Source of the DNA: Prevotella sp.
GTDB lineage: Bacteria; Bacteroidota; Bacteroidia; Bacteroidales; Bacteroidaceae
Direction of reading: 5' to 3'
Length of the DNA: 42,261 nucleotides
Assembly (NCBI GenBank): GCA_017960525.1
Contig: JAGCZA010000103.1
Coordinates: 1-42,261 of the forward strand
The position numbers were made by a program, and so were the translations under genes. This document shows positions 1-42,261 of this stretch, piece by piece (the first letter of the stretch is position 1; each line of letters opens with the position of its first letter). The notes beneath the pieces were generated by a model. It saw nothing but the letters and a program-made list of their open reading frames with translations. It was not told the origin of the DNA and did not search any database.

Positions 1-57
1 ATAGTGCATAAATCGAAAAGATTTGAGCTGAAAGGCGAGAGTTTGAGAAAAAAGTAT

Positions 58-65
58 TAACTTTG
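58..65 (+). promoter_or_regulatory. Possible promoter -7 element
   Basis: TAACTTTG matches the Bacteroidetes TAnnTTTG core. No well-spaced upstream TTG and no rightward gene follow it, so it may only be a chance match or a remnant. Confidence 0.25.
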
Positions 66-92
66 CCGCCGATAGAGTAAATCACCAACCGA

Positions 93-138
93 GTGAACGG
101 ATATCATCGGAATTGGTGAACGGCTATCGCCGGAATAC
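93..138. repeat. Two-copy 23-bp tandem repeat
   Basis: Two adjacent 23-bp units (93-115 and 116-138) both start GTGAACGG and continue TATC..CGGAAT. The repeat runs through the 3' end of the small leftward ORF and encodes its last residues. Confidence 0.5.
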
Positions 139-250
139 GCACCCATCTGTCAGTATCATCATCACATCCGCATGCTCTCATGTATGCGGTCTCGGCATCG
201 TTGTACTGTTGATAGGCTTCCCTGAGCCTTTCGTAATTAGCCTTTCTCAT
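104..250 (-). CDS. Small hypothetical protein (48 aa)
   Basis: I do not recognise this protein. It is a charged peptide starting MRKANYERLREAY and containing GCDDDTDRW, and its first half looks helical. I chose the ATG at 250 because a TAACTTTG promoter core (271-278 on the leftward strand) lies just upstream; longer in-frame starts run into that promoter and into the end of the transposase gene. The IS30 element lies immediately upstream, so the native upstream region has probably been displaced, and the promoter may be supplied by the IS end. Function is unknown. It could be a degraded remnant. Confidence 0.45.
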   Translation of the reverse strand: MRKANYERLREAYQQYNDAETAYMRACGCDDDTDRWVRIPAIAVHQFR

Positions 251-270
251 ATTCTTTTCCGTTTTGTTTG

Positions 271-278
271 CAAAGTTA
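271..278 (-). promoter_or_regulatory. Promoter -7 element for the small ORF
   Basis: TAACTTTG on the minus strand, about 20 nt before the ATG at 250 and just outside the transposase stop codon. No convincing -33 box was seen. Confidence 0.4.
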
Positions 279-284
279 CGATTC

Positions 285-1253
285 TTATTTGACATTTGTA
301 TAAGACCTGTTGATTTTTTCTTCAAAACAGGCAATTGGGGTTTCGAATCCGAGTTTTTTCCTTGGCCTGGCGTTTATCTTGTCTGTTATCCTCCCGATGT
401 CCTCGTCATCAAGTTCAGAGAAAGGCATGGCCTTTGGGATGTATTGTCTGATCAGGCCGTTTGCATTCTCGATGGCTCCCTTCTGCCATGAGGAATACGG
501 GTCGGCAAAGTACACTTGTGCGCCCAAAGCCTCTGTTATCATCTGATGGCACGTAAACTCCTTCCCGTTGTCAGTCGTTATAGACAGGATGCAGTCCTTG
601 AACGGTTCAAGCATCCCGATTACAGTCTGTGCGAGATGCCCGGCATCCTTCCCGTGCTTGAGCTTCTCCATGAAGAGCCTGTTGGTGCTCCTCTCTATGA
701 TGGTGACAATGGCCTGCTGGTTGTTCGGCCCGACGATGGTATCCATCTCAAGGTCACCGAACCTCCTGCCGTCAGCCTCTGCCGGTCTTTCGTGTATGCT
801 GACCCTGCCGGGGATGTTTGTCCGGCTCGCTCCCACGGGCCTGCTGCGATGCTTCAGCCTGTGCCTGAGGTGTTTGTACAGGGTTCCCCTGTCACGCTTG
901 TCCTGCCTAATCCACTTGTAGATGGTCTCATGGGATATCTTTATCCCGTCCCTTGCAAGGTAGCCAGATATCTGCTCTGGAGACCACTGGTCATTTACCA
1001 GATGGCGCCTGACCTCGTCCCATACAGCCTTGCCGATGGCACGGTTCCCAGGTTGGCGCCTGCTGCGCTTGTCCGCATGCTTTTGAGCCCAGTCCCACTT
1101 GTAGACTCCGCGCTGGCTCGAGTTGCGCTTCAGCTCACGCGTGATGGTAGAGGGATGCACCCCTATCGCTTCTGCGATTGACTTTTTGGAGCATTTCCTT
1201 TGCAGTAACACGGAAATTGTGTACCTTTGCTCCGAGGTTAGTTGTTTGTTCAT
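285..1253 (-). CDS. IS30-family transposase
   Basis: Cut-and-paste DDE transposase that probably mobilises its own element. From the ATG at 1253 it is 322 aa. An N-terminal helix-turn-helix covers about residues 5-45 (KSIAEAIGVHPSTITRELKRN), followed by the region with WSPEQISGYL typical of the IS30 family. The catalytic triad is visible as D171 (EMDTIVG), D228 (TTDNGKEF) and E262 (GAIENANGLIRQ); the DD(33)E spacing matches IS30. A TTG two codons upstream could also start it, but the ATG is better. A TAACTTTG core at 1262-1269 lies only a few bases before the start, so the message would be almost leaderless. The gene is intact, so the copy may be active. Confidence 0.93.
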   Translation of the reverse strand: MNKQLTSEQRYTISVLLQRKCSKKSIAEAIGVHPSTITRELKRNSSQRGVYKWDWAQKHADKRSRRQPGNRAIGKAVWDEVRRHLVNDQWSPEQISGYLARDGIKISHETIYKWIRQDKRDRGTLYKHLRHRLKHRSRPVGASRTNIPGRVSIHERPAEADGRRFGDLEMDTIVGPNNQQAIVTIIERSTNRLFMEKLKHGKDAGHLAQTVIGMLEPFKDCILSITTDNGKEFTCHQMITEALGAQVYFADPYSSWQKGAIENANGLIRQYIPKAMPFSELDDEDIGRITDKINARPRKKLGFETPIACFEEKINRSYTNVK

Positions 1254-1261
1254 AAGCAATG

Positions 1262-1269
1262 CAAAGTTA
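1262..1269 (-). promoter_or_regulatory. Promoter -7 element of the transposase
   Basis: TAACTTTG on the minus strand, 8 bases before the ATG at 1253. Transcription would start almost at the start codon. Confidence 0.5.
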
Positions 1270-1349
1270 ATTAATCTCAGGGAGATTCCGGTCTCCCTTT
1301 ATTGATTATTTGCATTGCCAGATTGAATTTCTTTTCCTTGTCATGTCTC

Positions 1350-1457
1350 GGGGGCTGCTCGCCCCCAAACCCCTCGGTGTTTTTCAGGTATTAGTTTTGG
1401 CTTCGCTTCTACCTGAAAATTGCACTTCTATCTTGAACTTAGGACTGTTCGGTCCTA
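1350..1457. repeat. Cluster of three hairpins
   Basis: Three consecutive perfect inverted repeats. GGGGGC/GCCCCC is at 1350-1366. TTTTCAGGTA/TACCTGAAAA is at 1381-1390 and 1410-1419. TAGGAC/GTCCTA is at 1440-1457. They lie between the IS and the 51-aa ORF. They could be the end of a degraded mobile element or terminators. The rest of 1300-1470 shows no gene. Confidence 0.5.
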
Positions 1458-1468
1458 TATAACATTTA

Positions 1469-1624
1469 TCATCCCTGCGCTTCAGAGAGCCTGAGATTCA
1501 ACTTCTCCAGACTTCTCTGTGCTATGCTGATTTTCCTTTGTAGCAAGGTCTTTTCTTCAAGTCCGACGTTGGTCTCGTCAAACGGTTTTTGGCTTAAAAC
1601 CATAGTGTGGAATATTCTCGCCAT
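1469..1624 (-). CDS. Small hypothetical ORF (51 aa), possible element remnant
   Basis: Unrecognised peptide starting MARIFHTMVLSQKPFDE, with a basic and probably helical second half (LLQRKISIAQRSLEKLNLRL). An in-frame stop lies upstream of the ATG at 1624. The start codon directly abuts repeat A (1624-1709), whose leftward reading supplies the sequence before it, GGGGAAG, which works as a plausible ribosome-binding site. No leftward promoter was found. The hairpin cluster lies downstream. It may be a real small gene, or the 3' tail of a lost mobile-element gene. Confidence 0.35.
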   Translation of the reverse strand: MARIFHTMVLSQKPFDETNVGLEEKTLLQRKISIAQRSLEKLNLRLSEAQG

Positions 1625-1709
1625 CTTCCCCGTTTTGCCTTTATTTTAGGCCGAATCGCGTTAATTCTCCCAAATCCGTTGTTCTTTACAAGCTTTTTTG
1701 TATCTTTGC
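1624..1709 (+). repeat. Repeat A: left copy of the ~86-bp promoter-bearing direct repeat
   Basis: About 91% identical by eye (7 mismatches and one 1-base gap) to repeat B at 8836-8922, in the same orientation. Both start TCTTCCCCGTTTTGCC, share GTTGTTCTTTACAAGC and end in a TAnnTTTGC promoter core. Copies A and B bracket the accessory island. Confidence 0.85.
1679..1708 (+). promoter_or_regulatory. Orphan rightward promoter in repeat A
   Basis: TTG at 1679-1681, 19 nt, then TATCTTTG at 1701-1708: a full Bacteroidetes consensus. It points into 1710-1880, where only a 15-codon ORF and the convergent nuclease gene are found, so it has no evident target gene. Confidence 0.65.
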
Positions 1710-1823
1710 AAGAATTTGCAGGATTTCTTTAAATAAAGGCAGTCTAGAGGATTGAAGAAAAATGAGGTTACGATCTGGAGACCGTTCTCAATTCCATGTT
1801 CTGCTATAAATTGCATTCAATGA

Positions 1824-1871
1824 GCACCCGATAATGAGCCACCAGCCGTTTCATGATCCATCATCGGGTGC
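1824..1871 (-). repeat. Inverted repeat after the nuclease gene (possible terminator)
   Basis: GCACCCGAT (1824-1832) and ATCGGGTGC (1863-1871) form a 9-bp stem with a 30-nt loop, 9 nt past the nuclease stop. There is no clear U-run, so a terminator role is uncertain. Nothing else is seen in 1710-1880. Confidence 0.45.
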
Positions 1872-1879
1872 AAAGGTAA

Positions 1880-3187
1880 TCATTTCTTTTGAATCCTCCA
1901 AATGCTTGGCCAATTATTCGCTTTTTTTTTCATCAGTCGCTTAGTAGCTCTGAGTTCCTTCTGTAGCAATTCCATCCGTTCCTTCAATTGCTCTTGGGTA
2001 GGCAGCATATCTTTGATACGGATGTTATTGTATGTTGCGACTCCCATTGGAGTCGTAATTCCTCGGAAAGACCATTGTACATCAGTCTTATCCATATCGG
2101 AACAAATCAGAAGGCCAATGGTAGGATTGTCATCAGGAGCTTTCAATAGCTCATCGACGGCACTAACATAGTAGTTCAACTTGCCTGTAAACTCAGGCTC
2201 AAATGGCTTCACTTTGATTTCGCACGCTATGTAGCAACGAAGACGAACATGGTAGAACAGCAAATCAATCTTCCGTGAGCGTCCTCCAACTATGATTTCT
2301 TTCTGTCTACCCATAAAAGCGAAGCCCGTTCCCATTTCCAATAAGAGGTTTGTTACATCACTGGTAAGGGCATCCTCCAGTTCTCGCTCTTCAAACGGCT
2401 CATGGTCAACGGTAGCAAAACCGAAATCATAATTCTCCTTTAGTACCTCCTGCACCAAATGGCTTTGTGGCTCTGGAAGGTACGTTGAGAAGTTGTTAAC
2501 TATCTTCCCCTGATGCTCATAGAGATGAGCCTTATAGCAGTTGACAAGTGCTGTTCTGCTTAATCCCTTCTCAATTACATGCTGCATATAAAACAATGCC
2601 TCATCAAGGCTTTCACTCCGTGTGATAATCTCAATATGCTGGCCCCAGGGAACAAGTGCAAAGGGGAGTGGGAACTCATTGCTGGCGTCATTTTCAGATT
2701 CTGAAACAGACTGTTTCATTAATTCTCCAACGGGTCGTTGGAGTTTCTCTTCCTGCAATTCTGCAACAGGTCGTTGCAATTTTGCGGTATGTATCTCAAC
2801 ACCGGTTTGAAGCACTATTTCTGCAACGGGTCGTTGCAATTTTGCTGCTTCCGTGGTATAGAACAAGTACCATTGTTTCATATATCTTAGATTACGGGCA
2901 GAGAATCCGTCCTCATTAGGGAATTCTCGCCTTAGGTCCAGACTTACCTGTTCCACAACACCAGCGCCCCAACGTTCCTCAGCTTTCTTCTGCACTAGAT
3001 CACGTCCTAATTGCCAGTTGAATAGCAGTTTCTCGCCATTCACCTTGACAGCAGCCTTCACTTGTGCCGAGCGATAACGGTGTTTCACCTCTGCTATCCA
3101 CTCTGAATATTCTGCATCCAGCTTCACATCATGAGATTTTACCATGCGAGGCTCGCTGATTTCAAGTTCTTTATTCCTTTTTTCCAT
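1880..3187 (-). CDS. DUF1016 / YhcG-type PDDEXK nuclease-like protein with inserted repeats
   Basis: 435 aa from the ATG at 3187. I chose this start because the longer in-frame ATG at 3205 lies inside the TAACTTTG promoter core. The N-terminal DUF1016 helical domain is about residues 25-115 (RWGAGVVEQVSLDLRREFP, FSARNLRYMKQWYLFY). The C-terminal PDDEXK domain is about 240-400, with D308 (KIDLLFYH) and E323-x-K325 (CEIKVKPFEPEF). Between them, residues ~116-160 carry three copies of KLQRPVAE/G, an unusual expansion just before PFALVPWGQH. Family members are associated with accessory and restriction-type loci, but the biochemical role is not settled. The gene has its own promoter and ends at the left edge of the island. 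Confidence 0.85.
   Translation of the reverse strand: MEKRNKELEISEPRMVKSHDVKLDAEYSEWIAEVKHRYRSAQVKAAVKVNGEKLLFNWQLGRDLVQKKAEERWGAGVVEQVSLDLRREFPNEDGFSARNLRYMKQWYLFYTTEAAKLQRPVAEIVLQTGVEIHTAKLQRPVAELQEEKLQRPVGELMKQSVSESENDASNEFPLPFALVPWGQHIEIITRSESLDEALFYMQHVIEKGLSRTALVNCYKAHLYEHQGKIVNNFSTYLPEPQSHLVQEVLKENYDFGFATVDHEPFEERELEDALTSDVTNLLLEMGTGFAFMGRQKEIIVGGRSRKIDLLFYHVRLRCYIACEIKVKPFEPEFTGKLNYYVSAVDELLKAPDDNPTIGLLICSDMDKTDVQWSFRGITTPMGVATYNNIRIKDMLPTQEQLKERMELLQKELRATKRLMKKKANNWPSIWRIQKK
2702..2838. repeat. Four intragenic palindromes in the DUF1016 gene
   Basis: TGAAACAG/CTGTTTCA at 2702-2718 is perfect with a 1-nt centre. CTCCAACG/CGTTGGAG at 2725-2743 is a perfect 8-bp stem with loop GGT. 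TGCAAC/GTTGCA at 2762-2778 has one inner mismatch. TGCAACG/CGTTGCA at 2822-2838 is perfect with loop GGT. The last three encode the KLQRPV repeats and keep their pairing through compensatory base changes. Confidence 0.85.
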
Positions 3188-3202
3188 ATCTCGTTTCGTT
3201 TG

Positions 3203-3210
3203 CAAAGTTA
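3203..3210 (-). promoter_or_regulatory. Promoter -7 element of the DUF1016 gene
   Basis: TAACTTTG on the minus strand, 16 nt before the ATG at 3187. No clear -33 box. It implies that the nuclease can be transcribed separately from the sanA-like gene upstream. Confidence 0.55.
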
Positions 3211-3232
3211 ATAATTTTATTCCGTTTAAATG

Positions 3233-3871
3233 TTATTCTCTGTCAGTTTTATCAGTCATTAGATCCAGAAACATCTTCACTCTCGCAAAGTACTCGCGAA
3301 TCGTGGTAAGATAAGCTCGTCTTGACTTGGGATCTTTGGCGTTATAAGCCTGAATGTTCTCTACGTCAAGCCCAAGATGCTCTGCCTGATAGATGGCCCG
3401 CTCGTTGTGGAACTTCTGTGATATGATGGTAAAACTCTTCAACCCATAAACCTTGTTGATATTGATAACAGAGTATATCGTCCTATAGCCCTTGCCATCC
3501 AGAATGATTGCATTCGCAGGTACACCACGTGCCATCAGCGAATCCCTCATGCACTCCGTCTCATTGACTCCGTCAAGGCTGTTCTCGTCACCACTAATCA
3601 GTATCTGATCTATCTTCCCTGCCTTATACAGCTGCTCAGCCGCATCGATGCGATAGATGAAGAACTGGTTCGTAATTCGCCCTATTCTCGCCTGTGGTGT
3701 AGTCCCCAGCAGCAACCCCACCTTATTATATTTAATGCTGTCTATATCAGAGAACACCTTGCCCTCTGCATTGTTCACCACAATCTGGTTGCATATCAAC
3801 ATCAATGCCAGACATACAATCGCAATAGCACTAGCGCCCCACGCACATATCTTAATTATTCTTTTCTTCAT
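3233..3871 (-). CDS. SanA/DUF218-family membrane-anchored protein
   Basis: 212 aa. A single N-terminal membrane segment (about residues 8-28, AIAIVCLALMLICNQIVV) is followed by a periplasmic DUF218 domain. Family motifs are visible: GLLLGTTPQ, YRIDAAEQLYKAGKIDQILISGD, NETECMRDSLMARGVP, YRTIYSV and ISQKFHNERAIYQAEHLGL. E. coli SanA is a related protein linked to envelope barrier function and vancomycin sensitivity; the exact activity is unknown. Its 5' end overlaps the lipoprotein gene upstream by 20 nt, so the two are probably cotranscribed and translationally coupled. Confidence 0.85.
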   Translation of the reverse strand: MKKRIIKICAWGASAIAIVCLALMLICNQIVVNNAEGKVFSDIDSIKYNKVGLLLGTTPQARIGRITNQFFIYRIDAAEQLYKAGKIDQILISGDENSLDGVNETECMRDSLMARGVPANAIILDGKGYRTIYSVININKVYGLKSFTIISQKFHNERAIYQAEHLGLDVENIQAYNAKDPKSRRAYLTTIREYFARVKMFLDLMTDKTDRE

Positions 3872-4190
3872 CTTTTAGCCAATCATACTGATGATAAGGG
3901 TCAATTTCTTTAATAATAGTATTCCCTTGATTATCAGGAAAAGTTTCTTCGTACAGGTTGTTGACAGGGCAATAGTAATCCTTTATGGGACCATAGATAT
4001 ACTTCCATTCTCCATTCCAGTTGAACGAATCTTTTTCCACACTTCGCACCAAATACCAGTCAAAACCATCTATGGTATAGGCAACTTCCATCGTATCAAT
4101 GTCAATATCACCATAATATGTATGATACATATGCTGCTTGCTACATCCAATAATAAACATCAATAATACTCCAGGTAATATCTTTTTCAT
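3852..4190 (-). CDS. Small lipoprotein, unknown function
   Basis: 112 aa from the ATG at 4190, preceded by GAGG at a good ribosome-binding distance. The longer in-frame start at 4211 would put seven residues before the signal peptide. A signal sequence MKKILPGVLLMFIIGC ends in a lipobox with C16. The mature part is rich in Tyr, Trp and Asp (HTYYGDIDIDTMEVAYTIDG, WKYIYGPIKDYYCPVNN) with no family I recognise. It sits 11 nt after the next lipoprotein gene and overlaps the sanA-like gene, so it belongs to the leftward island operon. Confidence 0.7.
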   Translation of the reverse strand: MKKILPGVLLMFIIGCSKQHMYHTYYGDIDIDTMEVAYTIDGFDWYLVRSVEKDSFNWNGEWKYIYGPIKDYYCPVNNLYEETFPDNQGNTIIKEIDPYHQYDWLKDEEKNN

Positions 4191-4201
4191 TTTTCCTCTT
4201 T

Positions 4202-4648
4202 TTATTTCCATTCAACAAAAGTATTACCTAATAGTATTTTTAGTTTCTCGCTGTCAGAGTATTTTCTCCACTCTTTCTCGTCAATATAGAAATAGAATGC
4301 CTCTCTTATTGCATCAACTTTTTCTTTATCTGATAAGTCATCCCGTCTAGCTATAGTTACAGAGTCCATATCAGAATAGTATATTTCTCGAGTCCAGGCT
4401 CTTTTAGGCTGGCCTTTCTTTCTATAGTGGATATTTGGATGCAGCGAGAAATCTGTTACGTCAATATACATAAGTGTATCAACAGGAAGCCCCCCCACAT
4501 CTGTAACATCAATCACTTGAGTTGATTTTGTTGTAGGATTACAGCCAACTAAAAGGAAAACCAATGCAATAAGAAAGGCACTTCTCACCTTTCTTTCAGC
4601 ACAATTAGGCTCTATGCCTAAGAATTTAATCCACTCCCATCTTTTCAT
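4202..4648 (-). CDS. Small lipoprotein, unknown function
   Basis: 148 aa. A rather long positively charged n-region (about 22 residues) precedes a hydrophobic stretch AFLIALVFLLVGC with a lipobox Cys at 36. The mature domain has IDVTDVGGLPVDTLMYIDVTD, which appears to repeat an IDVTD motif, and then a charged, Tyr-rich part. I do not recognise a family. The unusual n-region may mean the real start is a downstream non-ATG codon. It is followed 11 nt later by a second lipoprotein of similar size, so the two may act together at the cell surface or in the periplasm. Confidence 0.65.
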   Translation of the reverse strand: MKRWEWIKFLGIEPNCAERKVRSAFLIALVFLLVGCNPTTKSTQVIDVTDVGGLPVDTLMYIDVTDFSLHPNIHYRKKGQPKRAWTREIYYSDMDSVTIARRDDLSDKEKVDAIREAFYFYIDEKEWRKYSDSEKLKILLGNTFVEWK

Positions 4649-4687
4649 TATCCAAAAAGATCTTGTTAATTATTTCTGTTAACAGTA

Positions 4688-5140
4688 CTACAATAGCTTA
4701 AGAAAGCTCTTATTTATATCCTTAATTTCACTTCCTACAAACACAGTAATAGAAGGTTCATTTTTACCATAAAAATTCATAATACCTTGAAAAGAATAGG
4801 GCTTTACAACCTCTTCCCCTTGCTCGTTAATGATACCCCTATTGGAAAAGGTTGTTCTATCCTTGTCTGCCACACTTACCAAACAATAGCCATTGTCAAA
4901 GCCCCACATATAGTTATACTTGCCAAAATCCACTATAGGAGTTTTATTCCCATACTCAAATGCAGCCCATTGTTTATCTGCCCGTCTAACGCAGCAGACG
5001 GTTGAGTTAATAGGTGGTATAACCTCAATACATTCTATGTCCAAGATTGCTATGAATTCATCGAAATCACAGTTCTCAAAGCCATGACTCTCCAATAGTT
5101 CCTTGGCTTTCTTGAGTTTTATATCGTTGTCATGAATCAT
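4688..5140 (-). CDS. WG-repeat-like protein (150 aa), paralogue of the 6.5 kb gene
   Basis: No signal peptide is visible, so it is probably cytoplasmic. Residues ~40-150 match residues ~108-213 of the protein at 6512-7795: both have IPPINS, FGKYxYMWGFDxGxCL, TFSNRGI, VxKPY and FYGK. The pattern (aromatic-G, 'NRGIINEQGEEVVKPY') is typical of WG (KWG) repeat proteins, beta-rich modules of unknown function. The N-terminal 40 residues are a short helical segment unlike the paralogue. It starts 19 nt after the 371-aa gene and is probably cotranscribed with it. The pairing suggests duplication followed by loss of the flanking domains. Confidence 0.65.
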   Translation of the reverse strand: MIHDNDIKLKKAKELLESHGFENCDFDEFIAILDIECIEVIPPINSTVCCVRRADKQWAAFEYGNKTPIVDFGKYNYMWGFDNGYCLVSVADKDRTTFSNRGIINEQGEEVVKPYSFQGIMNFYGKNEPSITVFVGSEIKDINKSFLKLL

Positions 5141-5159
5141 ATCTCAGTACCTTTACGAT

Positions 5160-6275
5160 CTAATCAATATTTCCATAAGCATCTGGATCATCATCAAGAG
5201 CATCTCTTAGCCCTTCATCATTAACGCCCCAATACCCCATCGTCTCATAACCACTATAATCTATATCTTCCAATAAATCAACATTTCTATATTCTTTGTA
5301 ATCTATACCTCCAATATCTCTTGCGTTTCCTTGTTTATCGATCTCATAAAGACGCCCGCAGTATTCGTCTATTGGAAAATCTATCTTGAGTAATCCCTTA
5401 TTAAAGTGGCACGTAGAGTGTAGTGGAATGCTTATGCTCCTTAAGTCTATTCTATTCTTCTCTGCCCATGCTTCATTCAAAACAATATGTTTATTACCGT
5501 CCTTATCCATAAAGACATATTGCTCCTTCCCTCTTTCGATCCTTTCTTTTGCGCAGATTAATCCTTCCCCATACGTTCCCAAAATGAAACTATAGGAAGC
5601 AGGACTGTTGTCATTGTATGCCAACATATCATGGAAAGATTCATGATCTATATTGTCAAATATAGGCTCTAACACAGTTGTACCATCTTTAAAAACAATT
5701 CCTTTCTTCCCCTCTTTTATCGCTACAGCAAAATCACCTTTCATTTTGCACACGACATCCCATTCGATAACTCCATTCCATGAATTGAAAAAGCCGAACA
5801 AAACATTATTGTCTATCAAATGTGACTTAAAGGATGGAAGAGATTTGTGGTAAAACGTTATTTGTGGGAGGATACAAGGCAATACGAATTTTGTCTGCCA
5901 TAACAAATACGCATTTCCTTTTTGCACGCGATTTCCCATGCTTTCCACATCATCACTCCTCACAATAATGGAAAGCGTGTCAGGAGTGCATATAACCCAA
6001 GGATACTCTTCTGACAAGTAGAGCAACCTTAAAACAATTTTAAGCAATCTATCCTTGTATTCTGAGCTTTTATCAGAAAGGCTTCTAAAATGAATAACTC
6101 TCACATTTCCTTTACCTATCAATGCATGAAGTCCTTTAGCCTTCTCCCATTCGATGTTATCGTGAATACTCAAAGAAGAGCTGTCCTCAAATTCTTCCGC
6201 AGGTGTTGTATTATAGGGATAATTAGCAATTCCTACACTATCATAATATTTTGACCATTCTTGTACTGTGTTCAT
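5160..6275 (-). CDS. Hypothetical protein with a WG-like segment (371 aa)
   Basis: No confident family. No signal peptide or membrane segment is apparent. The middle (about residues 170-225, FAVAIKEGKKGIVFKDGTTVLEPIFDNIDHES) has the rhythm of WG repeats, which links it to the two WG-like neighbours. The C-terminus is acidic (LLEDIDYSGYETMGYWGVNDEG, ALDDDPDAYG). It is read with the downstream 150-aa gene (19-nt gap). No clear TAnnTTTG promoter was found in the 236 nt upstream. Such proteins often occur as immunity- or scaffold-like accessory genes, but nothing here fixes a role. Confidence 0.55.
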   Translation of the reverse strand: MNTVQEWSKYYDSVGIANYPYNTTPAEEFEDSSSLSIHDNIEWEKAKGLHALIGKGNVRVIHFRSLSDKSSEYKDRLLKIVLRLLYLSEEYPWVICTPDTLSIIVRSDDVESMGNRVQKGNAYLLWQTKFVLPCILPQITFYHKSLPSFKSHLIDNNVLFGFFNSWNGVIEWDVVCKMKGDFAVAIKEGKKGIVFKDGTTVLEPIFDNIDHESFHDMLAYNDNSPASYSFILGTYGEGLICAKERIERGKEQYVFMDKDGNKHIVLNEAWAEKNRIDLRSISIPLHSTCHFNKGLLKIDFPIDEYCGRLYEIDKQGNARDIGGIDYKEYRNVDLLEDIDYSGYETMGYWGVNDEGLRDALDDDPDAYGNID

Positions 6276-6317
6276 ATTAATTGATACTTCATTAATTACC
6301 CAATTCTAGAATCACGA

Positions 6318-6368
6318 GGGACAGGTCAACTGATACAACTCCTTAGCGTGAATCAAAGTTCCTGTCCC
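6318..6368 (-). repeat. Inverted repeat between WG-type genes (possible terminator or MITE scar)
   Basis: GGGACAGG (6318-6325) pairs with CCTGTCCC (6361-6368), and AACT/AGTT extends the stem inward after a 2-nt bulge. It lies ~145 nt past the stop of the upstream WG gene. There is no U-run. The rest of 6276-6511 shows no gene. Confidence 0.5.
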
Positions 6369-6511
6369 CCTGATTGTTTATTTACTATGTTTGATTACTC
6401 CCCATTGTACTTTATGTATCTTTTGTTATGTATGCCCCTACGATGAAGCCTGTACCAGAATATTCATTATCGCTGTAAATTGGAACTATATATTTTGAGA
6501 ACTCCATGAAA

Positions 6512-7795
6512 TTACTCTATTACTCTATAAATATCATCATTTCCCTTACGACTCAATGTAATTAACTTTGCAGTTTTTAAATCGAGTTCGTCTCCAACAG
6601 CCAATTTGCTTTGCTCGCTAAGAGGAATATAGGTTTGTCCTCCACCTTTCATAAAGAAACAAACGCTATTACCGTATTGCGATGCGACAACCTCAGCACT
6701 GTTAACAGCCGTAATCTCTTCTGGCGTGAAGGGACGACTGTTTGTAACCACCCAAGACTTTTCCAGTGAATTGATGATTTCTTCCATCTTTTCGAGTGGT
6801 TTTACATCATCATCGAAGATTGTTCTCACGTGGAATTGTTTCAAATAATTCCTGAAATCATTGACAACTATGTCATGTGGGTGTTGTCTTATACTGAGAT
6901 ATTTCGTTTCAAGTTCATTCCCCTTGAAATAATCCTTGTAGGTTCCGTATCCGTATTTTTCCCATGCATAAACCATCATAATCTTCAAGATATCCAATGT
7001 TTGATAGATGGTACGGAAATTCATTGAAAAACCCATGGAAAACTCCATATTTACAGTAGTTTTTTCTTGTTCCATTATGCTATTATAGCATTTTTTGATA
7101 TCGACTCTATAATCCATTCCTGTTTTACAATTATTTTTAATCACTGTTTTGAAAAGAGCAGATTTCTCTAAATGAATCTCTCTGTCCTCCTTTTCTACTT
7201 TTACATATGAGTTCCTTTTTCCGTAAAAATCATGAATATTGGTATATGTATAAGGCTTAATAACTTCTGTACCATCGGAACTAACTATTCCACGATTTGA
7301 AAATGTCTTTGCGTTGTCTGTTTCTACTTCAAACAAACATAGTCCTGTATCAAAGCCCCACATATATTTATATTTCCCAAATTCTACTATGACTTCTTCC
7401 TTATGAGGTGCAACAACTCCCCATTTGCCATCTTTTCTCTGTACAACAAATTCATGTGAATTTATTGGTGGAATAATGGTAACAAACGATTCCATTATAT
7501 TAGCACACCTTTCTCCATCACGATAGATAATCATACACTCCTTACCTCTGCGTGCTAATAAATAGCCACCAACATCAGAGCCTTTTTTCCAAACAGGCAC
7601 TACACAATCATACTTTTCTGATAAAATGGTAGCAATGGGATGCGACTCAATTGGAATATCATATTTTCCATTTTCTGGCTCATCATAATATCCTATAGAC
7701 GTTTCTTCAATACCAATGCTTATAAGATACTCTCTTGTTACACATGGAAGTCCAAGCGTATTGATGTAATTGAAAGGCTTTGCGTAATACTCCAT
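6512..7795 (-). CDS. WG-repeat-like protein with extra C-terminal domains (427 aa)
   Basis: Probably cytoplasmic, with no signal peptide. Residues ~60-213 form a WG-type region (KDGKWGVVAP, VEFGKYKYMWGFDTGLCLF, TFSNRGIVSSDGTEVIKPY), the part shared with the 150-aa paralogue downstream. Residues ~225-330 look helical. The C-terminal ~95 residues (VVASQYGNSVCFFMKGGGQ, TYIPLSEQSKLAVGDELDL, ITLSRKGNDDIYRVIE) look like a separate small beta domain that I believe recurs in other Bacteroidetes proteins. Function is unknown. The start lies 18 nt after the XRE regulator gene, so the two form an operon under the promoter at 8065-8096. Confidence 0.65.
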   Translation of the reverse strand: MEYYAKPFNYINTLGLPCVTREYLISIGIEETSIGYYDEPENGKYDIPIESHPIATILSEKYDCVVPVWKKGSDVGGYLLARRGKECMIIYRDGERCANIMESFVTIIPPINSHEFVVQRKDGKWGVVAPHKEEVIVEFGKYKYMWGFDTGLCLFEVETDNAKTFSNRGIVSSDGTEVIKPYTYTNIHDFYGKRNSYVKVEKEDREIHLEKSALFKTVIKNNCKTGMDYRVDIKKCYNSIMEQEKTTVNMEFSMGFSMNFRTIYQTLDILKIMMVYAWEKYGYGTYKDYFKGNELETKYLSIRQHPHDIVVNDFRNYLKQFHVRTIFDDDVKPLEKMEEIINSLEKSWVVTNSRPFTPEEITAVNSAEVVASQYGNSVCFFMKGGGQTYIPLSEQSKLAVGDELDLKTAKLITLSRKGNDDIYRVIE

Positions 7796-7813
7796 ATTCA
7801 GTACACTATATCT

Positions 7814-8020
7814 TTACTTCGTTGATACTAATAACTCCTTCACATCCACGTCAAGGTGGCGTGCAATCTCATAGAGCTGTTCAACGGATGGTTGCACCTT
7901 GTTTGTCATCCATCGTGAAACAGTACCAATGTTGCGGCCCATCTGTTCAGAGAGCCACGTGCCAGTCTTTTCTTTCTCGGCCAGTACGATCTTTAGTCTA
8001 TTATAATGTGGTCTATCCAT
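7814..8020 (-). CDS. XRE-family helix-turn-helix regulator (68 aa)
   Basis: Small DNA-binding protein of the Cro/C1 (XRE) type: TWLSEQMGRNIGTVSRWMTN forms the helix-turn-helix and QPSVEQLYEIARHLDVDVKELL completes the fold. It covers almost the whole protein, as is usual for phage-type or antitoxin-like repressors. It is the first gene of the leftward island transcript and has a full-consensus promoter, so it probably regulates itself and the WG gene downstream. No toxin partner was seen next to it. Confidence 0.88.
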   Translation of the reverse strand: MDRPHYNRLKIVLAEKEKTGTWLSEQMGRNIGTVSRWMTNKVQPSVEQLYEIARHLDVDVKELLVSTK

Positions 8021-8064
8021 ATTGTTTTTAGTTACTCATTGCCCAACATTAGGCGTTTCGTGTG

Positions 8065-8096
8065 CAAATTTAACAAATTATCCACAAAGTAACAAA
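8065..8096 (-). promoter_or_regulatory. Promoter of the XRE-WG operon
   Basis: On the minus strand TTTG (8093-8096), 20 nt, then TAAATTTG (8065-8072): full Bacteroidetes consensus, about 45 nt before the ATG at 8020. Confidence 0.8.
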
Positions 8097-8130
8097 CTTA
8101 TTAGCATTTATGTTGCAAAAATAGTACAAA

Positions 8131-8274
8131 TACCATTATAGGGGGTAGCCTCTTACCCCCTGCTTGCAGGGAGTGCCACAATTGTGGTAGCCAAATCCCA
8201 CCCATGCGCATTGATGCCACAATAGGGGTAGCCTACTACCCCGTTATGGCCTCCATGCCGCAATGGGAGTTGCC
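8131..8274. repeat. Degenerate ~41-bp tandem repeat of hairpins (about 3.5 units)
   Basis: Units begin at 8131, 8174, 8215 and 8256. Each starts with a ~19-bp core related to TGCCACAATAGGGGTAGCC and then ~22 bp of varying sequence. Two units contain strong hairpins: GGGGGTA/TACCCCC (8141-8160) and GGGGTA/TACCCC (8224-8241). It lies between the divergent XRE gene and the truncated HTH gene, so it may be a regulatory array. Confidence 0.7.
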
Positions 8275-8390
8275 GCACACCAAGGTTGAGCAAGCTCAGC
8301 GGACAGTAGGCTTGTAGTTCAAAGATTTCCATTTTTCTGTTAAAAACAGAGAACTAATTTTCAACGCTATACCAGTTGGATATATTGATG

Positions 8391-8398
8391 TACCTTTG
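8391..8398 (+). promoter_or_regulatory. Promoter -7 element of the truncated HTH gene
   Basis: TACCTTTG core. The -33 box is weak. It gives a leader of about 100 nt before the ATG at 8507. Confidence 0.5.
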
Positions 8399-8413
8399 CT
8401 GTCGAAAACAGCG

Positions 8414-8474
8414 ATGATGCTCACGCTCGGCAGTTAGCAAACAAGCTTGCACTGCTCTCGCTAAATTGCATCAT
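8414..8474 (+). promoter_or_regulatory. Structured 5' leader
   Basis: A nested stem: ATGATGC/GCATCAT (8414-8420, 8468-8474) encloses GCAGT/ACTGC (8430-8434, 8451-8455), which encloses GCAA/TTGC (8437-8440, 8447-8450) with loop ACAAGC. It lies between promoter and start codon of the HTH gene. It could be an attenuator or a protein-binding leader. Confidence 0.6.
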
Positions 8475-8506
8475 AGTCCCGCAAATTCACAAAAACAAAA
8501 TAGACT

Positions 8507-8737
8507 ATGGAGGTTATATCAATAGAGCGCAGTACCTATGAGGAACTGCTGACGAGTTTCAAAAGCTTCGTCACACAAATGAAGGCAATGACTGGTAGAG
8601 GAACAGACAAACGACTTGGCGAGTGGATAGACAACCAAGACGTGTGCCAGATACTGAACATCAGCCCAAGAACTTTGCAGACGCTCCGCCCGAATGGGAC
8701 GTTGGCATATTCTCAAATCGAACACAAGACTTATTAG
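8507..8737 (+). pseudogene. HTH (excisionase/MerR-like) DNA-binding protein, C-terminally truncated
   Basis: 76 aa. The family has an N-terminal coiled segment followed by a helix-turn-helix of the excisionase/helix_turn_helix_17 kind: LGEWIDNQDVCQILNISPRTLQTL and NGTLAYSQIEHKTY. Relatives continue past HKTYY with a helix that completes the wing and tail; here a TAG follows HKTY, so an estimated 15-20 residues are missing. Downstream sequence (8738-8835) has no recognisable continuation and runs into repeat B. The loss is best explained by a recombination junction at the island edge. The promoter and structured leader are intact, so a shortened protein may still be made. Confidence 0.65.
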
Positions 8738-8835
8738 CTCTATTCGCAAAACCATTTTTGGGTTATGAATTGGCAACCTAACTCCTTCACCAATCCTCAC
8801 AATTTTGCGTTATCCCCATTTTTGAACTTCCTCGT

Positions 8836-8922
8836 TCTTCCCCGTTTTGCCTTTATTTTAGGCCGAATTGCGTTAATCTTCCATAATACGTTGTTCTTTA
8901 CAAGCTTTTTTGGTAACTTTGC
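8836..8922 (+). repeat. Repeat B: right copy of the ~86-bp promoter-bearing direct repeat
   Basis: Matches repeat A (1624-1709) in the same orientation with about 7 mismatches and a 1-base insertion. Its right end is the promoter core of the helicase gene. Confidence 0.85.
8891..8921 (+). promoter_or_regulatory. Promoter of the helicase gene
   Basis: TTG (8891-8893), 20 nt, then TAACTTTG (8914-8921). The ATG at 8941 follows after 19 nt, so the leader is only about a dozen bases and no Shine-Dalgarno sequence is obvious. Confidence 0.8.
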
Positions 8923-8940
8923 TCCCCAAAAATAACGACA

Positions 8941-11900
8941 ATGGAAGAACTCTATCAGAAATACCTCCTTCTGAAGCTTGAGCAACGTAAACTGCTGTGT
9001 TTGTTGGCATATACCGACAGGGAAACAGAGAAGCGCTTCATATCGGTTTACAGCAAGGTGGAAGACCTTACCTACAACCAAACAATGACGATTGTAAACA
9101 GACTGTCTTCTTCCTCTTATCTGCGTGTGATCCATTATTACAATAACGAGTATGGCCTGGAGCCGTTACACGTAGCCCCGCTTCTGGTCTATATGCTGAA
9201 AGAGATGCCTCAGTGGCTGAGCAGTTTCGATAAGTTCTTCAAAAACTACCAGTCCGCAGAGAGGCGTCTGTTCATTAGTCGTCTGCGCTTATGCATTGAA
9301 GGCAGGGGGCAATCGGTGACAAACACTATCGGTTCCGCATTGACCCCTCTGTTGTTACCCCTGACTTCAGAGCCAGCCTTCCTGCCTCTGATGCTTGACA
9401 TCCCCAGCTACCAGTCAGCCGATTTCGTCTGCAAGGCCGCTGTCTATCAGTTGGAAAACGACCTTCCCGACCCTCACAACATCTTGGGAAAGATTGCGGA
9501 ACTCGGCTTTAATAATATGTCGATACAGACCAAATCCGTTATTCGCTCCATTGTAGCACTTTTCGACTATATCAAGCAAGGACGATACGACGAGCATATT
9601 GCTGTATATAACAATCTCTACAGCAAGTTGCTTGTTGGATTGCGTGCACTCTATCTTGGCGACTACGATACTGCCTTCGCCAGCTATATAGCTTCTATAC
9701 GCGAGCGCAACAAGGACACGCTCCCTTCCCTCAAGGGGTTCTACAATATCACACTCAATAACTACACCCTCGTGCTGGCCTATCACCTTCGGGAGGCTGA
9801 CGAGCACAAGAAGCTGGCCGCACTCTACAAGAAGGATGCCTTTGCCAATTACTCTGCCCCGTTCTGGTTGACCCGCTATCTGCTGAAGGGAAAGATTCCG
9901 TCAAAGAACGATATCAGTTATGAATTGAAGAACAATCCGCTGCGCCAATATATGGCATTGCTTATGGCCCGTTTCTTCAATATTAACGTTGAACAGCCCA
10001 AGACTTTGCCTGCAATGCCTCGCACGCATCTGTTGCGACATGAACTCTCGCCTTGGCTCACGCTCCCAGAGAAAGAAAAGGAACAACTGGTGAAGGAGTT
10101 TGGCGGCAGTCCCCTGCTCACCCGTCTGCGCTTCAAGCCGGCTTGGGAATTGTTGCTCGAAGAGCTGACTCCTAAACAACAGACAGGGCACGTTCAGGAA
10201 GATGAGAAGCAGACACGAGTGGGCTATCTGGTGAACTTCGACCGTGTAGAGTTGCGTGAGCAGAGCAGGCTGAAATCAGGACTGTGGGGTGCTGGCAAGC
10301 GAATGAGTGTTGATACCTTTAAGCGGGGCACCAACTTTATGGACGATACCGACCGCCGCATAGCGGCTTCTGTCAACAGCTGGTATTCCTACGACATAGG
10401 CGTAGAGAAGATTCTGCCTTATCTGGTGGGGTCCGACCGCGTCTATACAGGCCGCTATGCCCCCTTCGAGCCAGTCACCATCGACGAGGAGAAGCCTTAT
10501 CTCATCATAGAGCGCTCGAAGACAGCCTTCGCTGTGAAGTCTAACATAGGCGATGCAAAGATGGTCAGCAACGTTATCTACAGGAAACACAACGACACTC
10601 ACTACACCGTCATCACTATGACAGACCGCCAGCGTCTTTACTACAGTAAGCTGCTGGCGGTGGGTGCATTTCCGCTTGACGCTGAACCGCTGCTGCGTGA
10701 GTTCCTGCCCAAGGTGAGCGACATTGTCGAGGTGCATAGCGAACTGGTGGAGGGCGGCACCACCCTGGAGCACCGCAACGGCACAAGCCAGCTCTGCCTG
10801 CAGGTGATGCCAACGGCAGGGTCGCGCAATCTGTTCAACGTCTATTGTATGGCACGCCCCTTAGCCGAGGGGAAGACGCTGTTAGAGCCGGGCAAAGGGC
10901 TGAACCCCTGCGTGGCCGAAGCCGATGGCGTGCGCTACCAAGTGACACGTGACATAAAGGGCGAAAGGGCCAACCTCACGCTGCTTCGCACCTTTGTCGA
11001 GGACACCGAGATAATGGCCGACGACCTCGATGAGCCGTTCTCCGACCGCAAACCAGTCATAGCATCAGCCGAAGGGCTGCTGCAACTTATGGAGTTTGTG
11101 CGCGAGCAGAAGGAGCAATTCTACATAGAGTGGCCCGAAGGTGGTCAGATTCGCCTGAAGACGACAAACACCGCTGCCTGGGACATTATGCTGAAGTCGC
11201 GCAACGGATGGTTTGAGATAGAGGGCGAAATCCCCATCGACGACGATACGGTGCTTTCCGTGGGACAACTGCTACAGCTCGTGGCCGAGGGGCCGAAGTC
11301 GGGCTTTATCCGGCTGAACGACAGCGATTTCATAGCCATCAGCGACCGACTGCGCAAGCAGCTGGCCCGGCTGGAAAGCCTCACCGTCAGCAACCGTGGC
11401 CATTTGCAGATATCAGAACTCCACGCCTCGCTCTTAGGTAGTGCGCTCAGTGGCGAGGTGGAGGTGAAGCACGACAAGAGGATAGACGAGCTGCAGAGCA
11501 ACATCAAGCAGAGTATGTCTATGATACCCGCTACGCCAAAACAGTTGAAGGCCGAACTGCGCGACTATCAGACCGAAGGCTACCAGTGGATGGTGCGCAT
11601 GACGGGATGGGGCGCAGGACTCTGTCTGGCCGACGATATGGGACTGGGCAAAACCGTTCAGACCATCGCCTTTATGCTCCACACAGCCGACCAAGGGCCG
11701 GCGCTGGTGGCCGCCCCAGCCTCGGTGGTGCCCAACTGGCGACGCGAGCTGGAACGATTCGCACCGTCGCTCCACGTAGTTGTGCTCAACTCAGCCCCCG
11801 ACCGCAAGGAGACTGTAGAGCAGGCATCCAATGGCGACGTGGTACTGACCACCTACGGACTGTTCGTCACCGAGGGCGAACAGCTTATTGAGAAACTGTG

Positions 11901-12927
11901 GAACACCGTATGCCTGGACGAGGCCCACGTCATCAAGAACCGTGAGACAAAGACATCGGCATCAGTCATGAAGCTGAACGCCAAAAACCGCATCATCCTC
12001 ACAGGCACGCCCGTACAGAACCACTTGGGCGAGCTGTGGAACCTCTACCAGTTTATCAACCCAGGACTGCTGGGCAGCTACGAGCAGTTCCAGAAGAAGT
12101 ACATTGTGCCCATCGAACTGCAGAACAACAAGGAACGCTCGCGCCAGCTGAAACGTATCGTGGCCCCTTTCATACTACGCCGGACCAAGCAGGAAGTCAT
12201 TGAGGAACTGCCCGACAAGACGGAAATCAGTTTGCCTGTAGAACTGAGCGACAGTGAACTGGCCGTCTACGAGGTCATCCGCCGGCGTGCCAAGCAACTG
12301 CTGGAAGACGAGCAGGGCGGCGCACCCAGCGTGAACACCCTGGCCGAGATTACCCGGCTCAGGCAGGCTGCCTGCTCCGCCGAGCTGGCCGAGAAATCGT
12401 GGAAAGGCGAGTGCTCGAAAATCAGCACCCTTCTGTCGCTGCTCGAAGAGATTGTGGGAAGCGGCAACTCGGTGCTCGTCTTCAGCCAGTTCACCTCGTT
12501 CCTTGCCCTCGTGCGCAAGACCCTCGACAAGCAGAAGATGGAATTCTCCTACTTAGACGGAGCCGTTCCTATGAAAAAGCGCGAACAGCTGGTCAGCGAC
12601 TTCCAGCACGGCCGATACCCCATCTTCCTTATCTCACTGAAGGCGGGCGGACTGGGCCTGAACCTTACTGGAGCCAACTACGTCATCCACATGGACCCCT
12701 GGTGGAATCCTGCCGTCGAGCAGCAGGCCACCGACCGTGCCTACCGCATAGGCCAGCGGCAGAACGTCACCGTCTATCACCTCATCTCACAGCACACCAT
12801 CGAAGAGAAAATCCTGCGGCTGCACGAGACCAAGCGCAACCTTGCCGATGCTATGCTCGAAGGCACCAGCGAGAGCCACAAGCTGACCAGCAAGGAACTG
12901 CTCGAAATGTTGAGTGTTGAGAGTTGA
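8941..12927 (+). CDS. SNF2/Swi2-family DEAD/DEAH helicase (1,328 aa)
   Basis: Probable DNA translocase or nucleoprotein remodeller of the RapA/SNF2 superfamily. The long N-terminal ~860 residues have no domain I can name. The ATPase core starts near residue 868 (LKAELRDYQTEGYQWM). Visible motifs are Walker A DDMGLGKT (K904, T905), Walker B DEAH (993-996), motif III TGTPVQN, and in the C-lobe VFSQFTSF, SLKAGGLGLNLTGANYV, PWWNPAVEQQA and DRAYRIGQ (from D1265). No substrate-specific domain is apparent. The last residues (LLEMLSVES) and the TGA stop are encoded by a 7-bp-period TTGAGNG repeat, so the native C-terminus may have been replaced. It is monocistronic and driven from repeat B. Confidence 0.95.
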   Translation: MEELYQKYLLLKLEQRKLLCLLAYTDRETEKRFISVYSKVEDLTYNQTMTIVNRLSSSSYLRVIHYYNNEYGLEPLHVAPLLVYMLKEMPQWLSSFDKFFKNYQSAERRLFISRLRLCIEGRGQSVTNTIGSALTPLLLPLTSEPAFLPLMLDIPSYQSADFVCKAAVYQLENDLPDPHNILGKIAELGFNNMSIQTKSVIRSIVALFDYIKQGRYDEHIAVYNNLYSKLLVGLRALYLGDYDTAFASYIASIRERNKDTLPSLKGFYNITLNNYTLVLAYHLREADEHKKLAALYKKDAFANYSAPFWLTRYLLKGKIPSKNDISYELKNNPLRQYMALLMARFFNINVEQPKTLPAMPRTHLLRHELSPWLTLPEKEKEQLVKEFGGSPLLTRLRFKPAWELLLEELTPKQQTGHVQEDEKQTRVGYLVNFDRVELREQSRLKSGLWGAGKRMSVDTFKRGTNFMDDTDRRIAASVNSWYSYDIGVEKILPYLVGSDRVYTGRYAPFEPVTIDEEKPYLIIERSKTAFAVKSNIGDAKMVSNVIYRKHNDTHYTVITMTDRQRLYYSKLLAVGAFPLDAEPLLREFLPKVSDIVEVHSELVEGGTTLEHRNGTSQLCLQVMPTAGSRNLFNVYCMARPLAEGKTLLEPGKGLNPCVAEADGVRYQVTRDIKGERANLTLLRTFVEDTEIMADDLDEPFSDRKPVIASAEGLLQLMEFVREQKEQFYIEWPEGGQIRLKTTNTAAWDIMLKSRNGWFEIEGEIPIDDDTVLSVGQLLQLVAEGPKSGFIRLNDSDFIAISDRLRKQLARLESLTVSNRGHLQISELHASLLGSALSGEVEVKHDKRIDELQSNIKQSMSMIPATPKQLKAELRDYQTEGYQWMVRMTGWGAGLCLADDMGLGKTVQTIAFMLHTADQGPALVAAPASVVPNWRRELERFAPSLHVVVLNSAPDRKETVEQASNGDVVLTTYGLFVTEGEQLIEKLWNTVCLDEAHVIKNRETKTSASVMKLNAKNRIILTGTPVQNHLGELWNLYQFINPGLLGSYEQFQKKYIVPIELQNNKERSRQLKRIVAPFILRRTKQEVIEELPDKTEISLPVELSDSELAVYEVIRRRAKQLLEDEQGGAPSVNTLAEITRLRQAACSAELAEKSWKGECSKISTLLSLLEEIVGSGNSVLVFSQFTSFLALVRKTLDKQKMEFSYLDGAVPMKKREQLVSDFQHGRYPIFLISLKAGGLGLNLTGANYVIHMDPWWNPAVEQQATDRAYRIGQRQNVTVYHLISQHTIEEKILRLHETKRNLADAMLEGTSESHKLTSKELLEMLSVES

Positions 12928-12937
12928 GGGTTGGCCG
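12910..12937. repeat. Heptad repeat at the helicase stop codon
   Basis: Four 7-bp steps TTGAGTG, TTGAGAG, TTGAGGG, TTGGCCG. They encode the last residues and stop of the helicase and belong to the 7-bp-period family seen elsewhere in the window. Confidence 0.7.
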
Positions 12938-13005
12938 TTTAGTCGTTTGGGCTAATCCGTTCAATCCGTTGTTTGAAAATTAGTTTAATTCGTGAAATTC
13001 GTGGT

Positions 13006-14490
13006 TCATTTCTTGTTGACGATGCTCAGGTAGCGGTCGTAGGCGGCATCCCATTTGGCCTTGTCGGCGGGTTCGTATTTCACCAATTCGATGGAGTCGG
13101 CGATGATTTTGCGCATTTCCCAGATGTCGCCGACCACGCGGGCGGCCTTGGCCTGCATCATAATGTTGCCGATGGCGGTGCACTCCTGAGGGCCGGCCAG
13201 CACGGTGGCTCCAGTGGAGTTGGCGGTGAACTGGTTGAGATACTTGTTGAGCGAGCCGCCGCCGATGATGTGGAGCACCTCCAACTTGAACGGGGCGAAC
13301 TCCTGCAGCCACTGGAACACCTGGCGGTAGCGCAGGGCCAGCGAGTCGAAGATGCAGCGGCAAATCTCTGCGGGCGTCTCGGGCACGTACTGGTTGCTCT
13401 CGCGGCAGTATTTCCGGATGGCCTCTATCATCGACGACGGGGCGGCAAACGCCTGGTCGTCGGGGTTGATGATTGAGCGGAATGGCTCAACGGTCATCGC
13501 CTGACCCTGCAGTTCGGGGTGCGAGAGTTTACGCACTTCTTCGGGCCACTCCTGACGGCAGCGCTCGTAGAGCCACATACCGCAGATGTTCTTCAGGAAG
13601 CGCGTGGTGCCCTCGATGCCGCCCTCGTTGGTGAAGTTGCGCTCGTAGGAGAGGTCGCTGATGATGGCGTCCTTCGCCTCGATGCCCATCAACGACCACG
13701 TGCCGCTGCTGAGGTAGGCGAACTTCTCGTCCTTGGCGGGAACGGCGGCAACGGCGCTGCCAGTATCGTGGCCGGCAACGGCGATGACGGGCACCTGTCC
13801 CAGTCCGGTGAGTTTCTGCACTTCGTCCGTCAGGACGCCGATGACGGTGCCCGGCTGCACCATTTTTCCGAACTTTGCCCGCGACAGCCCCAAGGAGGCC
13901 AGCAGGCGCTCGTCGAGTTGCTTTGTCCTGGGGTCGAGCAGTTGCGATGTCGAGGCGATGGTGTATTCGCACACCTCGTTCCCCGTCAGCATCCAACTCA
14001 GTGCGTCGGGCACAAACAGTATTTTCTTCGCCATCTGGAAGGCCGTGTTCTGCTCGCGCTTCATAGCGTAGAGTTGGAAGATGCTGTTGAAGTTCATGAA
14101 CTGTATGCCGGTGACATTGTAGACCTCGCGTTGCGAGATGACATGCTGCAGGTAGTCGTCCATTGCGTCGAAGGTGATGGGGTCACGGTAGGCACGCGGA
14201 TTGCGCAGGATGGCGCCGTCTTCGCCGATGAAGACGAAGTCCACGCCCCAGGTGTCGATGCCGATGGAGGTGATTTCCACACCGCGCCTGGCCACTTCGC
14301 GCAGGCCCCGGATGATTTCAAAGTAGAGGGCGTAGATGTCCCAGTAGTAGTGACCGCCCTGCTCTATCAGGTTGTTGGGGAAGCGCGTCACTTCCTCCAG
14401 GTCGAACTTGCCGTCTTTGATGTTGCCAATGATTGTGCGGCCGCTGGTGGCTCCCAGGTCGACCGCGAAGAAATACTTCTTGTTTTCCAT
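13006..14490 (-). CDS. rhaB: Rhamnulokinase
   Basis: 494 aa, the usual length. It phosphorylates L-rhamnulose to L-rhamnulose 1-phosphate in L-rhamnose catabolism (cytoplasm). It is an FGGY-type kinase: an N-terminal ATP-binding motif DLGATSGRTIIG (residues 11-22), then TSIGIDTWGVDFVF and the C-terminal domain with AGHDTGSAVAAVPA, YLSSGTWSLMG and HIIGGGSLNKYLNQ. It is separated from other rhamnose genes: no isomerase, aldolase or transporter lies next to it, at least inside this window. A full-consensus promoter lies just upstream. It converges on the helicase gene with about 78 nt between them. Confidence 0.93.
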   Translation of the reverse strand: MENKKYFFAVDLGATSGRTIIGNIKDGKFDLEEVTRFPNNLIEQGGHYYWDIYALYFEIIRGLREVARRGVEITSIGIDTWGVDFVFIGEDGAILRNPRAYRDPITFDAMDDYLQHVISQREVYNVTGIQFMNFNSIFQLYAMKREQNTAFQMAKKILFVPDALSWMLTGNEVCEYTIASTSQLLDPRTKQLDERLLASLGLSRAKFGKMVQPGTVIGVLTDEVQKLTGLGQVPVIAVAGHDTGSAVAAVPAKDEKFAYLSSGTWSLMGIEAKDAIISDLSYERNFTNEGGIEGTTRFLKNICGMWLYERCRQEWPEEVRKLSHPELQGQAMTVEPFRSIINPDDQAFAAPSSMIEAIRKYCRESNQYVPETPAEICRCIFDSLALRYRQVFQWLQEFAPFKLEVLHIIGGGSLNKYLNQFTANSTGATVLAGPQECTAIGNIMMQAKAARVVGDIWEMRKIIADSIELVKYEPADKAKWDAAYDRYLSIVNKK

Positions 14491-14532
14491 ACTCAGGTTA
14501 GTTGTTTGGTAGTTGTTCAGTTATTATGTGTG

Positions 14533-14562
14533 CAAAGTTACGAATTTTTTCTTTTCCTCCAA
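14533..14562 (-). promoter_or_regulatory. rhaB promoter
   Basis: On the minus strand TTG (14560-14562), 19 nt, then TAACTTTG (14533-14540), about 43 nt before the ATG at 14490. Confidence 0.8.
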
Positions 14563-14685
14563 CAAGTTTTTCATATTTTGTAATGCAAGTTTTTGTTTTT
14601 TTTAATTTTCCGCATTACGCTTATTGGTAAAAAGGGGGTCTGTCGATAATACCGATGCACATTGCCTAAATCATGCGTAGCCATT

Positions 14686-14790
14686 CCCCTCCCTTCAAGG
14701 GGAGGGTCAGGGGTGGGGTCTGTAATTTCTTGTCATCCAAAAAGATACTGACCCCACCACCAATCCCTCCCCTACAAGGGAGGGGAGGGG
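14686..14790. repeat. Long imperfect inverted repeat (MITE-like), upstream of rhaB
   Basis: The left arm (about 14686-14723: CCCCTCCCTTCAAGGGGAGG, then GGGGTGGGGTCTG) pairs imperfectly with the right arm (about 14748-14790: ACCCCACCACC, CCCTCCCCTACAAGGGAGGG). Each arm itself contains a smaller palindrome. It has the same style as the element at 20970-21082. No gene is seen from 14491 to 15160. Confidence 0.65.
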
Positions 14791-14829
14791 CTGCGCCGTG
14801 ATGCACCGAAGAAAACGGCTAACCCCAAA

Positions 14830-14928
14830 AAAGGACGAACCAAACTGGGAGAAAGGACGAACCAAACTGGGAGAAAGGACGAAGCAAACTCGTAAATTCT
14901 CTGGAGAATTTAGGTGTTTGCTCCGTCC
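14830..14928. repeat. 22-bp tandem repeat leading into a near-perfect hairpin
   Basis: Two identical 22-bp units at 14830-14851 and 14852-14873 (AAAGGACGAACCAAACTGGG...) and a third partial unit at 14874. The third becomes the left arm of a hairpin at 14877-14928: GGACGAAGCAAAC pairs with GTTTGCTCCGTCC and TAAATTCTC with GAGAATTTA. Confidence 0.8.
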
Positions 14929-14933
14929 AAAGT

Positions 14934-14975
14934 CCCACTTTAATTTAAACGAATGGGGGGCTTCAGTAACTCTGA
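14934..14975. repeat. Left copy of the 42-bp direct repeat derived from the lpd 3' end
   Basis: Differs from 16987-17027 by one extra G and one A/T change. It starts CCCACTTTAATTTAAACG and ends CTTCAGTAACTCTGA. It contains the reverse complement of the last nine lpd codons and stop, frameshifted by the extra base, with no lpd gene attached. Confidence 0.9.
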
Positions 14976-15094
14976 AATTTATGTTTTTTGTGAAATATGG
15001 AGAATTTTGAAGAAGTACAGTTGACGTATTTCTTTGTTTTTTTTCGATTATAGGCTAATTATTTCTTTGGTTTTTTTCGATTTTTGCTAAATTA

Positions 15095-15126
15095 TTTGTT
15101 TGGATTATTTCTTTTTTGTATCTTTG
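15095..15126 (+). promoter_or_regulatory. Promoter of the broken ATPase gene
   Basis: TTTG (15095-15098), 20 nt, then TATCTTTG (15119-15126); ATG at 15161. Confidence 0.75.
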
Positions 15127-15160
15127 CAGTCGATTTTTACGATACAAATACGCTTTCGAA

Positions 15161-16528
15161 ATGTACTACGAACGAATCATAGATCAGTATCTTAGCGAAT
15201 GGGCTGCACGACTATCTCATAAACCTGTGCTGTTGCGAGGTGCCTGACAGGTAGGAAAATCTACAGCCGTCAGACATTTAGGTGAACAATTTAAATACTT
15301 CGTCGAAATCAACTTGGAGAAGCAGTCTGAATACAAGGCTCTGTTCCTGCAAAACATCGAAGTGAAGCGTATCGTACCTCAGATGGCTGCCATGCATGGC
15401 ACACCCATCATTCCCGGGCAGACGCTCTTGTTTATCGACGAGATTCAGGATTGCCAAGAAGCCATTATGGCTCTGAGATATTTTAAGGAAGATATACCTG
15501 AACTGCATGTCGTTGCTGCAGGCTCGCTGTTTGAGTTTGTGCTCGATGACATTCCGACATTCGGTGTGGGCAGAATCCATTCGATGTATATGTATCCCAT
15601 GTCTTTCGATGAGTTTCTCCTTGCCAATGATGAAAGGCTCCTGATGGAAGCCCGTAATCAGGCTTCGCCCACATCCCCTTTGCCAACGCCGCTCCACGAC
15701 AAGCTGACCAGTCTGTTGCGTACCTTCATGCTGGTGGGCGGAATGCCTGAGTCGGTGGTAAAATGGGTGGAGACTCACGATTATCTGCAATGCCAGGAAG
15801 TACAGGACGATCTCATTACTGGTTATGAAGCCGACTTTCCCAAATACAAGAAAAAGGTTGACCCGCAACTTCTGAGGATGACCATGAGGAGTGCGGCACA
15901 ACAGGCCACTAAGAAGTTTATGTATTCTCAGGTGCCCGGCGAGTATAAGACAGCTGAGGTTAAGAAAGCCCTCGAACTGCTAATCAAGGCCAACATCATC
16001 ATCCCTGTCACCCACACCAATTCCAGCGGACTTCCTTTAGGCGACGGAAAGGATGACGGCATTCGCAAGATGTTGGTGCTGGACACTGGTCTGATGCTGA
16101 GACTGCTGAATCTGACAATGGGTAACATCACGGAGCTGACGACACACATCCTCACAGCGACGGCAGCCGACTTGGTGAACAAAGGCCCGATGGCAGAGAT
16201 GTTGGCCGGTCTTGAACTCCTTCACTATCGCACACCCAATCTGCGATATGAGCTGTTCTACTGGCAGCGACAGGCAAAGAATGCCACTGCTGAGGTGGAT
16301 TATGTCCTGCCCCACGAAACAAATATCCTGCCGTTCGAAGTGAAGGCAGGTGTCCAAGGAGGCATGAAAAGCCTCTGGGCCTATATGCGTGAAAGGAAAC
16401 TCTCGCAGGCCATCCGCTGCTCTTTGGAGAATTTCGGCGAGTTCGACTATATCGATGAAAAGGCAGACAATGCCATCAGGCATATCCGCATCTTCCCGCT
16501 ATATGCCATCCGCATTTTTATGGGTTAA
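15161..16528 (+). pseudogene. AAA-type ATPase (ATP-binding protein with DUF4143), broken by an in-frame TGA
   Basis: From the ATG at 15161 the frame reads MYYERIIDQYLSEW, then PVLLRGA, TGA (15245-15247), QVGKSTAVRHLG, and stays open to 16528: 455 codons with one stop. Family members read GARQVGKST here, so a single CGA-to-TGA change destroys the Walker A motif at codon 29. The rest is intact: Walker B LFIDEIQDCQEA, sensor-like VVAAGSLFEFVL, then the DUF4143 C-terminal region (MRSAAQQATKKFMYSQV, PFEVKAGVQGGMKSL). Family members are widespread accessory ATPases of unclear role. A full promoter precedes it. Restart inside the gene would give a protein without a P-loop, so I call it a pseudogene. 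Confidence 0.85.
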
Positions 16529-16530
16529 AG

Positions 16531-16938
16531 TTAAGATCAAAGGAATATAACAAACCCATTGACGGTGCCGAGTACATCACATTTGAAGATGCCAAGCGGC
16601 TGAAACTGCCATACTTTGAAAGACTAGCAGCAGGATATCCGTCGCCTGCTGGCGACTACCAGCATGAGAGCCTTGTTCTGAACGAGAAGTTCGTGCATCA
16701 TCCCGAAGCCTCGTACTTCGTCTGTATCAAGGGTGAGTCGATGATTGGTCTTGGACTCTTCGATGGTGACATCTGCCTGGCAGACCGTTCGGAAGAGATT
16801 TCGGACGGCAATATCGTGGTGGCCATACGGATATCGAAGGAACTGAACGGTGAGGACTGCATCCCCTGGGTTGAGAACGTTGTCAAGTTCGGAAACCCGA
16901 CTAATGGAAAAGAGGCGCAGAAGCTGGGAACGTCCTGA
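16531..16938 (+). pseudogene. UmuD/S24-type peptidase remnant
   Basis: An open frame running out of the 3' end of the ATPase pseudogene, with no ATG of its own (a GTG occurs at 16693). It matches UmuD-like proteins: LPYFERLAAGYPSPAGDYQ (cleavage-site region) and HPEASYFVCIKGESMIGLGLFDGD, with the catalytic Ser in GESM. After DGNIVVA the sequence diverges, and the second half with the catalytic Lys is missing or rearranged; another frame opens after 16920. UmuD-type proteins self-cleave and act in SOS mutagenesis with UmuC, but no umuC is present. It is broken at both ends and trapped between the two lpd-end repeats. Confidence 0.7.
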
Positions 16939-16986
16939 TAGTCGGCAGACTCGTCACGCCAATGGTGGTAGGTGTCGGCTATTTGA

Positions 16987-17027
16987 CCCACTTTAATTTA
17001 AACGAATGGGGGCTTCAGTATCTCTGA
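16987..17027. repeat. Right copy of the 42-bp direct repeat (native lpd 3' end)
   Basis: Covers the last nine codons and stop of lpd plus 11 nt beyond. See 14934-14975 for the detached copy. Confidence 0.9.
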
Positions 17028-18248
17028 GAGGGTGGGATGGATATGCACCATGTCGGACAGTTCGGCGATTGTGGTGTGCTTGCACATAAGGACGCTGACT
17101 TCCTGGACGATGTCGGCGGCGTGTGCTCCGAAGGCATGACAGCCGAGGATGAGGCCTGGGGTCTGTTCTGAAGATGAGACAAATAGCTTGAGCATTCCCT
17201 CGGTCTGCCCCATAGCGAGTGCCTTGCCGTTGGCCCGCCAGAACGATTTTCTGCACTCGTTGGCAATGCCCTGCTCCTTGAGCTGGTCTTCCGTCGGGCC
17301 TACGCAAGCTGCCTCTGGCGATGTGAAGATGGCTGCGGGCATAATGTCGAAGCGGATGCCGTCTTGTCGGTGTAGGATGTGGTTTACTGCTCTGACGGCT
17401 TGCATTTCTGCTGCATGGGCCAGCATCTGACGGCCATTCACATCGCCGATGGCGTAGAGGGACTGGCGATTGACAATTTGGAAGTTGTCGTCGACGGGGA
17501 TGGTACCGTTAGCGGCAAGGGTGATGCCTGCGGCTTCAAGGTTAAGGCCTTCGGTACGAGGTTTCCTGCCTGTAGCCATAAGAACCACATCGGCATCGAT
17601 ATCGGCTATATCCTTAACAGCGGTCTTCATCTTAAAGTTGATGCCGCGCTTCTCCAGCGTCTTGCGGAGTCGCTTGGCTATGTCGCTGTCAAGAGCGGGG
17701 AGGCATTCCTTGAGATACTCAATGACTGTGACTTCTGAACCGAAGCGGTTGAATATTGATGCGAACTCCATACCGATGACTCCTGCACCTATGATGGCAA
17801 GACGCCTGGGGAGGGAGTCGAGGCGCAACAGTTCGGTGGAATCAACCACGCGAGGGTTGTCCTTTCCGGCTATGGGCAACCACTTGGTCTCGGAGCCGGT
17901 GGCTATGATGATGTTTTCTGCGCCGATGGTATCGCCGCATACGGAACAGACGGTGGTGGCATCAGCGAAGCAGGCTTTTCCGCGTATCAAAGTGATGTTT
18001 GGGTGAGAGAGGATGCCCTCAACCCCCTGACGGAGTTGAGGGACAACCTCTGCCAGACGTTGCCGAGCCTCAGCGAAAGTGGCGCTGTGTACGTAAGTCT
18101 TTGTGGGAATACATCCCACATTCAGGCAAGTGCCGCCAACTTCCCCCTCCTCGAAGACAACGACTTTCAGCCCCTGCTTGGCGGCATATTCTGCCGCCCG
18201 ATACCCGCCTGGGCCTGCCCCTATTATTATCAGGTCAGTTCTGTTCAT
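16998..18248 (-). CDS. lpd: Dihydrolipoyl dehydrogenase (glycine-cleavage L protein)
   Basis: 416 aa; slightly short for the family (about 450-475). It reoxidises the dihydrolipoyl arm of GcvH using FAD and NAD+. Visible features: FAD-binding GAGPGG (10-15), the redox disulfide C41-LNVG-C46 in GGTCLNVGCIPTK, NAD-binding IGAGVIGMEFASIFNRFG, the second FAD motif YAIGDVNGRQMLAHAA, and the catalytic H404...E409 in HIHPTLSEIL. It is the last gene of the glycine-cleavage operon, and its start overlaps gcvPB by 14 nt. Its C-terminus is only seven residues past the catalytic Glu; the stop lies within the 42-bp repeat, so the end may have been reshaped by an insertion event. Confidence 0.95.
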   Translation of the reverse strand: MNRTDLIIIGAGPGGYRAAEYAAKQGLKVVVFEEGEVGGTCLNVGCIPTKTYVHSATFAEARQRLAEVVPQLRQGVEGILSHPNITLIRGKACFADATTVCSVCGDTIGAENIIIATGSETKWLPIAGKDNPRVVDSTELLRLDSLPRRLAIIGAGVIGMEFASIFNRFGSEVTVIEYLKECLPALDSDIAKRLRKTLEKRGINFKMKTAVKDIADIDADVVLMATGRKPRTEGLNLEAAGITLAANGTIPVDDNFQIVNRQSLYAIGDVNGRQMLAHAAEMQAVRAVNHILHRQDGIRFDIMPAAIFTSPEAACVGPTEDQLKEQGIANECRKSFWRANGKALAMGQTEGMLKLFVSSSEQTPGLILGCHAFGAHAADIVQEVSVLMCKHTTIAELSDMVHIHPTLSEILKPPFV

Positions 18249-19644
18249 TCTTCAACTGCTTATAGGTTGTTATCGGATGCTTGGCAGCCAGCACATCGTC
18301 TACTCGTCCGATAGGCGTCGTGTGGGGTGCCGACTTCACCTCTTCGGGGTGGGTCTTGGCCTCTTCGGCAATCTTTCGCATCACGGCGATGAAGCCGTCG
18401 AGCGTTTCCTTCGACTCGTTTTCGGTGGGTTCTATCATCAAGCTTTCGTGGAAGAGTAGCGGGAAGTAGATGGTAGGCGCATGATAGCCGTAGTCGAGGA
18501 GCCGCTTTGCCACGTCCATCGTGGTGACACCCGTACTTTTGTCCTTGAGCCCGTCGAACACGAACTCATGGCAGCACAGTCCGTCGATGGGCAGTTGGTA
18601 GACATCCTTCAACGACTCCTTGATGTAGTTGGCATTGAGGGTTGCGAGGGGGCCCACCTCCTTTATATGCTCTCGCCCCAAGGAGAGGATATAGGCGCAG
18701 GCACGCATCATGACGCCGAAGTTACCGCAATAGGGCGACACCACAGGAAAGAACTCCTGCAAGCCCTCGCGCACTCCTACTGGGCCGGCACCAGGTCCGC
18801 CGCCACCATGAGGTGTGGAGAAGGTCTTGTGAAGGTTGATGTGCATCACGTCGAAGCCCATATCGCCAGGACGGCAGATGCCGAGCATAGGATTGAGGTT
18901 GGCCCCGTCGTAGTACATCAAGCCGCCGCAGTCGTGGATGAGCCTTGCTATCTCAGGGGTGCGGGTTTCGAAGAGTCCGAGGGTGTTGGGATTGGTCATC
19001 ATCATGGCGGCGATGGTATCGCCACATTCGGAACAGATGCGTTGCAGGTCGCCGAAGTCTACGGTGCCGTCGTCCTGCGACTTCACCTCAACAATCTCAA
19101 GTCCGCAGACGGCAGCCGAGGCGGGATTTGTGCCGTGGGCACTGTCAGGGACGATGACCTTCTTTCTCAGCATATCGCCACGCGAGCGATGATAATTGTC
19201 GATGGTCATCAGTCCCGTCAGCTCACCATGGGCACCTGCGTAGGGCTTGAAGGTGAAATGAGCCAGGCCTGTGAGTTGGCAAAGCGCTTGCTCCAACAGC
19301 GACACCAGGGCCTGAGCCCCCTTAACGGTATCTTCAGGCTGTTCGGGGTGGAGATGCTGGAACTGTGGCAGAACTGCCATTTCCTCATTGATTTTAGGAT
19401 TGTACTTCATCGTGCACGACCCCAGGGGGTAAAAACCCGTATCGACACCGAAATTGTTGTTCGACAGGTTGGTATAGTGGCGCACCACGGTCAGCTCGTC
19501 GCACTCAGGAAGTTGGGCCTCCTCGGCACGCTTCATCGAGGTGGGTATCTCGTAATCGCCAAAATTGTTTTTTGGCAGGCTGTAGCCTTTGCGGCCCTCC
19601 TTGGAGAGCTCAAAAATCAGGTTTCCGTAGAGTCGGGTGTTCAT
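18235..19644 (-). CDS. gcvPB: Glycine dehydrogenase (decarboxylating) subunit 2
   Basis: 469 aa. With GcvPA it forms the P protein, which decarboxylates glycine and passes the aminomethyl group to lipoyl-GcvH. The PLP-binding lysine is K273 in HINLHKTFSTPHGGGGPGAG; DSAHGTNPASAA and YYDGANLNPMLG are family signatures. The start overlaps the gcvPA stop by 4 nt (ATGA type), and the end overlaps lpd, so all three are translationally coupled. Confidence 0.96.
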   Translation of the reverse strand: MNTRLYGNLIFELSKEGRKGYSLPKNNFGDYEIPTSMKRAEEAQLPECDELTVVRHYTNLSNNNFGVDTGFYPLGSCTMKYNPKINEEMAVLPQFQHLHPEQPEDTVKGAQALVSLLEQALCQLTGLAHFTFKPYAGAHGELTGLMTIDNYHRSRGDMLRKKVIVPDSAHGTNPASAAVCGLEIVEVKSQDDGTVDFGDLQRICSECGDTIAAMMMTNPNTLGLFETRTPEIARLIHDCGGLMYYDGANLNPMLGICRPGDMGFDVMHINLHKTFSTPHGGGGPGAGPVGVREGLQEFFPVVSPYCGNFGVMMRACAYILSLGREHIKEVGPLATLNANYIKESLKDVYQLPIDGLCCHEFVFDGLKDKSTGVTTMDVAKRLLDYGYHAPTIYFPLLFHESLMIEPTENESKETLDGFIAVMRKIAEEAKTHPEEVKSAPHTTPIGRVDDVLAAKHPITTYKQLKNEQN

Positions 19645-20960
19645 AGTGCAGCAATCTTTACGAGGTTATCAATTTCTTCTTTCGTACGCTTCTCGGTGAC
19701 GGCAAAGAGCAGTCCGTCCTTCAACTTTACACCGCCCAGGAATCCTGCATCGATAAAGCGTTGGTAGAGTGTGTCAATGTCTCCATCGTACTTTACATAG
19801 AATTCATTGAAGAAAGGCTTGTCGTAGGCCAGATGGAAACGTCCGGTCTCCTGTAGTTTGCCGCAAAGATAGTGAGCGCCTGCGTATGAGAGCTGTGCCG
19901 CTTCCTTTATGCCTTGTTTTCCCATCAGCGAGAGACAGATAGTCACAAAGAGTGCCATCAGACTTTGGTTGCTGCAGATGTTGGAGGTGGCCTTCTGGCG
20001 GCGGATGTGCTGTTCACGCGCCTGAAGTGTGAGCACAAAGGCACGCTGGTTAAGGTTGTCCTTGGTCATACCCACGATGCGGCCAGGCATTTTGCGTATC
20101 AGTTTCTCTGTGCAGCACATATAGCCCACGTATGGGCCGCCCCACTGCATAGGAATGCCAAGACTCTGTCCGTCGCCCACTGCGATGTCGGCTCCCCACT
20201 CTCCAGGCGTCTTCAGCACGGCCAGGTCTGCGGCTACGCTATCTATGATGAATAGGGCCTTCTTTTCATGACAAGCATCGGCAAAGCCGGTAAAGTCCTC
20301 TACAATGCCAAAGACATTGGGCTGCTGTACGATGACGCCAGCCACGCCATTGAGAGTTGAGAGTTGAGAGCGGAGTGTTGAGAGATTTGTAACACCACCC
20401 TCGGTGGCAATCGTCACCAGTTCTATACCCTGATGCAAGGCATAGTTATCCAGCACCTCACGTGTCTTCGGATTCAGGCCTTCCGACACCAGCACCTTGT
20501 TCTGCTTCTTGCCAACGGCCAACGCCATCATCATCGCCTCGGCACAAGCTGTAGTTCCGTCGTACATCGAGGCGTTAGAGATGTCCATGCCTGTCAGCTC
20601 GGCCATCATACTCTGGTACTCAAATATATAGTGAAGCGTACCCTGCGAGATTTCTGCCTGATAGGGGGTGTAGCTGGTCAGGAACTCAGACCGTTGCAGC
20701 AGACTTGTCACTACCGATGGCGTATAGTGGTCGTAGACACCAAAGCCAGCGAAACATGTCAGCTGCTGGTTCTGAGAGGCCAGCTTCTGGAACAGTTGGC
20801 GCACCTCCATCTCGCTCATCTCCGAAGGGATGTTGTAATCGCCTTTGAAGCGGATGCTCTCTGGTATCTGGGCGTAGAGGTCGTCAAGGCTGTTTACCCC
20901 AGCCTTTGTCATCATCGCCTTCAGGTCTTCATCGGTATGAGGGAAATATTTGTATTGCAT
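19641..20960 (-). CDS. gcvPA: Glycine dehydrogenase (decarboxylating) subunit 1
   Basis: 439 aa, the non-PLP-lysine half of the split P protein. Signatures: MQYKYFPHTDEDLKAMM start, CFAGFGVYDHYTPSVV, FLTSYTPYQAEISQGTLHYI, MYDGTTACAEAMMMA, and GRIVGMTKDNLNQRAFVLTL. An unusual insert STLRSQLSTLNG precedes VAGVIVQQPNVFG; it is encoded by a 7-bp-period repeat at 20350-20385 and replaces sequence that is normally variable. The reading frame stays open, so the enzyme is probably functional. A long inverted repeat separates it from gcvH. Confidence 0.95.
   Translation of the reverse strand: MQYKYFPHTDEDLKAMMTKAGVNSLDDLYAQIPESIRFKGDYNIPSEMSEMEVRQLFQKLASQNQQLTCFAGFGVYDHYTPSVVTSLLQRSEFLTSYTPYQAEISQGTLHYIFEYQSMMAELTGMDISNASMYDGTTACAEAMMMALAVGKKQNKVLVSEGLNPKTREVLDNYALHQGIELVTIATEGGVTNLSTLRSQLSTLNGVAGVIVQQPNVFGIVEDFTGFADACHEKKALFIIDSVAADLAVLKTPGEWGADIAVGDGQSLGIPMQWGGPYVGYMCCTEKLIRKMPGRIVGMTKDNLNQRAFVLTLQAREQHIRRQKATSNICSNQSLMALFVTICLSLMGKQGIKEAAQLSYAGAHYLCGKLQETGRFHLAYDKPFFNEFYVKYDGDIDTLYQRFIDAGFLGGVKLKDGLLFAVTEKRTKEEIDNLVKIAAL
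20350..20385. repeat. Heptad repeat inside gcvPA
   Basis: Three TTGAGAG steps, a diverged step, and another TTGAGAG on the plus strand. On the coding strand it reads as SQLSTLN-type peptide, the same peptide that appears in ClpA. Confidence 0.75.
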
Positions 20961-20969
20961 TTATTTTAT

Positions 20970-21082
20970 CCCCCTAGGTTAGGGGGGTGGGGGTCTGAAC
21001 AAGCGTTTATCAAACCTCGTTTATTATTGAACATTGGGGTCTGCGCTTGTTCAGACCCCTGTAGTCCCCTAAGCTTAGGGGG
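20970..21082. repeat. Long inverted repeat between gcvH and gcvPA
   Basis: The left arm 20970-21005 (CCCCCTAGGTTAGGGGGG, then GGGGGTCTGAACAAGCG) pairs with the right arm 21044-21082 (CGCTTGTTCAGACCCC, then CCCCTAAGCTTAGGGGG), with a 38-nt loop. The inner 16 bp pair almost perfectly. It sits inside the operon and would fold in the mRNA just after gcvH. Confidence 0.85.
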
Positions 21083-21083
21083 C

Positions 21084-21461
21084 TCAAGCGCAAAAAGCTG
21101 CGTAAGCCTTGGCGTCCATTAGGTTGTTAAGGTCGGACTTGTCGGAGAGTTCCACCTTGACAATCCAGTTCTCAAAAGCATCCTGGTTGATAAGTTCCGG
21201 CTCATCTTCGAGGGCGTCGTTGATTTCCACAACGGTTCCGCTGACGGGCGAAATCAGGTCGGAGGCAGCCTTTACGCTCTCTACTGCACCAAATTCCTCA
21301 CCTGCCGACACCTTGTCATCAACTTCTGGCATATCCACATAGACCACATTGCCCAACGCGTTCTGGGCATAGTCTGTGATACCTACGAAACCATAGTCAC
21401 CTTCTACTCTTACAAATTCGTGCGACTCTGAGTAGTAGAGTCCTTCAATTACTTTTGCCAT
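21084..21461 (-). CDS. gcvH: Glycine cleavage system H protein
   Basis: 125 aa. It is the lipoyl-carrying shuttle between P, T and L proteins. The lipoylated lysine is K64 in FGAVESVKAASDLISPVSG; EGLYYSESHEFVRVEGDYG and VGITDYAQNALGNVVYVDMP are classic. It is 12 nt downstream of gcvT. Its stop is immediately followed by the 20970-21082 inverted repeat, which may terminate some transcripts or protect the gcvT-gcvH message. Confidence 0.97.
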   Translation of the reverse strand: MAKVIEGLYYSESHEFVRVEGDYGFVGITDYAQNALGNVVYVDMPEVDDKVSAGEEFGAVESVKAASDLISPVSGTVVEINDALEDEPELINQDAFENWIVKVELSDKSDLNNLMDAKAYAAFCA

Positions 21462-21473
21462 AACCTTAGCCCT

Positions 21474-22559
21474 TTATTTTTTATAGTTTTTATTGTAGAA
21501 TTGTTTCTTGACCACCTTCCCAGAGAATACCTTCTTGCGAATCTGAATCTGCAACTCAGTATCCAGTTTTGCGTACTGGGCTTCGATGAGGGCCATACAG
21601 ACGCTCTTGTCTGTGGAAAGCGTATGATAGCCTGTCGTCACTACGCCGACAGGTTCGCCAGCCATATTCAGTACAGTATAGCCGTGACGGGGTATCGCCT
21701 TGTCTGCAAGTTCGATGCCTACAAGCTTCCTAGCCGGCCCCTCTGCTTTCTGCTTGGCCAAAGCATCCTTGCCGACAAACTCGGTCTTGTCAAGCTTGAC
21801 GAATATGCTTAAGCCCGCCATCATCGGCGTGATTTCCTCAGAGAGTTCATCGCCATAAAGAGGTAGTCCCACCTCAAAGCGCAGCGTGTCGCGACAACCC
21901 AATCCGCATGGCTGTACGCCAGCGCCAATCAACTTGTCCCAACACTCATTGATAAATGTGTGCGAGCCATAGACCTCGAATCCATCTTCTCCAGTATAGC
22001 CAGTACGCGACACTATCACATCGCCAATGGTCTTGCAGGTATAGAATGTCAGTTCCTTACACTCCAGCCCTAAGACGCGCTCCATCACATTCTCGCTCTC
22101 AGGCCCCTGTATGGCTATCTGTCCGTAGCTGTCGCTACAATTCTGCAGGTCAATGTCGAAGCCCTTGACCTGCTCCTGCATCCACGCCCAGTCCTTGTCG
22201 ATATTGGCGGCGTTGATGACGAGGAAAAAGTCGTTCTCACCCATTTTATAAACAAGCAGGTCGTCAACGGTTCCTCCATTTTCATAGCACATCATACCAT
22301 AGAGAATCTTTCCCACAGGCATACCCGCTATATCATTGGTGAAGATGTGCTGCACATAACGCTCGGCATCCTTTCCCTTTACCGTCACCTCGCCCATGTG
22401 AGAGACATCGAAAATGCCCACTTTTTCGCGAACAGCATGATGCTCTGGAGCAATGCCAGCATACTGAATGGGCATCTCGAACCCTCCGAAGGGTGACATT
22501 TGCGCTCCTAATGCCACATGCTTGTCATACAAACAGGTTCGTTTGTTGTTGTGTTCCAT
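21474..22559 (-). CDS. gcvT: Aminomethyltransferase (glycine cleavage T protein)
   Basis: 361 aa, standard length. It transfers the one-carbon unit from aminomethyl-GcvH to tetrahydrofolate, releasing ammonia. Signatures: FDVSHMGEVTVKGKDA, HIFTNDI, SDYGQIAIQGPESENV-like region (SDSYGQIAIQGPE), VSRTGYTGEDGFEVY, GLGCRDTLRFEVGLPLYGDE, and GVVTTGYHTLSTDKSV near the C-terminus. It lies 7 nt after lplA and 12 nt before gcvH. Confidence 0.96.
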   Translation of the reverse strand: MEHNNKRTCLYDKHVALGAQMSPFGGFEMPIQYAGIAPEHHAVREKVGIFDVSHMGEVTVKGKDAERYVQHIFTNDIAGMPVGKILYGMMCYENGGTVDDLLVYKMGENDFFLVINAANIDKDWAWMQEQVKGFDIDLQNCSDSYGQIAIQGPESENVMERVLGLECKELTFYTCKTIGDVIVSRTGYTGEDGFEVYGSHTFINECWDKLIGAGVQPCGLGCRDTLRFEVGLPLYGDELSEEITPMMAGLSIFVKLDKTEFVGKDALAKQKAEGPARKLVGIELADKAIPRHGYTVLNMAGEPVGVVTTGYHTLSTDKSVCMALIEAQYAKLDTELQIQIRKKVFSGKVVKKQFYNKNYKK

Positions 22560-22566
22560 AGTTTGT

Positions 22567-23277
22567 TTATAGTATTAGGTTGATAAAATCTTTGCGTAGA
22601 TAATTTTCTTCCATCGCTTCTGTCTCAGCCACCTCGGCAGATGTGAGCATCCGCTCTCCTATGCAGAGCGTATCCCTGATCAGTATCTTGACTTCTTCAA
22701 GGGTGAGCTGCGTATGGTTTTTCAACAAAGTGATTCGCTGGCGGACGCTCTGAATCCCCTTCTTCTGCAGCTTATCCGTACTTGGAGTAATTGCGTTCAA
22801 CATGTGCTCCATATTCGTGTCGTAGAGCAAGGTACTGTGGACGATGCTGCGTCCTGGCAACTGATAGAATGCCGTTCCGCAGACCTTCTTGTCGGAAATC
22901 ATAATGTCGTTATGGGCGGTTCCGGTGGCTTCTATTCCCATTTTCCGAAGCACCAGCAGGATCATCTGCACGAACCTATTGAAAGTAACCCCCACGCTAT
23001 CACCATCAGAGACATACGACAACATCACATTGTCCATATCGGCATACACGCAACCTCCACCACTCTTACGGCGATACACCTTGATGCCATGCTCCAGGCA
23101 GTAAGCCACGTTTACCTCGTTTTCCGCCACCTGATTACGCCCGAAAATCACACTTGGCTCCACCTGCCACATAAAGAACGCCTCCGGCTCGTCCAGGTGA
23201 CGGGCCACATATTCCTCCATCGCCAGATAGAAACTTAGGCGATGCACTTTTTGTGATGGCAAGGAGATATACTTCAT
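22567..23277 (-). CDS. lplA: Lipoate-protein ligase family protein
   Basis: 236 aa. Probably attaches lipoate (via lipoyl-AMP) to GcvH. The LplA/BPL fold signatures are visible: SVIFGRNQVAENEVN, VYRRKSGGGCVYADMDNVML, AHNDIMISDKKVCGTAFYQL and STLLYDTNMEHMLNAI. Like many short LplA proteins it may lack the full C-terminal accessory domain. It is the first gene of the glycine-cleavage operon, just in front of gcvT, so its natural substrate is very likely GcvH. A TATATTTG promoter core lies 26 nt upstream. Confidence 0.9.
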   Translation of the reverse strand: MKYISLPSQKVHRLSFYLAMEEYVARHLDEPEAFFMWQVEPSVIFGRNQVAENEVNVAYCLEHGIKVYRRKSGGGCVYADMDNVMLSYVSDGDSVGVTFNRFVQMILLVLRKMGIEATGTAHNDIMISDKKVCGTAFYQLPGRSIVHSTLLYDTNMEHMLNAITPSTDKLQKKGIQSVRQRITLLKNHTQLTLEEVKILIRDTLCIGERMLTSAEVAETEAMEENYLRKDFINLIL

Positions 23278-23303
23278 GGTTCACATTCTGTATATATTCT
23301 GCG

Positions 23304-23311
23304 CAAATATA
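23304..23311 (-). promoter_or_regulatory. Promoter of the lplA-gcv operon
   Basis: TATATTTG on the minus strand, 26 nt before the ATG at 23277. A TTG (23328-23330) is present but at a short 16-nt spacing. The leader is too short for a glycine riboswitch. Confidence 0.6.
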
Positions 23312-23377
23312 CAACTTTTTCTTCACACAACCATAAAAACTTGGCAATTTTCAATTTTTTTTTGAAATCGCCCTACA

Positions 23378-23414
23378 CAACAAACGGGAGGACTCGCGTG
23401 TCCTCCCGTTGTTG
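23378..23414 (-). terminator. Strong hairpin terminator after the first Spy-like gene
   Basis: AACGGGAGGAC (23383-23393) pairs perfectly with GTCCTCCCGTT (23400-23410) around a 6-nt loop; CAAC/GTTG extends the stem with a bulge. It lies just after the stop at 23430. The T-run is weak. Confidence 0.8.
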
Positions 23415-23429
23415 CTTTAAACCTTTTGC

Positions 23430-23777
23430 TTAGAGATTTCTGTTGCGAAGAGTCAGTGTCAGCAAGCGCATGTAGGTGCTGAACTGCTTGTCGTTGAGTA
23501 CTCGCTTCATCTGCTGGGCGTCGTTCCTGACGGCCTGATGGATTCCGTGTCTCAACCAAGGCCCTCTCAGTGTGGCCAGTGACTGCATCTCGTCGCTGAA
23601 GTTGTTCTGAATCGCTTCTACTGCTTCCACCTGTTCCTCGTCGAGGTCGAGTGCGATTGAGAGGCGGTGCATGTTACAACTCATGTCGAATCGCGAGTCC
23701 ATACTGTTGCTCTTTGTCTCAGCAAAGGTAAACGTAAGTGCCATCGTGGCAACCATAGTCAATACAATCTTTTTCAT
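23430..23777 (-). CDS. Small periplasmic Spy/CpxP-like protein (115 aa)
   Basis: Signal peptide MKKIVLTMVATMALTFTFA is followed by a short helical domain. LDLDEEQVEAVEAIQNNFSDEM and KRVLNDKQFSTYMRLLTLTL resemble the paired helices (LT..Q..L..I, L...Q...Y/L) of Spy/CpxP-like periplasmic stress chaperones, though the classical LTxxQ motif is degenerate. It is monocistronic, with a terminator after it and an ECF-sigma-type promoter before it. The same promoter layout precedes the second Spy-like gene, so both probably belong to one envelope-stress regulon. Confidence 0.65.
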   Translation of the reverse strand: MKKIVLTMVATMALTFTFAETKSNSMDSRFDMSCNMHRLSIALDLDEEQVEAVEAIQNNFSDEMQSLATLRGPWLRHGIHQAVRNDAQQMKRVLNDKQFSTYMRLLTLTLRNRNL

Positions 23778-23821
23778 GTTCGTTTGGTTTTTAAATTTGT
23801 TATCCTGATTTCTGTATCTTT

Positions 23822-23845
23822 GACGCGGGCCGAAGCAAAAGGTTT
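23822..23845 (-). promoter_or_regulatory. ECF-sigma-like promoter of the first Spy-like gene
   Basis: On the minus strand AAACC (23841-23845), 15 nt, CGTC (23822-23825), about 45 nt before the ATG. The second Spy-like gene has the same boxes at exactly the same spacing. Confidence 0.6.
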
Positions 23846-23869
23846 AAATCAATACCTATAAAATTTTCG

Positions 23870-24008
23870 ATTTGCGGATTTACGATTTACGATTTGTTAC
23901 AACCCTATATAATTTACGATTTACGGATTTACGATTTACGATTTGTTACAACCCTATATAATTTACGATTTACGGATTTACGATTTACGATTTACGATTT
24001 ACGATTTG
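23870..24008. repeat. Heptad repeat array with a 49-bp higher-order duplication
   Basis: Runs of GATTTAC at 7-bp period. A 49-bp block (23891-23939) is repeated exactly at 23940-23988; 49 is seven times seven. The block starts GATTTGTTACAACCC. No gene is convincing in 23778-24120. Confidence 0.9.
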
Positions 24009-24022
24009 TTGAAACTTTTTTC

Positions 24023-24048
24023 GGGCTGGCACAGGGCCTGCCCCTACG
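24023..24048 (+). repeat. 26-bp dispersed repeat, copy 1
   Basis: GGGCTGGCACAGGGCCTG followed by CCCCTACG. Related copies are at 37821-37846 (inside a glycosyltransferase gene) and 38459-38484. The ends pair imperfectly (GGGCTGGC/GCCTGCCC). Confidence 0.75.
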
Positions 24049-24067
24049 CAAAATTCAATACAAAAAA

Positions 24068-24091
24068 AGAACCACGATTGCACGTGGTTCT
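24068..24091 (-). terminator. Intrinsic terminator after the second Spy-like gene
   Basis: AGAACCACG/CGTGGTTCT forms a 9-bp stem with a 6-nt loop; on the minus strand it is followed by a run of seven T. It starts about 30 nt after the stop at 24121. Confidence 0.9.
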
Positions 24092-24120
24092 CTTGTTATT
24101 CATATTAAAGTGTTGGGGGG

Positions 24121-24642
24121 TTATTTCATATCACCCTGCTGGCGGGGACCCTGGCCGCGATCGCGGGGACCGCGAGGGCCGCGGGGACCCATACTCTGGC
24201 GCTTGGCCTCGTCTTCCTTGTAGGCCTTGAACTGCTCTTCGGTCAGAATCTTCTGAAGATCTTTCTCGAAGGCTTCCCTGGCCTCACGCATTTTCTCGAA
24301 ATTGCCGTTCATTTCCATCTGGGGACGGGGGGCGTTTTTCATCGAGTCAGGACGCGGGGCGTTCATTCTCTCCATTCTTTCGGGGCGCTGGCCACGCTCA
24401 CCTCCGGGGCGGAAACCACGTCCGGGGCCCATCTGCTCGGCATACTTGGTGTTGAGGTCCAGCAACTGCTTGGCCTGCTCTTCGTTCAGCCCGTAGGCCT
24501 TCACCATTCGGTCGGTGCGCTGCTTCAGCATTTCAGTCCGGTCAAACTGCCTGCGCTCGCGGTTCTGTCTGTTGTCGTCTTGAGCCATCATCGAGGTGGT
24601 CATTGTCAGTGCGGCTATCAAAGCCAATACCATTTTCTTCAT
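24121..24642 (-). CDS. Periplasmic Spy/CpxP-like protein with Arg/Pro/Gly-rich segments (173 aa)
   Basis: Signal peptide MKKMVLALIAALTMTTSMMA, then a charged helical region. Two Spy-like helix motifs are clear: YGLNEEQAKQLLDLNTKYAEQM and FEKDLQKILTEEQFKAYKED. Between them lies a low-complexity stretch rich in Arg, Pro, Gly and Met (GRGFRPGGERGQRPERMERM), and the C-terminus has GPRGPRGPRDRGQG. This layout resembles the DUF4890-type proteins of Bacteroidetes. It is probably a periplasmic stress or metal-related protein. It has its own ECF-type promoter and a strong terminator. Confidence 0.75.
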   Translation of the reverse strand: MKKMVLALIAALTMTTSMMAQDDNRQNRERRQFDRTEMLKQRTDRMVKAYGLNEEQAKQLLDLNTKYAEQMGPGRGFRPGGERGQRPERMERMNAPRPDSMKNAPRPQMEMNGNFEKMREAREAFEKDLQKILTEEQFKAYKEDEAKRQSMGPRGPRGPRDRGQGPRQQGDMK

Positions 24643-24703
24643 AATTGTACGTTTTTTTTATTATTTAATTTGGTTGATTTTGTTTTGTTGCAACTATCTA
24701 TCT

Positions 24704-24727
24704 GACGCGGGGTTATGGAAAAAGTTT
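24704..24727 (-). promoter_or_regulatory. ECF-sigma-like promoter of the second Spy-like gene
   Basis: On the minus strand AAACT (24723-24727), 15 nt, CGTC (24704-24707), about 62 nt before the ATG. Same spacing and adjoining TTTT/CCCCG context as at 23822-23845. Confidence 0.6.
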
Positions 24728-24754
24728 AAAACCGTCGGAAAAATTGTGAAGTTT

Positions 24755-24786
24755 TTTGTACCGATAACACTTTTTTATTACTTTTG
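24755..24786 (+). promoter_or_regulatory. Promoter of the DUF4230-clpS-clpA-aat operon
   Basis: TTTG (24755-24758), 20 nt, TACTTTTG (24779-24786); the ATG at 24795 follows after 8 nt, so the leader is only a few bases. Confidence 0.75.
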
Positions 24787-24794
24787 CAGGCAAG

Positions 24795-25481
24795 ATGAAA
24801 TTTATTTACTATTTACGAATTTTCAATTTACGATTTGTTGTGCTGGCCTTGCCCCTGCTGGCCTCCAGTTGCCACAAAGAGCAGGCGGGAACGGCTCCTG
24901 CTGAGGCCGTCGACACGCTCGGTGTGCTGCTCTCCAACATTCAGCAATGCTCCCGCCTCTACACGACGGAGTACCGCGTGCACAAGGTGGTGGCTTGCGA
25001 GTCGAACCGCGAAGTGGGGGCTTTGGGCATTTCCATCGGCCTCAACGTGTTCGGCCAGCGCAAGGTGGTCATTCCGATGGAGGCTACCCTGAAGGGCTAT
25101 GTGGACTTGGGGCTGATGACGGCCGACAACATCGAGCGGCAGGGGCGCCAAATCACCGTCACATTGCCCGACCCGCAGGTGATGCTCACCGCCACCCGCA
25201 TCGACCACGAGGGCATCAAGCACTACGTGACCGGTTTCCGCGACGACTTCACCGACCGTGAACTGGCTCTCCTGGAGGCGGAAGGCCGGGAGGCCATCAT
25301 CAACGACGTTCCCCGAATGGGCATTGAGCGGGCGGCAAGGGCCAGCGCGGTAAGGCTGCTCATCCCCATTTTCGAGCAGATGGGGTTCGCACAGGAGGAC
25401 ATCACCATCAGTTTCCGCCGCGACTTCAACCCCTTCGACATAAAAGACTCACTATGGAAAAAAACAACCAACGACTTCTGA
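24795..25481 (+). CDS. DUF4230 lipoprotein (228 aa)
   Basis: A lipoprotein signal sequence ends at a Cys near residue 26 (LPLLASSCHKE). The DUF4230 domain covers most of the mature part: RLYTTEYRVHKVVACES, GQRKVVIPMEATLKGYVDLG, ITVTLPDPQVMLTATRIDHE and FTDRELALLEAEGREAI. The family is common in Bacteroidetes and of unknown function. The first ~15 codons are encoded by ATTTACG-type heptad repeats, so the signal peptide seems to have been built from repeat DNA. It overlaps the next DUF4230 gene by 28 nt and starts an operon with the N-degron genes. Confidence 0.85.
   Translation: MKFIYYLRIFNLRFVVLALPLLASSCHKEQAGTAPAEAVDTLGVLLSNIQQCSRLYTTEYRVHKVVACESNREVGALGISIGLNVFGQRKVVIPMEATLKGYVDLGLMTADNIERQGRQITVTLPDPQVMLTATRIDHEGIKHYVTGFRDDFTDRELALLEAEGREAIINDVPRMGIERAARASAVRLLIPIFEQMGFAQEDITISFRRDFNPFDIKDSLWKKTTNDF
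24801..24840. repeat. Heptad repeat encoding a signal peptide
   Basis: Steps TTTACTA, TTTACGA, ATTTTCA, ATTTACG, ATTTGTT: the same unit as the array at 23870-24008, here inside the 5' end of the DUF4230 gene. Confidence 0.7.
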
Positions 25482-26071
25482 TAGGATGCGGCGGGTGTCT
25501 GGCTCTGGTAGGCATCTTCTGGCTGGTGATTGCTTATGGCTCCGCCTTCTGGGCCTCGCAAAAGGTGAAGAAGATGCTGGGAGACTCGATACTGACCGAC
25601 CGCACCGAGACGTACATCTCGCCCACACACCTCAAGAGCATACGCGACATTGGGCAATGGGAGTTGCTCTGCATTGACGACGAGGAACTGGTGGACACCG
25701 TGCGTAGCGGCCTCTTCACCGACGACCAACTGGTGCGTATCTACTACGGCACGCTCAGGCTCGGTCTCGACCTGTCGCAAATAGACCAATCTTGTGCCGT
25801 CGTCGATGGGGAGCGGCTGGTGCTCACCCTGCCCGACGTGCGGTTGCTCGACGACAATTTCATCGACGAGGCGCGCACGCTCTCTTTCCACGAGCACGGC
25901 CAATGGGGGGCAAAGGCCCGCAACGAACTCTATGAAAAGGCGCGTCGGAAGATGATGGCGCGGGCGCTGACCAGCGACAATCTGGACTACACCCGCCAAC
26001 TGGCCAACCAGCACATCGTCCAACTGATGAAGACAATGGGCTACAAGGATGTGGTCGTCTTGTTCAAATAA
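25454..26071 (+). CDS. Second DUF4230 protein, membrane-anchored (205 aa)
   Basis: An N-terminal membrane segment (LALVGIFWLVIAYGSAFWA, about residues 16-34) preceded by a Gly/Cys-rich CGGC. The rest is a DUF4230-type domain: SPTHLKSIRDIGQWELLCID, RIYYGTLRLGLDLSQID, VLTLPDVRLLDDNFIDEART. It is a distant paralogue of the lipoprotein encoded just upstream, and the overlap of 28 nt implies coupled translation. Such pairs may form an envelope complex. The clpS gene follows after 15 nt. The tie to the N-degron genes is positional only. Confidence 0.8.
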   Translation: MEKNNQRLLIGCGGCLALVGIFWLVIAYGSAFWASQKVKKMLGDSILTDRTETYISPTHLKSIRDIGQWELLCIDDEELVDTVRSGLFTDDQLVRIYYGTLRLGLDLSQIDQSCAVVDGERLVLTLPDVRLLDDNFIDEARTLSFHEHGQWGAKARNELYEKARRKMMARALTSDNLDYTRQLANQHIVQLMKTMGYKDVVVLFK

Positions 26072-26086
26072 ACAACTAATTACATT

Positions 26087-26395
26087 ATGCCAACCAGTCA
26101 GTCACAAATAAAAGAACGGCAACGCACCGACATCAGGGAGCCGAGAAGATACAAGGTGATTATCTACAACGACGATTTCACCGCGATGGATTTTGTCGTG
26201 ATGGTGCTTGTCCAGGTGTTCTTCAAAAGCGAGGAAGAAGCCAACGCACTTATGTTGAAAGTGCACCACTCGGACAAGGCCGTGGTGGGCATCTATACCT
26301 ACGACATCGCCGTTTCCAAGGCTCGCAAGGCCACCAATATGGCGCGGGAAAAGGGATTCCCATTGCGTCTTTCCGTTGAACCAGAAGAGACATAG
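26087..26395 (+). CDS. clpS: ClpS N-degron adaptor
   Basis: 102 aa, usual length. It delivers proteins with destabilising N-terminal residues (Leu, Phe, Tyr, Trp) to ClpAP. Core motifs are visible: RRYKVIIYNDDFTAMDFVVMVLVQVF (the NDD...T region that forms the N-degron pocket), HHSDKAVVGIYTYDIAVSKA and the family's C-terminal FPLRLSVEPE. It is followed by clpA after 5 nt, so adaptor and unfoldase are made together. Confidence 0.95.
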   Translation: MPTSQSQIKERQRTDIREPRRYKVIIYNDDFTAMDFVVMVLVQVFFKSEEEANALMLKVHHSDKAVVGIYTYDIAVSKARKATNMAREKGFPLRLSVEPEET

Positions 26396-26400
26396 GCACT

Positions 26401-28659
26401 ATGGAAGAGATGAAGCAGACAAAACGGGCATCGCTGGTGTTAGATAAGGCGATAACGTTGTGCAAGGAGTTTCGCCACGAGTTCATTATGCCGGAACATC
26501 TGTTGCTGGCATTGATTGAGAACTTTGAATTCAACTCGGCCCTCAACATTTTCTATAGCCCATTCCAGTTTGAAGACCGCCTGAGGGATTTCCTCGAAAG
26601 CATAGAGACCATACCCGAAGAGACGGAGTATGAGCCGGAAGTGTCGGAACAGATGTCGAAGGTGATTGGGGCGGCGGTGAATTCCGTGACATCGAGTAGC
26701 GCGGAGGCCATCGACATCCCCCATCTGGTCAGGGGTATTCTGATGCTCGAAGACTCCTGGGCGGCCTACCTCCTGAAGGATTGTCTCTTTGGCAAGGAGT
26801 CGCACTTTATGAGCCATCTCATCAACTTCTACGAAATGGACGACCAGTTGGACGAGTCGGGCATTAAGTCGGGAAAGACGGAAAATGATGGCGAAAAGGC
26901 GGCTTGGCGCAGGCTGGTAACTTGTATGAACGAACTCTACCACCAGCAAAACCCGCTCGTCGGAAGGGAAGAAGAGTTGCAACGCACCATCCAAGTGCTT
27001 TGCCGACGCAACAAGAACAATCCGCTCCACGTGGGCGAACCTGGCGTGGGCAAGACGGCCCTTGTTTGGGGGTTGGCGCGGATGATTGAGGAGGGGCGTG
27101 TGCCCGATAGGCTAAAGGGCAGCCGCATCTACCAACTTGATATGGGCACCCTGTTGGCCGGTACGCAATACAGGGGCGACTTCGAGAACCGCATCAAGCA
27201 GATTATGGACGGTATCCAGCAGGAGAGCACGGGCAACATCGTTTACATAGACGAGATACACACCCTTGTAGGCGCAGGGGCCACAAGCGATAGTGCCCTC
27301 GACGCCTCGAATATGCTAAAGCCCTATTTAGAGGGCGGCACCATTCGCTTCATCGGCTCCACCACCTACGAAGAGTACAACCGCCACTTCTCCCGCTCAA
27401 AGGGGATGATTCGGCGTTTCCAGCAGATAGACATCGGCGAGCCAAGCATAGACGAGGCCAAGCACATACTCAGGCAACTTCAGCCTTTGTATGAGAAGTT
27501 TCACGGCGTGACCTACGACGATGAGGCCGTCAGTTTTGCCGTAGAAGCCAGCGCCAAGCACATCAGCGACCGCTTCCTGCCCGACAAGGCCATCGACCTG
27601 ATAGACGAGGCGGGGGCCGCCTCCGAGTTGAGAGACACCAGTTCTGAAGTCTCTCAACTCTCAACACTCAACTCTCAACATATCACCAAGGCTGAGATTG
27701 CCGACGTTCTCTCAAAAACGTGCAAGGTGGACGCGCTGGCCGTGGCCGACGACAACGACTATCAAAAACTGGAGAGCCTCGCACCACGTATGCTCTCGCA
27801 AATATACGGCCAGGATGAGGCCATCCGCCAAGTGGTAGAGGCCGTACAGATGTCGCGTGCTGGTCTGCTCGACGACAACAAGCCTCTCGCCTCGCTCCTC
27901 TTTGTGGGGCCTACGGGCGTAGGCAAAACGGAGGTGGCACGGGTGCTGGCAAGAGAACTGGGCATCGAGTTGGTGCGCTTCGATATGAGCGAATATACCG
28001 AGAAGCACGCCGTGGCCAAACTTATCGGCTCGCCAGCGGGCTACGTAGGCTACGAAGACGGCGGTCTGCTCACCGACGCAATCCGCAAGACGCCCAATTG
28101 CGTGCTCCTGCTCGACGAGATTGAGAAAGCCCACCAAGACATCTACAACATCCTCCTGCAAGTGATGGATTACGCCCGACTGACCGACAACAAGGGCCGG
28201 AAGGCCGACTTCCGAAATGTCATCCTCATTATGACCTCCAACGCCGGCGCACAATTCGCCTCGCAGGGCAATATCGGCTTCAATAGCACCGTAAGCCGGG
28301 GCGAGGCAATGATGAAGCAGGTGAAGAAGACCTTCAAGCCAGAATTCCTGAACCGACTCTCAGGGGCTGTCGTCTTCCACGATATGGACAAATCAATGGC
28401 CACACTCATCCTGCAAAAGAAACTTCGCGAACTGGAGGCCAAACTGGAGGCCAAGCAGATTGGGCTGACCCTCACCCAAGAGGCCTTCGACCATTTGCTG
28501 AAGGAAGGCTTCACACCAGAGTACGGAGCCAGAGAGATGGATCGCGTCATCGCCCAGCAACTCAAGCCCCTGCTGATGCGCGAGATTCTCTTCGGCAACC
28601 TGAAGAACGGTGGCAACATTACTATTGACTTGAAGAATGGCGGTCTTTCGATTAGATGA
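26401..28659 (+). CDS. clpA: ClpA-type AAA+ unfoldase
   Basis: 752 aa, standard for ClpA. It unfolds substrates for ClpP. The N-domain is residues 1-~150. D1 has Walker A GVGKT (215-219), YIDEIHTLVGAG and IGSTTYEEYNRHF. D2 has GPTGVGKTEVA (503-513), LLLDEIEKAHQDIYN and a ClpP-binding IGF loop at 625-627. It lacks the long middle coiled coil of ClpB, supporting ClpA. Residues ~417-427 (SQLSTLNSQ) are encoded by a 7-bp-period repeat inserted between the D1 small domain and D2, where family members are variable. It overlaps aat by 23 nt. Confidence 0.95.
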   Translation: MEEMKQTKRASLVLDKAITLCKEFRHEFIMPEHLLLALIENFEFNSALNIFYSPFQFEDRLRDFLESIETIPEETEYEPEVSEQMSKVIGAAVNSVTSSSAEAIDIPHLVRGILMLEDSWAAYLLKDCLFGKESHFMSHLINFYEMDDQLDESGIKSGKTENDGEKAAWRRLVTCMNELYHQQNPLVGREEELQRTIQVLCRRNKNNPLHVGEPGVGKTALVWGLARMIEEGRVPDRLKGSRIYQLDMGTLLAGTQYRGDFENRIKQIMDGIQQESTGNIVYIDEIHTLVGAGATSDSALDASNMLKPYLEGGTIRFIGSTTYEEYNRHFSRSKGMIRRFQQIDIGEPSIDEAKHILRQLQPLYEKFHGVTYDDEAVSFAVEASAKHISDRFLPDKAIDLIDEAGAASELRDTSSEVSQLSTLNSQHITKAEIADVLSKTCKVDALAVADDNDYQKLESLAPRMLSQIYGQDEAIRQVVEAVQMSRAGLLDDNKPLASLLFVGPTGVGKTEVARVLARELGIELVRFDMSEYTEKHAVAKLIGSPAGYVGYEDGGLLTDAIRKTPNCVLLLDEIEKAHQDIYNILLQVMDYARLTDNKGRKADFRNVILIMTSNAGAQFASQGNIGFNSTVSRGEAMMKQVKKTFKPEFLNRLSGAVVFHDMDKSMATLILQKKLRELEAKLEAKQIGLTLTQEAFDHLLKEGFTPEYGAREMDRVIAQQLKPLLMREILFGNLKNGGNITIDLKNGGLSIR
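27651..27679. repeat. Heptad repeat inside clpA
   Basis: CTCTCAA, CTCTCAA, CACTCAA, CTCTCAA steps, the reverse complement of the TTGAGAG repeat in gcvPA and at the helicase end. Confidence 0.8.
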
Positions 28660-29311
28660 AGAGTTGTGGTTCCCCGACCCGCATCTGGGAGAGCCAAGCG
28701 GGCTGGTGGCCGTAGGGGGCGACCTGTCGGCAGACCGGTTATTGCTGGCCTATAGTAACGGCTTCTTCCCCTGGTACTCGTTTCGCGACTGGGACGAGCC
28801 TCACTGGTATTGCCCACTCGACCGTTACGTCATCTTCCCAAACGAAATCCACATCAGCCACTCGATGCGGCAATTGCTCCGATTTGACAAGTATGAGGTG
28901 ACCATCAACAAAGACTTCCTGGGCGTCATTCGGGGTTGCGCTACTGTTCAGGGGCGCAACGAGGAAGAGGGAGCCTGGCTCGGCCCCGACATCATCAACG
29001 CCTACACCGAACTGAACCGACAGGGCTTCGCCACCAGCGTGGAGGTATGGGAACAGGAGCGGCTCGTCGGCGGCCTCTATGGCGTTTGCCTGCGCCGAGC
29101 CTTCTTCGGCGAGAGTATGTTCTCGCTGGTGCCCAATGCCTCGAAACTGGCCCTCATCTGCCTGGCCCTGCGAATGGAGACCATAGGCGGCCACTTCATC
29201 GATTGCCAGTTTGAGACACCTCACTTCGCCTCAATGGGCGGTCGCCACATCACTTACGAACAATACATGAGAATCCTGGACAGTGGTAATCAAGACCATA
29301 AGTCCATATAA
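28637..29311 (+). CDS. aat: Leucyl/phenylalanyl-tRNA-protein transferase
   Basis: 224 aa, usual length. It adds Leu or Phe from charged tRNA to proteins with N-terminal Lys or Arg, creating N-degrons that ClpS recognises. Motifs: FPDPHLGEPSGLVAVGGDLS (here WFPDPHLGEPSGLVAVGGDL), LLLAYSNGFFPWYS, WYCPLDRYVIFP, EEGAWLGPDIINAYTELNRQG, SVEVWEQERLVGGLYGVCLR, FFGESMFS and HFIDCQFETPHFASMGG. It is the last gene of the operon and starts within clpA. Together with clpS and clpA it provides the whole bacterial N-degron route except ClpP. Confidence 0.96.
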   Translation: MAVFRLDEELWFPDPHLGEPSGLVAVGGDLSADRLLLAYSNGFFPWYSFRDWDEPHWYCPLDRYVIFPNEIHISHSMRQLLRFDKYEVTINKDFLGVIRGCATVQGRNEEEGAWLGPDIINAYTELNRQGFATSVEVWEQERLVGGLYGVCLRRAFFGESMFSLVPNASKLALICLALRMETIGGHFIDCQFETPHFASMGGRHITYEQYMRILDSGNQDHKSI

Positions 29312-29350
29312 TAGTTAAATTGACCAAGGGTGCCTTTTTTTTCTATTTTA

Positions 29351-29381
29351 TTTGTATTTTCCAAAACTTTTTGTAATTTTG
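29351..29381 (+). promoter_or_regulatory. Promoter of the outer-membrane protein gene
   Basis: TTTG (29351-29354), 19 nt, TAATTTTG (29374-29381); 41 nt before the ATG at 29423. Confidence 0.75.
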
Positions 29382-29422
29382 CACACTATTCGATTCAAAA
29401 AAAGATATTTCATCATTCAACT

Positions 29423-30022
29423 ATGAAAAGGACTATTATTGCTGCATCACTTTTTCTGTCTGCCATTTGCGTTTCCGCACAGCAGGAATCCGGGCTCACC
29501 ATTCAGCCTAAGATTGGTTTGAACATTGCCAACTATACCAATTCGGACAATTCTGACCCCCGCATCGGCATAGCTGCCGGATTAGAATTGGAGCACTACT
29601 TGACAAAAAACTTCAGCCTTTCATCCGGGTTTATATATTCAATGCAAGGGGCTAAGGAATCTGGGACATACCAAGGTTATCAAGCAACTGTGACATCGAA
29701 GACAGATTACATCAACATACCTATCTTGGCGAATATCTACTTTGCAAAAGGACTGGCTCTGAAATTCGGCCTCCAACCGGGTTTAAACGTAAACTCGAGC
29801 TATGAGGTGTCTACCCAAGGCATCTCTGTAAGCGGTAGTTTGTCTGACATGCACATTGACATCAATACGTTTGACCTCTCCATTCCTGTCGGCCTGTCGT
29901 TTGAATACAAGCATGTGGTGATTGACGGACGCTACAATATCGGCGTTACGAAAATGGTTGATAGGGATGACTCGAAAAACAGTGTTATCCAATTGACTCT
30001 TGGCTACAAGTTCGAATTTTAG
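29423..30022 (+). CDS. Outer-membrane beta-barrel protein (PorT/OMP_b-brl_2-like)
   Basis: 199 aa from the ATG at 29423. I chose this start because the longer in-frame start overlaps the promoter and lacks a signal peptide at its N-terminus. Signal peptide MKRTIIAASLFLSAICVSA is followed by QQESGLTIQPKIGLNIANYT and repeated amphipathic strands (LELEHYLTKNFSLSSGFIYS, DYINIPILANIYF, ALKFGLQPGLNV, LSIPVGLSFEYKHVVIDGRY). It ends in the aromatic LTLGYKFEF typical of outer-membrane barrels. The substrate is unknown. Its 3' end overlaps the likely start of the radical SAM gene. Confidence 0.85.
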   Translation: MKRTIIAASLFLSAICVSAQQESGLTIQPKIGLNIANYTNSDNSDPRIGIAAGLELEHYLTKNFSLSSGFIYSMQGAKESGTYQGYQATVTSKTDYINIPILANIYFAKGLALKFGLQPGLNVNSSYEVSTQGISVSGSLSDMHIDINTFDLSIPVGLSFEYKHVVIDGRYNIGVTKMVDRDDSKNSVIQLTLGYKFEF

Positions 30023-31169
30023 TTTGGTTGCGACACCCTTCGGCCACCCTGTCTACGTCATGCTGAAGCCGGTAGGGGCGGTCTGCAATATGGCCTGCAA
30101 CTACTGCTACTATCTGGAGAAAAGCCGGCAGACGCTGGACAAAGAGCTGCTGGAGCAGTTCACACGCGAATACATCGAAGCACAGACACAACGCGACGTG
30201 CTCTTCATCTGGCACGGAGGCGAACCGTTGTTGCGCCCGCTCTCCTTCTACCGTCACGCCCTGGAGTTGCAACGGCGACACGCCGGCTGGCACCACATAG
30301 ACAACTGCCTTCAAACCAACGGCACGCTACTGACCGACGAGTGGTGTGAGTTTCTCCGTGAAAACCATTTCCTTGTGGGCATTTCCATCGACGGGCCACA
30401 GGAACTACACGATGGCTACCGACGCTACCGCAACGGTACGCCTACCTTCGATGATGTGATGAAAGGCATACGTTTGCTCCAAAAGCACGGCGTGGAGTGG
30501 AACGCGATGGCCACGGTGAACAGCCTCAACGCCGACCACCCCATAGAGTTCTACCGCTTCTTCAAGGAGATGGGCTGCCAGTTCCTCCAGTTCACGCCCG
30601 TCGTGGAACCTCCCACCTCCCACCCCTCACCTCTCACCTCCGTCAATCCTGCCCAATGGGGGCGTTTCCTCTGCCAGCTCTACGACGAGTGGTTGCGCGA
30701 GGATGTGGGGCGGCTCTTCGTACAACTCTTCGACGCCACGCTGGCTAACTGGGTGGGGGCGGAGCCTGGCCTCTGCTCGCTTTCTCCCACGTGCGGAAGC
30801 GCAACGGTGATGGAGGCCGACGGCACCGTCTATGCCTGCGACCACTTCGTCTTTCCCGAATACAGACTGGGGAACATACACCAACAATCGCTCACACAGA
30901 TACTCTATAGTGAACAACTAAGAACCTTCGGACAACAGAAACTCACGGCATTGCCTCGACAATGTCGTGAGTGTCAATTCCTTTTCGCCTGTCACGGTGA
31001 GTGTCCGCGCAACCGATTCGTGCGAGACCGCTACGGCGAGCCTGGCCTGAACTACCTTTGCGAGGGCTACCACCAGTTCTTCAGCCACGTTGCCCCAACT
31101 ATGAACCTGATGGCGCAAGCCTTGCGTGAAGGCCGCCCAGCATCGGACTTCCTTCCCCACTCCTTCTAA
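30000..31169 (+). CDS. Radical SAM enzyme, anaerobic sulfatase-maturase type
   Basis: 389 aa. It probably converts a Cys or Ser of sulfatases to formylglycine. The radical SAM cluster is C29-x3-C33-x2-C36 (VCNMACNYCYYLEK). The SPASM region has CGSATVMEADGTVYACDHF and CRECQFLFACHGECPRN. There is no suitable ATG at the 5' end; the family's YVMLKPVGAVCN region needs upstream sequence, so TTG at 30000 (or 30024) is the likely start, overlapping the outer-membrane gene by 23 nt. The segment PPTSHPSPLTS is encoded by a 7-bp-period repeat. No sulfatase gene is in the window. Confidence 0.9.
   Translation: MATSSNFSLVATPFGHPVYVMLKPVGAVCNMACNYCYYLEKSRQTLDKELLEQFTREYIEAQTQRDVLFIWHGGEPLLRPLSFYRHALELQRRHAGWHHIDNCLQTNGTLLTDEWCEFLRENHFLVGISIDGPQELHDGYRRYRNGTPTFDDVMKGIRLLQKHGVEWNAMATVNSLNADHPIEFYRFFKEMGCQFLQFTPVVEPPTSHPSPLTSVNPAQWGRFLCQLYDEWLREDVGRLFVQLFDATLANWVGAEPGLCSLSPTCGSATVMEADGTVYACDHFVFPEYRLGNIHQQSLTQILYSEQLRTFGQQKLTALPRQCRECQFLFACHGECPRNRFVRDRYGEPGLNYLCEGYHQFFSHVAPTMNLMAQALREGRPASDFLPHSF
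30610..30645. repeat. Heptad repeat inside the radical SAM gene
   Basis: CTCCCAC, CTCCCAC, CCCTCAC, CTCTCAC, CTCCGTC steps at 7-bp period, in frame, encoding a Pro/Ser-rich insert before NPAQWGRF. Confidence 0.75.
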
Positions 31170-31174
31170 TTGGG

Positions 31175-31235
31175 AGTTATATACCTTCTAAGTAGGAGTT
31201 ATATACCTTCTAACTGGTAGTTATATACCTTCTAA
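31175..31235. repeat. 22-bp tandem repeat, three units (array 1)
   Basis: AGTTATATACCTTCTAA at 31175, 31197 and 31219, exactly 22 bp apart. It lies 6 nt past the radical SAM stop, between convergent genes. The same unit occurs inverted at 38385-38445. Confidence 0.95.
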
Positions 31236-31272
31236 GTAGGAACTCCCCGCCAGGGAGGGGTAGGTTGTCTGA

Positions 31273-32556
31273 CTATATTTCCGCTAACGCTTGTTTGATA
31301 TCGTCGAGCAGGTCGTCTACGTCCTCAATGCCTACTGAGAGGCGGATGAGGTCAGGGGCGACACCTGCCTCACGCAATTGCTCGTCGGACAACTGGCGAT
31401 GGGTGTGGCTGGCAGGATGGAGCACGCAGGTACGTGCGTCGGCCACGTGTGTGACAATGGCTATCAACTTGAGCGAGTCCATAAACTTGATGGCGGTCTG
31501 GCGGTCACCCTTCAGGCCGAAGGCAATGACGCCACAAGAGCCGTTGGGCAGATATTTCTGGGCCAATTGGTAGGCGTCGTCGCCAGGCAGACCGCTATAG
31601 TGCACCCAAGCCACACGGTCGTCCTGCTGGAGGAACTCGGCAATGCGTTGGGCGTTGGCGCAATGCTGGCGCATACGCAAATGGAGCGTCTCCAGTCCGA
31701 GATTGAGCAGGAAGGCATTGTGGGGCGAAGGTATGCTACCAAGGTCGCGCATTAACTGGGCTACAAGTTTGGTCATATAGGCCATCTTTCCAAATGCCTT
31801 CGTATAGGTCAATCCGTGATACGACTCGTCAGGTGTGCACAGGCCGGGGAACTTGTCGGCGTGGGCATCCCAGTCGAAGTTGCCGCTATCCACCACACAA
31901 CCGCCCACTTGCGTGGCGTGGCCGTCCATATACTTCGTAGTGCTATGGGTCACGATGTCGGCTCCCCACTCGAAAGGCCGGCAATTGATAGGCGTTGGGA
32001 AGGTGTTGTCAATAATCAAGGGGACGCCGTGGCGGTGGGCAATGCGGGCGAACTTCTCTATGTCGAGCACGCGGCAACCGGGGTTGGAAATAGTTTCGCC
32101 GAAGAGGGCCTTTGTATTGGGGCGGAAGGCGGCGTCAATCTCCTCTTCCGATGCCTCCTGGCTGACGAAAGTGCACTCAATGCCAAGTTTCTTCAACGTG
32201 ACACCAAAGAGGTTATAGGTGCCTCCGTAGATTTCGTTGGAGGTGACGAAATGGTCGCCGGCGCTACAGATGTTGAACAGGGCGTAGAAGTTGGCAGCCT
32301 GTCCGCTGCTGGTGAGCATAGCCCCTACCCCACCCTCCAAGGCGGCAATCTTCTGGGCCACGGCATCGTTGGTGGGATTCTGCAGACGGGTGTAGAAATA
32401 GCCCTCCTTCTTCAGGTCGAAGAGGTCGGCCATTTCCTCCGTGTTGTCATACTTGAACGTGGTGCTTTGAAAGATGGGGAGCACCCGCGCTTCTCCGTTT
32501 TTTGGCTCCCATCCTGCCTGAACGCAGAGGGTTGCCGGTTTCAATGTTTTTTTCAT
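31273..32556 (-). CDS. metY: O-acetylhomoserine sulfhydrylase / aminocarboxypropyltransferase
   Basis: 427 aa, usual length. It is a PLP enzyme of the Cys/Met-metabolism family and makes homocysteine (or methionine) from O-acetylhomoserine and a sulfide donor. Signatures: TLCVQAGWEPKNGEARVLPI start, QSTTFKY, GYFYTRLQNPTNDAV, MLTSSGQAAN, IIDNTFPTP and the PLP lysine K208 in THSTTKYMDGHAT. The C-terminal LIRLSVGIEDVDDLLDDIKQAL is also typical. It follows the glycosyltransferase-glucosaminidase gene by 39 nt, but the functions do not appear linked. Confidence 0.93.
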   Translation of the reverse strand: MKKTLKPATLCVQAGWEPKNGEARVLPIFQSTTFKYDNTEEMADLFDLKKEGYFYTRLQNPTNDAVAQKIAALEGGVGAMLTSSGQAANFYALFNICSAGDHFVTSNEIYGGTYNLFGVTLKKLGIECTFVSQEASEEEIDAAFRPNTKALFGETISNPGCRVLDIEKFARIAHRHGVPLIIDNTFPTPINCRPFEWGADIVTHSTTKYMDGHATQVGGCVVDSGNFDWDAHADKFPGLCTPDESYHGLTYTKAFGKMAYMTKLVAQLMRDLGSIPSPHNAFLLNLGLETLHLRMRQHCANAQRIAEFLQQDDRVAWVHYSGLPGDDAYQLAQKYLPNGSCGVIAFGLKGDRQTAIKFMDSLKLIAIVTHVADARTCVLHPASHTHRQLSDEQLREAGVAPDLIRLSVGIEDVDDLLDDIKQALAEI

Positions 32557-32595
32557 CGTTATTTTATGTTATTTTCGTGTTAATTGACCCCCTTG

Positions 32596-34425
32596 TTACC
32601 TGAGTCGCAACTGGTCGCCAACCTGAATATTGTAGTCAGGATTCAGGTGGTTCATCTTGTAGAGCGACTTCAGGCGTATGCCGTATTTCTGGGCGATAGA
32701 GTACATCGACTCGCCTGCCCTGACGTAGTGGCTTCGGCCCTTATACTCGCTGGCGGCTTTCTTCTGTTTCTTCTTCAGCCAGATGATTTCTCCCTCCTGT
32801 AGGGCGTCGTTGCGGTCGCGCTCGTTGTATTTGGCAATCTTCTTGTAACTGATGTCCAGTTCCTCGCCAATGGAGCGGAACGTGTCGCCACGACGGGCGA
32901 TGAGATAATAGTTCTTGTTGTAAATCTTAATCAGGTGGAGCGGTTGAGCGCTCTTGGTGTGGTCGTAGAGGAAATGGTCATACTTCTTCGCCTTGTCGTA
33001 CTCGTAGAGTTTGTAGAGTTGGATGAGTTCTATGAGGCGGTTGGCATATTGCGGATTGGTGGCATAGCCTGCTGCCTTCAGGCCCTTTGCCCAGCCCCGG
33101 TAGTCGGTCAACTTGAGGGAAAACAGCCCTTTGTAGCGCTGGCCTGTGGCCAAGAAGCGGGAGTGGTCTTCAAACGACTCGTAAGGAGAATCGTAGGCGC
33201 GGAAACACTCGTTCTTGGTCTCATCGTCGCTCAAAATCGTGGCCTTTTGCCAGCCGTGGCACTTGATGCCGAAGTGGTTGTTGCCTTTGGTGGCCAGGCG
33301 GCTCTGGCCGGCTCCGCTTTCAAGCAGGCCCTGGGCCAAAGTGATGCTGGCGGGCACTTTCCACTTGAGCATCTGCTCGATGGCACAATCCTTGTACTGG
33401 TCGATATATTGCTGGTAGCGGGCGTTCCAGGTCGATTGCGCCCCTGCAGGGCTGGCGAATAGTGAAAAGTGAAAAGTGAAAAGCAAAAAGAGAAGAGTCT
33501 TTGAGGCCTTTTCCACCAGATAGTTGGGTCGCCGCTTCGATTCGTTGAAGATATGGCCCAGATATTCGCCAAGAATCCCCAGGCAGATGAGTTGTACGGC
33601 GCCGAGGAAAAGCATCACGCAGATGAGTGTGGGATAGCCTGCCACTGGGTCGCCCCAGACGACGGCTTTTATAAAGGTATAAATGAGATAGATAAAAGCG
33701 CCGATGCCTGTGAGGAAACCCAGGATGGTGGCTAAGCGCAGGGGGGCGGTGGAGAAACTGACAATGCCCTCCAGAGCAAGGCTGGCCAACTGCCACAGGC
33801 TCCAATGGCTCTGCCCATAGCGGCGCTCCTCCTGGTCGAAGAGTATTTCCTTCTTTCGGAAACCTATCCAACTATAAAGCCCTTTGGTGTAGCGTTCCGT
33901 CTCACGCAAACGGCGTAGGGCATCGATGCACTTGCGGTCGAGCAAGCGGAAGTCGCCCACGTTCTGAAGCACCTCGTAACGGCTGCTACGAGCCATAATA
34001 TGATAGAAGGCCATAGTCAGTCGGCGGCGCAACCAACTCTCCTTGCCACGAGTGCGCCGACGGGCATAAACGTCTTCATAGCCCTGCTCCCACCACGACA
34101 GCATTTCGGCAATGACCTGGGGCGGGTGCTGCAGATCGGCATCGATGACGACAGCGCAATCGCCCGTGGCGTGGTCGAATCCAGCCAGCATAGCCGCCTC
34201 TTTGCCAAAGTTGCGCGACAACTCCACGTAGGCTACACGTGCGTCTTTTGCGGCCAGTTCCTCAATGATGGCCTGGGTGCCGTCGTGGCTGCCGTCGTTG
34301 ACGAAGAGCAGTTCAAAGTCGTAGCCCTCCTGTGCCGACATCATACTACACAGACTATCATAAAGGGCCGGCAGCGAAGCCTCCTCGTTGTATGACGGCA
34401 CAATGATGCTTACTTTCTTCCTCAT
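32596..34425 (-). CDS. Fusion: GT2 glycosyltransferase + glucosaminidase (GH73-like) + two LysM
   Basis: 609 aa from the ATG at 34425, 7 nt after the phosphatase gene. Residues 1-~310 are a GT2 polyprenyl-phosphate glycosyltransferase like GtrB/DPM1: SIIVPSYNEEASLPAL, D95-A-D97 in DADLQHPP, and two membrane helices near the C-terminus (FLTGIGAFIYLIYTFIKAVV, LICVMLFLGAVQLICLGILG). Residues ~311-330 (TLLFLLFTFHFSLFASPAG) look like a signal peptide and are encoded by GTGAAAA heptads. Residues ~335-475 are a glucosaminidase (ITLAQGLLESGAGQSRLATK, NNHFGIKCHGW). Two LysM domains follow (~505-550, ~565-609). Normally these would be two genes; they are joined in frame through the repeat. Confidence 0.88.
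   Translation of the reverse strand: MRKKVSIIVPSYNEEASLPALYDSLCSMMSAQEGYDFELLFVNDGSHDGTQAIIEELAAKDARVAYVELSRNFGKEAAMLAGFDHATGDCAVVIDADLQHPPQVIAEMLSWWEQGYEDVYARRRTRGKESWLRRRLTMAFYHIMARSSRYEVLQNVGDFRLLDRKCIDALRRLRETERYTKGLYSWIGFRKKEILFDQEERRYGQSHWSLWQLASLALEGIVSFSTAPLRLATILGFLTGIGAFIYLIYTFIKAVVWGDPVAGYPTLICVMLFLGAVQLICLGILGEYLGHIFNESKRRPNYLVEKASKTLLFLLFTFHFSLFASPAGAQSTWNARYQQYIDQYKDCAIEQMLKWKVPASITLAQGLLESGAGQSRLATKGNNHFGIKCHGWQKATILSDDETKNECFRAYDSPYESFEDHSRFLATGQRYKGLFSLKLTDYRGWAKGLKAAGYATNPQYANRLIELIQLYKLYEYDKAKKYDHFLYDHTKSAQPLHLIKIYNKNYYLIARRGDTFRSIGEELDISYKKIAKYNERDRNDALQEGEIIWLKKKQKKAASEYKGRSHYVRAGESMYSIAQKYGIRLKSLYKMNHLNPDYNIQVGDQLRLR
33461..33497. repeat. Heptad repeat at the GT2-glucosaminidase junction
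   Basis: AGTGAAA repeated three times at 7-bp period, then decayed copies (AGCAAAA AGAGAAG). A gain or loss of one unit would shift the frame and split the fused protein into two. Confidence 0.8.
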
Positions 34426-34432
34426 AATAGGC

Positions 34433-35680
34433 TTACTTGATGATTTTGCGCACAGTTCCGTCGCTCTGACGTTGAAGGACGATGCCCTTGCGGCGCGACT
34501 GCTGCCGTCGGCCATCGAGGCCGTAACTAATGGTCGGTGATTGCAAATCCCTTCCAACAAGAGATTCGATGGCCGTGGGGGGATTGACACCAGGGGTAGT
34601 GCCTTCGAGCATTACTGAAAACAGGTAGTCGACATCACTCTGCTTCACTTTCAGTACGTTTACAAAGTAGTGATTGAACTTTTCCTGCAACGTATTGCCA
34701 GGCAAACTGTCTATTTGGATGAAGATACTGTCTATCTTTTCCTTTCGTTCTAAGCGGTTGGAGAAGGTGGTCAGTTCGTAGTCCTTCACCATATCGCTGT
34801 AACTGACACCAAGCAAACCTTCGAGCAACAAAGCAAGGTAGCCTGTGCGGTTAGCCCCCCAGACGCAATGCATATAAATGTTGCGGCCGGCCATCAGGTT
34901 TTGGATGATGAAGTTGAACTCGTTCTTCCACCGTCGCTGCCACATATAGGTGAAAAGGGCCGAGGCTGTTTGTCCACTGTCATTGGTATATAGGAAGGAG
35001 GGAACTTCACCCGTGCTGGTGTGGTTGGCATCAAGGAACCCCGGAACAGAGATGCCAGGCCCATCGTTGTACCAAGCCCGCATATCAATCTCCGCCCCAA
35101 TAGCCAGGTCGGTGGTGAAAGTGACCAGATCGACTGAATCCATCTCTAACAATCCGTTCATCTCTGACCCCCTATAGAGTCTTCCGTACTTGATGGTTCG
35201 CCCGTCAGCCGTTGGCCATCCGCCCAGATCGCGCACATTGCTGATGCTGGGCAGAGCAATCATACGTACCTGTCCTGTGGTATGTATCTCTCCGCTGGCC
35301 ACCACTTTTTTGTCGGCCAACACCTGATAGGAATAGTTGCACATTGGCACCAGGTTGTAGACCTCCACCTGGGTGCTGCCCTTGGCTATGCCCTTCTTGG
35401 TCACCGCCCAGTCTCCCGACCAGACCGTAATCGTCAGCGTGTCGGCCTCGACGGCGGGCACAGGAATGACAGCGGGGTTAGGAAGGTCTTTCCGCTCTAA
35501 GTTAATATTGTGATAGTTAGTAATGCGGCTCTCGTCTTCTGGCAGATAGGTCACCTCGTCCATATAACGCTTCACCGATTCATTCTCCAAGTTCACGTTT
35601 ATCACTTCGCCTGTCTGCGCCTGTCCGGCAAGTCCTATGCCCAGTAGGAGCAGACTCAGTAAGTATTTCTTCTTCATCAT
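34433..35680 (-). CDS. Secreted tyrosine-phosphatase-family protein (415 aa)
   Basis: Signal peptide MMKKKYLLSLLLLGIGLAGQAQ. A beta-rich N-terminal region (~25-135) precedes a Tyr_phosphatase3-like domain: SNVRDLGGWPTADGRTIKYG, LYRGSEM, then the active site H271-C272-VWGAN-R278-TG (HCx5R). The C-terminal SYGLDGRRQQSRRKG and TVRKIIK resemble the short tail of secreted Prevotella proteins. It may dephosphorylate periplasmic or host phosphotyrosine or lipid phosphates. The tail carries a copy of the GGATTTGCAATC dispersed palindrome (34534-34560), coding RDLQSP. It overlaps the upstream membrane gene by 4 nt. Confidence 0.88.
   Translation of the reverse strand: MMKKKYLLSLLLLGIGLAGQAQTGEVINVNLENESVKRYMDEVTYLPEDESRITNYHNINLERKDLPNPAVIPVPAVEADTLTITVWSGDWAVTKKGIAKGSTQVEVYNLVPMCNYSYQVLADKKVVASGEIHTTGQVRMIALPSISNVRDLGGWPTADGRTIKYGRLYRGSEMNGLLEMDSVDLVTFTTDLAIGAEIDMRAWYNDGPGISVPGFLDANHTSTGEVPSFLYTNDSGQTASALFTYMWQRRWKNEFNFIIQNLMAGRNIYMHCVWGANRTGYLALLLEGLLGVSYSDMVKDYELTTFSNRLERKEKIDSIFIQIDSLPGNTLQEKFNHYFVNVLKVKQSDVDYLFSVMLEGTTPGVNPPTAIESLVGRDLQSPTISYGLDGRRQQSRRKGIVLQRQSDGTVRKIIK
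34534..34560 (-). repeat. Dispersed GGATTTGCAATC palindrome, copy inside the phosphatase gene
   Basis: On the minus strand GTTGGAAGGGATTTGCAATC followed by ACCGACC; related copies at 36758-36786 and 37251-37307. Confidence 0.75.
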
Positions 35681-37320
35681 AGTATGTTAATCTGTTTGAT
35701 TCGCCGATAGATATTGGTGGTGGGCTTTGTGAGTACCAGATAGTGCCGCCCGCCAATAGTCACCACATCGTGGTGGAAATCGTCCAAGTCGAAGATGCTG
35801 TCTTTATAGGCCACCAGCCGTTGCAGGGGACTGAGCGTAGCGGGATCCTCGTCGTTGAGCACAAATTCCACACTGCTGGGTGCAGAGGGCTGGCTGATGC
35901 GACGCACGTAGAGCAGGCCGTGCTCGTCCAGTTCAAAATCTTTGTAGGCCAGGCTGTCAGTCTCTGCCCGCCTCACCACGTCGTCAGGCAAGAAGACCAT
36001 TTTCTCCTTGCCATAAAGACGGGCGGCACAACGCATATTGATGTCGGTAGCGTCGAAGCCCATATAACTGGAATAAAAGCCAAAGTCAAACGATGGATTC
36101 ACGTAGTGGTTGCGGAAATAGTCGGTCACGACGCCCGTATTGCTGTCAGGCAGCGTCACCGCTATCAGTTCGCGCCCAGGCTCCTTCATCTGCTTTTCGG
36201 CCAGGAGCCAACGGTCGTAATTGTCTTTCCTCACCTGATAAATGGGGAAGAAGCACACCACCAGCAAAGTGATGCCCACACCCACCAGACAATGCTGCCA
36301 GGCACTACTAAGCAACTGTTGTAGTAAATGCAACAGCAACAGCATAGCAATAAAGTCGGTATAGAAAGCCACGCGCTCCAGATTGCTCCCGCAAAGCAGG
36401 ACGATAACAACCGACACCGCCAAGGCTATAACAACGGGAACGTCAACACGAATACGCCTCCACAACACCAGCAAGCAGACAAGGAGCAGCCAAAGGATAC
36501 GCACGTTGAACACCATATTGATAGCGCCACTCATCAGCCGGCTCTGCACGCTCACTGTATCGGCAGCCCGACCCCATATCCCCGGGGAAAGGAGCAGCAA
36601 ACAAGTGCCTGCCATATAGGCCAGAAGGAAGGGCCTTATTGGTTTCATACGTCGACTGAAGAGCAGCGCGGCAAAGGCCGCCGACAGGGGAAGCGAAAGG
36701 GCCTCGTGACTCCAGCCGGCCACAAAAGCCAGCGGCAACAGCAGCCAGCGCCAACCAGAGTTGGAGGGGTTTTGCAATACCCGATTAAGACCCAGCAAAA
36801 AGCACAACGTGACCACCGCCACCCACAGATAGTTAAAGGCACCAAGACTCCACAACAACGTGGTGCGGACACCCTGCATCACCAACAGCAGCAACACCGT
36901 GGCCATCACAGCCACGAACAATCGCTTGCCAGAATCGGACACAAGACAACTGATGAGATGAACCAGAAGCACAAACAGCAGACTGTTCACCACCTGGGTG
37001 ACCACAGGCGGAACAAACACCAGGAATGCCTGCGCCAGCAAATGTACAGGGAAACGGCCGTTGGTGGAAAGATAGTGCACCCACTGGGAACTCAGCAAAT
37101 CGCCCAGCGAGTCTATTGTTTCAAGCGGTGCCTGCTCGTCGGCGCTCCACTTGAAACGGTAAATCATATCGTCGCTCAACGTGGGAGCATCAAGCAGATT
37201 GAGCAACAGCATACCCACACCGACCACCAGCAAAAACAGCCAATAGCCCGCCGTTGGAGGGGATTTGCATTCCCCGATGCCGTTGAAAGGGATTTGCAAT
37301 CCCCGACACTCCTTGTGCAT
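35677..37320 (-). CDS. Polytopic membrane protein, DUF6056-like (547 aa)
   Basis: About 10-11 membrane helices in the first ~380 residues, then a soluble C-terminal domain of ~160 residues. VHYLSTNGRFPVHLLAQAF and FVAGWSHEALSLPLSAAFA match the DUF6056 family, membrane proteins often found in envelope polysaccharide clusters and perhaps GT-C-like glycosyltransferases. Enzymatic role is unproven. The N-terminal ~25 residues (GLQIPFNG, GECKSPPT) are encoded by two tandem copies of the GGATTTGCAATC palindrome, and LQNPSNSGW inside the protein comes from a third. It is the first gene of a leftward run with the phosphatase and the fusion protein. Confidence 0.75.
   Translation of the reverse strand: MHKECRGLQIPFNGIGECKSPPTAGYWLFLLVVGVGMLLLNLLDAPTLSDDMIYRFKWSADEQAPLETIDSLGDLLSSQWVHYLSTNGRFPVHLLAQAFLVFVPPVVTQVVNSLLFVLLVHLISCLVSDSGKRLFVAVMATVLLLLVMQGVRTTLLWSLGAFNYLWVAVVTLCFLLGLNRVLQNPSNSGWRWLLLPLAFVAGWSHEALSLPLSAAFAALLFSRRMKPIRPFLLAYMAGTCLLLLSPGIWGRAADTVSVQSRLMSGAINMVFNVRILWLLLVCLLVLWRRIRVDVPVVIALAVSVVIVLLCGSNLERVAFYTDFIAMLLLLHLLQQLLSSAWQHCLVGVGITLLVVCFFPIYQVRKDNYDRWLLAEKQMKEPGRELIAVTLPDSNTGVVTDYFRNHYVNPSFDFGFYSSYMGFDATDINMRCAARLYGKEKMVFLPDDVVRRAETDSLAYKDFELDEHGLLYVRRISQPSAPSSVEFVLNDEDPATLSPLQRLVAYKDSIFDLDDFHHDVVTIGGRHYLVLTKPTTNIYRRIKQINIL
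36758..36786 (+). repeat. Dispersed GGATTTGCAATC palindrome, copy in the DUF6056-like gene
   Basis: GAGTTGGAGGGGTTTTGCAA followed by TACCCGATT on the plus strand. In frame, it encodes LQNPSNS. Confidence 0.7.
37251..37307 (+). repeat. Two tandem GGATTTGCAATC palindromes at a start codon
   Basis: 29-bp direct repeat (37251, 37280): CCGTTGRARGGGATTTGCAT/AATCCCCGA. The core GGGATTTGCAATCCC forms a hairpin. It encodes the N-terminus of the DUF6056-like protein. Confidence 0.85.
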
Positions 37321-37339
37321 ACTTCGCCAAATAATTTGG

Positions 37340-37347
37340 CAAAGTTA
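37340..37347 (-). promoter_or_regulatory. Promoter -7 element of the leftward DUF6056-like operon
   Basis: TAACTTTG on the minus strand, 19 nt before the ATG at 37320, followed by a small GCCAAA/TTTGGC hairpin at 37326-37340. The -33 box is unclear. Confidence 0.5.
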
Positions 37348-37421
37348 TGAAAAAAGCACGAAATAGAACTGCAATTTGGGAAAATTAACGCAAAGAAGTG
37401 CAAGACTGCGCACAAAATCAC

Positions 37422-37429
37422 TACCTTTG
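37422..37429 (+). promoter_or_regulatory. Promoter -7 element of the rightward GT2 gene
   Basis: TACCTTTG, with the ATG at 37438 only 8 nt after it. The message would be leaderless or nearly so. Confidence 0.55.
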
Positions 37430-37437
37430 CACCAAGT

Positions 37438-38373
37438 ATGAAAGACTTCCTGACATCGGTCATAGTGCCTGTCTACAACTCGGCAGCAACGATAGAGGCC
37501 TGCATCCGCAGCATCCTCGCACAGACTATGGACTGTCTGGAACTCATCGTGGTGGACGACGGGAGCACAGACGGGAGTGGAATCATTTGCGACCGTCTGG
37601 CCGGCCAAGACCCACGTATGCACGTGATTCACCAGCCCAACAAGGGTCGCACGGAGGCCCGTCACGTAGGCGTGGAAAATGCGACGGGAAAATGGGTCTG
37701 CTTCGTCGACTCCGACGACACGCTGCCGCCAGACGCACTCTCCCGTCTCACAACCGCCGCCAGCGACGCAACAGACATCGTTTTTGGCAATGCCAAAAGT
37801 ATAACAGACCTGGGCGGAACGGGCTGGCACGGGGCCTGTCCCTACAGTGAATTTCGCCATCTCGCGGTCAGGGCCGAAGGTACTATCGGCGTGCCCTGGG
37901 GCAGCCTTTACCGTCGTAGCATACTCACTCCCTGGCTCTTCGACCTGCCACGACACATTATGATGGGCGAGGACTATCTGTTTTGGCTGCGCCTCGTCTT
38001 CACCACCGAAAAGCCCGTTGCCCTTGTCTACGAGAATGTCTACTGCAAGGGCGACGACCACACCAGCAACTGTTTCCGATGGACAGCCGACTACTGCTAC
38101 GAACTGAACGAACTGCGCAAAAAATCCATTCCCGCCCCACTCCACCAGGAGTATATGGCCGATATGCTGGCCGACCGACTGGAGAATATGTACAGCGTAG
38201 CCCTGTGGAGTCCACGCAGCAAATGGGGGGACAGCCCGTACTATCTGGAACTGCTCGCCGACCTGTCCGCCAACAACATCAAGATTCCGCTAAAAGGCAG
38301 GATTTTTCTTGCTCTCCCCTCCCTACGCCTGCGCCGCCTCTACGTTTGGATGAGCAACCATTTGAGAAATTAG
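37438..38373 (+). CDS. GT2-family glycosyltransferase (311 aa)
   Basis: A GT-A fold glycosyltransferase, probably cytoplasmic-face and acting on envelope polysaccharide. Signatures: SVIVPVYNSAATIEACIRSI, LELIVVDDGSTDGSG, the DxD-type FVDSDD (about residues 89-94), GVPWGSLYRRSIL and GEDYLFWLRLVF. The donor and acceptor are unknown. The segment GWHGACPYSEF is encoded by a copy of a 26-bp dispersed repeat (37821-37846), an in-frame insertion. Its stop is followed by the 22-bp tandem array. Confidence 0.92.
   Translation: MKDFLTSVIVPVYNSAATIEACIRSILAQTMDCLELIVVDDGSTDGSGIICDRLAGQDPRMHVIHQPNKGRTEARHVGVENATGKWVCFVDSDDTLPPDALSRLTTAASDATDIVFGNAKSITDLGGTGWHGACPYSEFRHLAVRAEGTIGVPWGSLYRRSILTPWLFDLPRHIMMGEDYLFWLRLVFTTEKPVALVYENVYCKGDDHTSNCFRWTADYCYELNELRKKSIPAPLHQEYMADMLADRLENMYSVALWSPRSKWGDSPYYLELLADLSANNIKIPLKGRIFLALPSLRLRRLYVWMSNHLRN
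37821..37846 (+). repeat. 26-bp dispersed repeat, copy inside the GT2 gene
   Basis: GGGCTGGCACGGGGCCTG followed by TCCCTACA; compare 24023-24048 and 38459-38484. In frame, it encodes GWHGACPYS. Confidence 0.75.
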
Positions 38374-38384
38374 CCTTCCACCAG

Positions 38385-38445
38385 TTAGAAGGTATATAAC
38401 TACCAGTTAGAAGGTATATAACTACCAGTTAGAAGGTATATAACT
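38385..38445. repeat. 22-bp tandem repeat, three units (array 2, inverted)
   Basis: TTAGAAGGTATATAACT at 38385, 38407 and 38429, exactly 22 bp apart: the reverse complement of array 1 at 31175-31235. It lies 11 nt past the GT2 stop, between convergent genes. Confidence 0.95.
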
Positions 38446-38458
38446 CCTACTTGGGTGC

Positions 38459-38484
38459 GGGCTGACACGAGGCCTGCCCCTACG
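38459..38484 (+). repeat. 26-bp dispersed repeat, copy 3
   Basis: GGGCTGACACGAGGCCTG followed by CCCCTACG. It overlaps the 3' end of the acyltransferase gene by five bases. Confidence 0.75.
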
Positions 38485-39430
38485 ATGAGGAGGAAGGGGA
38501 AAGATGAGCAACAAGGCGCCCAATTGCTATGGAACAATAGACGATAGCGATGGTGAGCGTTATGGTGACTGCTATCTCAACGGGGAGGCTCTGGGCCTTG
38601 AGAAAATCCAGGTTGATGATTCGGATGAAGAAGTAGTGATAGATATAGATGTCGAGCGTGCTGTTTCCGATGAGCAGAAACTGACGGTCGATGAAAGTGC
38701 GGCTGTCGCCGAAATGGAAAAAGAGCGTCATAAGGGCGGCAATGGCAACAAGGGCGATTGTGAAGTCGAAGGCGAGCGGCAGATTGTCAATACGTCTGAA
38801 CGACAAAACAAGCAAAGTGAGGTAAACGACGACTAACAATGCTGCAAACCACGGTTTGCCAACGATAAACGCTGGGGCAAACCTCCGTGCCAGCCCGCCG
38901 ATCAGGAAATATTTGCGGCAGATGTAGCCAATGATGAAAAACGGCCAGTAGGCAAAGGCTCCCCCTGGGTTGAGTGCTGAAATCACCACGTTGGAAGAGT
39001 CAATACACAAATACATCACGAGCCAAAAGGCTGTTGATAATGCTAACGTGAACGGAAACGATGACGCATACCTGAACGGCACCAGCAGGAGATAGAATAC
39101 GGTGAGCATCAACAAATACCAGTAGCCAAAGTGTCCATCATTGAGGAAGAAATCCCTTACCCCGTCGAAAAGCAGCGCGTTGATAAATCCCACGACAAGC
39201 ATAGGCACCAGAAATTTACGGGCCTTGCGCAGGAACTTATGTATGTCTGGAGCCTCTGAAATGACGAAGCCAGAAAGGAAGAAGAACAGCGGTACGTGGA
39301 ACGTGCAGATGATGTTGAGCACAGGGTCGCTGGCGTTTTCCTCGTGATACATACAGAAATACATAGTGTGACCCCACACCACGAGCATCATTGCCAGTGC
39401 CTTCAACTTGTCGATAAAAGGCAGTCTCAT
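38480..39430 (-). CDS. Acyltransferase-3 family membrane protein (316 aa)
   Basis: About ten membrane helices. It probably O-acylates a surface polysaccharide. The family start RLPFIDKLKALAMMLVVWGHT holds the conserved His (WGHT); FHVPLFFFLSGFVIS is the second motif, and GNSTLDIYIYHYFF the third. It overlaps the CotH gene upstream by 4 nt, so the pair is coupled. The C-terminal tail (HLSPSSSS) runs into the dispersed repeat at 38459-38484. It converges on the GT2 gene. Confidence 0.9.
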   Translation of the reverse strand: MRLPFIDKLKALAMMLVVWGHTMYFCMYHEENASDPVLNIICTFHVPLFFFLSGFVISEAPDIHKFLRKARKFLVPMLVVGFINALLFDGVRDFFLNDGHFGYWYLLMLTVFYLLLVPFRYASSFPFTLALSTAFWLVMYLCIDSSNVVISALNPGGAFAYWPFFIIGYICRKYFLIGGLARRFAPAFIVGKPWFAALLVVVYLTLLVLSFRRIDNLPLAFDFTIALVAIAALMTLFFHFGDSRTFIDRQFLLIGNSTLDIYIYHYFFIRIINLDFLKAQSLPVEIAVTITLTIAIVYCSIAIGRLVAHLSPSSSS

Positions 39431-41109
39431 TTTACCAAGAATTTCTTGCCGTCCCTGATGTAGAATCCGGGCTTGAGGCTGCCTGTGACTATCCGCCCGC
39501 TGAGGTCGTAGATGGGAGTTGCCTCCTGGGAAATAGTGGGAGTTTGGACGCTCAACTGGTCGAAATAGGACTGCTTGTAGAAGAGTGGCAACCGGGTGGT
39601 GTCGATGAAATGCATTCGCTGGCGAATCCAGTTACAGATGTAGGCATACTCGGTGGTGAAATCGATGTCGTCGCCCCAGACATCACTGTCGCCGCTCCAT
39701 TTGGCTTCCTCGCGAGCAGCAGCACCACTATTCTTGGCGGCCTGAAAGTAATAGGTGACAATGGCTATGATGCTGTCGGTGTGGAGGGGCTGGCCTGGCT
39801 GTCTGAGTTGGGCATAGCGGCTGTTCAGTTGGCCCAAATAGTCGTTGAAATTGTCGCGGAAGAAGCGGTAGGTGAGTGCCAGTTCGAAGTCGAGTTTGAA
39901 GTCTGGTGAGTTGAAGTATCCTTCTTCCGTCTCCCTGATGAGTTGTCCGCCCCATCGCTGTCCGAAGGTGGCATCGAGGTCCCAGGGTACAGGTGTCAGG
40001 CACTTGGTGGCTGTCTTGTCGTAGACGGCCCAGTACATATTTTTCCCTGAATTGTCGACGGCATTGACTACATTGAAGAAGATGTTATAGTCTATGACAA
40101 CGGGGATGTCGAAGTAGTCGGCTATGTGTTGCTGGAACGCCTCGTCGGTGCTGTTGCACGCAAAGTTGTTTGATGTGACGAGCGGCAGCCAGTCCACGGT
40201 GTCGTTGTCCGAAAGGTCGGGGTATTTGCTTTCATAGCCGAAGAAAGTTTCCTTGGTGTTGTCGTAAGTGTCAAAGAAGTCGAACATCCGGGTTTTGTCC
40301 CAGTTGATTGCTTTATACAGGCATCCACGTATCTCTCCTGTCTTCTGGTCAATCTTCTTCAGTTTTAATTGTTTGCGGTCGACAAATTCGGAGAGGTTGT
40401 AGAGTCCGCGCCATTCGTTCTGAAGAAACACCTCTACGAGCGCTCCCCTGACGCCATTGAGGGCCTTTGGTTCCTGTTCGGCGTAATAAGGTTTGCTGGC
40501 CATTTTGTTCCAGAGGTCAAAAGCAATGCGGTTGCGCATACGGAACACGTCAGGCTGTCCGGCATCGAGCATCCAGTTATTGTCGTTGCGAAGTCCGAGC
40601 AGACGATGGTCTTCTGTGAATTTCACCTTATAGTTGCGCTTGTGCTTGCCTTCAACATTGGTGGTGCCTCCACGCCACTTGATATTGGCTGTAAGGGTAT
40701 CGGTCCTGGCCGAATCGGGGTGTGAAAAGAGGAAAAGTCCTGTCTGGTAGTCGTAGCCAAACTCTCCCAGCAGTTGTACGATGGGCAGGAAGGTGAACCG
40801 AAGTGTGGCTTGGCGTGTGTCACCATCGTTGTTGGTGAGGGTGATGTGCCATTCGCTTTCAGCCGTCAAATTGCTGAATGTGACGGCCGTGGGCTGCCTG
40901 GTGATGGTTGTGCCGATGTTTGCCTCGCTCCATCCTTCTTCGGTCTGCACCTGGAGGGTCGCGTCGGTATTAAAAAACTGTTCCGGCACGGTGGCCAGCA
41001 TTGTGTTGGTAAGCGTGTCTAATGAGACGTGACGACCGTCAATCTTAATTTGCGCCAATGAAGATATGGTGCAAAGCAAGGCTACAATAGTTAGGGTTTC
41101 TTTTCTCAT
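39427..41109 (-). CDS. CotH kinase-family secreted protein (560 aa)
   Basis: Signal peptide MRKETLTIVALLCTISSLA. A beta-rich N-terminal region (~20-125) precedes the CotH domain (~140-460): IKWRGGTTNVEGKHKRNYKV, NWMLDAGQPDVFRMRNRIAF, GALVEVFLQNEWRGLYNLSE and PVPWDLDATFGQRW (acidic metal site). The family includes atypical secreted protein kinases; whether this one phosphorylates a protein is not known. A C-terminal tail, YDLSGRIVTGSLKPGFYIRD and GKKFLVK, resembles a type IX-secretion-like sorting tail. It overlaps both neighbours by 4 nt. Confidence 0.9.
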   Translation of the reverse strand: MRKETLTIVALLCTISSLAQIKIDGRHVSLDTLTNTMLATVPEQFFNTDATLQVQTEEGWSEANIGTTITRQPTAVTFSNLTAESEWHITLTNNDGDTRQATLRFTFLPIVQLLGEFGYDYQTGLFLFSHPDSARTDTLTANIKWRGGTTNVEGKHKRNYKVKFTEDHRLLGLRNDNNWMLDAGQPDVFRMRNRIAFDLWNKMASKPYYAEQEPKALNGVRGALVEVFLQNEWRGLYNLSEFVDRKQLKLKKIDQKTGEIRGCLYKAINWDKTRMFDFFDTYDNTKETFFGYESKYPDLSDNDTVDWLPLVTSNNFACNSTDEAFQQHIADYFDIPVVIDYNIFFNVVNAVDNSGKNMYWAVYDKTATKCLTPVPWDLDATFGQRWGGQLIRETEEGYFNSPDFKLDFELALTYRFFRDNFNDYLGQLNSRYAQLRQPGQPLHTDSIIAIVTYYFQAAKNSGAAAREEAKWSGDSDVWGDDIDFTTEYAYICNWIRQRMHFIDTTRLPLFYKQSYFDQLSVQTPTISQEATPIYDLSGRIVTGSLKPGFYIRDGKKFLVK

Positions 41110-42261
41110 TGCTGCTGGTGTAATGTTTGAGTAATTTGACGGTTATAGATGGTGAGGCTGTCGCTACGGTGACCCACTACCCACACTGCCTCGTAGCCTG
41201 CCTCCAAAGCATTCTTGGCAAGTGCATCGACGACTTGCGGGTCGTAGTGGGTTAGTGTCGTTTCGGCTATATCGGTCTTCCAGGAGTAGTGACTGTAATG
41301 GCGAACTGACAATCCCCAGGCAAAAGCATCGACAGGTCGAACACAGAAATTGGAGTAGCGAGGTTCGGCCTCATCGTCGATATTGATGCAGAAAACGCGC
41401 TCCAAGGGCTTCTCTGCCGTGCTGATGGCCTGCATGGCAAGCGACTTGCCCAATAAGCCCGACTGGCGTGCGGCCTGATGGTGGTGCAGGTCGGTAAAAA
41501 TGGCTGCAGCCATAAACAGGAAGACGGAGATTACAAATCCCCTTGAGCAGAGGGGTGAAGGTTGGGAAAGCAGACAGGCCACAATGATGGCAGCCATAGA
41601 GAGGGCGGCGTAATTGTGCATAATGCTCACTACGGTCAACAAATGGGGTGAGACGAGGATGAAGAAACACGCCAACAGGAGCAGTAAGCGGCGTGTCAGC
41701 AGCATACGCCAACGGCTGGCCAGAAAGAGCAGGAAAGGCAGGGCCATCAATACGGTGACGGCCACTATGGTGAGATTGCGTGTGGGTGGATAGACAGCAC
41801 TCATATAGTCGAGTGGCACCCAGGTGTAGGCCAACACTTGCACCAAATCCTTCAGATGGCTCAAGGGCGTGGTCTGCACATATTCATCTGGATAATCTAT
41901 CGGTGCGATGCCGGAATGGATGAGGAGTGTCAGCACTACAAAATAGGCAACGGCCAACAACAAACCCTTACCAATATCACGTGCAGTCTGGCGAAGGGAG
42001 GTCAGACCGAAGGCGAAAGCTAAAACAGGCGGCACCACAGCCCAAGCCAGTCCGTTCTCTTTCGACAGGGCAGCCATTGCCACACAAACCAGCCAGAGGT
42101 GCTTAGGAAATGAGTGGTGGGAGAGGTATGCCCACAATGCCATCAGCCCCCAGGACTGCGCAAAGGTCTGGTTCAAGCCATCGCATGCCAGCGTGACACC
42201 CAATGTTGCGGGCGAAAAGAAAAAGAAAAGGGTGGCAATGTTGGTGGCCATCACTCCAAAT
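41106..42261 (-). CDS. Polytopic membrane protein, GT-C-like, N-terminus beyond the window
   Basis: The frame is open to the right edge, so the start is missing; at least 382 residues are present. About eight membrane helices are followed by a C-terminal soluble domain (~130 residues: FCINIDDEAEPRYSNFCVRP, YDPQVVDALAKNALEAGYEA). SKENGLAWAVVPPVLAFAF resembles the SKE(N)G signature of GT-C glycosyltransferases/TMTC-type proteins. The layout parallels the DUF6056-like protein at 35677-37320. It is the first visible gene of the leftward run with CotH and the acyltransferase. A weak relative of the GGATTTGCAATC repeat (41528-41549) lies inside it. Confidence 0.7.
   Translation of the reverse strand, partial: FGVMATNIATLFFFFSPATLGVTLACDGLNQTFAQSWGLMALWAYLSHHSFPKHLWLVCVAMAALSKENGLAWAVVPPVLAFAFGLTSLRQTARDIGKGLLLAVAYFVVLTLLIHSGIAPIDYPDEYVQTTPLSHLKDLVQVLAYTWVPLDYMSAVYPPTRNLTIVAVTVLMALPFLLFLASRWRMLLTRRLLLLLACFFILVSPHLLTVVSIMHNYAALSMAAIIVACLLSQPSPLCSRGFVISVFLFMAAAIFTDLHHHQAARQSGLLGKSLAMQAISTAEKPLERVFCINIDDEAEPRYSNFCVRPVDAFAWGLSVRHYSHYSWKTDIAETTLTHYDPQVVDALAKNALEAGYEAVWVVGHRSDSLTIYNRQITQTLHQQQ

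Follow-up and report, generated by a model that had tools for sequence, protein, structure and literature searches.

Seven-bp repeat arrays in a Prevotella genome as probable terminal repeats of mobile elements carrying S23 (PF05635) genes

Background

Heptanucleotide repeats form an abundant class in several bacterial genomes, and their origin is left open in the available extracts of two descriptions (PMC4679880; PMC4692102). PMC4679880 cites Mrazek 2007 for them under the name heptanucleotide long simple sequence repeats and itself describes TAACTGA repeats in Beggiatoaceae, cyanobacteria and some Bacteroidetes; GGGNATC repeats occur in Xanthomonas and Nostoc (PMC4692102). The S23 proteins (S23p/IVP, PF05635), whose genes lie in intervening sequences (IVS) of 23S rRNA, have no known function according to the available part of PMC4990558; the one from Xanthomonas is described as a homopentamer, and in the Coxiella IVS tandem heptamers stand before the S23p start (PMC4990558).

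The components are known. No link between PF05635 genes and dispersed heptamer arrays was found in the titles and opening abstract lines of the literature searched, which covered few subscription journals and no preprints, and within that range it appears to be new.

Period-7 arrays in the window and in related genomes

An earlier note on the window (the whole stretch of 42,261 nt analysed here) had listed seven loci with tandem steps of 7 bp. Six of them are recovered by an ungapped scan in which an array is called at a segment score of at least 12; the seventh, at the start of the DUF4230 gene, is weaker, contains indels and was found by Tandem Repeats Finder only. The ungapped scan gave eight segments at period 7 and none at periods 6 and 8, and 20 third-order Markov shuffles of the window gave none at period 7. 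The gene names proposed at the time hold (SNF2/Helicase_C, GDC-P, DUF4230, Clp AAA+, Radical_SAM/SPASM, and GT2 fused to Glucosaminidase/LysM). The loci are as follows, C19, C21, C46 and C60 being S23 elements of the same genome.

12908..12933, + strand: period-7 array TGTTGAG/AGTTGAG, spanning the SNF2 helicase stop codon; closest own S23 element C60
20350..20384, + strand: period-7 array TTGAGAG in gcvPA; the ungapped scan ends at 20370
23855..24007, no strand given: intergenic ATTTACG arrays, 2.8 copies of a 49-bp super-repeat; closest own S23 element C21
24804..24836, no strand given: weak ATTTAC(G/A) array with indels, covering the start of the DUF4230 gene and coding its N-terminus; by eye it looks like C21
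27625..27679, − strand: clpA mini-element, the array itself at 27651–27679
30608..30640, − strand: array GAGGTGAGAGGTGAGGGGTGGGAGGTGGGAGGT in the radical SAM/SPASM gene; closest own S23 element C46 (AGAGGTG)
33457..33490, + strand: GTGAAAA array at the GT2–glucosaminidase junction; closest own S23 element C19 (AGTGAAG)

The intergenic stretch 23877–24007 appears as three segments in the ungapped scan. The gcvPA gene lies on the − strand, its array codes for the peptide LSTLRSQLSTLN, and its closest own S23 element is C60; as had been claimed, the peptide SQLSTLN is coded by both the gcvPA and the clpA arrays, and the helicase stop codon does fall inside its array. The gene at the GTGAAAA array is likewise on the − strand, and the array codes for a signal-peptide-like stretch. 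Read along the − strand, the clpA mini-element consists of a 29-bp C-poor array, a 16-nt middle ACTTCAGAACTGGTGT and a 10-bp inverted arm. The window contains solo and mini copies only, the full S23 elements being elsewhere in the same genome.

Whatever the frame, translation of a 7-bp repeat yields a repeat of 7 residues, a pattern suited to helices.

Period 7 also prevails on a larger scale. In a 319-kb sample of the own genome, window included, 21 arrays have period 7, while periods 6 and 8 have 0 each after removal of two N-runs that were counted in every row; in loci of 80 related species there are 131 arrays at period 7, 7 at period 6 and 36 at period 8, and shuffles gave 0. The earlier note would have been refuted by a genome-wide signal at period 7 no higher than at periods 6 or 8; in the parts examined the signal is higher, and the central observation of the note, one constant period with many unit sequences, is real and widespread. 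A single genome holds many different units, some of them common to several of its arrays, and units that adjoin resemble each other more than units further apart do (mean difference 0.94 for distance 1 and 1.37 for distance 5). Between close species arrays differ by 7-bp steps, and the load among related species ranges from 0 to 728 pattern hits.

Array length is not a free quantity: total length has a preferred value of 32 bp, with 172 of 428 arrays at 29–34, and periods 6, 8 and 9 have no such peak. The 32-bp module comprises five 4-nt boxes in a 7-nt register, seen in three array pairs of Nostoc/Dolichospermum as five AATT boxes with CGT/CGC linkers. Where arrays occur as inverted pairs, the C-poor strand (4% C, 28% G) comes first in all 27 (21 of 24 under stricter criteria). 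No constant target-site duplication was found by eye around the 32-mers.

Arrays are found inside coding sequences and at stop codons as well as between genes. The coding arrays are insertions except at one ClpA site, where native sequence gave way to arrays of two unit families and the net length stayed unchanged; this equal-length replacement counts against plain insertion, which was rejected as a general account.

Other accounts were also discarded. That an array acts as a stop-codon cassette, 7 not being a multiple of 3, was rejected as the cause: 68 of 98 distinct units carry a stop on the G-rich strand, compared with 68.1 in shuffled units, and over all 270 arrays 221 are stop-bearing, compared with 209 after shuffling (highest of 500 shuffles, 224). 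A replichore polarity of the arrays in genome G008 appeared among the matches listed (of 176) and was an artefact. Promoter elements were dismissed as the cause because the enrichment of −7-like boxes near arrays, about twofold, is too small.

PF05635 genes between inverted arrays

At 49 of 54 loci the PF05635 gene is enclosed by inverted repeats, most of them tandem arrays, that exceed the 99th percentile of a control set of 600 random intervals; five loci fall below this threshold. The flanking holds for 19 of 20 loci in the own genome, G014 and G078, for 17 of 20 in 14 other genomes of the same family as the host of the window, and for 13 of 14 plasmid loci (ten cyanobacterial, the others from Treponema, Bernardetia and Monoglobus). 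An array is present on 111 of 116 flanks of PF05635 genes (69 with period 7), compared with 111 of 1000 random sides (20 with period 7). In 33 of the 111 flank arrays the best period is neither 7 nor 14, which indicates that seven is usual and not obligatory. Single loci deviate further: in one Nostoc element the array of one flank reaches 260 bp, the inverted repeat of locus L322 is non-tandem, and no period-7 array was found in the flanks of the S23 gene L203.

All five S23 proteins scanned match PF05635, one of them, an own protein, also bAvd (E 1.1e-7, below the cut-off), and none matches a transposase model. Similarity between units has only a weak relation to similarity between S23 proteins (r = 0.096; 20 of 300 permutations gave as high a value), and coevolution of the two sequences was set aside as weak.

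The dispersed arrays resemble the arms of the elements of their own genome. When 19 arrays of the own genome were compared with the arms of its ten S23 elements, the mean match was 20.7, whereas 100 draws of ten foreign elements gave a mean of 14.6 and a highest draw of 17.9. Four own elements supply the arms matched by the window arrays. The first 33 nt of the clpA copy share 32 of 33 positions with the left arm of C60, and its variant units follow the order found in that arm; for the GTGAAAA array and C19 the margin is small (20 versus 16.4 for foreign arms). One of the four sits between parA and parB, gene names that are supported by Pfam. At 11 of 30 congener loci the gap between parA and parB is at most 12 bp; the own genome and G306 carry different S23 elements there, and other congeners carry solo arrays.

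The association extends across genomes. PF05635 is present in 30 of 35 array-rich genomes (at least 25 pattern hits) and in 18 of 66 array-poor ones (fewer), with p = 1.7e-8 and a Spearman coefficient of 0.61, kinship ignored. Without four genomes having weak hits only, the figures are 29 of 35 and 15 of 66 (p = 9.7e-9, Fisher, kinship ignored). The five array-rich genomes in which PF05635 is absent are G008, G024, G041, G044 and G099, and a search of these five with TIGR02436 found none either.

Origin of the arrays

We propose, with a probability of roughly 0.8, that the arrays are terminal repeats, alone or within short copies that have lost internal sequence, of small mobile elements built as C-poor array, one S23/IVP gene (PF05635) and the same array inverted. 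The proposal builds on four observations: arrays flank PF05635 genes, they match elements within a genome, a site can be occupied or empty, and arrays and PF05635 are associated from genome to genome. Array sequences are particular to each S23 gene, so a genome with several such genes has several unit families.

The earlier note had suggested a polymerase, slippage or templated insertion working in steps of seven. Of this, templated insertion came near the mark, with a mobile-element end as the apparent template, and polymerase stepping by seven is probably not the main cause; slippage may have changed unit numbers later. In the slippage model, which PMC4679880 attributes to Mrazek and others, a 7-nt contact of the replication machinery copies local words, so that the unit is local to each locus. 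A constant period with a changing unit, the greater likeness of adjacent units and the 7-bp steps between close species all agree with it. Slippage is nevertheless improbable, because it is at odds with the 32-bp length peculiar to period 7, with inverted pairs of one polarity, with arrays flanking PF05635 genes, with units shared by arms and by several arrays of one genome, and with a load that varies from 0 to hundreds among congeners and tracks PF05635. REP/BIME elements moved by the REP-associated Y1 transposase (RAYT) are a distinctly poorer candidate: Y1_Tnp is found in 21 of 35 array-rich and 15 of 66 array-poor genomes (p = 3.8e-4), and 6 of 10 arrays in G008 have the motif GTAGGGGC no more than 200 bp away, but the association weakens with Y1 hits at E ≤ 1e-10 (p = 0.021), only 2 of 20 Y1 genes have arrays within 1 kb, and none of the 146 arrays of 80 relatives and 3 of 23 own arrays have the motif nearby. 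A palindrome with a GTAG tag tied to a Y1 transposase was not found at the arrays, G008 being a partial exception for the tag.

Plasmid omega proteins, regulators of the ribbon-helix-helix type, polymerise on 7-bp sites, and short direct repeats, several in fixed register, resemble the sites of such regulators. That the arrays are operators of this kind would also fit the proximity of intergenic arrays to −7-like boxes, with 28 adjacencies in 175 arrays, roughly double the background; the many units in one genome, the arrays within coding sequences and at stop codons, and the inverted pairs enclosing PF05635 genes make it very improbable. Least probable is a reverse transcriptase templating the arrays on a short RNA, as in telomerase or retrohoming. 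The composition of the C-poor strand would suit it, and Avd, which PF05635 proteins resemble, serves such an enzyme in diversity-generating retroelements (available part of PMC10053308), but RVT_1 matched nothing in the own genome, which is 94% complete, and is not associated with array load (17 of 35 versus 34 of 66, p = 0.84), which largely refutes this model for enzymes that RVT_1 finds.

How elements with S23 genes and array ends might work is suggested by their geometry. A ring of five S23 subunits would grip a single strand, its subunits each taking a 4-nt box and the boxes following at 7-nt intervals; this would set the arm at about 32 nt, and the ring would fix the period and leave the sequence free. 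The structures of the S23 homologues 2rld and 2gsc have five chains each, and a correspondence of five boxes to five subunits would be attractive. The arms would be used for spread to new sites, by insertion or by overwriting a target of equal length, and the surviving copies would be those at tolerated places such as gene ends, surface loops and signal peptides. A wider reading, which we regard as rather doubtful when all its parts are taken jointly, is that S23/IVP rings are sequence-flexible single-strand readers, each paralogue with its own box, that drive minimal mobile elements. Their 32-nt modules would spread by pairing with target strands or by being copied over them, and would need no transposase or reverse transcriptase. 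Such elements would be the source of the heptanucleotide repeats in Bacteroidota, cyanobacteria and other bacteria; Avd of diversity-generating retroelements and the intervening sequences of rRNA would be specialised relatives.

If the repeats derive from the ends of S23 elements, a single testable system would take in an unexplained repeat, the intervening sequences of rRNA and a protein family of no known function, and a long-noticed class of bacterial repeats would gain a testable origin. Such small elements could rewrite protein loops, signal peptides and termini, as in ClpA, and provide stop codons. The rule of five boxes, 7 nt and 32 nt would be a direct structural prediction for a pentameric ring.

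Comparison with known systems

Like the described heptanucleotide repeats, the arrays consist of 7-nt tandem units beyond chance, many per genome, patchy by lineage and largely intergenic; the available extracts of those descriptions link the repeats to no element, 32-bp module, inverted polarity or cognate S23 gene (PMC4679880; PMC4692102).

The elements are regarded as relatives of the 23S rRNA intervening sequences, placed between and inside protein genes. Both have a PF05635 protein inside an inverted-repeat stem, the complementary borders being present here at 49 of 54 loci. In contrast to IVS, which lie in rRNA genes and are cut out by RNase III, the copy between parA and parB and the annotated plasmid copies sit among protein genes, so we call the elements IVS-like and do not class them as IVS; their stem is mostly a tandem array, and solo and mini copies are scattered over the genome.

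The Avd protein of diversity-generating retroelements is S23-like, and one own S23 protein matches bAvd, but the elements are not associated with a reverse transcriptase, none being found in the own genome with RVT_1. REPINs, BIMEs and MITEs are short non-autonomous inverted-repeat copies of a larger element, and so, on our reading, are the arrays; they differ in that their arms are tandem arrays and that the inner gene is PF05635 rather than a recognised transposase.

Period-7 segments in the window and in related genomes

In the window eight ungapped segments of period 7 reached a score of at least 12; at this threshold no segments were found at periods 6 and 8, nor did 20 third-order Markov shuffles give any at period 7. 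The earlier note had listed seven places with 7-bp steps, six of which were recovered by this ungapped scan, the one at DUF4230 being weaker. The gene names given to these places were confirmed, and the SQLSTLN peptide common to gcvPA and clpA is real. The proposed excess of period 7 over periods 6 and 8 was found again in a 319-kb sample of the window's own genome (3.97 Mb, 146 contigs), consisting of the window and of every seventh contig, 20 in all and each limited to 20 kb, with 21 segments versus 0 and 0 after removal of two N-runs that were counted in every row. The window is contig C39 of this genome, which among named taxa is closest to Prevotella and Prevotellaceae. Loci of 80 related species yielded 131 segments at period 7, 7 at period 6 and 36 at period 8. 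Shuffles of both samples gave 0 segments.

The window also contains a second dispersed family, of which 16 period-22 segments were present in the 319-kb sample (N-runs removed), and REP-like stretches that directly adjoin ATTTACG arrays and a 22-bp array, similar ones being found near arrays in G008, another genome of the family:

31162-31235 and 38380-38445, tandem 22-bp repeats (CCTTCTAACTGGGAGTTATATA and its complement)
14830-14890, motif akin to the 22-bp repeat
24020-24047 and 38450-38483, GTAG-tagged palindrome-like stretches (GTAGGGGCAGGCC...)

Anatomy of the arrays

The unit sequence changes from locus to locus, the units having 28% G and 4% C on the richer strand. The most frequent array length is 32 bp: of 428 arrays, 172 measure 29-34 bp and 48 precisely 32 bp. 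This peak is absent at periods 6, 8 and 9. The 32-bp arrays (n = 42) can be read as five tetramers parted by four triplets; the first tetramer is identical to the last in 27 of the 42, and variation amounts to 4-8% at tetramer positions versus 9-19% in the linkers. Inverted pairs are common, the G-rich, C-poor array coming first in 27 of 27 when the second arm was scored loosely (one ClpA site was counted twice, in close species) and in 21 versus 3 when a strict threshold was applied to both arms. One 32-mer family (at most 3 mismatches) has 6 to 29 copies in each of four of five species genomes and none in the fifth; the flanks of these copies are AT-rich and unlike one another.

S23 genes between inverted repeats

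At two sister sites an inverted pair of 32-mers surrounds a small gene; the inner sequences differ, and both genes were identified with a profile made here as PF05635 (23S rRNA intervening-sequence protein, S23). In a previous scan, which covered seven S23 genes, period-7 arrays had been found on both sides of five, on one side of one and on neither side of L203. For 54 PF05635 genes, taken from the better-scoring hits, the 190 bp upstream were then aligned to the 220 bp downstream in reverse-complemented form, with 600 random intervals of similar size, not matched genes, as control. The 99th control percentile was exceeded by 19 of 20 loci in the own genome, G014 and G078 (both of the same family; miss L315), by 17 of 20 in a further 14 genomes of the family, among them several poor in arrays (exceptions L317, L323 and L331), and by 13 of 14 plasmid loci (ten cyanobacterial, Treponema, Bernardetia and Monoglobus; miss L357 from Candidatus Chlorohelix), the 14 having been taken from 25 plasmid hits. 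The test scores inverted repeats, which are mostly tandem arrays, at L322 not. An array was present on 111 of the 116 sides of 58 S23 genes versus 111 of 1000 random sides; the best period was 7 in 69, 8 in 18, 14 in 9, 10 in 7 and 6 in 5, period 7 being found on 20 of the 1000 random sides. The correlation of unit with S23 protein is weak.

Five AATT boxes joined by CGT or CGC linkers make up the arms on three Nostoc or Dolichospermum plasmids. On a fourth plasmid (L351) one flank has five AAGT-like boxes and the opposite flank a 260-bp array. Plasmid S23 genes also lie beside or inside defence-type loci (L350, L352, L355, L356, L357, L358), namely in a cas2-cas1 gap, before cas1, in an hsdS-hsdR gap or by methyltransferase or helicase genes; S23 genes in cas loci were already known (PMC3936711, in excerpt).

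Array load across genomes

Load was counted with the pattern RRTKRAN, which covers only some unit families; since many units resemble their own reverse, the reversed control frequently gives high counts. Load ranges from 0 to 728 hits over 101 genomes of the family, with strong contrasts within genera. A PF05635 match (E ≤ 0.001) was obtained in 48 of the 101, in 46 above the curated cut-off. Of the 35 genomes in which the pattern had 25 or more hits 30 gave such a match, versus 18 of the remaining 66 (Spearman 0.61; Fisher p = 1.7e-8; kinship ignored). Without the four of the 48 that have weak hits only, the figures are 29 of 35 versus 15 of 66 (p = 9.7e-9). In five array-rich genomes an S23 gene was not detectable. 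G008, in which neither a PF05635 nor a TIGR02436 gene was found, has 176 pattern hits on contig C1, and the arrays read there are near-identical AATTGAC copies, several immediately 3' of stop codons.

Among other candidate enzymes, reverse transcriptase had no match in the own genome and did not track array load; Y1 transposases tracked it weakly and are seldom adjacent to arrays.

Relation of the window arrays to S23 elements of the same genome

When 19 arrays of the own genome (S23 arms omitted; three at one intergenic place) were compared with the arms of its 10 S23 elements, the mean score was 20.7, versus 14.6 with 10 foreign elements drawn from 30 (top 17.9 in 100 draws).

Best-matching S23 element, by own contig, for arrays in the window
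Helicase, gcvPA and clpA arrays: C60
ATTTACG arrays: C21
Radical SAM array: C46
GT2 array: C19

The clpA copy and the left arm of the C60 element agree in 32 of 33 positions and have their variant units in one and the same order; after 16 nt the copy is closed by a short inverted arm, and it is probably an internally deleted one.

The C60 element itself sits between the gene of a ParA-type ATPase and parB, the stop codon of parA being provided by the element's array. Within the genus this site is found both occupied and unoccupied. Among 30 congeneric loci, one of them the own, 28 had a readable parA-parB gap, which measures at most 12 bp at 11, 29-55 bp at 8, 83-140 bp at 7 and 452 and 554 bp at two. 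The latter are the own locus and that of G306, a congener, which contain different S23 genes, each between inverted repeats. Besides these two, four of the seven loci scanned for arrays have a solo period-7 array (L367, L372, L381, L387). At L374 and L386 the upstream gene is misassigned, and the junctions look contiguous.

Arrays in and near genes

With genes called by a simple open-frame rule, 185 of 290 arrays with polarity are intergenic; adjacencies within 60 bp number 108 to a stop and 72 to a start, one array possibly counting repeatedly. The sense strand is the C-rich one in 75 of 105 arrays in coding sequence, an excess expected if in-frame stops are purged. Orthologues were available for 33 of the 82 internal coding arrays, and these include insertions of about 10 residues as well as replacements of unchanged length. 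Where the second ClpA domain begins, 14 of 81 proteins have an LSTL-type sequence and the others an LETLAPRL-type, the remainder of the protein being in register; at this position one species, L136, has units of a different family. Whatever the frame, a 7-bp repeat is translated into a repeat of 7 residues, here with leucines three and four apart, a spacing which suits a helix and bears on the tolerance of arrays, not on their origin.

The ClpA loop of L126 (11233-11311) is 60 bp longer than that of its close relative L092 and its steps alternate between 7 and 8 bp, so that each pair adds 15 bp, or five codons, and the reading frame is kept. In the window (32596-34590, minus strand) a GT2 glycosyltransferase and a LysM-bearing glucosaminidase form an in-frame fusion; since the sequence encoded by the junction array resembles a signal peptide, the fusion may have been produced by this array.

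Comparison with known systems

Heptanucleotide repeats and S23 elements in rRNA are known already, and the paper on the Coxiella IVS has, in the excerpt seen, heptamers ahead of S23p (PMC4990558). The literature searched, with few subscription papers and no preprints, nowhere describes scattered heptamer arrays as the ends of S23 elements; we therefore call unrecognised the reach of what is probably an S23-type element with the arrays as its ends. The introduction of the Coxiella paper describes the Xanthomonas S23 protein as a toroidal homopentamer and S23 proteins as having no known function (PMC4990558); their resemblance to Avd, which serves retrohoming, is described in an excerpt of PMC10053308, and an S23 protein here gave a sub-threshold match to bAvd.

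The solved S23 homologues 2rld and 2gsc have five chains each. By analogy, an S23 ring of five would hold one strand of the array, one box per subunit at 7-nt steps; the C-poor strand would be little folded, and a ring holding five boxes would fix the period and the length of 32 nt and leave the sequence free for each paralogue. In the TRAP protein, also a ring, each subunit takes up one box of a single strand, and the proposed S23 ring would likewise bind its strand box by box.
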